Shown here: piece by piece, positions 1-42,064 of the stretch
Numbering within the stretch: the stretch's first letter is position 1
Layout: each line of letters begins with the position of its first letter
The notes under the pieces: generated by a model
The model's input: the letters and a program-made list of their open reading frames with translations, nothing else
Told to the model about the DNA's origin: nothing
The model's database searches: none
Assembly (NCBI GenBank): GCA_937948815.1
Contig: CALFAM010000167.1
Location: 1 to 42,064 of the forward strand
Direction of reading: 5' to 3'
Length of the DNA: 42,064 bases
DNA from: an uncultured bacterium
GTDB taxonomy: Bacteria; Acidobacteriota; Thermoanaerobaculia; Multivoradales; J023
Position numbers and translations under genes: made by a program

Positions 1-40
1 CTAGGTGACGTCGCGAGACGCTACTCGAGGTCGCGGAGCG

Positions 41-793
41 CTATTCAAGGGAGACGTGGGCCTGGCCGACGCCGAGATCGACCGTGACCTCGGCATTTCC
101 GTCGCCTTCCCGCCAGCGTACGGCGTTGCCGAAGAGCAGGAATCCAGAGCGGCGAGAAACGCCCTGAGAGGGATCGATGGTCGCCAGGCCGACGCCGACC
201 TCGAGGTAGACACGGGATGCTTGCTGCCGGTCGAGCGCCACGAGCACCTTGCCGACACCGAGGTCGACATCGACATCCGCGTCCAGGCCGGCAACGGTCA
301 CCTCACCAACTCCCATCGACACCGCCACGTCCATGCCCGGTGGCGCCTGGATCCGTAGGTCCACCTGGGGCACGCCACCCAGGCCGTTGCGCGGCAAGCC
401 GCGCAGATCGACCGCAATGGCAGCGGATCGCGCGTCCACATCGAGCTCCAGGCGCTCGGCCTGCCGTCGGCAACGACGGTTGAACCGGCTGCAGAGAAGC
501 TCCGCTTCGACCGTGACCAGGTCGGCGGTGCCGGCCTCGATGCTCACGGTGCCGACCGAGACATCGATGGCGAGCACCCTTTGGCCGTCGACGGCCACGC
601 TCTTTTGGAGTGCACCCACCTGTTCAGCGGCTCCGCTCGGCGCGGCGCCGAGCCACATGGCGCCCCCGAGAACGAAGGCAGCCAGCACGGTGCGCCGCGC
701 GCGACGCGCGGATGAGCCGGGCAGCCAGGGGCCGCGTGTGTACGGCGGTTCGCCTTTCAATCTGTGTCGCGTGCCTTGCCCTGACGTCGTCAT
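41..793 (-). CDS. Secreted DUF4097-like (putative adhesin) beta-repeat protein
   Basis: This 250-aa protein has a long basic N-terminus with a run of arginines (ARRARRTVLAAF), then a hydrophobic stretch ending at SGAAE, so it is probably exported. An RR-T-V-L Tat-like motif is possible but not certain. The mature part has short repeating valine/glycine/aspartate strands (VSVGTVSIEAG, VSMGVGEVTVAG, VDLGVGKVLVAL, VDLGVGQAHVSL). This is the pattern of DUF4097/toast-rack type beta-helical proteins, whose molecular function is poorly known. The ATG at 793 is preferred because GGAGG lies about 7 nt upstream (CGGAGGCAGATC-ATG). The frame stays open further upstream to 1552, but that extension runs antisense through the symporter gene and is unlikely to be translated. 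The gene is divergent from the symporter across 189 nt. No partner is evident. Confidence 0.72.
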   Translation of the reverse strand: MTTSGQGTRHRLKGEPPYTRGPWLPGSSARRARRTVLAAFVLGGAMWLGAAPSGAAEQVGALQKSVAVDGQRVLAIDVSVGTVSIEAGTADLVTVEAELLCSRFNRRCRRQAERLELDVDARSAAIAVDLRGLPRNGLGGVPQVDLRIQAPPGMDVAVSMGVGEVTVAGLDADVDVDLGVGKVLVALDRQQASRVYLEVGVGLATIDPSQGVSRRSGFLLFGNAVRWREGDGNAEVTVDLGVGQAHVSLE

Positions 794-982
794 GATCTGC
801 CTCCGGTTGGCCCCGCATGCGCGGCGCGCTTTCATTCTCTCCTTGTACTTACGTGTCTCGAAGCCCGCGCGGCACCACCACTCGCCGATACAATGCCGCC
901 ATCCGCTGACTTCCGTCTCCATACGGATGCTCGGCACACACCCAGTACCGCAAGAACAGGTACCCATGCTTCGGACCACCTC

Positions 983-2716
983 ATGCATCTGACCGGACTC
1001 GACTGGGCCATCATCTTCGGCTACCTGGCCATGGCCATGGCGCTCGGAATCTACTTCTCGCGCCGCGCCGGCCGCAGCGTCGACGACTACTTTGTCGCCG
1101 GTCGGTCGCTGCCGTGGTGGCTGGCGGGTTTGACCATGGTGGCGTCGTCTTTCGCCATCGACACGCCCTTGGGCATCACCGGCATGGTGGCCAGTAACGG
1201 CATCCAAGGCGTCTGGTACGCGTGGTCCTTCGTCTTTGGTGGCGCCGGCGCACTCGGTGCATTCGTTTTCGCTTCGTTGCTCCGGCGCTCCGAGGTGATC
1301 ACCACCGCCGAGATCACGGAGCTGCGCTACTCGGGCAACGCCGCAGCGGGCATGCGCCTGTTCAAGAGCCTCTACTTTGGCATCATGCTCAACGCCATCT
1401 CCCTCGGCTGGGTGATCAAGGCGGTGTGGACGGTGTCCGATGTGGTTCTCGGCTGGAATCCTCACCTGACCCTCGGCGTGATCTTGGCGATCACCCTCGC
1501 CTACACCACGGCATCGGGCATGTGGGGCATCGCGGCCACCGACACCTTGCAATTCTTCATTGGCCTCGTCGGGCTGATCGTGCTTCTCTACTATTCCTTG
1601 GACTCGGTCGGTGGCATGTCTGGCCTGCTCACCGGCTTCGAGGAACGGTACGGCGAGGCGACCGAGGAGCGACTACGCTTCATCCCACGCCCGGGCTCGG
1701 GCTTCTTCGAGACCTTCCTGGTCTTCTTCTTGTTCCGCTGGTGGAATAACCCGCCGTCGGCCATTCATCAGCGCATCGTCTCGTCCAAGGACGAGAAATC
1801 GGCCTCGTTGGCGACTTTGATCTTCGCGGTCGTGCAGTTCGCGCTCAACTACTGGCCGATGATCCTGATCGCGATGGTGTCACTGGTGGCCTTCCCAGAG
1901 CTGGCGACGGCCGATGCCGAGCGCGGCTACCCCATGCTGATCGTGCAGCTCATCCCCAACGGGCTGCTCGGCCTGCTACTGGCCGCGATGCTCGCGGCGT
2001 TCATGTCGACCGTCGACAGCCATCTGAACTACGGCGCGTCGTACATGCTCAACGACATCTACCGACGCTTCATCAAGCGTGACGGTACCGACGCCCACTA
2101 CGTGCGCGCTTCCCGCATCTCGACCGTCATCATGCTCGCCGTCGCCGTGCTCGTCGCCTACCAGCTCGAGTCGGTCAACCAAGCGTGGTATTACCTGACC
2201 CAGCTGACGGCGGGCTACGGATTCCTGGTGGTGATCCGGTGGTTCTGGTGGCGGGTCAATGCCTGGTCCGAGATCACCGCCCTCGCTTCCTCCGGCATTT
2301 TCGGCAATCTGATGTCACCGCGCGTCGCCGACCTGATGGGCTACGGCGACGCCTTGCGCCAGCTCTCCTACGGATGGCGCTTCTCGATCGTGCTGATGAT
2401 CACCACGACCATCTGGGTCACGGTGACGTTCCTCACAAAACCGTCGGAAGAAGAGCATCTCGTACGTTTCTGTCGGAAGGTGAAGCCCTTCCCCACGTTC
2501 TGGGGTCCCATCTACGAGAAGTATCCCGATCTCGGCTGGAACCCCTACTTCCGGCGTTCCGTGCTGCAGTTCCTCTTTGGTTCGGCCGCCATCTTCGGTA
2601 TCTGCTTCGGCGTCGGCAACATGATCTTCGGTGCCATGGCTTTGGGCGTCAGCATGCTCGTCGCCTCTCTCTTGACGTTCTGGGTGATTCTCGCCACCTG
2701 GAAGGTCGGAGCCTGA
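983..2716 (+). CDS. Sodium:solute symporter family transporter (SSS)
   Basis: This 577-aa polytopic inner-membrane protein should couple Na+ entry to uptake of an organic solute; the substrate cannot be read from sequence. It begins with a first membrane segment (LDWAIIFGYLAMAMALGIYF), followed by the SSS signature SVDDYFVAGRSLPWWLAG with an SSFAIDTPLG helix break. Later it has AAFMSTVDSHLNYGASYMLND, which matches the SSS helix holding the Na2-site Ser/Thr residues. About a dozen hydrophobic segments are visible. The ATG at 983 is chosen because it sits directly before the first membrane helix. An upstream in-frame ATG at 893 would add 30 polar residues, and no strong ribosome site separates the two. 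A methyltransferase starts 8 nt after the stop, so the two are probably cotranscribed. Confidence 0.9.
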   Translation: MHLTGLDWAIIFGYLAMAMALGIYFSRRAGRSVDDYFVAGRSLPWWLAGLTMVASSFAIDTPLGITGMVASNGIQGVWYAWSFVFGGAGALGAFVFASLLRRSEVITTAEITELRYSGNAAAGMRLFKSLYFGIMLNAISLGWVIKAVWTVSDVVLGWNPHLTLGVILAITLAYTTASGMWGIAATDTLQFFIGLVGLIVLLYYSLDSVGGMSGLLTGFEERYGEATEERLRFIPRPGSGFFETFLVFFLFRWWNNPPSAIHQRIVSSKDEKSASLATLIFAVVQFALNYWPMILIAMVSLVAFPELATADAERGYPMLIVQLIPNGLLGLLLAAMLAAFMSTVDSHLNYGASYMLNDIYRRFIKRDGTDAHYVRASRISTVIMLAVAVLVAYQLESVNQAWYYLTQLTAGYGFLVVIRWFWWRVNAWSEITALASSGIFGNLMSPRVADLMGYGDALRQLSYGWRFSIVLMITTTIWVTVTFLTKPSEEEHLVRFCRKVKPFPTFWGPIYEKYPDLGWNPYFRRSVLQFLFGSAAIFGICFGVGNMIFGAMALGVSMLVASLLTFWVILATWKVGA

Positions 2717-2724
2717 GACCCATC

Positions 2725-3441
2725 ATGTCCGCATCCCGCGACACATCCTCGAAGTCGGCAGCGGATGGGCAGGCTCGGGAACAGCCCGTAGGCGACGCCG
2801 GGCGCCCGGAACGCCCTTCCCTGCTCAAAAGGCTCTCGTCAGTCATGAGCCACCCAAAGCTCTACGCCTGGTGGCAGGCGCCGTTCGCCGCGGCCAAATT
2901 CGCCCCCATCGAACGTCACAACGATCTCGCCTCCGTACGGCGGGTGCTCGACGTCGGCTGCGGGCCGGGCACCAACGCCCAACGCTTCGCCAACCAAACG
3001 TACTGCGGGCTCGACCACAATGCCGACTACATTGCCTCGGCACGGGCGCGATTTGCCGGCACGTTTCTGGTCGCAGACGCGCGCACGTTCGAGGCGCCGG
3101 GGGAGCGCTTCGACTTCATCCTGGTCAACAGCCTCCTCCACCACATTGACACCGGGAACGTCCGCAGCATTCTTCGCCAGCTCGCGACCCAGCTTACGGA
3201 CGACGGCCACATTCACATTCTCGACCTGGTGCTGCCCGCCAAGCCGAGCATCGCTCGTTATCTCGCGCGCTCGGACCGTGGTGACCACCCACGTCCCCTC
3301 GAGACCTGGTCGGATTTGTTCACCGAGCATTTCGAGGCGGTGCGCTTCGAGCCCTATGATCTCGGAGCTGGCGGCCTCGCACTGTGGAAGATGGTCTACT
3401 TCAAAGGCCGCGCCCGTGACGTCCGGCGTGCGGCAAGCTGA
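2725..3441 (+). CDS. Class I SAM-dependent methyltransferase
   Basis: This 238-aa cytosolic enzyme is predicted to transfer a methyl group from S-adenosylmethionine to an unknown acceptor. Motif I is clear at residues 74-82 (VLDVGCGPG), followed by the ribose-binding acidic residue in YCGLDHNADYI (Asp97). Next come VADARTFE (motif II), FDFILVNSLLHHID (motif III/IV) and a later strand HIHILDLVLP. The first 40 residues are polar and low in complexity, so translation may instead start at the ATG at 2845 (MSHPKLYAWWQ). The WWQ-PFAAAKFAPIERHND segment before motif I resembles small-molecule methyltransferases of the Methyltransf_11/12 groups. It follows the symporter by 8 nt, which suggests a shared operon, although no common pathway is obvious. 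Confidence 0.85.
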   Translation: MSASRDTSSKSAADGQAREQPVGDAGRPERPSLLKRLSSVMSHPKLYAWWQAPFAAAKFAPIERHNDLASVRRVLDVGCGPGTNAQRFANQTYCGLDHNADYIASARARFAGTFLVADARTFEAPGERFDFILVNSLLHHIDTGNVRSILRQLATQLTDDGHIHILDLVLPAKPSIARYLARSDRGDHPRPLETWSDLFTEHFEAVRFEPYDLGAGGLALWKMVYFKGRARDVRRAAS

Positions 3442-3508
3442 TCGACACGGCAACGTCACCCAAGCGCACGATTCCGAACGCTAGGACACTGCAACGCGAG
3501 GAACGCCC

Positions 3509-4027
3509 ATGGCCAACACCGAAACCAAGACCCGGCGCGATCTGGCGAAGATCCTCGCCCAGACCAACACCCTCGAATCGCTGCTCGCGGACGAGAAGAC
3601 GGCAGCAGCCTCCCGCCCAAACATCTCGGGCTGGGGAGTTGGCGAGCACGTCGAGCACCTGTTGATCGCCGATCGCGGCACGCTCGAGGCGATCGACCGC
3701 ATGCTGACGGGCTCCCTCGACTCAGGAGGCTCGCCGACCGCGGCGGGGCGCCTGATTCTGGCGGTCGGCCGCATCAAGCGCGGCATCGGCAAGTCACCAG
3801 CACCCGTGCGGCCGCGTGGCACCGACTTGGCGACGGTTCGCGACATGCTGACGAACATCCGTAGCAGCCTCGACGCACTCGGCAACCAAACCGAGGCCAT
3901 CACCGCGTGCCGAGCAACCGCTCCTCACCCTGTCTTCGGCCATCTTCGTCCGGCGCAGTGGCTACGCTTCATCGATTTCCATCATCGTCACCATCTGCGC
4001 ATCATCGACGACATCCTCGCCCGCTGA
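3509..4027 (+). CDS. DinB/YfiT-like putative metal-dependent protein
   Basis: This 172-aa protein has the shape of the DinB-like four-helix bundle superfamily (DUF1569-type). Near the N-terminus it has a W-x-V-GEHVEHLLIADRG helix, which supplies the first conserved His. The C-terminal helix HPVFGHLRPAQWLRFIDFHHRHHLRIID supplies the His pair that usually completes the metal site. Family members include thiol transferases and many proteins of unknown activity, so only the fold is assigned. The ATG is supported by GAGGAA about 8 nt upstream. It lies 67 nt after the methyltransferase on the same strand and could belong to the same transcript. Confidence 0.75.
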   Translation: MANTETKTRRDLAKILAQTNTLESLLADEKTAAASRPNISGWGVGEHVEHLLIADRGTLEAIDRMLTGSLDSGGSPTAAGRLILAVGRIKRGIGKSPAPVRPRGTDLATVRDMLTNIRSSLDALGNQTEAITACRATAPHPVFGHLRPAQWLRFIDFHHRHHLRIIDDILAR

Positions 4028-4066
4028 TTGCTGGCCCCGAGCGATGGGCCTCGGCAGCTCATTCGC

Positions 4067-4085
4067 CAGCCGAACGAACCGGCTG
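4067..4085. terminator. Weak stem-loop between convergent genes
   Basis: CAGCCG and CGGCTG form a perfect 6-bp GC-rich stem around a 7-nt loop. It lies midway in the 90-nt gap between the convergent DinB-like and carboxypeptidase genes. There is no T-run on either side, so this is only a candidate bidirectional terminator, based on position and pairing. Confidence 0.22.
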
Positions 4086-4117
4086 CGACGGGCCAGTCCT
4101 CGATGCGGAGCGACTTC

Positions 4118-5839
4118 TTACGGCGTCATGTCCGACCAGGCGCTGGTATCGCCGGATTCGAAGCCGTCTACAAATAGCGAGTTGCCGCCCACGATGTCGA
4201 GGAAGACCGTCGTCGGCACACCGACGTTGCCGTCGTCGTCTACACCGACGACCCAGATCATGTGGCGTCCGGCTCCGAGACCGGTGGTGTCGATCGACGC
4301 GACGGCATCTTCGACCGTTCCGTTGAAGGTCCCGTCAGCCGGCGCCATCGGCGTCGGCGCAACCACCCAGGGCGGATCGTCGACGGTGTAACCGACACTG
4401 GCGATCGGCTGCTGAGGCTCGGTGCCGAAGCCATTGCTGTCGTAGCGCGTGTCGTCCGCGGTCGCGGTCAGGGACACGGGCGTGCCGGCAGCCACCGAGG
4501 CGGTCGCCACAGCAGCGGCGGTGACGTCAGGCCCGGCCGGGTTCTGGTAGGGCCGACGGGCCGCCTTGGCCGCATAGACCAGCGCCGGAAGGTTGTCCGG
4601 GAAAATGGTGTTCTCGAACGTCGTGCAGCTCTGGAAGAAGGCCGTGCCGAGCTCGAACGTGTAGCCAGCCACACCGTACTCGCCATAGGCCGCGTCGACG
4701 GTCGTGCCGGAAGCCGTTCCCAGGCAATCCTGGCAGACGGAATAGTCGTTGAAGAAGCCGAACTTGCGACCCAGCGTCTGCAGCTGCCCATGGTTCGGTG
4801 AGTCGGTATTGGTTCCTTCCCAGGGAAAGAGCACCAGCTCGGAGAAGCTGTGGAGGGAAATGAAAACGCCCTCGGCGGTCGCCGGCGCTGGGTCATTCAT
4901 GTCATCCCCCCGCTGATCCGGGAACACCTGCGCCATGTACGTCTCAATGGTCGAGGTCTCGGGCTCGGAAGCAGCCGAAGGCCCGCGAAAGAGGTCGCTG
5001 CACTGGTCACCGCTCGACGCGCCACCGCCAAAGAAGAAGGTGCTGTTGCGGTTGAGGTCGATGCCACGGGAGCTTGTATTGCTGCAGAAGTCGTTGTCGA
5101 CGTTCTTGCGCCAGAACGCACCGACCTCGGCTTCCTTGCGCCCATCCGGGTTGAGCTGAGGAACGATGTGGACCTCGTGGCGATCGAGAATCCAAGTCAG
5201 ATTCGGATCGCTGCCGTAGCCCGCTACCAGGTGCTCGGCGAATCGCGTTGCCAGCTCGGCGGTCGTCAGCTCGCGCGCGTGAATGGCCGCGATGAGCAAA
5301 AACACCGGCTTCGGCCCGGTGATTGCCTGGTTCGTCAGGACCAGCACCGGGATGTCGAAGCCGGCACCCGGGCCGTTGAGCATCTCCCAAGAGTCCCCGA
5401 TGTCGACCCACTGAGCGATCGTCGGGTTGGCGGCCGCCAGGGCCTGGAGATCCGCGAAGGTCTGCTCGACTGTGCGGTAGCACGGGAAACCAGCGATCGT
5501 TCCGCCTCCACGGGTGATACTCCCGCCGAGGCTCTCCTGGACCACCCACATCGCCTCAGTCTCTTCGACGTCGCGTTCGAGCCGCAGTCCCCGCGCGCGG
5601 AGCTCGACCACTTCCTGGGGGCTCAGAAGGGCCAGGACGTGCGGATCCTCGCCTTGTTCCCTTCCGTGTCCCCGGCCCCACACATCGTAACTTGCTCGCA
5701 GAAAAGTCAAAGATGTCGGATCTGTCGTGTGGACACGAAAGACCGCTGATTCCGACTCTGCGCCTGGGACGGCGCCCAACCAGGCCACACAGCAAAACAA
5801 GCCACCAATACAGATCAAAGCAATGCGGGTAGATTGCAC
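4118..5839 (-). CDS. Secreted M14-family zinc carboxypeptidase with C-terminal GFESGDTSAW tail
   Basis: This 573-aa exported metallopeptidase probably trims C-terminal residues from peptides outside the cytoplasm. Residues 1 to about 28 form a signal peptide (STRIALICIGGLFCCVAWLGA). The M14 site is complete: HARE gives the zinc ligands His187 and Glu190, LHSFSE gives the third ligand His330, DLNRN gives the substrate-binding Arg264, and YTFELG gives the general-base Glu396. A C-terminal Ig-like region (about 450-550) follows. The chain ends LFVDGFESGDTSAWSDMTP, a short conserved tail found on many secreted proteins of such bacteria. The start is taken as GTG at 5839, with GAGGAGG 6 nt upstream and directly before the signal peptide. 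The frame is open to 5971, but that adds a basic, unlikely extension. The gene is divergent from the YVTN protein across 217 nt. Confidence 0.88.
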   Translation of the reverse strand: MQSTRIALICIGGLFCCVAWLGAVPGAESESAVFRVHTTDPTSLTFLRASYDVWGRGHGREQGEDPHVLALLSPQEVVELRARGLRLERDVEETEAMWVVQESLGGSITRGGGTIAGFPCYRTVEQTFADLQALAAANPTIAQWVDIGDSWEMLNGPGAGFDIPVLVLTNQAITGPKPVFLLIAAIHARELTTAELATRFAEHLVAGYGSDPNLTWILDRHEVHIVPQLNPDGRKEAEVGAFWRKNVDNDFCSNTSSRGIDLNRNSTFFFGGGASSGDQCSDLFRGPSAASEPETSTIETYMAQVFPDQRGDDMNDPAPATAEGVFISLHSFSELVLFPWEGTNTDSPNHGQLQTLGRKFGFFNDYSVCQDCLGTASGTTVDAAYGEYGVAGYTFELGTAFFQSCTTFENTIFPDNLPALVYAAKAARRPYQNPAGPDVTAAAVATASVAAGTPVSLTATADDTRYDSNGFGTEPQQPIASVGYTVDDPPWVVAPTPMAPADGTFNGTVEDAVASIDTTGLGAGRHMIWVVGVDDDGNVGVPTTVFLDIVGGNSLFVDGFESGDTSAWSDMTP

Positions 5840-5845
5840 AACGAG

Positions 5846-5852
5846 CCTCCTC
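5846..5852 (-). promoter_or_regulatory. Shine-Dalgarno site fixing the carboxypeptidase start
   Basis: On the minus strand GAGGAGG is followed by 6 nt (CTCGTT) and then GTG at 5839. This strong site favours the GTG start over ATG at 5971, and it places the start directly before a normal signal peptide. Confidence 0.75.
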
Positions 5853-6056
5853 GGATTCCCTGGGCGAATTGTCCGTCGCCAGGTCAGATAAGAGTCTTCA
5901 TGGTAGCGCGATCCTTCGCGAATCGTAGATCGGGGCCACCAAAGATGGGCACCCACGGCAATTTCCGACATGTTCCGGCGATGGTGGCAGGCAATTTGCT
6001 ACGTACCTTTTCGCAACGGAGCGGGCCAGTACCGGCCCCTCGTTGGGAGGTTTTTC

Positions 6057-7034
6057 ATGTTTGTTCTTCGTACACTCTTCGTAGCGGCGGTCATTGGCTG
6101 GACCGTACACACACCCATCTCTGCCCAGAGTCGGGCCTATGTTACAACCCTCGATGATGTGGTCTATGTCATCGACACCGTCAACCTCAACGTCCAAGGA
6201 ACGATCACCGTCGGCGCCGACCCGTCCGGCGTGGCCATCTCGAGCACGGTCCAGGAAGCCTACGTGGCCGACCAAAGCGACGGAACGATCACGGTCATCA
6301 ATACGGCAACCAACTCCGTCGACCAACAGATCGTCATCGGCCTGCAGCCCGTTTCGATCACGGTGACGCCTGACAGCACGAAAGCGATCGTCGGCCTGTT
6401 CGGCGATACCGCACTGGGTTTGATGAACATGACAGGAAGAACCCGGACGGTTTCGAACGTTGCCCTGGCCAACAAACCGATCGGTGTAGTCGCGTCCAAC
6501 ACCACCGCCTATGCCACGGATCTTGGAAACTCGGTCTGTGCCATCGATCTGAGCAGCAATACCGTGACGGACACACTGGCCCTCGGAACGGTCGGGACCG
6601 GCCTCGCACTTTCTCAAGATGGACTGGCGCTCTACGTCGCGCTGCTGTCCAACAACCAAGTCGTCAAGATCGACACTGCTACGTTCATGATCACAAACAC
6701 GTTCACCACCGGAGTCGGCCCCTTCGGTGTTCATCTGTCGCCGGATGATCAACGTTTGTATGTATCCAATCAGCTCGCCAATACGGTTTCCGTCATCGAC
6801 ACGACGACCGGTGGCGTGCTGGCCACCATACCGGTCGGCGTTCGCCCGACCGGCCTGGCCACGACGCCCGCGGGGGAACGACTGTTCGTTGCCAACCAGG
6901 GTTCCAACTCGGTCACTGCCATCGACACCACCGACTTCTCCACACTTGCGACCATCCCGGTCGGCAACACGCCGATCTCGTTCGGCGACTTCGTCGAGCC
7001 GGTCGTCAACCGCTCACGCCGAGCGCGCCCCTAA
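6057..7034 (+). CDS. Secreted YVTN-type beta-propeller protein
   Basis: This 325-aa protein is a signal peptide (MFVLRTLFVAAVIGWTVHTPISAQS) followed by a seven-bladed propeller of the YVTN/NHL-like class. Recurrent blade motifs are visible: AYVTTLDDVVYVIDT, AYVADQSDGTITVIN, LYVSNQLANTVSVID and LFVANQGSNSVTAID, separated by TIPVG-x-xPxG turns. Such propellers usually act as protein- or ligand-binding scaffolds outside the cytoplasm, and no catalytic residue is evident. The ATG at 6057 has GGGAGG 6 nt upstream. An earlier in-frame ATG at 5970 would put 29 extra residues before the signal peptide and is rejected. It is divergent from the carboxypeptidase, so the two may share control, but no operator was found. 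Confidence 0.82.
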   Translation: MFVLRTLFVAAVIGWTVHTPISAQSRAYVTTLDDVVYVIDTVNLNVQGTITVGADPSGVAISSTVQEAYVADQSDGTITVINTATNSVDQQIVIGLQPVSITVTPDSTKAIVGLFGDTALGLMNMTGRTRTVSNVALANKPIGVVASNTTAYATDLGNSVCAIDLSSNTVTDTLALGTVGTGLALSQDGLALYVALLSNNQVVKIDTATFMITNTFTTGVGPFGVHLSPDDQRLYVSNQLANTVSVIDTTTGGVLATIPVGVRPTGLATTPAGERLFVANQGSNSVTAIDTTDFSTLATIPVGNTPISFGDFVEPVVNRSRRARP

Positions 7035-7052
7035 GTTGCTGGCGCCACCGCC

Positions 7053-7089
7053 GCGACTGGTTCGCCACGCCGGAAAACGGACCAGTCGC
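7053..7089 (+). terminator. Stem-loop after the YVTN gene
   Basis: GCGACTGGT at 7053-7061 pairs perfectly with ACCAGTCGC at 7081-7089 across a 19-nt loop, starting 18 nt after the YVTN stop. The stem is GC-rich but no T-run follows, so a terminator role rests on position only. Confidence 0.3.
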
Positions 7090-7219
7090 CGCCGCACCGG
7101 CCACCACGCTGCCTTCGCTACCCCCCGCCACGTCTCCCCTTCTCCGACCGACGGACCGTCCCCCTCCCACGCTCCGCGCCTTCGCGCCGAGGCTGCACTC
7201 GGCTGCTAACATAGCGGCC

Positions 7220-7633
7220 GTGAACAAGCCCCAAGAACAACCACTCGACGTTTTCAGCGCTGCGTGGGCGCAAGCGCTGCATGATCGCCTGGCGACCGAT
7301 GACGGCTACCGTGAGGCCGCTGCCCACTGGGAGGGCGCGGTGGTGCTCGAGGTCGCTGACGACGACCGCGGAGTCTTCCTCGATCTCTGGCATGGCGAAT
7401 GCCGCCAGGCACGCCCACCGAGCGGCAGCGACCGGGGCGACGCGCGATACATTATTCAGGCGAGCGAAGCCGTCTGGCGCCAGGTGCTGGCCGGCGAGGT
7501 CGACCCTTTGTTCGGTCTGATGTCCGGAAAGATGAAGCTCACCCGCGGCTCCGTAGCCGCACTACTTCCCTATGCCAATGCCGCCAAGGCACTGGTCACC
7601 GCAGCCGCGAGCCTCGACAACCACTGGCCCTGA
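7220..7633 (+). CDS. SCP2 sterol-carrier-like domain protein
   Basis: This 137-aa cytosolic protein consists almost entirely of one SCP2-like fold. It has an early helix, strands VVLEVADDDRGVFLDLWHGECR, then YIIQASEAVWRQVLAGEVDPLFGLMSGKMKLTRGSVAALLPYANAAKALV. The DPLFGLMSGKMKLTG-like segment is the usual SCP2 hallmark, in which a hydrophobic tunnel binds lipid or acyl ligands. The start codon is GTG with no strong Shine-Dalgarno site. It lies 103 nt upstream of the R2lox gene on the same strand. R2lox proteins bind a long-chain fatty-acid-like ligand, so lipid handling by both is a plausible link, but that is inference. Confidence 0.75.
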   Translation: MNKPQEQPLDVFSAAWAQALHDRLATDDGYREAAAHWEGAVVLEVADDDRGVFLDLWHGECRQARPPSGSDRGDARYIIQASEAVWRQVLAGEVDPLFGLMSGKMKLTRGSVAALLPYANAAKALVTAAASLDNHWP

Positions 7634-7736
7634 ATTCGTTCACGACGCCCTTTTTCGTGGGATCACGCATGGGTCCAGCCAGCCCTTTCTTGAATCCGCA
7701 CATCGCGCTCATCCGACCAACCTCAGAGGACCGATG

Positions 7737-8639
7737 ATGACCGAGACCGTATCTCCGCGCGTCTTCCAGTCCACCAGCCAGCGCGGACTCGACGCCGAGC
7801 TCTTTCCGATGCGCCTGTGGAACAAGTCCAAGCAGGTCGGCATCTGGGATCCCCAAGCCATTGACTTCTCGCGCGACGCCGAGGATTGGCGGCGTGCGAG
7901 CGATCTCGAGAAAGAGGTCATTCTCCATCTCACCAGCCTCTTTCAGGCCGGCGAAGAATCGGTCGTCCTCGACCTCTTGCCCTTGATTCAGGTGATCGCG
8001 ACCGAAGGACGGCTCGAGGAAGAGATGTATCTCACCGCCTTCCTGTGGGAAGAGGCCAAACATGTCGAGTGCTTCCGTCGGTTCCTCGACGAAGTCACGA
8101 GCGACCGCAGCGACCTGACGCGGTTTCATGGCCCGAGCTATCACGCGGTGTTCTACCAGGCACTTCCCGAGGCTATGGGACGCCTGCGCGACGACCCTTC
8201 CCCCGTGGCACAGGCTGAGGCATCGGTGGTCTACAACATGATCGTCGAAGGCGTCCTCGCCGAGACGGGTTACCACGCCTACTACCAGATGCTGACCGAA
8301 AACGATCTGATGCCCGGCATGCAAGCTGCCGTGGCCAACCTCAAGCGCGATGAGTCGCGCCATCTGGCCTATGGTGTCTACCTGCTCTCTCGTCTCGTTG
8401 CCGAGCATGGCGACCCAGTGTGGCAGGCGATCGAGGCACGCATGAACACACTCTTGCCGATGGCCATCGGAACTGTGGGGGAGATCTTCGCGCAATACGA
8501 CTCGATGCCCTTCGGCCTTGAGCTGGAGACCTTTACAGGCTTCGCGATGAATCAATTCCAGCGGCGCTACGCGCGAATCGAAAAGGCACGTGGAAAGGAC
8601 ATGAAAGACATTCTCTACGGCTCGGCGGTGGAAACATGA
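7737..8639 (+). CDS. R2-like ligand-binding oxidase (R2lox, Mn/Fe)
   Basis: This 300-aa ferritin-fold protein belongs to the R2lox group, which assembles a mixed Mn/Fe centre and holds a fatty-acid-like ligand; its physiological substrate is not established. All six metal ligands are present: Glu73 (QAGEES), Glu106 and His109 (EEAKH), Glu171 (MIVEG), and Glu206 and His209 (DESRH). The pair that forms the characteristic Val-Tyr ether crosslink is also present (Val76, Tyr166). Each position is shifted by exactly four from the numbering I recall for the Geobacillus enzyme. AGAGGA precedes two adjacent ATG codons; the second (7737) has the better 6-nt spacing, and 7734 is the alternative. The stop overlaps the next gene by 4 nt (ATGA), so translation is coupled to the HAD nucleotidase. 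Confidence 0.92.
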   Translation: MTETVSPRVFQSTSQRGLDAELFPMRLWNKSKQVGIWDPQAIDFSRDAEDWRRASDLEKEVILHLTSLFQAGEESVVLDLLPLIQVIATEGRLEEEMYLTAFLWEEAKHVECFRRFLDEVTSDRSDLTRFHGPSYHAVFYQALPEAMGRLRDDPSPVAQAEASVVYNMIVEGVLAETGYHAYYQMLTENDLMPGMQAAVANLKRDESRHLAYGVYLLSRLVAEHGDPVWQAIEARMNTLLPMAIGTVGEIFAQYDSMPFGLELETFTGFAMNQFQRRYARIEKARGKDMKDILYGSAVET

Positions 8640-10171
8640 TCGCAAACGGCGCCAGCCTGCTCGACCCACAGATCTTGAACGCGCTGCCCGAATCGGCTTC
8701 CCGACGGCTACTCGCTCATGCACTCGCGCACCCGATGCCGTCCGAGAATCGACGGGTCTTCGTCAACCGCACGTTGCGTATGGAGACCATCCGCTTCGTC
8801 GGCTTCGACCTCGATTGGACCCTTGCCGCCTATGACCATGACGCGCTTACCGAGCTGATCTTCAGCCTCGGCCTCGAGCGAATGGTCACGGCGCACGGCT
8901 ATCCTCGCGCCATTCTGCAAGCCGAGGCCCGCCCACAATTCGCTCGCCGCGGCCTAATGCTCGATGTGGAAGCCGGCACCGTGATCAAGATGAGCCGTCA
9001 CCGCTACGTCGGCCGCGCCTACCTGGGACGCGAGTACCTCGACGTGGCCGAGCGCGCACGCCTGTATCGTCACGAGCCGGTCAACCCTTCGAGCGACCGT
9101 TACTACATTGCCGACACGTTGTTCGAGATGCCCGAGGTGAACATCTTCTCGGAGCTGGTTCATCTGAGCCGCTCGAATCCCGAAGTGCTTCCGCTCGACA
9201 GCTACCGCCAGCTTGCTCAAGATGTACGGCGTGCGATCGATGCGATTCATGCCGACGGCACACTGAAAGCGCGTATTCTCGCCGATTTGCCGCGCTACCT
9301 GCCGCGCGATGACGAGCTCTTGCTGGCACTTCGGCGCCTATCACTCGGCGATCGCCGGCTTCTCTTGATCACCAATTCCGAGTGGTTCTATACAGACGCA
9401 CTGTGTAGCTACCTCTTCGACGAAGCCCTGGGTGGCAGTTCGACCTGGCGCGACATCTTCGACCTGGTGATCGTTTCGTCCGGGAAGCCCGACTTCTTCC
9501 GCAAGAACCGACCGTTCACCACCCTCGACGCGGCGGGAAATCCACAAGGCGAAACCCCGACACCGGATTGGGGCGGCGTCTATGCCGGCGGCTCGCGCGA
9601 GGGATTGATGGGATTGCTCGACGTTCCAGGGGAGCAGGTGTTGTACGTCGGCGACCACATCTATGGCGACATTCTCTCGACCAAGGTTTCCTCGACCTGG
9701 CGAACCGCCCTGGTCGCGGGCGAGCTCGAGGACGAGCTCACCACCTTGCGCCAGATGTCGGCCCAACTCCGGGTCATGAATGCCCTGCGCACCGAGCTCG
9801 GAGATCTCGGCGCGCGCATGGACGATCTCGGCGACGTACTTTCGCTCTACAGCGGCCTCACCCAAGGAAACGACGTGACCACGGGAGACCATCCCGAGCT
9901 GGCACGAATCCAGACCTTGCTCGGCGATCTACGCACCGAGCACAAGGGCCTACGTCGACACGCTCGTCGCGTCCAGAAGCGCATTTCCAATGCGCTCAAT
10001 CCCTACTGGGGCTCTCTCTTCAAGCAGGGCGCCAACAAGAGCTTCTTTGGCGCACAGGTGGATCACTTCGCATGTATCTACACCAGTCATGTCGCCAACT
10101 TCGCCAGCTACGGATCGAACCACTACTACCGTGTCATGCGTGATGCCATGATGCACGAATGGGGGCTGTAG
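8636..10171 (+). CDS. HAD-superfamily 5'-nucleotidase (NT5C2-like)
   Basis: This 511-aa protein resembles cytosolic purine 5'-nucleotidases of the HAD class, which remove phosphate from nucleoside monophosphates. Motif 1 is GFDLDWTLA, with nucleophile Asp58 and acid/base Asp60. Motif 2 lies in LLLITNSEW, a GKPDFF loop carries the conserved lysine, and motif 4 is VLYVGDHIYGDI at about residues 335-345. A coiled-coil-like helical region (about 350-450) follows, and the tail SFFGAQVDHFACIYTSHVANF resembles the C-terminus of this family. It overlaps the R2lox stop by 4 nt. A substrate more specific than a nucleoside monophosphate cannot be read from sequence. Confidence 0.88.
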   Translation: MIANGASLLDPQILNALPESASRRLLAHALAHPMPSENRRVFVNRTLRMETIRFVGFDLDWTLAAYDHDALTELIFSLGLERMVTAHGYPRAILQAEARPQFARRGLMLDVEAGTVIKMSRHRYVGRAYLGREYLDVAERARLYRHEPVNPSSDRYYIADTLFEMPEVNIFSELVHLSRSNPEVLPLDSYRQLAQDVRRAIDAIHADGTLKARILADLPRYLPRDDELLLALRRLSLGDRRLLLITNSEWFYTDALCSYLFDEALGGSSTWRDIFDLVIVSSGKPDFFRKNRPFTTLDAAGNPQGETPTPDWGGVYAGGSREGLMGLLDVPGEQVLYVGDHIYGDILSTKVSSTWRTALVAGELEDELTTLRQMSAQLRVMNALRTELGDLGARMDDLGDVLSLYSGLTQGNDVTTGDHPELARIQTLLGDLRTEHKGLRRHARRVQKRISNALNPYWGSLFKQGANKSFFGAQVDHFACIYTSHVANFASYGSNHYYRVMRDAMMHEWGL

Positions 10172-10207
10172 CGGACGATCCGCAGCCGCGAAGACGAACG
10201 GCGTGAT

Positions 10208-11659
10208 CTAACGGGGAAATCCTGGCGCGCACGCCCCCGCGTCGCGCACCAGGACAACCACATCGCGGATGTCCACTCTGCCATCACCGTTCAGATCCCC
10301 ACGCTCATCCGTGCCACCGAACAACCGGCGCAGGCGTAGGAAATCGCGCAGCCCCACCCAGTCATCACCGCTCAGATCAGCAGGACAGGGCAGGACGTTG
10401 CCCGCGATCACGTAGGCGCGACCATGATCGACACCGGCGAAGCTGAGCCCTGGCGCGGTCATCAGAAAGTCCGGAAGCCCGTCAGCGTCGACGTCACCGG
10501 TGCCGATCACGTCGCCGCCGAAGTTGTCGTTCGCCAGGGTCGCCGTGAACGTCCGGAGCAAGGCGCCGCTCCGTCCGGAAAAGAGATAGGTGGCACCTGC
10601 CGCCGGCGCGCCGATGCTGTTGGTGATCGCACCGACCAGAACATCCGGGACCCCGTCACCGTTGACGTCTTCGATGCCGCGCCCCAAACCGAAGGTCTCA
10701 CCGGGCTCGAGGCCGCGAAACACATGAATGCGCCGGCCGGTGCGTCCCGAGAAGATGTAGGCCGCGCCGGTGTTCTCGCGTTCGCTCATGCCGGCGGCAA
10801 AGTCGCCGATGTAGATGTCGCCGACACCGTCGCGATCGAAGTCGCCGGCACCTGATGCGAAGAAGGCACCGAACTGACGGGCAGCTTGCTCGTCTGCCGG
10901 CTGCAGGGTGTGGATCAGCGCCCCATCGACGCCACTGAGCACGAGCGCGCGCCCACCGTCGAAGGGCCCCGCCCCAGAGGAGCCCACCACGACGTCCGGT
11001 ACACGGTCGTGGTTGACATCACCGACCGCGCCGACCGCCGAGCCCAGCAGATCGCCTTCGGCGGCGCCATCGCGGGTCCACAGCACACTTCCGTCCGCCC
11101 CTGAGACCGCGGACACACGTCCGGCGTTCGGGGCACTGAACGATGCGGCTTGCTCACCGATGAGGAGATCGGCGTGGCCGTCGCCATTGACGTCACCCGC
11201 GCCATGAACGCCGTCACTGAAGGCCGCGAGCGCGCTCAGATCGTGAATCACGTGGTGGTCGGCGCCCGAGAAGACGAGGATCTGACCGCCGCCGGCAATG
11301 TAGTCATCAATGCCGTCACCATCGACGTCACCCGCGGGGCCGAGGGTATAGCCAAAGGCCGTACCAGGTGCACCGACAACGTCGTTGAGAACGGAGCCAT
11401 CGCTGCCCGAGAAGAGCGTCACGCGGCCAGCAAAGCCATCAAAGGCAATTGCGGGAACCAGCGCCTCGTCGACCCCATCACCATCGAGATCCCCGACGTT
11501 GGCGGCAATCCAGCCGAAGTAGTCGCCGTCCTGCTCGCCGGAGAGCAGCCGAATGACATCGACATCGGGCTCCACGAACTGCCCCGACGCAAGCTGTGGA
11601 ACGGCAAACGTGGCCATGAGGAGCGCGCAGGTAAGGCGCGTCGATCGGAGAGGATTCAT
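10208..11659 (-). CDS. Secreted FG-GAP repeat protein with dockerin-like C-terminus
   Basis: This 483-aa protein has a signal peptide (LTCALLMATFAVPQLASG) and six or seven FG-GAP/integrin-alpha-like blades. Each blade carries a calcium-loop motif such as GDLDGDGVDEALV, GDVDGDGIDDYIAG, GDVNGDGHADLLIG, GDFDRDGVGDIYIG or EDVNGDGVPDVLVG. Together these should form a Ca2+-binding extracellular beta-propeller. The last 60 residues hold two EF-hand-like loops (ADLSGDDWVGLRDF and GDLNGDGRVDIRDVV) arranged like a type I dockerin. In these bacteria that module is common at C-termini without cellulosomes. The ATG has AAGGAG 5 nt upstream. The gene is convergent with the 5'-nucleotidase, 36 nt away. Confidence 0.88.
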   Translation of the reverse strand: MNPLRSTRLTCALLMATFAVPQLASGQFVEPDVDVIRLLSGEQDGDYFGWIAANVGDLDGDGVDEALVPAIAFDGFAGRVTLFSGSDGSVLNDVVGAPGTAFGYTLGPAGDVDGDGIDDYIAGGGQILVFSGADHHVIHDLSALAAFSDGVHGAGDVNGDGHADLLIGEQAASFSAPNAGRVSAVSGADGSVLWTRDGAAEGDLLGSAVGAVGDVNHDRVPDVVVGSSGAGPFDGGRALVLSGVDGALIHTLQPADEQAARQFGAFFASGAGDFDRDGVGDIYIGDFAAGMSERENTGAAYIFSGRTGRRIHVFRGLEPGETFGLGRGIEDVNGDGVPDVLVGAITNSIGAPAAGATYLFSGRSGALLRTFTATLANDNFGGDVIGTGDVDADGLPDFLMTAPGLSFAGVDHGRAYVIAGNVLPCPADLSGDDWVGLRDFLRLRRLFGGTDERGDLNGDGRVDIRDVVVLVRDAGACAPGFPR

Positions 11660-11713
11660 GGTGACTCCTTGGTTGTGAATGCAGCAGCCTGCATCGAGCT
11701 CTGATGGATGGCA

Positions 11714-11741
11714 GCGGCGTTGACGTCGTCGTCGACGCCGC
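11714..11741 (-). terminator. Strong GC stem-loop downstream of the LytTR regulator
   Basis: GCGGCGTTGACG at 11714-11725 pairs with CGTCGACGCCGC at 11730-11741 over a 4-nt loop; one of the 12 pairs is a G-T. It lies in the 257-nt gap between the regulator stop and the FG-GAP gene start. There it could end the regulator transcript or sit in the FG-GAP leader. No T-run follows on either strand. Confidence 0.35.
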
Positions 11742-11853
11742 CTCGTCGAGCTCAGGTTAGGGCGGGATTCCTGATGTCACCAGACTGCGAGGGATCGGCG
11801 CGAAAGCGTGAGGGGCGAGCGCGGACGTTCGTGTGATCAGCGCTTCCGGAGGA

Positions 11854-11885
11854 ACGTGTGCCGAGACGAACGGACGTGTGCCGAG
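11854..11885. promoter_or_regulatory. Direct repeats with 20-nt period, possible LytTR binding site
   Basis: ACGTGTGCCGAG occurs at 11854-11865 and again, identical, at 11874-11885, so the period is 20 nt or about two helical turns. The pair lies about 195 nt upstream of the FG-GAP gene start and 31 nt past the stop of a LytTR-domain regulator. LytTR proteins generally bind paired direct repeats on one face of DNA about two turns apart. Spacing and position therefore fit, but the sequence match to a LytTR consensus is only partial. Confidence 0.3.
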
Positions 11886-11916
11886 GCCAACGGGCGTTCG
11901 GGACCATTGGGAAGAA

Positions 11917-12795
11917 TCAGCCCTCGCCCAGGAGCGTGGCGAAGACGCGGGTCTTGAAACGTTGGGCGATTTCGAGCTCGGTACCGTCGCGCAGCACCAC
12001 CTGGTAGCGCCCGGCAGCCGATGTTCTGAGCTCTGCCACCTGGGCGCGATGGACCAACGTGGATCGATGGACCCGAACAAAATCGTCTCCGCCGAGGTCA
12101 CGCTCCATGGACGCGAGGGTCGCTCGGTGCAGGTAGCAGGCGTTCGCCACGTACAGGCGCACGTAGTTGCCCGCCGCACCGATCCAGTGCACATCGTCGA
12201 CCGGCACCAGGCGAACCCGCCCCACTGACTTGACCGACAGCACCCGGCCCGACGAGCTCGATGCGCCACGTTCCCTCGCGCGATGTCCAGATGCGTGACG
12301 CCCAGATGCGCGATCCAGCGCCTCAGGCGCACGGCCGAGACGACGTTCCAGACGGCAAACCGTTTCGAGAAAACGCTCGAGCGAAAAGGGCTTGATCAGG
12401 TAGTCAGCCGCCTCGACTTCGAAGGCCTCCAGAGCGTGCTCCTCGAATGCCGTGGCAAAGACCACCAACGGACGGCGCCCGAGGCCCGCGAGCTGGCGGG
12501 CCACGGCCAGGCCACTGAGACCCGGCATGCGAATGTCGAGGAAAACGACATCCGGCCGCCACTGCCGGATGGCCTCCGTCGCCTCGGGCCCCGTGGTCGC
12601 TTCGGCCACCAGGGTCCAGCCCTGCTGCCGGGCGAGCAGGGATCGCAGATTCATCCGAGCGAGATGCTCGTCATCGACCACCAGGGCGCGGATCCGATCG
12701 TTGGCTACGCTGTCGCCGGGAGCGGTGTCGCCGGGAGCGGTGTCGCCGGGAGCAGTGTCGCCGGGAGCAGTGTCGCTCGAGCCGCGATCTTTCAC
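11917..12795 (-). CDS. LytTR-family response regulator
   Basis: This 292-aa DNA-binding regulator has a receiver domain at about residues 34-155. It contains the acidic pocket VVDDEH, the phospho-acceptor Asp87 in VVFLDIRMPG and the conserved Lys135 in YLIKPF. A charged serine-rich linker follows, then a LytTR domain (about 185-290) with VDDVHWIGAAGNYVRLYV and FVRVHRSTLVHRAQV. The start is taken as GTG at 12795, whose codon overlaps the kinase stop as GTGA, a classic coupling arrangement. A TTG at 12810 would add five residues. Just after the start the protein carries four copies of DTAPG, encoded by a 15-bp tandem repeat. The upstream kinase is its expected partner. Confidence 0.9.
   Translation of the reverse strand: MKDRGSSDTAPGDTAPGDTAPGDTAPGDSVANDRIRALVVDDEHLARMNLRSLLARQQGWTLVAEATTGPEATEAIRQWRPDVVFLDIRMPGLSGLAVARQLAGLGRRPLVVFATAFEEHALEAFEVEAADYLIKPFSLERFLETVCRLERRLGRAPEALDRASGRHASGHRARERGASSSSGRVLSVKSVGRVRLVPVDDVHWIGAAGNYVRLYVANACYLHRATLASMERDLGGDDFVRVHRSTLVHRAQVAELRTSAAGRYQVVLRDGTELEIAQRFKTRVFATLLGEG
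12711..12770. repeat. 15-bp tandem repeat encoding (DTAPG)4
   Basis: Four contiguous 15-bp units read TGTCGCCGGGAGCGG (two copies) then TGTCGCCGGGAGCAG (two copies). A degenerate fifth unit follows, and further TGTCGCC fragments extend towards 12810. In the regulator frame they give DTAPG repeats. The in-frame period means copy-number changes would lengthen or shorten the N-terminal arm without breaking the gene. Confidence 0.9.
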
Positions 12796-13943
12796 GGCAG
12801 TGTCGCCCAATGCGGTGTCGATGAGCAGAGCGGGATCTCCTGAGGCACAATCAGCTCGGCATCCACTCCGCCACCCGATTCACTCAGCCGAACGTCGATG
12901 GGCTGACGGTAGATCAACGCCAACCGTTCGCGGGTGTTGGCCAGACCGACCCCGAGACCCGAAGTCAGGGCCGCCAACGAGCCGGGAGCGTTGCGTACCG
13001 TGACGATCAGTGCCTGCTGATCGAATGCGGCGGAGAGCCATACCTTGCTCGGCCGATCGATCTGCTCCACCCCATGTCGAATCGCGTTCTCCAGCAGCGG
13101 CTGGACGATCAGCGGAGGAATCTCGAGCCCGCCGACCGCATCATCGAGATCGATCGCGCAAGACAGCCGATCGCCGTATCGGAGCTGTTGAAAGCCCAGG
13201 TACGCCTCCGCAAAGTCAATCTCCTCTGCGACTGTCACGCGGTCACGCGTGCTGGCATGGGTGGCGTAGCGCAGCAGCTCACTCAAAAGCCCGACGGCCC
13301 GCACCGCCGTCTCGGGCTCGTGGCAGCGAATCAGTGCCGTCACGGCGTTGAGCGCGTTGAAGAGAAAGTGGGGTTCGAGCTGCGCTTGCAACATGTGCAA
13401 ACGAGCATCGGCAAAGCGCGCCGAGAGCTCGGCATGCTGCACCGCCAGCTGCGATGCCTCTCGCTCCTGTTGCCGAACGGCCCGCGAACGATCGCGAGCG
13501 CTGGCGACACCGAAGAGAGCGATCAGCAGCACCGAGTCGAGCACCCAGGCATTGAGCGGAATGCCGGCGAAGGCCTCGCCAAACGACCGCAACGTGCCGT
13601 GGATGACGAGGCTGTAGAGCGCCGCCTCGGTGGGCATGTAGACGGCCAGCCAACCAGCCATGAAGAGGAGGTACTTTGCGCCCTGACGATGCCATCCGCC
13701 ACGCGCCAGCGGGTAACGGGCGACCCACCAAAACACCAAGGGGGTCACGAAGAGCCACGGCAGGTAGAAGACCAGGTATTGCGTGAGAATCTGGCCCCAC
13801 GAACCTTGCCGCCCCGCTCGCCACAAATCGGCGTAGATTGCGCTCGTGTTGGTGACCGCGAAAAGGCACCAAGCGGCGCCGTTGAGCAGCCAAAATCGCG
13901 GTCCCCACACGCGGCCCGCTCCCGCCTGCTCGGTGGCTGTCAT
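12792..13943 (-). CDS. LytS/YehU-type sensor histidine kinase
   Basis: This 383-aa inner-membrane sensor has four predicted membrane segments in residues 15-148, with almost no extracytoplasmic domain. A short coiled-coil linker follows, then a His_kinase (PF06580-type) module. The phospho-acceptor is His192 in AQLEPHFLFNALNAV, the N-box is ENAIRHG (Asn286), and the glycine box is GLGVGLANTRERL (329-341). Kinases of this design pair with LytTR regulators, and its stop overlaps the regulator start by 4 nt. The compact membrane sensor without a periplasmic domain suits a membrane-associated or hydrophobic signal, by analogy with peptide-sensing systems. The ATG has CTAGGA upstream. It starts 109 nt after the HPr-kinase-like gene on the same strand. 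Confidence 0.9.
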   Translation of the reverse strand: MTATEQAGAGRVWGPRFWLLNGAAWCLFAVTNTSAIYADLWRAGRQGSWGQILTQYLVFYLPWLFVTPLVFWWVARYPLARGGWHRQGAKYLLFMAGWLAVYMPTEAALYSLVIHGTLRSFGEAFAGIPLNAWVLDSVLLIALFGVASARDRSRAVRQQEREASQLAVQHAELSARFADARLHMLQAQLEPHFLFNALNAVTALIRCHEPETAVRAVGLLSELLRYATHASTRDRVTVAEEIDFAEAYLGFQQLRYGDRLSCAIDLDDAVGGLEIPPLIVQPLLENAIRHGVEQIDRPSKVWLSAAFDQQALIVTVRNAPGSLAALTSGLGVGLANTRERLALIYRQPIDVRLSESGGGVDAELIVPQEIPLCSSTPHWATLP

Positions 13944-14052
13944 CGCAGCATCCTAGGGGACGGGCAACCCGTCACCAAGACCGTTCATCCCTCCGAGCGC
14001 GTCGCTGGCGTCAAGCCTGGCGCGCAAGACCGACGGCACTGCGGCGCCTCGT

Positions 14053-15063
14053 TCAGTCGATGAGTGCGCGCCGCAGATCATCCAGGCGGCTCAGGTCACG
14101 CTCGAAGGCGACGGCGGCCACCGGGATCCTCTCGCAAAGCATGGCGCAGGCATCGAAATGGCGATCCAGCAACGTCGGCCAGAAGAGCTTGGCGGCCACG
14201 GTATGGCGAACCAAGGCCAGGGTCCCCTCGGTGACTGACATCATGGTGCGCTCGACCTGGTCGCGAACGGGCGATTCGTGGGTCAGCACGACGATCTGAT
14301 CGAATCGCTGGGGCTGCGCCGCGGGCCCGACCTGTTGCGCCGCAACGGCAAGCTTGAGCTGAGGATAGTCCGGTAGAGCGCGTGCGGTCCCTCCGCGGCA
14401 CGACCAGGGCAGGATGTCGTCCGCGAGGCGTGTACAGGGGTGGCCGCGACAGGCTGACAGATCGGCGACCAGCGTCGACTTCCCGACCCCGGAATGGCCG
14501 AGAAAAACCCGAACCTGCCCGCCCACCGATACCGCGCTGGCGTGAAAGCAGAAGATTCCACGGGCCGCCAAAGCCAGGATCAGTGCCGGACCGACCACCA
14601 ATGCATCGAGCAGGCCGTCTTCCGATACCGGGTCGTCGAGCCGCCAAATCCACCCTCCCGATCGAGCGATGGCAACCGAGGCACAAGAAGCTGTCGACAG
14701 GACGGTCCAGTCGTCCGACTCGCGGGCGATGAGGCGGCGATGCGCATGCGCCAGCCACACCTCATCGTGGAAGCGAACGGGCAGCGATGCGAGCTCGTGG
14801 AGCGCAGGCAGCGCTGGCGCGTGCCGATCCGGCCGTGGGCAACAACCCGACGAAGCTTCTTCGGGCGGGATCGAGAACGGTTCGAGGCTCGGTATTCGCA
14901 CGTCCGAGCAGATTGCCTGCCCGGCGACTCGGTAGTAGTTGTCGTCGAGAGGTTCGGGCGCGGAAGGATCAGCGCTCGTAAACGCATCGGCCGCGCGCCG
15001 CAGGACGATCGGTGGCGAGCCTTCCCCCGCCGACCATGCATTGGCAGCCACAGCCCGCTCCAC
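14053..15063 (-). CDS. HPr kinase/phosphorylase-like ATPase of a lasso-type RiPP locus
   Basis: This 336-aa protein has the C-terminal fold of HPr kinase/phosphorylase (HprK). HASAV at 174-178 precedes the P-loop GHSGVGKST (189-197), and RLADDILPW holds paired acidic metal-binding residues (Asp215, Asp216). The N-terminal 170 residues, starting NYYRVAGQAICSDVRIPSL, are not the HprK N-domain but match the layout of HprK-like proteins seen in lasso-peptide clusters. In paeninodin-type clusters such kinases phosphorylate the precursor C-terminus; here the target is unknown. The start is GTG at 15063, directly abutting the stop of precursor peptide 1 (TGA-GTG), so translation is likely coupled. 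No HPr or PTS gene is nearby, which argues against a carbon-control role. Confidence 0.75.
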   Translation of the reverse strand: MERAVAANAWSAGEGSPPIVLRRAADAFTSADPSAPEPLDDNYYRVAGQAICSDVRIPSLEPFSIPPEEASSGCCPRPDRHAPALPALHELASLPVRFHDEVWLAHAHRRLIARESDDWTVLSTASCASVAIARSGGWIWRLDDPVSEDGLLDALVVGPALILALAARGIFCFHASAVSVGGQVRVFLGHSGVGKSTLVADLSACRGHPCTRLADDILPWSCRGGTARALPDYPQLKLAVAAQQVGPAAQPQRFDQIVVLTHESPVRDQVERTMMSVTEGTLALVRHTVAAKLFWPTLLDRHFDACAMLCERIPVAAVAFERDLSRLDDLRRALID

Positions 15064-15258
15064 TCAGCGCCGTGGAGGAGCCGATGGTCCGACACCAGCA
15101 CGAAACAAGAGAGGCATGCCGCTTTCGCCAATCCCGTCCGATGGGCCCAGCGTGAGATCTCGGACGTCGCCATAGACGATCAGATGAGGCGACCGATACG
15201 GAAGCTTGCGAGAGCCCGCTGTGTCGGTCTGCGTTGGCAGCCGATTGGATTGCGTCAT
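15064..15258 (-). CDS. Lasso-type RiPP precursor peptide 1
   Basis: This 64-aa peptide has a leader of about 37 residues containing LPYRSPHLIVYGDVRDLT. That fits the lasso leader rule YxxPxLxxxGxxxxxT, which is bound by the RiPP recognition element, with Thr at position -2 of the core. The proposed core starts GPSDGIGESGMPLLFR and ends AGVGPSAPPRR, 27 residues in all. Gly1 and Glu8 are correctly spaced for an 8-residue macrolactam ring. The ATG has GAGGGA a few nucleotides upstream. The frame is open to 15450, but the extension has no homology to the second precursor. The peptide is strikingly similar to precursor 2 throughout the leader motif and core. Its stop abuts the HPr-kinase-like gene. 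A lasso fold is inferred, not shown, because no B1/B2 maturation gene is in the window. Confidence 0.8.
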   Translation of the reverse strand: MTQSNRLPTQTDTAGSRKLPYRSPHLIVYGDVRDLTLGPSDGIGESGMPLLFRAGVGPSAPPRR

Positions 15259-15793
15259 CGATCCCTCATCAACCCGAGACACGAGCCTCATCAGTGTATT
15301 CCGTGGCCAACGCATCTCGTCCGGCGCGCGCGGGGCACGGCAGTCCGACTCACCGTCGCGTGGCACTTTTCGCCCGTTATCCATACCAGCGCCCGGGAGC
15401 CAAGGAGAGAACGAAAGCAAGGAAGCATTGTCTGCATCGCAATCGCGCACATGCCAAGACGGTCTCGAATAACCGTTTCTTGGTCACGAGATGGCCCCCG
15501 AAGCGACGTACCGTTCGTACCAATAGCGTGCGAACGGTACCGCATTCTGCTTCTCAGGTCCAAAAGTCGACGTGCCGCCAGACTTGTCCTGACAGGAAAC
15601 AGGCGGACCAGCCGAAGATCGAGCCGTACCTGCATCACACCACCCAGGTGTGCCGACACGCCCACCTGATGTTGCGCGATGCCATGCTGTTGCATGGATC
15701 ATATCTTCAGTCACCACGAAAGACGATGGCCGTTCGTTTGCCCACACGACTCACCTCTCTGGTTCGATCATCAAGACTTGTTGACGCTCTGCT
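15259..15793. other. 535-nt gap between giant protein 1 and precursor 1
   Basis: No convincing coding region was found on either strand; open frames here have no recognisable domain, no good ribosome site and no counterpart near precursor 2. The gap holds one perfect 10-bp inverted repeat (15508-15540) and must contain whatever promoter or processing site serves precursor 1, if it is not read through from giant protein 1. Apart from the inverted repeat I see no clear promoter. Confidence 0.5.
15508..15540. repeat. Perfect 10-bp inverted repeat upstream of precursor 1
   Basis: GTACCGTTCG (15508-15517) and CGAACGGTAC (15531-15540) are exact reverse complements around a 13-nt spacer. The centre-to-centre distance is about 23 nt, or two helical turns. 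The site is 250 nt upstream of precursor 1 and 254 nt past the stop of giant protein 1. No T-run follows on the minus strand, so an operator or an RNA-processing hairpin is as likely as a terminator. Confidence 0.6.
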
Positions 15794-18700
15794 TCAAGGA
15801 AGAACCTCGAGGGTCGGGTCACCGAGCAAGGTCCAACCGATGAGCACGTCGAGCAAGCCCTCGGTGCCGGCATCGAATGCCAGATCACGTTTCGCTTCGA
15901 TGACCGCATCGCCCAAACGGCGCCCAGGTACCCTCAGCTCGGCAAAGAGGCGCAGACCGAGTCGACGCTCGCTCTCTGCCGTGGTCAATGTCGACGCACC
16001 GAGGACAGCGGCCGCTCCTTGATCGCCGCTGGTCATCAAACGATGGCCCAACGTCTCGCTCGATGGCGACACGTAGTAGGTGTTCCAACAACCCCACTGG
16101 GTGACGACGGCGGGGCGGCCGACATTGCCCAAGTTCGTTGAATCGGAAGCACGGAACAGACCCGAGAAGCTCCACACGGTCGGCCCCGAGTGGCCGAAGA
16201 AGCTGACCAGCGCCGCTCCTCGATCGAACGCGTCGAGCAGCTTCGTGCGGGCATCCGCCAGGCCGAGGTCGTCCATGTAGGCACGCTCGATCGTCCAGCC
16301 TTCACCCAGCAGAGCAGCGACCGCTTCGCTGTCTCGCCGGAACGAGTAAGCAGCGCCCCGATCGAACTCGTCCGCGGCCACGATGGCTGTACGGGCCGGC
16401 GTGGCTGTGGCATACGCCAGGGTCTTGGCCACCACACTGTCGAGCTCGGCCGCCGTGCGAACGGGGAAGCGGCCGACCGCGACCTCCGGAACACCATCGC
16501 CGTCGACGTCGCCGAACAGACTGTCCGCCGGGGCGAAGCGGACGATGTCGTCCGTCTGCGCATAGAGCGTGGGCACGAAGCTGATGGAGCCACTGGCGCC
16601 GAAGTTACGGTAGTCGTAGGTATCCGAGCCGACGAGCAGCACATAGCGGGTGCCCAGGTGCGCGACCGCATCAACCACCAACTCGCGAATCGCGACCGGG
16701 TCGAACACCCCGTGCCGATAGCGACCGAAGACATCGGCAACGTCCACGACACGTACCGTCAGTCCTTCCGCCCGGCGCGCCGCGACGAGAGGCGCGAGGC
16801 CATCGAGGAAGTCGCCATGACTGATGATCAGCAGCTCGGCGTCGCCTTTCAGAATCTCGCCGCCGAGACGTGCGGGTACGACTTCGGCCGTCCGCGCCTG
16901 ATCGAGCGAGGTCACCACGTACCGCGCGGTCTGCCCGAACGCGAGGCCAGGAACGTTGACCCGGTAGCCGAAGGCCGTCTCCGTCATCTCAGGATCGGTC
17001 AGCCTGCGCGTGCCGTCCGGGGCTTCGACCCAGATCACCACGTTCTCTCCGGTCAGGCCATCCACCGCCAGACTCCGACCGGCCAAGGTAGCGTCGAGCA
17101 GGCCGTCTCGTGCCCGTGTCAGGCGCGGATAGCGCACACTGAATCCCTCGAAATAGACCAGATCGACCGGCACGCCCGTATCGTGGGGAAGCACAACCTC
17201 GAGAACGTCAGTTCCGTCACCCGCCAGCAAGGCATCGCTCACCTCGAACGTATACGAGCGCGCGGTCAGCCCGTCGAAGACCTCGTCGGCCATGGTGATG
17301 CCGTTGACCCGAATCTCGACGTGATGGTCACCTTGCTGCGGCCAGTTGGTGACACCCCAGACGTCCGCCTGCACGGTCACGGGATGGCCACCCGGCTGCC
17401 AATCCTCGAGCACGAGGGGGAAACTCACCGCCACCGGTCCGCCAGCCGCCCGCAAGGATGTATCGAACCACGGATCACCATTGGGTGAGCCGAAGCTGTA
17501 GGACCGCTGGCGAGCAAAGCGATCCGTCTCGACATAGAACGGCTCGGGTCGGTGAATCGCCTGCGACGCCACCGCGGTGAACACCTCGATTGCGGCCGAT
17601 GGCTCTTCGGAAAGCCGATAGACCTCGGTCTGAGTGTAGAGATCGTCGCGTGCGTCCGCGACCCACTCGATCACCGAGCCTGGGCCGAAGATCGCGCCAC
17701 CGTCTACGAATCGCGGTACGGCCGTGCCGCCACGCGTCATCGCCAAGGATTCGCTCGGCACGCCGGCGAGATCGAGCCCTGCCGCAGCCAGGTCTTCGTA
17801 GCGGACACGATACAGGCCTGGTCGGTCGACCCGAAGATCGACGGCCGCCACGCTACCGACTTCGGGGCGACGCGCGTACGCTTGCTGACGGGCGCGATGA
17901 ACCGCGGGCCAGTCGATCGGCGCCGACCGCACCTTGGCGCCGTGAACCTCGAATGCTTTGAACGGGCCATGGAAACGAGACCGACCACGAATATCGACGT
18001 CCTCGAGCAGATAGGCATCGGCGGAGGTCATACCCGAGACGAAACGATAGGACTGCGGCAGCACTGAATCGACCACGGGTGAAGGCACCATCTCCGGGTT
18101 GATCCGCTGCCACCGCTGGGCTTCGCTGTCGAAGCGATAGAGATGGAAGCCGAGGTTGCCGACCTCGGTCTCGGTGCCCCACTCGAACACTTGGCCATCG
18201 GTCTCGAAGTACGCCAGGGTCACCGGATTGGTGATCGTGCCGCCGTCGAAGAAGCCGAAGTCATTGTCGACCGAGTCCGCACCCGCCAAGGTAACGGGCT
18301 GAACGCCACCACTCCCGGTCTGCGTCGTCTGCCGATAGCCATCCACGGACGAGCCTCCCGTGTCGACCTGGACGACGTAGTCACCATCCGGCAGGTCCGT
18401 GAAGGAATAGTCGCCATTGACGTCTGCCGTGGTGGTGCCGATGAACACGGTCATGCCATCGACGACCCGGAAGAGGTCGACCGTCACACCCATCACCGGA
18501 AGCTCATCGGGCTGGTCGTAGAGGCCATCCTCGTCGGCATCCTCGAAGATCGTGCCCGAGATGTCGTTGCCAGCGGCCAGGAAGTAGCCAAAGTCGGCCG
18601 TCTCGTTGTTCGGAGCGATGTCCGTCAGGGTGACCGCATAGGGATCCGCCTGACTCGTGTTGTCCACCCCAGGCATGCCGCCATCGGTGAGTGTGAAGCC

Positions 18701-21700
18701 GGCTGTCACCCCAGCGGTATCGGTGACGTCGACGATGTAGTCGCCGGGCACCAACCCAGTGAAGGCGTACTCGCCGTTGGCACCTGTGGTCTCGGTACGC
18801 AAGAGGTTGTCGACTCCCGGCGTGATGACGCCGTCATTGTCGACGTCGAGCCACAGGTCGACCGTCACACCCTGCAGACCGCTCTCGCCGGCATCGAACG
18901 TTCCACCGCCGTCGAGGTCGCGCCACACCTGACTGCCGATCGAGCCGATGCCACCGGATGGCGCGTAGCCAAAGTCCGCCGTATCGAAATCTTGACCGGC
19001 AGCGAGCGTGATCATGCCCACCGGTGCTGAGGAAAGATTCAGCCCCGCCAGCACGCCATCGATGTCACTCACAGCCACGGAATAGGTGCCGGCAGGAACG
19101 CCGGTGAAGTCATAGCCGCCTTGATCGTCGGTCGTCGTCGTTGCGATGATCGCGCCGCCGACGTCGAGCAGATTGACCGTGACACCGGCGATCCCTGGCT
19201 CGCCACCGTCCTCGACACCATCACCATCCTCGTCCAACCAAATGGTGTCGCCAATCGAGCCGAAGGTGCCGCCGGCGAAGCCCCAATCCAGGAAGTAGTA
19301 GTCGACGTCCGCTTCGACCATGAGCTGATATGTGACGTCGGCATTGGTCGGCGTGGTGGAAACGCCAGCAGGCAGCGTCGAGGTATCCACCGTTGCGAAG
19401 TACTCGCCCGGTGCCAGACCCGGCACCAGCCAGGTGCCGTCAGCACCCGTGGTGACGGTGAAGTTCCCGGACGGCCCGCTCACCGTCACGTCGACACCCG
19501 GAATTCCGAGCTCGCCGGGATCCTGCACGCCATCGCTGTCGAGGTCGAACCAGACGGTATCGCCCACGGCACTGCCGGTGGTCGCCTGGTAGCCGAAGTC
19601 CGCATCATCGAAATTCTCGCCCTCGGACAGCAGGACCACCGCGGAAGGATCGACGCCCATCGGGTAGGTGGTCTCCGAGAAGCCCGTGGGCAGGGTCGAC
19701 TCATCGACATCGACGAAGTAGCTGCCCGGCGCCAGGCCGTCGAAGACATAGCCGCCATTGGCATCAGTAACCGTCGTCCCGAGCAAGACATCGTCACCGC
19801 CGCCGATCACACCGTCCGGGCCGGCATCGAAGAGCTCGAGGGTGACCCCAGCGAGCCCCGGCTCGGAAGACCCTTCGACACCATCTCGATCCGCGTCGAG
19901 CCACAGGACGTCGCCGATCGAGGCCGTGTCCGGATTGCGCGCATAGCCGAAGTCGACGTCCATGACATCGGCACCGGCAATGGTCGCCGGCAGGGCATCG
20001 AGACCCGAGGTGAGCTGGTAGTTCTCCAACACGCCGTTCTGATCCGTCACCACGACGCTGTAGTCACCATCCGCGAGATCCGGGAAGGTGTAGTTGCCCA
20101 TCGCATCCGTGGAGGTGGTCGCGAGCACCACGCCCGCGGTGTTGCGGAGCTCCACAGTCACGCCGGTGAAGCCCGGATCGCCGGCCTCCTCGAGACCATC
20201 GGCATCCAGATCCTCGAAAACGGTTCCCGAGAGATCGGGCAGGCTCGCGTTTTGGTAACCGAAGTCGAGACTGAGATCACTCTGATTGAAGTCGAGGACG
20301 ACTGTCGACTGGCTGTCGGCCGTCCCATCGGGATCACCGGTCAATGCGTAACCGGCCGGCAGCGTCGCCACGTCGACCCGGACCGAATACTGCTCCGGCG
20401 CCAGACCTTCGAACAGGTAGTTGCCAGCCGCATCAGTCGTGGTCGTGGCGATGACCATGCCACCACGATCGAGCAACTCGATCGTCACGCCGGGTAGTCC
20501 CGTCTCCCCGGCATCTTGAACACCATCGCCATCGGCATCGTTCCAGATGCGGTCACCAAGCGTGCCCACTGCGTTGAAACCGAAGTTGACGCCGGAAACG
20601 TCGGACGTTGTGATGGTCACCGACTGCGCGCGACTCTGCGCAGGCGTCGTCGTTCCACCCAGTCCAACCAAGACACCGGCGTTGTCCGACACGGACAAGG
20701 TGTACGAGCCCGGCGGCAGCCCTGCGAAGGAGACCGTGCCGTCGCTCGCCGAGGTGGTCGTGGCCACCACGTTGCCGCCGGCGTCCAGCAAGTCGATGGT
20801 CACACCCTCGAGACGCGGTTCGTCGCTGTCGAGATTGCCGTCCGCATCGAGATCCAACCAGAAGACGTCATCAACGGCAAAGGTCGCTGTCGGCGCGTCG
20901 AAACCAAAGTCGACGTCGAGCACGACCTCGCCAGCTCCGACCGTCAAGGGAGCACTGATCGCGCCACCTTCACTCTGCGGCCCGGTGGTCGCATTGAAGC
21001 CTTCGAGGGTGCCGCCGGTGCCCAGCTCGGCGGCCGCGATGCGAACGGTGTACTCACCGGGAGTGACGCCAGCGAAGAGGTACGAGCCATCGCTTCCCGT
21101 CGTCGTCGTGGCCACGACCGCGCCAGTGCCGTCGATCAATTCGACATCCACTCCGGCCAAGCCAATCTCACCTGCGTCCTGAACACCGTCCGCGTCCGCA
21201 TCCGACCACACAAAGTCACCGATGATGGCCGACGCGGGGTCCGCGTTGCTGTAGCCAAAGTCGACATCCAAAAACACTTCTTCCGCCGTGATCGTCACCA
21301 CGCTGCTCGGATCGGTCGTGCCAGGTGATGTGGCGAGCCCACTTGGCAGGGTCGCGCCATCGACATCGACGTAGTAGGTGCCAGGTGACAGGCGATCGAA
21401 AAGGTAGTTGCCATTGGCATCCGTCGTCACGGTTCCCGCCGAGACGTCGTCGCCACCGCCCGGCATACCGTCCGGCCCGGCGTCGAACAGCTCGACGGTC
21501 ACATTCGCCAGACCCGGCTCACCGAGTTCTTGTACGCCATCACCGTCGACATCCAGCCACACACGATCACCGATCACACCACCGCGGCTCACCGGATCGA
21601 CCACGGTCGCGACCACCGGGAACGGCTGCTGGATGCTCGACGCAAAGGCGGTATTCACCACCGACGTCGTGTTGATGTCGAGTGGGTCGGCGACCTGAAC

Positions 21701-24700
21701 CTGATACGTGATCGTCATCGCCTGGGCAGGCTGCAGCTCAAACTCGTCGGGCGCGAGCACCAGATTCGTGGGTATACCGTCCAGCAGCGGACTGACTGCC
21801 GCCGCGGTGTTGGTCTTCACTTCGGCGACGGTGCTCTGCCCACGCACTACGAGCTGGCTGCGCAAGAACGTTCCGTCGTCGGCGCCGACGAAGGTGTCGC
21901 AGATTTCCAACTGCCAGGTACCGGTCACGACCTCGCCGGCGAAGGCTGAAAGCGCATTGCTCGGTTCCACGGAACGATCGAAGAAGGGTGCGGTCGTGTC
22001 ATCCGCGGAGCCGTCGTTGAGCGCACCTGCACCCGTCGTCAGCAATACGTCATAGTTGTCATTACCGTCCGCGCCAGACGTCGCGATGACGATCACGCGA
22101 GTGCCTGCGGGCGACTCGAGCGTGGCCTGAATATCACCTCGGAATACATGATCCGAAGAGAAGCCGAGGTCGAGACTGACCAGGGCAAACGTGTCGGTCA
22201 CCGCAAAGGTACGCACCAGCGGCGTGGTGCACGGCGTGGCACTGCTGATCACACCTGTTGTCGTGTTGTCATAGGTCGAGCTGAGCTCGCCCGCGATAAA
22301 GCCAGACACGGACGTGCTCTCGGCCACGTACGCGACCCCGGTCGGCAACGTGTCCAAGACCTTGAGCCCTCGGTGCACGACACCCGCGGTATTGGAGATC
22401 GAGAGCGTATAGGTGATGACATCTCCAGGCTGGACATCACCGCCCGCATCCGACACCTTGGTCAGCGCGAGCTCTGGATCACCGACCGGAACATCCGTCG
22501 TATCCGTTTCGACATCCGGTCCCGCTCGCACTTCGACCACGTTCGACAATCCCTCGACGCCACCGGGAAAGGGTGAGTCGACGGTCACGTTGAAGGTCAC
22601 CACCACGACCTGATCGATGGCCAGCGCACCGAGCGAAATGCCACCTTCATCGAGCGGGAAGACCGTCGTTCCAGTCCCATCGTCCGCCAGCGCGACACCG
22701 TCGACTTCTGTGGTCATCGGCACGTAATCGACATTGACATCGAGCCCCGTATCTTCGAGCTCGCTGGTCGGAACGATCGCATCGGACACATTGGTCACCG
22801 TGATCGTGTACTGAATCGTCTCACCGGGATCGATTCCGCCGTCGCCATCCACGTCATCGATCAGCAGTCCCTCCTTGACCACGCGCACGCGAGTAATCGG
22901 CAAGACTGTCGTACCAAGATCGAGCGCCGGCGCTGCTGGACTGGCGGTGATCGGATCCTGTCCCCATGCGGCCGTGATCAACGTGCCATCGAGGGTGTAG
23001 ATGCGCGCGCCACTCTGGTCACCGTCTCCGGTATCGAAAAGCTGAATCGACTCGAGATTCTCGATCGGTACGAGCTGGTCGTACCGATTCCCCTGTGCAT
23101 CAATCAACGTGCCGGTCGTCGGATCCCCGTCGAAGTCGACAAAAAGATCGGTCATGGCATTCGCCGTAACCCAAATCGGACTCCCATTTTCCGTCGGATT
23201 GGTCGCAGAGGTCGGATCACGTCCGGGTGCCCACCCCACCACCAGCGTGGTGGTCAGGTTGTCTTCCGGAAGCAACGTGAAGCCCCAATCGTGGGCGGTG
23301 GTCAGGAAGTCGACTGCCGTGACGGCGAAGAATGGCTCTTCCGTGGCGGTAAAGAAGTGACCACCCGAGTCGGGGGGCATGGTGAATGTCGCAACGTCGC
23401 CCGCCGGAACCGATACCGTTCCCGAAACGACCGTCGGCGCGCCGGTGGCTTGCGTGATGTCGAGACGTGCCCGCTGAAAAGTTCCGTTATCCGAGCCAGT
23501 AAACGTGTCACAGACCTCGAGTGTCCACGTCCCTGCTGGGTCTTCTCCGGAGAATCCTCCCAAGCTGTTCGATGGCGCGGCGGTTCGGTCATAGAAGGGC
23601 GCAGCCGTGTTGTCCACCGTTCCGTCATTGATCGCGGCGGCCGAAGCACCATCGAGCAGGAGATCGTAGTTGTCGTTGCCGTCACCACCATTGCTCGCGA
23701 TCGCGACCACCCGCGTGCCGGATGGCGACTCGAGGGTCACTTGAATATCGCCACGGAAAACATGGTCAGCCACAAAGCCCAGCTGAACGGATTCGACGGC
23801 CGTCGTCGAGGCAAAGGCAAAGGTTCTCACCAAGGGGGCAGCGCAGGTCGTCGTGCCATCGATCGTTCCCGGAGTCGTATTCTCGACGCTGGTCGTCGCC
23901 GTCATCACCTGCAGCGTCTCGTGGGTCACGGTGATCGCCGAGGTCCCCGGGTTATAGAGCGTCACCGTGGTCGGCGTCCCATCACTGGCCGAACCGACCG
24001 GGTTGAAGTAGCTGTCGCTCCACTCTTCGGTCGGCACCATGCTGTACCAACGGCCCGCGAAGCTCGAAGCACGGTCGCCCGTCAGGAGATGGGCCTCGAT
24101 GGGATCAGACGAAGTGAAAACAGACCCTGTGACGACTCCTTGAATCAAGGTGTTCTCGCCCGGCCCGAGCCGCCGAACCTCGTCGACGGTGCCATCACCG
24201 TCGAGGTAGATCTCGAGGATGGCACCCAACTCGGCGGCTGTGATGCTCGCGGCGACGAACTCGTAGGCCACGTCGGGCAGGTCTTCCCCGACCGGTGCCT
24301 CGAAACGCGTCCCCCAATCGATGGTCGGAAAGACCTCGACCGCGCCTGCTAACAGAGTGCCCTCTTGCAGACGCCAGCCGCCTCGGGTCACTGCAATTTG
24401 ATTGGAGGCGCCGATGCGATCACGGGCGTCGAAGAGGATGACCCCGGAATCACGCGGATTGGCCGGCACGTCGTTCTCGAGCACCGAAAAGTCTCCGGCA
24501 TCGAGATTGATGATCTGCGTCGACGCTTGAACGGGATTCTCGAGATCTGCCTCGAAGCCATCCTCCCAATGGTCGTACGTCACGACCGTCCCGTCGGAGG
24601 TCGACGAGAGCGAAATCACGGTATGCGCGGTATCTGAAGCAGGCGGGGTGGGCGCCGCGGCGTTGATCGCCTCCGCGAGCGTTAGTACGTGGGACTCGTC

Positions 24701-24802
24701 TATGGGTACGAAGTAGACTTGAACCGGCTGTCCCAAGAGCGGTGCGGCCGCCAACATTGTAACGACTAGCGACGCCCACACACCCGCATGGAATGCTTTC
24801 AA
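15794..24802 (-). CDS. Giant secreted SdrD-repeat protein with C-terminal C25 (gingipain-type) peptidase, copy 1
   Basis: This 3002-aa exported protein begins with a signal peptide (about 1-25, cleaved near LLGQ). Domains follow in order: a beta-rich region without a recognised family (25-315), a P/proprotein-convertase-like domain (316-450, PLVRTFAFAS to LEVCDTF), and a DUF11-like domain (about 637-760). Next are a second DUF11-like stretch (from about 775), a second P-domain (856-990), and ten SdrD_B-like repeats with D-x-D-x-DG calcium loops (about 1070-2187). A beta-rich pre-peptidase region (2190-2650) leads to a C25 cysteine peptidase (2657-3002). The catalytic pair is His2871 (FFGHSG) and Cys2905 (QWGCWN), 34 apart, close to gingipain R. 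The protein ends at the peptidase, with no anchor or sorting tail. The start is TTG at 24802, with GAGGGAG 7 nt upstream. The paralogue at 27397-36441 matches domain for domain. Confidence 0.9.
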   Translation of the reverse strand: MKAFHAGVWASLVVTMLAAAPLLGQPVQVYFVPIDESHVLTLAEAINAAAPTPPASDTAHTVISLSSTSDGTVVTYDHWEDGFEADLENPVQASTQIINLDAGDFSVLENDVPANPRDSGVILFDARDRIGASNQIAVTRGGWRLQEGTLLAGAVEVFPTIDWGTRFEAPVGEDLPDVAYEFVAASITAAELGAILEIYLDGDGTVDEVRRLGPGENTLIQGVVTGSVFTSSDPIEAHLLTGDRASSFAGRWYSMVPTEEWSDSYFNPVGSASDGTPTTVTLYNPGTSAITVTHETLQVMTATTSVENTTPGTIDGTTTCAAPLVRTFAFASTTAVESVQLGFVADHVFRGDIQVTLESPSGTRVVAIASNGGDGNDNYDLLLDGASAAAINDGTVDNTAAPFYDRTAAPSNSLGGFSGEDPAGTWTLEVCDTFTGSDNGTFQRARLDITQATGAPTVVSGTVSVPAGDVATFTMPPDSGGHFFTATEEPFFAVTAVDFLTTAHDWGFTLLPEDNLTTTLVVGWAPGRDPTSATNPTENGSPIWVTANAMTDLFVDFDGDPTTGTLIDAQGNRYDQLVPIENLESIQLFDTGDGDQSGARIYTLDGTLITAAWGQDPITASPAAPALDLGTTVLPITRVRVVKEGLLIDDVDGDGGIDPGETIQYTITVTNVSDAIVPTSELEDTGLDVNVDYVPMTTEVDGVALADDGTGTTVFPLDEGGISLGALAIDQVVVVTFNVTVDSPFPGGVEGLSNVVEVRAGPDVETDTTDVPVGDPELALTKVSDAGGDVQPGDVITYTLSISNTAGVVHRGLKVLDTLPTGVAYVAESTSVSGFIAGELSSTYDNTTTGVISSATPCTTPLVRTFAVTDTFALVSLDLGFSSDHVFRGDIQATLESPAGTRVIVIATSGADGNDNYDVLLTTGAGALNDGSADDTTAPFFDRSVEPSNALSAFAGEVVTGTWQLEICDTFVGADDGTFLRSQLVVRGQSTVAEVKTNTAAAVSPLLDGIPTNLVLAPDEFELQPAQAMTITYQVQVADPLDINTTSVVNTAFASSIQQPFPVVATVVDPVSRGGVIGDRVWLDVDGDGVQELGEPGLANVTVELFDAGPDGMPGGGDDVSAGTVTTDANGNYLFDRLSPGTYYVDVDGATLPSGLATSPGTTDPSSVVTITAEEVFLDVDFGYSNADPASAIIGDFVWSDADADGVQDAGEIGLAGVDVELIDGTGAVVATTTTGSDGSYLFAGVTPGEYTVRIAAAELGTGGTLEGFNATTGPQSEGGAISAPLTVGAGEVVLDVDFGFDAPTATFAVDDVFWLDLDADGNLDSDEPRLEGVTIDLLDAGGNVVATTTSASDGTVSFAGLPPGSYTLSVSDNAGVLVGLGGTTTPAQSRAQSVTITTSDVSGVNFGFNAVGTLGDRIWNDADGDGVQDAGETGLPGVTIELLDRGGMVIATTTTDAAGNYLFEGLAPEQYSVRVDVATLPAGYALTGDPDGTADSQSTVVLDFNQSDLSLDFGYQNASLPDLSGTVFEDLDADGLEEAGDPGFTGVTVELRNTAGVVLATTSTDAMGNYTFPDLADGDYSVVVTDQNGVLENYQLTSGLDALPATIAGADVMDVDFGYARNPDTASIGDVLWLDADRDGVEGSSEPGLAGVTLELFDAGPDGVIGGGDDVLLGTTVTDANGGYVFDGLAPGSYFVDVDESTLPTGFSETTYPMGVDPSAVVLLSEGENFDDADFGYQATTGSAVGDTVWFDLDSDGVQDPGELGIPGVDVTVSGPSGNFTVTTGADGTWLVPGLAPGEYFATVDTSTLPAGVSTTPTNADVTYQLMVEADVDYYFLDWGFAGGTFGSIGDTIWLDEDGDGVEDGGEPGIAGVTVNLLDVGGAIIATTTTDDQGGYDFTGVPAGTYSVAVSDIDGVLAGLNLSSAPVGMITLAAGQDFDTADFGYAPSGGIGSIGSQVWRDLDGGGTFDAGESGLQGVTVDLWLDVDNDGVITPGVDNLLRTETTGANGEYAFTGLVPGDYIVDVTDTAGVTAGFTLTDGGMPGVDNTSQADPYAVTLTDIAPNNETADFGYFLAAGNDISGTIFEDADEDGLYDQPDELPVMGVTVDLFRVVDGMTVFIGTTTADVNGDYSFTDLPDGDYVVQVDTGGSSVDGYRQTTQTGSGGVQPVTLAGADSVDNDFGFFDGGTITNPVTLAYFETDGQVFEWGTETEVGNLGFHLYRFDSEAQRWQRINPEMVPSPVVDSVLPQSYRFVSGMTSADAYLLEDVDIRGRSRFHGPFKAFEVHGAKVRSAPIDWPAVHRARQQAYARRPEVGSVAAVDLRVDRPGLYRVRYEDLAAAGLDLAGVPSESLAMTRGGTAVPRFVDGGAIFGPGSVIEWVADARDDLYTQTEVYRLSEEPSAAIEVFTAVASQAIHRPEPFYVETDRFARQRSYSFGSPNGDPWFDTSLRAAGGPVAVSFPLVLEDWQPGGHPVTVQADVWGVTNWPQQGDHHVEIRVNGITMADEVFDGLTARSYTFEVSDALLAGDGTDVLEVVLPHDTGVPVDLVYFEGFSVRYPRLTRARDGLLDATLAGRSLAVDGLTGENVVIWVEAPDGTRRLTDPEMTETAFGYRVNVPGLAFGQTARYVVTSLDQARTAEVVPARLGGEILKGDAELLIISHGDFLDGLAPLVAARRAEGLTVRVVDVADVFGRYRHGVFDPVAIRELVVDAVAHLGTRYVLLVGSDTYDYRNFGASGSISFVPTLYAQTDDIVRFAPADSLFGDVDGDGVPEVAVGRFPVRTAAELDSVVAKTLAYATATPARTAIVAADEFDRGAAYSFRRDSEAVAALLGEGWTIERAYMDDLGLADARTKLLDAFDRGAALVSFFGHSGPTVWSFSGLFRASDSTNLGNVGRPAVVTQWGCWNTYYVSPSSETLGHRLMTSGDQGAAAVLGASTLTTAESERRLGLRLFAELRVPGRRLGDAVIEAKRDLAFDAGTEGLLDVLIGWTLLGDPTLEVLP
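18240..21588 (-). repeat. Ten SdrD_B-like repeats in giant protein 1
   Basis: Ten units of about 110 residues begin with variants of IGDxxWxDxDxDGVQDxGExGLxGVTVxLxD and end with YxVxVD-type strands and FGY/FGF. They are diverged from each other but match, one by one and in order, the ten units of giant protein 2. Family knowledge suggests Ca2+-stabilised stalks that extend a distal domain away from the cell. Confidence 0.85.
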
Positions 24803-25229
24803 ACTTCGACTCCCTCGCCATCAGCTCAGGCATCGCACACCACCATCCCGACGGCAGCGAGCCCCATCAATCATCACGAACCCGGAACGAGTGAGCGGTG
24901 CAAAACGGATTCCAGTGGCGAACACCGTGCTTCTTTGACCCATAACGCCTCAATGTGGCGCATGAGGGAAAACGTCTGCCAATCATCCAAGGGAAAACTG
25001 GCCCAAGCGGCACCGTAACGCCTAGCCTGGCGCGACCCAGGCAGGTACGCCTTCGGGAACCCGTCGCAACCGCGATGTCCGTCTATGCGTTTCGCCCAGG
25101 CAGGCGCTGCGACGACAAGGGGTCAGGAAGGCCAGGCGACGTCGGCCCCGTGAGCTTCGAAAGCTGAGGCGTCGCCGTGGAGGCGAGCTGGGAGGCGAAG
25201 ACGCGCTTCGCGATGGCGCCGCGCGTCGG
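24803..25229. other. 427-nt gap between precursor 2 and giant protein 1
   Basis: No gene is supported on either strand. The gap contains the ribosome site of giant protein 1 and two similar short motifs, TAACGCCT followed 4-5 nt later by TGGCGC, at 24943-24962 and 25016-25032. These may be a paired regulator site or chance. No convincing -35/-10 pair was found, so whether giant protein 1 has its own promoter is open. Confidence 0.4.
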
Positions 25230-25433
25230 TCAGCGGCGGGGCGGCCCGGACGGCCCGACCCCGCTCACCCGAAACAGGAGGGGCATGCCACTCTCGCCGA
25301 TCCCTTCCGAAGGCCCCATGGTGAGCGCCCGCACATCGCCGTAGAACGAGATGTGCGGTGAACGATAGGGTCTTCGGTCGGTGGCGGCGGAGTCCGCCGA
25401 GGCCACGGGCCGTTGTGTGGAATCTTGCTTCAT
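25230..25433 (-). CDS. Lasso-type RiPP precursor peptide 2
   Basis: This 67-aa peptide has a leader of about 39 residues with RPYRSPHISFYGDVRALT. It matches the lasso leader rule YxxPxxxxxGxxxxLT, with Thr at -2, though Ile replaces the usual Leu after Pro. The proposed core starts GPSEGIGESGMPLLFR and ends VSGVGPSGPPRR, 28 residues in all. Gly1 and Glu8 could close an 8-residue ring; Glu4 is also acidic but would make too small a ring. GAGGA lies about 6 nt before the ATG. It starts 24 nt after the stop of the cyclase-like gene, so the two are surely cotranscribed. The N-terminal leader differs from precursor 1, while the binding motif and core are nearly identical, which implies selection on the product. 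Function and processing are unproven. Confidence 0.82.
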   Translation of the reverse strand: MKQDSTQRPVASADSAATDRRPYRSPHISFYGDVRALTMGPSEGIGESGMPLLFRVSGVGPSGPPRR

Positions 25434-25457
25434 CTAGTCCTCGCCAGGCCGAAAAGG

Positions 25458-27353
25458 CTACGCCGTACGCCCCTGAGACGAGCAGAGCGTGGTTGCTCGT
25501 GAGTGTCGGCGTTGCTGCCACGCTTCCGCGCAGATGCATAGCCAGAGAACGAACAAGCGCGATTCGGACCAGTCGGCCACATCGGCCAAAGGCTTCTCGA
25601 GCAGCCAGGCGCGATCGACGAACCGTGGCCACAAGGCATCGGGGGATTGGAGCAGATCGCTGATGAATGCCCGTTCGGCGGCCACGCCGTGACGGAAGAG
25701 GGTCGCCATGCTGGTCTTGTCTTGGCGGCAGCGTACGAGCTCGGGAACACGGCCCGATAGCGCACGACGGACGATCGGTCGGCGATGGCCGGGGCGATCG
25801 AGCTGCGCCGCCGGAATCTGGAGCATGAACGTGAGCAGGCGTGCGTCACGCATGGGCAACCGAACCTCGACGCCGGCCCGCGCCGCATGCCACGACTCGT
25901 GGACGACACCTTGCGACGCGAGCGTTCCCAGCATCGCGCGCGCCTGAATCGGCCGCCGTGCCCAGGAAACGTCTCGTCCTTCCAAGGCGGGCAGCAGGGA
26001 TCGGCTCGCTTCGGTCAGCCAGGGCTGCGTGCGACGCGTGAGGCGGCGCCCTGCGGTCGCCGCAATCGAGGAGTTGTGGGCGTGCCGCGCGATCAGGTGC
26101 TGAGCCAGCGGCCCGGCAACGGCGTGACGCATCAGGGAGACCAACCCGGCTCGACGGGCATGGGTGAAGGCTCCGGTCGCGGCATGGCGCAGCCGCCCAT
26201 CGCGCAGCAGGGACCACAGGTTTCCCTCACTGCCCAAGAAGAGCTGGTCTCCGAACACACCGCTCAGGACCACCCGCGAGCCGGCTTGGGCCGCTTCGGT
26301 GTAGACGGCTTCGACCAGCCGACGGTAGCCATTTTCTTCCGGCGTGTTGGGATTCCGCGGCCAGCTTCCAGGCATCGACAGCGGCCAGCAACGGTCGCCG
26401 TTGACGATCCGGTGATCGAGTCCGAGTGCCGCCACCAGGGGCGCGCTCGCCCACCGTTCGTCACAGTCGGTATGGCGGTCGAACCCCCATGAAATCGCGA
26501 CTGGGCGAGTCGTCGTCTGGTACGCAGCCCCGGCGGCCATAGCGGCCGAGTCGAGCCCTCCCGAAAGCATCAGCGACGGTGGTTGAGAGGCCCGCAGCCG
26601 GCACGACATCGCCTGCTCCAGCAGGTCGAGATAGTGGTCGGCGTAGTCATCATCCGACCCGTAGCGCAGGCGCGGCAGCACCGAAGGCTGCCACCACGCC
26701 TCGAGCTTGCTCTTTTCGGCGCTGACAGCCAGGCAGTGGCCCGGTGGCACCTCCCGAACATGGCCGAAGAACGTCGCACCGGTCGCCGGCTCACTGGCAG
26801 CGAACATCGAAGCGAGGCGCTGGTCGTCGAGCCGATCGTCGACGGCTGGATGAGCGAGCACGGTCTGCGGCTCGGAGCCAACGACCAAGAGACGATCTGA
26901 CAGGTGGTAGAAGAGGCCTCGCCCACCGACCGCGTCGCGCCACAAGAACAGTCGGTCGCGCCAGCGATCGTAGAGCACGAGCGCCATCGGACCGACCAAG
27001 CGAGAGAGCCCACTGCTGCCCCAGGCCTCGTAGACCCGGAGCGCCAGACGTGCATCCGAGAGTTGCGTACGCGCGTCCGCGCCCAGTCGCAAGTCGGCGA
27101 TCAGCTCGTCTCGATTGTCGATGCGGCCGTCGATCATCAGGTGCAGAGAGCGGCCGTGGGTGCGAACAGGCTGGCGCTCGCCGAGCGCTTCCGGTGTCGT
27201 CCAGAAGCGAGCATGCAACAGCCCAACCGGCCCCCGCAGCAGCGACTCGGAACCGTCGATAGCCCGATGCGCCAGGGTTGCGGCCAACGGGGCGAGGTCA
27301 GCCTCGTCGACCGGCCTGCCGTCGCGGTGGTACAACGCGGCAAGCCCGCTCAA
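25458..27353 (-). CDS. Asparagine-synthetase-like lasso peptide cyclase
   Basis: This 631-aa enzyme has the two-domain AsnB layout. The N-terminal glutaminase-like domain begins SGLAALYHRDGRPVD, but the catalytic Cys2 is replaced by Ser. The synthetase domain has the ATP-pyrophosphatase loop SGGLDS at 264-269, plus VLSGVFGDQLFLG and a typical RLPMRDARLL region. Loss of Cys2 with an intact ATP loop is the usual state of lasso cyclases (C proteins), which adenylate the core Glu/Asp side chain before ring closure on Gly1. The adjacent precursor supports this over true asparagine synthesis. I place the start at TTG 27353, since GGGAGG lies 7 nt upstream and the protein then begins MSGLAALY like its family. 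The GTG at 27359 is only 1 nt from that site. It lies 43 nt after giant protein 2 and 24 nt before precursor 2. Confidence 0.85.
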   Translation of the reverse strand: MSGLAALYHRDGRPVDEADLAPLAATLAHRAIDGSESLLRGPVGLLHARFWTTPEALGERQPVRTHGRSLHLMIDGRIDNRDELIADLRLGADARTQLSDARLALRVYEAWGSSGLSRLVGPMALVLYDRWRDRLFLWRDAVGGRGLFYHLSDRLLVVGSEPQTVLAHPAVDDRLDDQRLASMFAASEPATGATFFGHVREVPPGHCLAVSAEKSKLEAWWQPSVLPRLRYGSDDDYADHYLDLLEQAMSCRLRASQPPSLMLSGGLDSAAMAAGAAYQTTTRPVAISWGFDRHTDCDERWASAPLVAALGLDHRIVNGDRCWPLSMPGSWPRNPNTPEENGYRRLVEAVYTEAAQAGSRVVLSGVFGDQLFLGSEGNLWSLLRDGRLRHAATGAFTHARRAGLVSLMRHAVAGPLAQHLIARHAHNSSIAATAGRRLTRRTQPWLTEASRSLLPALEGRDVSWARRPIQARAMLGTLASQGVVHESWHAARAGVEVRLPMRDARLLTFMLQIPAAQLDRPGHRRPIVRRALSGRVPELVRCRQDKTSMATLFRHGVAAERAFISDLLQSPDALWPRFVDRAWLLEKPLADVADWSESRLFVLWLCICAEAWQQRRHSRATTLCSSQGRTA

Positions 27354-27360
27354 CGCCACC

Positions 27361-27366
27361 CCTCCC
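27361..27366 (-). promoter_or_regulatory. Shine-Dalgarno site fixing the cyclase start
   Basis: GGGAGG on the minus strand is 7 nt from TTG 27353 and 1 nt from GTG 27359. Normal spacing and family alignment (MSG-x-A) both favour the TTG start. Confidence 0.65.
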
Positions 27367-27396
27367 TGCGAGCGTTTGCTCGCACACGCCTTCTGC

Positions 27397-30300
27397 TCAA
27401 GGTACGACCTCGAGCGTTGGATCGCCGAGCAGCGTCCAGCCGATCAGCACGTCGAGCAACCCATCGGTTCCGGCATCCTGGGCGAGATCGCGCTTGGCTT
27501 CGACCACGGCGTCACCCAGGCGACGCCCGGGCACCATCAACTCGGCGAACACCCGCAGACCAAGGCGCCGCTCGCTCTCCGCTGTGGTCAGGGTCGATGC
27601 GCCGAGCACTGCCGCCGCACCGCGATCTCCACTGGTCAGGAAACGATGGCCCAAGGTCTGGCTCGATGGCGACACGTAGTACGTGTTCCAGCAGCCCCAT
27701 TGGGTCACGACCGCAGGGCGGCCGACGTTGCCGAGTCCCAACGCATCCGTGGCCGTGAACAAGCCGGAGAAGCTCCACACGGTCGGTCCAGAGTGACCGA
27801 AGAAGCTGACCAGCGCAGCGCCCTGATCAAACTCATCGATCAGCTTGGTGCGCGCACCTGCGACTCCGAGATCATCGACGTAGGCACGTTCGACGCTCCA
27901 GTTCTCACCGAGTAGCGAAACCAATGCCTCACTGTCGCGGCGGAAGGAGTAGTCGCCTGGGCGGTCGAAGCCATCCGCGGCAAGGACCGCCGTCCGCACA
28001 GGCGTCGCGACCGCGTACGCCAGGGTCTTGGCCACGATGCTGTCGAGCTCTTCACGGGTTCGCGCCGGGAAGCGTCCGACCGCGATTTCGGGAACGGCAT
28101 CTCCGTCCAGATCACCGAAGAGGCTGTCCGCGGGGGCGAACCGCACGATGTCGTCGGTCTGGGCGTAGAGCGTCGGCACGAAGCTCAGCGAGCCGGTGCC
28201 ACCAAAGTCTCGGTAGTCGTAGGTATCGGAACCGACCAGCAACACGTAGCGCGTGCGGAGCTCGTTTGCGGCCTCCGCCACGAAAGCGCGTATCGCTTCG
28301 GGGTCGAAGACACCGTGGCTGTAGCGGCCGAAGACCTCGGCCACATCCACGACGCGTACCGTCAGCCCTTGCGCCTGGCGCGCGGCCACCAACGGCGCCA
28401 AGCCATCGATGAAGTCCCCGTGCGAGATGATCAACAGCTCGGCCGGACCGACCAACAGATCATCACCCGTCCGGGCCGGCACGACCTTGGGCGAGCGCGC
28501 CTGGTCGAGCGTCGTGACCACGTAGCGTGCGATCTGCCCGCGAGACGTTCCGGGCACCGCGGCAATATAGCCGGCCGGGCCGAAGGCCCCGACCGGGTCG
28601 CTGAGCCGACGCGTGCCGTGGAAATCCTCGACCCAGATGACGACATCATCACTCGTCAAGCCTCGAACCGCCAGACTGCCGCCGTCGAGGGTCACGTCGA
28701 GCAAGCCGTCGCGCGCCACGGTCGCCCGGGGATACCGCAGGCTGAAGCCCTCGAAGTAAACCAGGTCGATCGGCACGCCCGTGTCGTGGGGCAGGATGAT
28801 CTCGAGCACGTCGGAGCCGTCTCCGGCGAGCAGAGAATCATCGATCTCGAAGGCGTAGGACCGTGCGGTCAGGCCGTCGAAGACGTCATCGGCCATGGGT
28901 ACGCCATTGACCTCGACGACCACGTGGTGATCCCCGGCCTGCGGCCAGTTGGTGACACCCCAGACATCGACCTGCATCGACACCTGGCCCGTCCCCGGCT
29001 GCCAGTCGTCGAGGGTCAGCGGGAAGCTGATCGAGACCGGACCGGAGCTGGCCCGCATCGTCGTATCGAACCACGGATCGCCATTCGGCGAGCCGAAGCT
29101 ATAGGAACGCTGGCGGGCGAAGCGGTCGGTCTCGAGGTACGCCGGAACCGGTCGTTCGACGACCTCTCCAGCAACCGCGGTCGCGGTTTCGATGACCTGC
29201 CCACTGTCGGTCGAAAGGCGGTAGACCTCGGTGTCGGTGTAGAGATCGTCACGGCCCTCGGCCACCCACTCGATCACCGAGCCTGGCCCGAAGACTCCCG
29301 GACCGTCGATGAAGCGCGGCACGGCTGAGCCACCCCGCGTCAGGGAGATGGCGCCGGCTCGCCGACCCGCGAGATCGAGCCCTGCGGCGGCGATTTCCTC
29401 GTAGGTCACCCGGTAGAGCCCCGGCTCGCTGACCAGCAGATCGACCGCGTCGAGAACCAGTGACTTGCTGCGCAGTGCCGCATCGCGGGTTCGGCGAATC
29501 TCTCGCTGCGCCTGCTCGTGCGCCGCGCGCACACCCGACCAGTCGATCGGCTCGGTCCGAATCGGCTCACCGTGGATCTCGAAGGGGGTGAACGGTCCAT
29601 GGAAGCGCGACCGACCGCGCAGGTCGACATCTTCGACCAGGTAGGCATCGCCGAGACCGTCCGCCGACTCGTAGTGATAGCGCTGCGGAATCACCGAATC
29701 GACCACGCGGGAATCCACCATCTCGCCGTTGATGCGGCTCCAGCGATCAGACGCCTTCTCGTAGCGGTAGAGGTGGAATCCGAGGTTGCCGACTTCGGTC
29801 TCGGTCTCCCAGGTGAACGTCTGACCGTCGGTCTCGAAGTAGGCCAGGGTCACCGGATTGGTGATGACGCCACCGTCGAAGAAGCCGAAGTCGTTGTCCA
29901 CCGAGTCAGCCCCCGCCAGGGTCACCGGCTGCACGCCACCCGTCGTGGTCTGGGTCGTCTGGCGGAAGCCATCGACCGGCGAACCGCTGCCGACCACCTC
30001 GACCACGTAGTCACCATCCGGCAGGTCGAGGAAGGCGTAGTCGCCATTGACGTCAGTGGTCGTGGTGCCGATGAAGACCGCCGAACCGCCGACCACGCGG
30101 AAGAGATTGACCGTGACGCCCTCCACCGGCAGCTCGTCAGGCTGGTCGTAGTCGCCATCTTCGTTGGCGTCTTCGAAGACCGTGCCCAGGATGTCGTTGC
30201 CAGCCCCAGGAGCCACGAAGTAGCCGAAGTCCGCCGTCTCGTTGCTCGGCGCCGCGTCGGTCAGGGTCACGGCATAGGGATCGACCTGACTGGTGTTGTC

Positions 30301-33300
30301 AACGCCCGGCATACCGCCGTTCGTCAGGGTGAAGCCGTCCACCACGCCAGCCGTGTCCGTGACATCGACGATGTAGTCACCCGGAACCAGGCCGGTGAAC
30401 TCGTACTCGCCGTTGGCGTTGGTCGTCTCCGTGCGCAGGAGATTGTCGACGCCCGGCGTGATCGCGCCGTCGCCGTTGACGTCGAGCCAGAGGTCGACGG
30501 TAACGCCCTGGAGACCGCCCTCCCCGCTGTCGAGAATGCCGTCACCATCGAGGTCACGCCACACCAGGCTGCCGATCGAGCCGATGCCGCCCGAGGGCGC
30601 ATAGCCGAAGTCCGCGGCATCGAAGTCCTGACCTGCGGCCAGCATGATCGTGCCGACCGGCGGCGAAGACAGGTTGAGTCCGGCCAGAACGCCGCCGATG
30701 TCGCTGACCGCGACGGTGTAGTCACCGGCCGGAACGCCCGTGAAGTCATAGTTGCCCTGATCATCCGTGACGGCCGTGGCGATGATCACGCCGCCCGCGT
30801 CGAGCAGGTTGACGGTGACCCCTTCGATCCCCGGCTCGCCAGCGTTCTCGACGCCGTCGCCGTTCTCGTCCAGCCAAATCGTGTCGCCGATCGAGCCGAA
30901 GGTACCGCCGTCGAAACCCCAGTCCAGGAAGTAGTAGTCCGAGCCAGCCTCGACATCGAGTTGGTACGTCACGTCGCCGTTGGTCGGCGTGGTGTTGACG
31001 CCGGCCGGCAAGGTGCTGGTCTGGACGGTGGCGAAGTACTCACCCGGCGCCAAGCCCGGCAGCAGCCAGGTTCCGTCGGGGCCGGTGGTCACGGTGAAGT
31101 TGCCCGACGGGCCACTGACCACCACATCGACACCCGGAATTCCCAGCTCGCCCGGGTCCTGCACACCGTTGCCGTCGAGGTCGTACCAGACGGTATCTCC
31201 AAGCGCGCTGCCGACGTTCGCGACGTAGCCAAAGTCGGCATCGTCGAAGTCTTCGCCTTCGGACAGCGGGATCACCCCAGACGGGTCGACTCCGACCGGA
31301 TACGTGGTCTCGGCAAAGCCTGTGGGCAGTGTCGTCTCGTCGACGTCGACGAAGTAGTTGCCCGGCGCCAGGTCCGGGAAGACATAGCCGCCGTCAGCAT
31401 CGGTCACTGTGGTGCCCACGAGGACGTCGTCGCCACCACCGATAACACCGTCGGGGCCGGCGTCGAAGAGCTCGAGGGTAACCCCGGAAAGGCCTGGCTC
31501 GGACGCTCCTTGGGTGCCGTCACGATCGGAATCCAGCCACAGCACATCGCCGATCGAAGCGGTGTCGGGATTGCGTGCATAGCCGAAGTCGATGTCCATC
31601 ACATCCGCGCCGGCGATGGTGACCGGCAGGGCGTCGAGCCCGGATGTGAGCTGGTAGTTCTCGAGCACACCAGCCTGATCCGTGACCGCCACCGTGTAGT
31701 CGCCGTCCGCCAGGTCCGGGAAGCTGTAGTTGCCCGAGCCGTCGGTCGTCGTGGTCGCGATCACCGTGCCGCTCGCATCGATCAAGTCGACCGTGACACC
31801 GGCGAACCCGGGCTCACCACCTTCTTCGAGACCATCGGCATCGAGATCCTCGAACACCGTGCCCGAGAGGTCGGGCAAGCTGCTGTTCTGGTAGCCGAAG
31901 TCGAGACTCAGGTCACTCTGGCCGAGCTCGAGGGTCACACTCGACTGGCTGTCCGCCGTGGCATCGGGGTCACCGGTGAGCGCATAGCCCGCCGGCAGGG
32001 TCGAGACGTCGACCCGCACGGTGTACTCGTCGGGCGACAGCCCTTCGAACCCGTAGTTGCCAGCGGCGTCGGTCGTCGTAGTGCCGATGACCACGCCATT
32101 GCGATCGAGCAGCTCGACCGTGACGCCAGGCAAGCCGGTCTCACCCGGATCCTGCACGCCGTCGCCGTTGGCGTCGTTCCAGATGCGATCGCCCAAGGTA
32201 CCGATCGCGTTGTAGCCGAAGTTGACGCCCGAGACGTCCGCGGCGGTAATCGTCACCGGCAGCTGACGATTCTGGGCCGGGGTGGTGGTGCCACCGAGGC
32301 CGACCAGCGCGCCGCCATTGTCCGACACCGAGAGCGTGTACGAGCCCGGCGGCAGGCCACCGAATTCGACCGTGCCGTCGGCAGCCGAGATCGCAGTCGC
32401 GATGATGTTGCCGCTGCCGTCGAGGAGATCCACTGACACTCCTTCGAGGCGTGGCTCGTCAGCGTCGAGGGCGCCATCGCCATCAAGGTCGAGCCAGAAC
32501 ACGTCGTCGACCGAGAAGGTGCCGGCCGGGTTGGTGTAGCCGAAGTCGACATCGAGCACGGTCGCGCCCGCACCGACTGTCACCGGTGCGCTGATCGGTC
32601 CACCTTCGCTCTGCGGCCCGGTGGTGGCGGTGAATCCTTCGAGCGAGCCACCGACGCCGAGCTCCGGCGCGGCGATCCGCACGGTGTACTCGCCCGGTGC
32701 TACGCCAGCAAAGAGGTAGAAGCCGTCGCTGCCGGTGGTCGTCGTCGCGACCACGGCACCCGTACTGTCGACCAGTTCCATGTCGACCCCGCCGAGGCCG
32801 ATTTCACCCGCATCCTGGGCGCCGTCGCCATCCGCGTCGGACCAGACGAAGTCACCGATGATCGCGGCGTTGGGATCGGCGTTGCGGTAGCCGAAGTCGA
32901 CGTCGAGAATCTCCTCCTCAGCCGTGATGATCACCACGCTGCTCGGATCCGAGGTACCCGGCGAAGCCGCCAGACCACTCGGCAGGGTGGCGTCGTCAAC
33001 CGCCACGAAGTAGTCGCCCGGAGAGAGACGGTCGAAGAGATAGTTACCGTTGGCGTCGGTCGTCGCCGTGCCGATCAGCACGTCGTTGCCGCCACCGGGC
33101 ACGCCGTCGGGCCCCGGATCGAAGAGCTGCACCGTGACGTTGGCGAGACCTGGCTCGCCAAGGTCCTGCACGCCGTCACCGTCGACATCGAGCCAGACCC
33201 GATCACCGATCACGCCGCCTCGCGAAACCGGGTCGACCACGGTCGCGACGACCGGGAAGGGCTGCTGAATGCTCGATGCGAAGGCCGTATTGACCACGGC

Positions 33301-36300
33301 CGTGGTGTTGATGTCGAGCGGATCCGAAACCTGAACCTGGTAGGTGATGGTCATCGCCTGCGCCGGCTGCAGCTCGAATGCATCCGGCGCGAGGACCAGG
33401 TTGCCGGGGATTCCATCGAGCAGCGGATTGATCGCTGCGGCGCCGTTGGTCTTCACCTGGGAAACCGAGGACTCTCCACGGACCACGAGCTGGCTGCGCA
33501 AGTAGGTGCCGTCGTCGGCGCCAACGAAGGTGTCGCAGACTTCGAGATTCCAGGTTCCAGACGGGTTCTCACCGAAGAACGGGCTGAAAGCGTTGCTGGG
33601 CCGGACCTCACGGTCGAAGAAAGGCGCCGCCGTGTTGTCGGCGTTGCCATCATCGAGGCGGCCCGGAACACCGTCGACCAAGCGGACGTCGTAGTTGTCG
33701 TCGCCGTCGGCACCCGAGGTCGCGATGAGGGTCACGCGGGTTCCCGTCGGCGACTCGAGCACGATCTGTATGTCGCCACGGAAGGCATGGTCCGCGGAGA
33801 AACCGAGCTCGACAGCGGTCAAGGCGAAGGTGTCGGTGACCGCGAAGGTGCGGACCAACGGCGTGGTGCACGGTGTCGTCGCACCGAGCACGCCCGTCGT
33901 CGTGTTGTCGTAGGTCGAGCTCAGCAGGCCGACCACGAAGCCGGAAACGGAAGTGCTCTCGGCTACGTACGACGTGCCGGCGGGCAAGGCATCTTCGACC
34001 TTGAGGCCGCGGTGAATCACACCAGCCGTGTTGGTGACCGACAACGTATAGGTGACGACGTCGCCAGGCTGCAGATCGCCCACCGCGTCCGAAACCTTGG
34101 TGAGCATCAACTCGGGGTCGCCCACCGGTACATCCGTGGTGTCGGTCTCGACGTCGGGTCCGGCCCGCACCTCGACCACGTTGGCCAAAGCGTCGACGCC
34201 ACCCGGGAAGGGATCGTCGACGATCGCGTTGAAGGTCACGACCACCACCTGATCGAGGACCAGGGCGCCGAGAGAGATCCCGCCCTCGTCGAGCGGGAAC
34301 ACCGTGGCGCCGACGGTGTCGTCGGCGAAGGCCGCTCCGTCGACCTCCGTGGTTCCAGGCACGTAGTCGACGTTCGGATCGAGGCCGGTGTCTTCGAGCT
34401 CGGCGGTCGGAATCACTGCGTCGGAGACGTTGGTCACGGTGATCGTGTATTGAATGGTCTCGCCAGGATCGATCCCGCCATCGCCATCGATGTCGTCGAC
34501 CAACACGCCTTCCTTGATCACCCGCACACGGGTGATCGGCAGGACCGTCGTGCCGAGGTCGAGACCAGGCGCGGCACCGCTGGCGGTGACCGGATCCTGG
34601 CCCCAGGCCGCGGTGATCAACGTGCCGTCGAGGGTGTAGATGCGCGCACCGCTCTGGTCGCCGTCACCGGTGTCGAATAGCTTCACCGACTCCAGGTTGT
34701 TGATCGGTACGAGCTGGTCGTAGCGATTCCCTTCGCTGTCGATCAAGGCACCCGTGGTCGGGTCGCCGTCGAAGTCGACGAAGAGGTCGGTGGCCGCCGT
34801 TGCGGTCACCCAGATCGGACTGCCGTTCTCGGTCGGGTTGGTCGCCGAGGTCGGATCGCGTCCCGGTGCCCAACCGACCACGAGCGTGGTGGTCAGATTC
34901 TCCTCGGGCAGCATCGCGAAGCCCCAGTCGTGGCCCGTGTCGTCGATGTCGGTGGCCGTCAGTGCGAGGAAGGACTCATTCGAAGCCGTGAAGAAGTGTC
35001 CGCCTGAATCCACCGGCATGGTGAACTCCGAGACACCGCCAGCCGGTACCGAAACGGTGCCGCTGACGATCGCGGCAGCACCCGTGATCTGTTCGAGATC
35101 GAGCCGGGCGCGCAAGAAGTTGCCATCATCGGCCCCCGCGAACACGTCGCAGATCTCGAGGTTCCAGGTGCCAGACGGATTCTCGCCGGCGAAGACTCCG
35201 AGGCTGTTCGACGGCGCGGCCAGGCGGTCGTAGAACGGCGCCGCGGTGTTGTCCGGACCGCCGTCGTCGATGGCGTTGGTCGACGCACCATCGAGAAGCA
35301 GATCGTAGTTGTCGTCGCCATCGCCACCATTGCTGGCGATCGCCACCACGCGCGTGCCGGCCGGCGACTCCAGGGTCACCTGGATGTCTCCGCGGAAGGC
35401 GTGGTTGGCGACGAAGCCGAGCTCCACGCCCGCCACCTCATTCGCCGAAGCAACATTGAAGGTGCGCACCAGGGGTGCCGCGCAGGTCGTGGCGCCGTCG
35501 ACGACACCGGCGGTGGTGTTCTCGAAGCTGGTGGTGGCGGTCGGGGTCTGGAGGGTCTCGTGCGTGACCGTGATCGCGCTGGTGCCGGGGTTGTAGAGCA
35601 GCACCGCGGTCGGCGTGCCGTCCGACGCCGAGCCCACTGAGTTGTAGTAGCTGTCACTCCATTGCTCGAGCGGCACGAGGCTGTACCAGCGTCCAGCAAA
35701 GTTGGAGTTGCGGTCACCCGTCAGGAGATGAACCTGAACTGGATCGGACGAAGTGAAAGATGCGCCCGTGACGACGTCGAGAATCAAGGTGTTCTCACCA
35801 GGGCCGAGGCGACGGACCTCATCGACGATATCGTCACCGTCCAGGTCGATCTCGAGAACGGCACCGAACTCGGAGGCCGACACCGAGGCGGTCACGAGCT
35901 CGAAGGCGTTGTCGGGGAGATTCTCGCCGATCGGGGCTTCGAACTTCGTCCCCCAGTCGACGGTCGGGAAGACTTCGACCGCGCCAGCGAGCAAGGTGCC
36001 TTCTTGAAGGCGCCAACCGGCCCGGGTGACCGCCACCTGATTGGAGGCGCCCACCCGGTCCCGGGCGTCGAACAAGATGACAGCCGGGTCGCGCGGGTTG
36101 GCGGGGACATCGTTCTCGAGCACCGAGAAGTCACCCGCATCGAGGTTGATGATCTGGGTCGTCACCTGAACCGGGTTGGTGAGGTCGAGCTCGAAGCCGT
36201 CTTCCCAGTGGTCGTAGGTGATCACGGTGCCGTCGGCGATCGACGAGATCGAGATCACGGTGCGCACCGTGTCCGATGCCGGCGGCGTCGGCGCGGCCGC

Positions 36301-36441
36301 GTTGACCGCGCTTGCCTGGGTGAGGACGTGCGATTCGTCCACCGGGATGAAGTAAGTCTGAACGGGCTGCCCGAACGCCGGCATCGCCGTGGCGAGAATG
36401 AATACAAGGGCGGCATACCGACCCGTTCGCTGTGGACTCAT
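27397..36441 (-). CDS. Giant secreted SdrD-repeat protein with C-terminal C25 (gingipain-type) peptidase, copy 2
   Basis: This 3014-aa paralogue of the protein at 15794-24802 is similar from signal peptide to last residue. The signal peptide is RYAALVFILATAMPAFG. A beta-rich N-terminal region, two P-like domains (starting PLVRTF), DUF11-like domains (starting LMLTKVSDAVGDLQPGD) and ten SdrD_B-like repeats (about 1073-2190) follow. A pre-peptidase region leads to a C25 peptidase from about 2667, with His2883 (FFGHSG) and Cys2917 (QWGCWN). The chain ends GWTLLGDPTLEVVP with no anchor or type IX sorting domain. It is therefore released, or held by an unknown means. The ATG has AGAAGGA upstream. 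It is the first gene of the minus-strand run that continues into the cyclase and precursor 2. Its third codon positions look richer in G/C than those of copy 1. Confidence 0.9.
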   Translation of the reverse strand: MSPQRTGRYAALVFILATAMPAFGQPVQTYFIPVDESHVLTQASAVNAAAPTPPASDTVRTVISISSIADGTVITYDHWEDGFELDLTNPVQVTTQIINLDAGDFSVLENDVPANPRDPAVILFDARDRVGASNQVAVTRAGWRLQEGTLLAGAVEVFPTVDWGTKFEAPIGENLPDNAFELVTASVSASEFGAVLEIDLDGDDIVDEVRRLGPGENTLILDVVTGASFTSSDPVQVHLLTGDRNSNFAGRWYSLVPLEQWSDSYYNSVGSASDGTPTAVLLYNPGTSAITVTHETLQTPTATTSFENTTAGVVDGATTCAAPLVRTFNVASANEVAGVELGFVANHAFRGDIQVTLESPAGTRVVAIASNGGDGDDNYDLLLDGASTNAIDDGGPDNTAAPFYDRLAAPSNSLGVFAGENPSGTWNLEICDVFAGADDGNFLRARLDLEQITGAAAIVSGTVSVPAGGVSEFTMPVDSGGHFFTASNESFLALTATDIDDTGHDWGFAMLPEENLTTTLVVGWAPGRDPTSATNPTENGSPIWVTATAATDLFVDFDGDPTTGALIDSEGNRYDQLVPINNLESVKLFDTGDGDQSGARIYTLDGTLITAAWGQDPVTASGAAPGLDLGTTVLPITRVRVIKEGVLVDDIDGDGGIDPGETIQYTITVTNVSDAVIPTAELEDTGLDPNVDYVPGTTEVDGAAFADDTVGATVFPLDEGGISLGALVLDQVVVVTFNAIVDDPFPGGVDALANVVEVRAGPDVETDTTDVPVGDPELMLTKVSDAVGDLQPGDVVTYTLSVTNTAGVIHRGLKVEDALPAGTSYVAESTSVSGFVVGLLSSTYDNTTTGVLGATTPCTTPLVRTFAVTDTFALTAVELGFSADHAFRGDIQIVLESPTGTRVTLIATSGADGDDNYDVRLVDGVPGRLDDGNADNTAAPFFDREVRPSNAFSPFFGENPSGTWNLEVCDTFVGADDGTYLRSQLVVRGESSVSQVKTNGAAAINPLLDGIPGNLVLAPDAFELQPAQAMTITYQVQVSDPLDINTTAVVNTAFASSIQQPFPVVATVVDPVSRGGVIGDRVWLDVDGDGVQDLGEPGLANVTVQLFDPGPDGVPGGGNDVLIGTATTDANGNYLFDRLSPGDYFVAVDDATLPSGLAASPGTSDPSSVVIITAEEEILDVDFGYRNADPNAAIIGDFVWSDADGDGAQDAGEIGLGGVDMELVDSTGAVVATTTTGSDGFYLFAGVAPGEYTVRIAAPELGVGGSLEGFTATTGPQSEGGPISAPVTVGAGATVLDVDFGYTNPAGTFSVDDVFWLDLDGDGALDADEPRLEGVSVDLLDGSGNIIATAISAADGTVEFGGLPPGSYTLSVSDNGGALVGLGGTTTPAQNRQLPVTITAADVSGVNFGYNAIGTLGDRIWNDANGDGVQDPGETGLPGVTVELLDRNGVVIGTTTTDAAGNYGFEGLSPDEYTVRVDVSTLPAGYALTGDPDATADSQSSVTLELGQSDLSLDFGYQNSSLPDLSGTVFEDLDADGLEEGGEPGFAGVTVDLIDASGTVIATTTTDGSGNYSFPDLADGDYTVAVTDQAGVLENYQLTSGLDALPVTIAGADVMDIDFGYARNPDTASIGDVLWLDSDRDGTQGASEPGLSGVTLELFDAGPDGVIGGGDDVLVGTTVTDADGGYVFPDLAPGNYFVDVDETTLPTGFAETTYPVGVDPSGVIPLSEGEDFDDADFGYVANVGSALGDTVWYDLDGNGVQDPGELGIPGVDVVVSGPSGNFTVTTGPDGTWLLPGLAPGEYFATVQTSTLPAGVNTTPTNGDVTYQLDVEAGSDYYFLDWGFDGGTFGSIGDTIWLDENGDGVENAGEPGIEGVTVNLLDAGGVIIATAVTDDQGNYDFTGVPAGDYTVAVSDIGGVLAGLNLSSPPVGTIMLAAGQDFDAADFGYAPSGGIGSIGSLVWRDLDGDGILDSGEGGLQGVTVDLWLDVNGDGAITPGVDNLLRTETTNANGEYEFTGLVPGDYIVDVTDTAGVVDGFTLTNGGMPGVDNTSQVDPYAVTLTDAAPSNETADFGYFVAPGAGNDILGTVFEDANEDGDYDQPDELPVEGVTVNLFRVVGGSAVFIGTTTTDVNGDYAFLDLPDGDYVVEVVGSGSPVDGFRQTTQTTTGGVQPVTLAGADSVDNDFGFFDGGVITNPVTLAYFETDGQTFTWETETEVGNLGFHLYRYEKASDRWSRINGEMVDSRVVDSVIPQRYHYESADGLGDAYLVEDVDLRGRSRFHGPFTPFEIHGEPIRTEPIDWSGVRAAHEQAQREIRRTRDAALRSKSLVLDAVDLLVSEPGLYRVTYEEIAAAGLDLAGRRAGAISLTRGGSAVPRFIDGPGVFGPGSVIEWVAEGRDDLYTDTEVYRLSTDSGQVIETATAVAGEVVERPVPAYLETDRFARQRSYSFGSPNGDPWFDTTMRASSGPVSISFPLTLDDWQPGTGQVSMQVDVWGVTNWPQAGDHHVVVEVNGVPMADDVFDGLTARSYAFEIDDSLLAGDGSDVLEIILPHDTGVPIDLVYFEGFSLRYPRATVARDGLLDVTLDGGSLAVRGLTSDDVVIWVEDFHGTRRLSDPVGAFGPAGYIAAVPGTSRGQIARYVVTTLDQARSPKVVPARTGDDLLVGPAELLIISHGDFIDGLAPLVAARQAQGLTVRVVDVAEVFGRYSHGVFDPEAIRAFVAEAANELRTRYVLLVGSDTYDYRDFGGTGSLSFVPTLYAQTDDIVRFAPADSLFGDLDGDAVPEIAVGRFPARTREELDSIVAKTLAYAVATPVRTAVLAADGFDRPGDYSFRRDSEALVSLLGENWSVERAYVDDLGVAGARTKLIDEFDQGAALVSFFGHSGPTVWSFSGLFTATDALGLGNVGRPAVVTQWGCWNTYYVSPSSQTLGHRFLTSGDRGAAAVLGASTLTTAESERRLGLRVFAELMVPGRRLGDAVVEAKRDLAQDAGTDGLLDVLIGWTLLGDPTLEVVP
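29872..33222 (-). repeat. Ten SdrD_B-like repeats in giant protein 2
   Basis: Ten units of about 110 residues each start with a variant of IGDxxWxDxDGDGVQDxGExGLxGV. Order and divergence match the ten units of giant protein 1, so the array was complete before the gene duplicated. Confidence 0.85.
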
Positions 36442-36719
36442 GCTTCCATTCCTTCTAGTTCAGCGTTCCGGATCTGAGCTTCCACTGGCCGTGTCGCCAG
36501 TACTTTTCCCCTCAAGTCAGATCCAGTCGACACACGAATCTAAAGCAACGAGCGTGCCACGGCCCCTTCCTGAAGCATCCCCGCTAGATTCGTGCCAAAT
36601 CCCGGCAACGCTACCAGCTTGGTCAGATTGCCCTGGGTGAACCGCCCACCGAGGCACCAGGATGCCCGCTCCGATTTGGAACGAGCGTGCTGATTCGGCG
36701 CACCCATTCAGGGAGTGGT

Positions 36720-38852
36720 TCAGCGTCGAGGGAGCTCGTCGTGGCGGTCGAGCAGGTCGCCAGATTGCGAGAAATCTAGCAACATATGCGCCTTTGCATC
36801 GCCCACCCAGACCGTGCCTTTGGGAGTCACGGCTAGCGCCAAAGGGTTGATCAATTCCGGGGTCGTGGAGAAGGTGGCGCGTTCTGTGCAATGTTCTGAA
36901 CACCCTATTTGCCAAATGCCCTTCTCACGAGTCGCCACGTAGAGCCGCTCGAGCGCCGGATCGAAGGCCATCGCGGTCGGAAAACCGAGGCCCGTCGCCA
37001 CCACTTCACTACGCAGCTCGGCGCGCGACAGATCGATGCGGATGATCTTGTCGACTCCGTCAGAGACAAATAGCTGATTCCCGCTCGGTTCATAGTGCAG
37101 AAGCGCGATGCTGGCGAGGCCCCCGACGCTGACCAGATGCTTCAGCGTAGGGCGCTTGTCAGCCAGCGAGGCGACCTCGATGCGCGGCGAATCAGCCAAG
37201 GCAACGAAGACTTTCTCCTTCGAGACATCGAAGGTGGCGATGGCCAGGCGCCCGCTTGTCTCCAGCTCGTGCCGTGCTTCGACCGCCACGTCATCATCGA
37301 GTAGACGCAGCCGAATGACCTCCAAACGTTGGGCAGGCGCGTCCGGCGGCGTTTGTCGGCTCAGGTACAGCACACGGCCGGCCTGTGAGAAGCCCAGGCT
37401 GTTCTCGACCGCGCTGGCAGCCGGTGGCATGCAGGCGAAGAACGTGGTCCCGTCGTCGGGCGAAACGCGGTAGATCCGTCGCGATCGATCGAGGAAGAGC
37501 ACGCTCTCGGGATCGCCGGGCGCCTGAACGACCGCCAGCGGGCGTACGCCATCTTCGCGCACCATCACGGTGCGCACATCGGGCGTCAAGGCTCCGGTGA
37601 TGACGATCAGCGCACCCATCAGCTCCTGCACCTCGGCGTCGAAGACGCCACCATGGTCCGGCAGGATCGACGTCGGCACGCGCATGATCCAGTACGGCGT
37701 GTCATTGAATGCTGCCACCTGGCGCTGGATCGTGAAACGGGTCCGCGTACCGGAAATGCTGAAGCTATCCACACCGGCCAGTGGGTCGTATTGCACCTCG
37801 AGACCCGCCGCCATGGCCTCCAAGCTCATCGGCTCTTCACGCACCTGAGGCAGGGGCTGCGCGGTCACCCGGTGGCTGAGCAGCTCGCGGTTGTGACCCG
37901 GGGTACGCCGGTAGTTCTTGCTCTGGGACGAAACGGCGTTGCAGTACTCGGCACCGTAGGGTCGAAAGCGCTTCGAGAGTCCCTTGATGCCGAGACCGAC
38001 CGGAAAGGCGACGCCGGTCGCCTCGTCGCCCGACGAAGTCATCGACACGATCAACGGTCGTTCGAAACGCTTCTGCCCTTCCGCATCGGTGCGATAGAGA
38101 CGCAGGCGATGACGTTCGAGAATCTCGACGAATTGCTTGGCCTGGATCGACTGCGAGGCGGGATTGACCAAGAAAACGAGGTCAGCCGGGAAGTCGATTT
38201 CTTCCTGCTCGTCATTCTGCAGCAGAAAACCGACCAGCGCCTGGCTGAGCGCCGTCTCGAGAATCATGCCGCCGAAGGAGTGGCCGATCAAGACGACTGT
38301 GGTCTGCCGGTTGCGCTTGGTGTGAATCAGCAGGCGGTAGATGGTCTCGGTGGTCGACAGGCTGGCCACCCGGGTAGCGGCGCCGCGACGCCCATAGAAG
38401 GCGAGCATGCTGAACGGCAGGAAGCTACTCGTCTTGCCTCGCCAGCCGACATAGATCCCGACCACTTCCCGCGGCATGTCGGGGGATCGCACCCGCTCCC
38501 CCGCCGCAATGCGCGCCAGCTGCGCGCGAAAACCCTCGACGTTCGTGTCCTCGGCCGAGGCGTTGTGCCCCCAGCCGTGAACATAGAGCACCATGATCGC
38601 ACCGTCGGGATGGCGATTGGCCTCGCTGATGCGGTCGAGCGCCCGATTGACCTGTGACGGCGCCCAGAGCTCTCCCTGATCATCCAACTCGACGAAAGCG
38701 ATCGCGTGACCGTCCCCTTCGAGGATGCTCTCGTCGGGCCAGTGCATGCGGTTGCCGATGCAGCCCGTGGTGAAAATTGCGACGCCCAGCCACAGAAGTC
38801 CGAACAGGATGAGGGGACCGTGGCGCGTGAGCCGAGAGAAATCCGTGGGCAT
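36720..38852 (-). CDS. Membrane-anchored alpha/beta-hydrolase fused to a beta-propeller
   Basis: This 710-aa protein starts with a hydrophobic segment ending FTTGCIGN, so Cys31 may be a lipidation site, although the -3 residue is not the usual Leu. Residues 85-330 form an alpha/beta-hydrolase: MVLYVHGWGHNASAED supplies the oxyanion-loop region, and GHSFGG (190-195) is a classic nucleophile elbow with Ser192. Residues from about 430 on form NHL/YVTN-like blades (for example LFVSDGVDKIIRIDLS, LYVATREKGIWQIG and VWVGDAKAHMLLDFS). A lipase or esterase role at the membrane is possible, with the propeller binding a partner, but the substrate is unknown. It follows the helical protein by 8 nt, so the two form an operon. 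Confidence 0.72.
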   Translation of the reverse strand: MPTDFSRLTRHGPLILFGLLWLGVAIFTTGCIGNRMHWPDESILEGDGHAIAFVELDDQGELWAPSQVNRALDRISEANRHPDGAIMVLYVHGWGHNASAEDTNVEGFRAQLARIAAGERVRSPDMPREVVGIYVGWRGKTSSFLPFSMLAFYGRRGAATRVASLSTTETIYRLLIHTKRNRQTTVVLIGHSFGGMILETALSQALVGFLLQNDEQEEIDFPADLVFLVNPASQSIQAKQFVEILERHRLRLYRTDAEGQKRFERPLIVSMTSSGDEATGVAFPVGLGIKGLSKRFRPYGAEYCNAVSSQSKNYRRTPGHNRELLSHRVTAQPLPQVREEPMSLEAMAAGLEVQYDPLAGVDSFSISGTRTRFTIQRQVAAFNDTPYWIMRVPTSILPDHGGVFDAEVQELMGALIVITGALTPDVRTVMVREDGVRPLAVVQAPGDPESVLFLDRSRRIYRVSPDDGTTFFACMPPAASAVENSLGFSQAGRVLYLSRQTPPDAPAQRLEVIRLRLLDDDVAVEARHELETSGRLAIATFDVSKEKVFVALADSPRIEVASLADKRPTLKHLVSVGGLASIALLHYEPSGNQLFVSDGVDKIIRIDLSRAELRSEVVATGLGFPTAMAFDPALERLYVATREKGIWQIGCSEHCTERATFSTTPELINPLALAVTPKGTVWVGDAKAHMLLDFSQSGDLLDRHDELPRR

Positions 38853-38860
38853 GCGTGGCG

Positions 38861-39910
38861 TCAGCGAGCAACGAACCCCTGCGGGACCAACGGCTCGCGC
38901 GGTTGACTGTCCAGGCGTTCGAGATGGGTGCTGAGCGGACCGTACCAGGCCGCGACCGGCACACGATCCGGATCGAGGATCAGCCGATCCAGATCTTCGT
39001 CCAGCCCGAGCAGGGCGTGAAGCTCCGCAACCAAGGTCTCCGGTACCCGGCTGAGCGGAACCGTACCGTCGAAGAGGAGATGGTGGGCCTTCTTGATCAG
39101 CGCCAGATCGTGCTCGCGAAGCTCTTGCCGGTAGCTCACCTGGGCCAGAACCTGGGCGAAGTCATAGAGCGAGCTCCAAAGCTGGCGGGCATCCTCGAGG
39201 CTTCGCTCCTTGCCATTGAGCCACAAGACCATCCGGCGCAGCAGCTCGCGCAAGTGAACCCGATCATCGACCCGCAGGAAGGGGTAGATCCGCAGCTCTC
39301 GGAAGCCGACCAGCCGATAGAGGACCCTGCGCAGAACGTTCTCGGATACCGCCTCGTCACCCGCCCGACGCGCCAGAATGTCCTCCCGCAGGTTTCGGTA
39401 GAGCCGACGAATCTGCAAGGACATCTCGAGATCGACCCAGTGGCGCGCCGGTGCTTCCAGCTCCTCGAACTCGTGCAACGTGCTCTCGAGTGAGACCAAG
39501 CTGCGGCGGGCGCGCTGCAGACTCGATTCGCAAGACGATGCAACCAGCACGGGATCGTCGTGGTCCTGGGCCCGCTGCAGGGACTCCAGGGCGTGCTGGA
39601 GCTCGATCTGTGCGAAGTAGGCCAGGTCCACCACCTCCCGTTCGGCAGTCTCCGCGGCGATCAGCTTGGCGATCTCCGGCAGGGAGTCAGGCAACGCCTC
39701 GGCCCCGATGGGTCGCCGCTCGTGGGCGCTGTCGAAGGTTCGCTCGACTGCAACCATCAGGGCCAGGCTCTCACGCAGGACATGCGTGATCACCGGCACA
39801 AGATCGTTGGCAAGGCCGATCAACGCGCTGTCTTCGGGCACGCGAATCCCCACCGAATCCAGGCGTTCGATCAACGAGTCGAACTGAGAGAGAAACAAGC
39901 GTCCGTTCAT
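38861..39910 (-). CDS. Unrecognised alpha-helical cytosolic protein
   Basis: I do not recognise this 349-aa protein. It has no signal peptide or membrane segment and is dominated by charged amphipathic helices rich in Leu, Glu and Arg. Examples are SLQRARRSLVSLESTLHEFE, LQIRRLYRNLREDILARRAG and LRRVLYRLVGFRELRIYPF. The stretch DDRVHLRELLRRMVLWLNG and the C-terminal LDEDLDRLILDPDRVPVAAWYGPL are candidate family signatures for a search. The ATG at 39910 has no strong Shine-Dalgarno site. The gene ends 8 nt before the hydrolase-propeller gene, implying a shared role. The ECF sigma gene lies 125 nt upstream on the same strand and might control both. Confidence 0.6.
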   Translation of the reverse strand: MNGRLFLSQFDSLIERLDSVGIRVPEDSALIGLANDLVPVITHVLRESLALMVAVERTFDSAHERRPIGAEALPDSLPEIAKLIAAETAEREVVDLAYFAQIELQHALESLQRAQDHDDPVLVASSCESSLQRARRSLVSLESTLHEFEELEAPARHWVDLEMSLQIRRLYRNLREDILARRAGDEAVSENVLRRVLYRLVGFRELRIYPFLRVDDRVHLRELLRRMVLWLNGKERSLEDARQLWSSLYDFAQVLAQVSYRQELREHDLALIKKAHHLLFDGTVPLSRVPETLVAELHALLGLDEDLDRLILDPDRVPVAAWYGPLSTHLERLDSQPREPLVPQGFVAR

Positions 39911-40035
39911 GATGATTGCGGCGAATCCAGGCCGTCGAGGCTCGGCTTCCGTGCCAGAACTGTCGAGCCACCCACCAAGGATATCCCCTCGCGCCGAACG
40001 CGGAAACCAAGGTTGCCGCCGCGGATGGAAGCGCG

Positions 40036-40605
40036 TCAGTCCGCCGGGCCCAGCTCACGGTAGAGCCAAGCCCGTGCCGTCGCCCACCGACGCACGATCG
40101 TCGCTTCCCCCATGCCGAGGACTTCCGCAGACTCTCGGATGCTCAGGCCGGCGAAGAAGCGCAACTCGACGATGCGCGTCAGCTGCGGATCGAGCTTCGC
40201 GAGGTCGCGCAAAGCATCGTCGAGCGCGACGACATCGATCGCCGCCTGATCCGGCACGCCCAAGGCGTCGTCCAACGTGATCGAGGCGGCACCTCCGCCA
40301 CGTTTGGCAGCGCGATGCGCGCGACCGTGGTCGACCAAGATGCGCCGCATCGAGGTGGCGGCAAAGGCGAAGAAGTGGGCACGGTCTCGCCAGCTGACCC
40401 GCTTGCGGTCAACCAACCGCAGGTAGAGCTCGTTGACCAGCGCCGTCGCCTGCAGGGTGTGCGCACCGCGCTCGCCCTGCAAATAGTGCTGGGCCAGCCG
40501 GCGCAGCTCCTTCGTGACCAGCGGCATGATCTCGTCCCGCGCGTGCAGGTCGCCGCTGTTCCACCGCACCAAGAGATCGGTGACATCGTGACGTTTTGCG
40601 TCCAC
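40036..40605 (-). CDS. ECF-subfamily RNA polymerase sigma factor (TIGR02999/PF07638-like)
   Basis: This 189-aa sigma factor contains region 2 (LQATALVNELYLRLVDRKRVSWRDRAHFFAFAATSMRRILVDH) and region 4 (LDPQLTRIVELRFFAGLSIRESAEVLGMGEATIVRRW). The LVNELYLRL and RAHFFAFAATSMRRILVDHGR wording is typical of the sigma group that pairs with Ser/Thr protein kinases rather than with a small anti-sigma factor. The start is GTG at 40605, with GAGGAG overlapping the preceding gene's stop. The gap to the TPR gene is 9 nt, so the two are cotranscribed and probably coupled. Confidence 0.9.
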   Translation of the reverse strand: MDAKRHDVTDLLVRWNSGDLHARDEIMPLVTKELRRLAQHYLQGERGAHTLQATALVNELYLRLVDRKRVSWRDRAHFFAFAATSMRRILVDHGRAHRAAKRGGGAASITLDDALGVPDQAAIDVVALDDALRDLAKLDPQLTRIVELRFFAGLSIRESAEVLGMGEATIVRRWATARAWLYRELGPAD

Positions 40606-40614
40606 TCTCTCTCC

Positions 40615-42064
40615 TCAGCTCTGATCCTGCGTCTGCGGGCCCAACACTTCGAACGCCTCGAGGCGCTGGCGATACTCGTCTGCCTGCTCGGCACGCCCCT
40701 GCCCATCGTAAAGCGTAATCAGGTGTCGAAGTGCCCGCCCCACACGCGCAGGATCGGCGTTTCCCCGAGCTTCTTGCCACGCCAAGTCTTCGACCAACCA
40801 GCTCTCGGCCTCGAGCCATCGCTCGAGGCCGAGCAGACTCCGGCCGATGATGCGCGCCGCTGAGCGGGTCCATGGATCATCCACCCCCTTCTCCGCCCGA
40901 TGCGCCGCGTAGACCTGCTCGGCAAGCGCCAGCGCCGCGGCTGGTGCGCCACCCGAAAGGTGGAGCGACGCCAGTCGCGTTTCGAGCGCCAGCACCGTCG
41001 GATCGAGATCACCGAGGTGGGTACGGTAGCCCTCGATCGCCCGTTCGAGCACCTCGATCGCCTCCTGCCAACGTTCGAGGTCTTCGAGAGCGTCGGCCAG
41101 GTTGAAGCGCATGTCGGCCAGCTGACGATGGGTCTCACCACGTGTCTTCCGGGTGATGGCCACGGCCTTGCGATACGCCGTCACCGCGGGCTCGAGATCC
41201 CGTCGTGCCGCCGCGATGAATCCGAGCCCGTTGTGAATGCGACCCGCTTGGGCGTGCTCGGCCCCGAGACCTTGCTCGATATCCGCCAGCGCCGTGCGAA
41301 AGAGCTGTTCGGCGGACGTCAGCGCCCCGCGTTCGGCATGCGCGTAGGCGAGGTTGGCACGCGCCTTCGCCGTATCCGGATGGCGCGGCCCGATCTCGTG
41401 CTCGAGCATGGCCAGGGCCTGCTCGTACATCGTCTCCGCTTCGGATGGTTCGCCTCGCGCCTCGAGCACACCAGCCAGGCCTTGGAGCGTCTTGGCGAGA
41501 AGGAGATGGCTGCCACCATAGGCTGCTTCTTGCATCCGGATGGCGTCGCGGTAACGGCGCTCGGCTTCGTCGATTCGTCCTGCCGAGAGCGCGACCAGCG
41601 CGCGATTGCTGATCGTGGCCGCACGCGCCGGATGGTTGGCCGGAAGGACGGCCTCTTCGATCGCTTCGGCCTCCTGCAGCCGCGCCTCGGCAGATTCGAG
41701 GCGTCCGAGATCGGTGTCCAGCACGGCAAGATCATTCAGCAATCGCGCGACCGCGGCACTGCGCGGCCCGTCCGTGGCCCGGGTCAGCGCCAAGGCATCG
41801 AGAAACGCACGCTCCGCCGCCTCGTACGCTCCCTGACGCCGATCGTGTCCGGCCGCCAGGCCAGCGATTCGCGCCTCGAGCAGTGCGTCGCCCTGAATCC
41901 GGGCTGCCGAGCGCGCCTGGGTCAGCGCCTCCCGCCCCGCCTCCGGCTCGCCGCTCAGCTCGAGCAATCGGCCCTGACGCGCCAGTGCCTCGACCCAGGC
42001 GGTGCGGAGACGGAGCGCCGTTTCGGGCTCGGGGCCCGAAGGTTCCACGGCGTCGGCTTCAGCA
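40615..42064 (-). CDS. TPR-repeat protein, probably the C-terminal half of a Ser/Thr kinase (5' end cut off)
   Basis: At least 482 residues are visible, and the frame is open through the window edge. It holds about eight tetratricopeptide repeats of the 42-residue KLC/TPR_12 style, such as AATISNRALVALSAGRIDEAERRYRDAIRMQEAAYG, KARANLAYAHAERGALTSAEQLFRTALADIEQGLG and MRFNLADALEDLERWQEAIEVLERAIEGYRTHLG. No kinase motif falls within the visible part. In these bacteria such TPR tails are commonly attached to a Hanks-type Ser/Thr kinase encoded beside an ECF sigma factor, as here. That assignment is inference until the upstream sequence is seen. An internal GTG at 42048 is not a convincing start. 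Confidence 0.8.
   Translation of the reverse strand, partial: AEADAVEPSGPEPETALRLRTAWVEALARQGRLLELSGEPEAGREALTQARSAARIQGDALLEARIAGLAAGHDRRQGAYEAAERAFLDALALTRATDGPRSAAVARLLNDLAVLDTDLGRLESAEARLQEAEAIEEAVLPANHPARAATISNRALVALSAGRIDEAERRYRDAIRMQEAAYGGSHLLLAKTLQGLAGVLEARGEPSEAETMYEQALAMLEHEIGPRHPDTAKARANLAYAHAERGALTSAEQLFRTALADIEQGLGAEHAQAGRIHNGLGFIAAARRDLEPAVTAYRKAVAITRKTRGETHRQLADMRFNLADALEDLERWQEAIEVLERAIEGYRTHLGDLDPTVLALETRLASLHLSGGAPAAALALAEQVYAAHRAEKGVDDPWTRSAARIIGRSLLGLERWLEAESWLVEDLAWQEARGNADPARVGRALRHLITLYDGQGRAEQADEYRQRLEAFEVLGPQTQDQS

Follow-up and report, generated by a model that had tools for sequence, protein, structure and literature searches.

Gene content of the locus

The window, i.e., the whole stretch of 42,064 nt that was analysed, comes from contig CALFAM010000167.1 of the MAG of an uncultured bacterium (assembly GCA_937948815.1), which GTDB places in Acidobacteriota; Thermoanaerobaculia; Multivoradales; J023. 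Six genes, all on the minus strand, are found in the reading order giant 1, lasso cyclase, precursor A, giant 2, precursor B, and HprK-like kinase. This agrees with the single-strand gene order of the original prediction and with its description of a lasso-type locus in which paired precursors accompany giant C25 proteins. Each precursor had also been placed directly or nearly directly downstream of a giant, which is the case for precursor B, separated from giant 2 by 535 nt, but not for precursor A, which starts 24 nt past the cyclase and hence about 2 kb past giant 1. The stop codon of precursor B directly abuts the start of the kinase gene. Promoter and terminator patterns in the intergenic gaps are no commoner than in shuffled sequences.

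Giant 1 (positions 27397 to 36441; 3014 aa) has a signal-peptide-like N terminus, as judged by eye, and giant 2 (15794 to 24802; 3002 aa, with a TTG start as listed) is its paralogue, 79.0% identical to it. Each contains 10 SdrD_B stretches, 2 P-domains, and a C-terminal Peptidase_C25 domain that scores far above the Pfam cut-off (aa 2670 to 3012 of giant 1, positions 27406 to 28434, E value of 3.8e-63; aa 2658 to 3000 of giant 2, positions 15803 to 16831, E value of 2.5e-60). The catalytic-type His and Cys residues, which do not vary across two alignments (12 and 24 sequences), are intact in both giants (His2883 and Cys2917 in giant 1, His2871 and Cys2905 in giant 2). The predicted fold of the C25 domain matches gingipain R (TMt 0.66) and PorU, and PorU is its top match in both sequence and structure searches. 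The giants are therefore predicted, from sequence, to be secreted C25 peptidases of the gingipain/PorU type, and the invariant His and Cys together with the fold match suggest that they might be competent peptidases. Pfam, sequence search, and fold all place the catalytic domain with those of PorU and the gingipains from Porphyromonas gingivalis, and structural alignments with PorU and gingipain show 15 to 20% identity. In contrast to these enzymes, the domain in the window terminates a 3,000-aa SdrD_B repeat protein that adjoins lasso genes. The likeness to PorU is one of sequence and fold and by itself does not demonstrate a role in type IX secretion. Relatives of the C25 domain on plasmids amount to two weak matches.

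Precursors and maturation enzymes

Precursor A (25230 to 25433; 67 aa; core GPSEGIGESGMPLLFRVSGVGPSGPPRR at 25233 to 25316) and precursor B (15064 to 15258; 64 aa; core GPSDGIGESGMPLLFRAGVGPSAPPRR at 15067 to 15147) both have a YxxPxLxxxG..T(-2) lasso leader, followed by nearly identical cores with Gly1, Ser3, and an acidic residue in the expected range of core positions 7 to 9, Glu8. The start of precursor B is the ATG at 15258, chosen within a 128-aa open reading frame; on that longer frame, the lasso leader model NF033521 scores 18 bits, below its cut-off of 19, and precursor A alone has no family match at 0.01 in a profile search. A profile search for homologous precursors found 362. Among 42 class A precursors, which were selected by the leader alone, Asp or Glu occupies core position 8 in 38 and position 9 in 3 more (41/42 at 8 or 9), and Ser or Thr occupies position 3 in 40. 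For class B, 18 rows were compared, including one that is probably not a precursor, and only 12 have Asp at core position 8.

The cyclase (25458 to 27359; 633 aa) is a lasso macrolactam cyclase (C) homologue of the asparagine-synthetase type with an SGGLDS motif (Asn_synthase, 101 bits); it matches the lasso cyclase model NF033535 at 1.6e-92, yet under the curated cut-off. The kinase (14053 to 15063; 336 aa) matches HprK_rel_A weakly (E value of 0.0064) and has the residue pattern His174, GxxGxGKS at 189 to 196, and Asp215-Asp216, the one reported for BsfK, which phosphorylates core Ser3 of BsfA in the bsf system of Bradymonas sediminis (PMC10368454). With the Ser target in both cores, it is a predicted precursor kinase of the PadeK/BsfK type.

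Cyclase, precursors, and kinase are thus the recognised lasso-locus parts that they had been taken for, but the set is incomplete: the scan of window proteins found neither B1 (RRE/PqqD) nor B2 (leader peptidase), and a whole-genome search placed neither on the contig. Elsewhere in the source MAG there are PqqD matches, whereas all matches to the lasso B2 model are below its cut-off; the sole B2 candidate above the Pfam cut-off sits in a 516-aa protein unlike B2. Decay, with B1 and B2 lost and the peptides no longer made, could account for this pattern, but it appears very improbable, given that the MAG is 82% complete, that the cores and catalytic motifs are intact, and that related genomes such as G010, G012, G018, and G020 keep B2 on a different contig from their giant-linked or class A cyclase. 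Such a split of maturation genes is not a rule, since B1 and B2 adjoin the cyclase in two others (G029 and G034). The C25 domain was rejected as a stand-in for the missing B2, because the giants appear to be secreted (the signal peptide being judged by eye only) while lasso leader removal is cytoplasmic, and because B1 and B2 adjoin the giant in Anaerolineae. A scan of ten neighbour proteins revealed no recognisable exporter, which counts against a role of the peptide as ligand of a secreted giant. A LytS/LytTR pair located downstream was considered as a conserved receptor and rejected, as it has no match at 1e-5 in loci L034 to L078.

Recurrence and joint history of the pairing

Literature searches gave no description of a lasso peptide paired with a giant C25 protein, in line with the original view of this arrangement as undescribed. 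In 59 genomes from the order, 25 related cyclases (at least 170 bits) were identified, and 12 of them have a C25 giant (at least 300 bits) no more than 10 kb away; random placement predicts 0.14 such pairs, so that the pairing is not due to chance. With the C25 domain as seed and the best 80 of 112 matches retained, a further scan gave 58 assessable giants, of which 35 adjoin a lasso cyclase or precursor; the two patterns used favour near kin, and some of these loci are on the same contigs as the order relatives. Among these best 80 of 112 matches, linked giants make up 20/22 in Chloroflexota and 11/13 in Acidobacteriota but only 4/21 in Pseudomonadota, where the pairing is found in a few Gammaproteobacteria. 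Several loci of Anaerolineae show the order giant, cyclase, precursor, kinase, B1, B2. B1 and/or B2 are found within 6 kb in 12 of the 19 linked Chloroflexota loci (again for the best 80 of 112 matches), and the B2 of locus L157 scores above the curated cut-off.

The distribution of the pairing is patchy. The original prediction implied that homologous giants should not be widespread away from a precursor or cyclase, which is true only in part: the pairing recurs in three phyla, but nearby lasso genes are lacking for 23 of 60 assessable C25 giants (the two in the window included) and for 17 of 21 assessable Pseudomonadota giants in the best 80 of 112 matches, for 36 of 51 assessable giants of at least 200 bits among the order relatives, and for some giants in Thermoanaerobaculia. 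Within the order of G062, a cyclase at an E value of ≤1e-60 is found in 1 of 61 genomes, the query genome itself, and no cyclase match at 1e-30 is found in G001, a genome of the same genus. One genome (that of locus L172) encodes a giant and a precursor that keeps Asp8, with no cyclase match at ≤1e-20. Locus L174 has neither a local cyclase nor an acidic residue at core positions 7 to 9; its genome contains another lasso locus, and this, together with the Asp8 kept at L172, makes L174 an anecdote only. MAG contigs can be misbinned.

Class B lasso loci adjoin SdrD_B-type giants with no visible C25 match, several of them contig fragments, suggesting that part of the link may be to the repeat protein and not to the peptidase. 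Accordingly, the giant could be a surface scaffold or receptor whose SdrD_B protein displays, anchors, or delivers the peptide, with C25 as a PorU-like enzyme of maturation or attachment. This fits the rank of PorU among the matches and the surface-polysaccharide-type genes (DUF4012, TMEM260-like, and Wzz/kinase-like) that adjoin some Anaerolineae operons, but, across the compared loci, these families are not conserved beyond Anaerolineae, and we regard such a role as unlikely.

The window encodes two giants and two precursors but a single cyclase and a single kinase, and its giants are sisters in a C25 tree of hand-picked domains from 25 relatives (unassessable ones left out; long branches, quick modes). 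Judging from these relationships, giant and precursor were duplicated together and the cyclase was not. Searches for remnants of a cyclase near the second pair, and of a kinase in the stretch that separates precursor A from giant 2, gave no convincing match; the best remnant match (E value of 0.003), of the kinase to the gap before precursor B, has an internal stop. A giant and a precursor with no cyclase in the covered sequence are also found at L107, L112, and L120, the contigs of the first two ending inside the giant; a further such contig (L111) is too short to judge. Across 35 loci, the distance matrices of cyclase and C25 domain correlate with an r of 0.74, compared to a maximum of 0.41 in 1,000 label shuffles, and one locus from Acidobacteriota (L049) and one from Gammaproteobacteria (L170) are nearest to Chloroflexota in both sets of distances.

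Two loci (L041 and L043) combine peptide and cyclase with no giant in the 20 kb covered, while C25 giants are found elsewhere in the same genomes. Secreted proteases and antimicrobials are frequently co-regulated, and an antimicrobial lasso peptide might simply be made together with a digestive protease, e.g., for predation, with no contact between the two. Mere co-expression is nonetheless improbable in view of the gene order that recurs across phyla, the co-duplication of the pair, and the nearly fixed ring.

Possible role of the peptide and comparison with known systems

That the lasso peptide is the dedicated partner of its giant is well supported; perhaps it is also the giant's inhibitor. 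Our preferred reading, plausible but held short of conviction, is that the window encodes two pairs, each of a lasso precursor and a predicted secreted C25 giant, and that the peptide binds the peptidase domain of its partner and inactivates or restricts it. B1 and B2 encoded elsewhere would cut off the leader one residue past Thr(-2), the kinase would phosphorylate core Ser3 in the way that BsfK is reported to act on BsfA, and the cyclase would link the Glu8 side chain with Gly1, giving a threaded 8-residue ring. Ring closure would take 18.011 Da off the core mass and phosphorylation would add 79.966 Da; the neutral monoisotopic masses predicted from the two cores are 2774.429 Da for A and 2659.365 Da for B, or 2854.395 and 2739.332 Da in phosphorylated form. 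The peptide would then leave the cell by some export route, and its conserved ring with the variable tail would engage the C25 domain outside the cytoplasm. The role as ligand or inhibitor is the least certain step of this explanation.

Gingipains are C25 enzymes with Arg/Lys-type specificity. The first Arg or Lys past the ring is at core position 15 or 16 in 19 of 40 cores and might be a substrate-like element for such an enzyme; 13 of the 40 have neither residue past the ring, which counts against a ligand or inhibitor. The same pattern, the tails of 7 to 39 residues behind a conserved ring, and the adjoining genes would also suit a peptide that is a substrate, its tail trimmed or the exported peptide opened by the C25 domain, as by lasso isopeptidases elsewhere. 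Besides the 13 cores devoid of Arg and Lys, this is at odds with the duplication of the giant along with the precursor, as two nearly identical cores need only one processing enzyme, and we consider it rather unlikely. Returning to the inhibitor reading, a doubtful extension of it would see a phospho-lasso peptide evolved into a lock that comes built in with a giant, gingipain-like protease destined for secretion. Enzyme and cognate RiPP regulator would then move and duplicate across phyla as one module, with maturation enzymes common to the modules.

A working analogy for the proposed mechanism is the staphopain/staphostatin type of neighbouring genes for a protease and its cognate inhibitor. 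Staphostatin-type inhibitors are ordinary proteins encoded next to the cognate protease, and we know of no lasso peptide that is a cognate protease inhibitor. Most lasso peptides have no known role for their producers; the family described here has a ring that hardly varies and a named candidate partner that can be expressed and assayed. To our knowledge, lasso isopeptidases are neither C25 peptidases nor giant repeat proteins. The isopeptidase-linked clusters, as mentioned in PMC8498205, have in common with the window a lasso peptide with a dedicated hydrolase. The bsf (PMC10368454) and paeninodin (PMC8498205) clusters, as far as these sources describe them, share the lasso precursor, cyclase, and HprK-like kinase with the window, Ser/Thr3 being conserved here too, and B1 and B2 as separate genes with its relatives. 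However, both are described with a transporter gene, and the text available from the two sources mentions no giant C25 protein, whereas the lasso genes studied here have the giant as their constant neighbour, with no exporter recognised. The window and its relatives thus form a distinct kind of lasso cluster, characterized by a giant peptidase, no recognised exporter, and maturation genes that are sometimes on another contig, in little-studied phyla.

Architecture of the giant-lasso locus

The locus consists of six minus-strand genes, which encode, in reading order, giant 1 (27397-36441), a lasso cyclase (25458-27359), precursor A (25230-25433), giant 2 (15794-24802), precursor B (15064-15258), and an HprK-like kinase (14053-15063). 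Each giant contains 10 SdrD_B stretches, two P-domains, and a C-terminal Peptidase_C25 domain, recognized by Pfam with scores of 214 (giant 1) and 205 bits (giant 2) against a cut-off of 23. The two giants share 79.0% identity over 3002 aligned residues. By sequence, the C25 region most resembles PorU, followed by the gingipains. Its AlphaFold model (pLDDT 89.2, pTM 0.86, 24 sequences) has a predicted fold for which PorU ranks first by E-value, with gingipain R at a TMt of 0.66. At the positions of the gingipain His and Cys pair, every aligned sequence retains both residues.

The cyclase gives matches to Asn_synthase and to NF033535, a model for lasso cyclases (1.6e-92, under the cut-off of that model). 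The kinase is a weak match to HprK_rel_A (E of 0.0064) and contains the His, GxxGxGKS, and Asp-Asp pattern described for BsfK in the available part of PMC10368454. Directly downstream, on the same strand, are genes for a LytS-type histidine kinase and a LytTR response regulator (11917-13943), a pair with no match in the related loci L034 to L078. The listed response regulator ORF includes a 15-base tandem repeat (12711-12776; 4.4 copies, 98% match).

Precursors A and B are identical in 42 of 64 residues and differ mostly in the N-terminal part of the leader. A total of 42 precursors of this type (class A) were found, selected for their leader and for lying close to lasso or C25 genes, with the core not used. 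Their cores have Gly1 in 40 cases, Ser or Thr at position 3 in 40, and Asp or Glu at position 8 in 38; three more (L048, L159, and L183) have Asp or Glu at position 9. The core of L174 has neither residue at positions 7 to 9. This locus (3074-13781) includes a giant, precursor, kinase, B1, and B2 but no local cyclase, and another lasso locus lies elsewhere in its genome. A profile of 16 precursors retrieved 362 homologues; among the 120 listed, all 119 readable cores combine Asp or Glu at position 8 with Ser at position 9, in a selection that included the core. Because NCBI already names some of these homologues lasso leader-containing proteins, the precursors as such are already known, and the new part seems to be their pairing with a giant.

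Lasso loci of the same order with other cores (class B; Asp at core position 8 in 12 of 18 rows) also adjoin SdrD_B-type giants. In the example from the window's own genome, the SdrD_B repeats are confirmed by Pfam. No C25 match was seen in the giants beside class B loci, and several of these giants are contig fragments.

Conservation of the pairing

A related cyclase (E of 1e-30 or less) is found in 31 of the 59 genomes of the order, including the window's own. In the linkage test on these genomes (25 cyclases scoring 170 bits or more, 35 C25 matches scoring 300 bits or more), a C25 giant lies within 10 kb of 12 of the 25 cyclases, against 0.14 pairs expected. A species-genome scan that started from the C25 alignment retained 79 loci from the best 80 of 112 matches. 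A C25 domain was considered linked if no more than 5 kb separated the giant ORF from a cyclase or lasso-type precursor. Among the 84 domains judged, including the window's two, 37 are linked, 23 are not, and 24 have no flanking sequence. By phylum, the linked, unlinked, and unassessable domains number 20, 2, and 1 in Chloroflexota; 11, 2, and 4 in Acidobacteriota; 4, 17, and 17 in Pseudomonadota; and 0, 2, and 2 in other phyla. Both domains of the window are linked. For C25 domains of at least 200 bits in the order relatives, mostly distant paralogues, the respective numbers are 15, 36, and 4.

A same-strand cyclase match starts within 500 nt past the C25 match in 22 scan loci and at giant 1. 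Several Anaerolineae encode a giant, cyclase, precursor, kinase, B1, and B2 consecutively; in L157, which has this type of gene order, B2 scores above the curated cut-off. In L155, the giant is followed directly by a precursor and then the kinase, the same placement as that of precursor B. In L103-L104 (G010 contig C43), two giants of this family stand in tandem with no recognized lasso gene nearby, and the gap between them encodes a secreted-looking DUF11-like repeat protein. At eleven loci with more distant C25 proteins (L126-L130, L133-L137, and L139; ~230 to 340 bits), PqqD-like RRE genes lie no more than 6 kb away. No cyclase match was found in the nine checked, and none of the 11 was lasso-linked by a cyclase in the 5-kb survey; these loci possibly represent another RRE-linked system.

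Maturation genes

Neither B1 nor B2 was found within the window. The window's own genome is a 6.5-Mb MAG (371 contigs, 82% complete), in which every match to the lasso-B2 model falls under the cut-off. The sole B2 candidate above the Pfam cut-off was rejected, as it sits in a 516-aa protein unlike B2. One of the two PqqD-type matches in the MAG is part of a second lasso locus (L083, contig C215, 2-9796), which encodes a partial SdrD_B protein, PqqD-type B1, cyclase, precursor with a different core type, and HprK homologue, with a methyltransferase-like ORF at the contig end. A B2 over the cut-off is present in 23 of the 30 order relatives that carry a related cyclase. The best B2 and the class A cyclase are on different contigs in G005, G010, G012, G013, G018, G020, G027, G031, and G046 and side by side in G029 and G034. 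Since the window has no B1 or B2 and the B2 of its relatives is often on another contig, the lasso genes of the window are probably served in trans by B1 and B2 located elsewhere. No transporter that could serve as exporter was recognized among the ten neighbor proteins scanned.

Joint history and proposed function

The window has a single cyclase gene and a single kinase gene for its two giants and two precursors. In the C25 tree, the two domains of the window group as sisters, and no remnant of a cyclase gene was found in the interval that separates giant 2 from precursor B. A giant and precursor with no cyclase in the sequence covered are also seen in L107 (G016), L112 (G027), and L120 (G021); in the first two, the contig ends inside the giant. 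From these sequence comparisons, the duplicating unit is giant plus precursor. Cyclase and C25 distance matrices correlate across 35 loci (r = 0.74; highest of 1000 label shuffles, 0.41), which is partly common descent. For L049 and L170, the nearest neighbors are Chloroflexota in the cyclase and C25 trees alike. This cross-phylum placement suggests transfer as a unit, although misbinning could also account for both cases. On the 83-domain C25 tree, the lasso label requires 14 changes, whereas shuffled labels need 27.6 on average, and 0 of 500 shuffles is as low.

A full-text search, with subscription papers mostly outside its reach, covered lasso peptides or RiPPs with C25, gingipain, SdrD, HPr kinase, Acidobacteria, Anaerolineae, Chloroflexi, and Thermoanaerobaculia; no description of the giant C25-lasso pairing appeared in titles or abstract openings. 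PMC13083261 describes lanthipeptides from Thermoanaerobaculia, and the word lasso is absent from its available part. The lasso peptide papers compared were PMC8498205 and PMC10368454.

Because of the pairing, the joint duplication, and the nearly fixed ring, we argue on sequence grounds that the peptide likely acts on or with its giant. The favored reading, weaker than the partnership itself, is that the lasso peptide would be a ligand restraining the protease of its giant. The first Arg or Lys after the ring is at core position 15 or 16 in 19 of 40 cores, a possible substrate-like element. The kinase, in turn, might phosphorylate Ser3 of the core, as proposed from the precedent of BsfK, the HprK-like kinase of the bsf lasso cluster of Bradymonas sediminis, which is reported to modify this position in the available part of PMC10368454.
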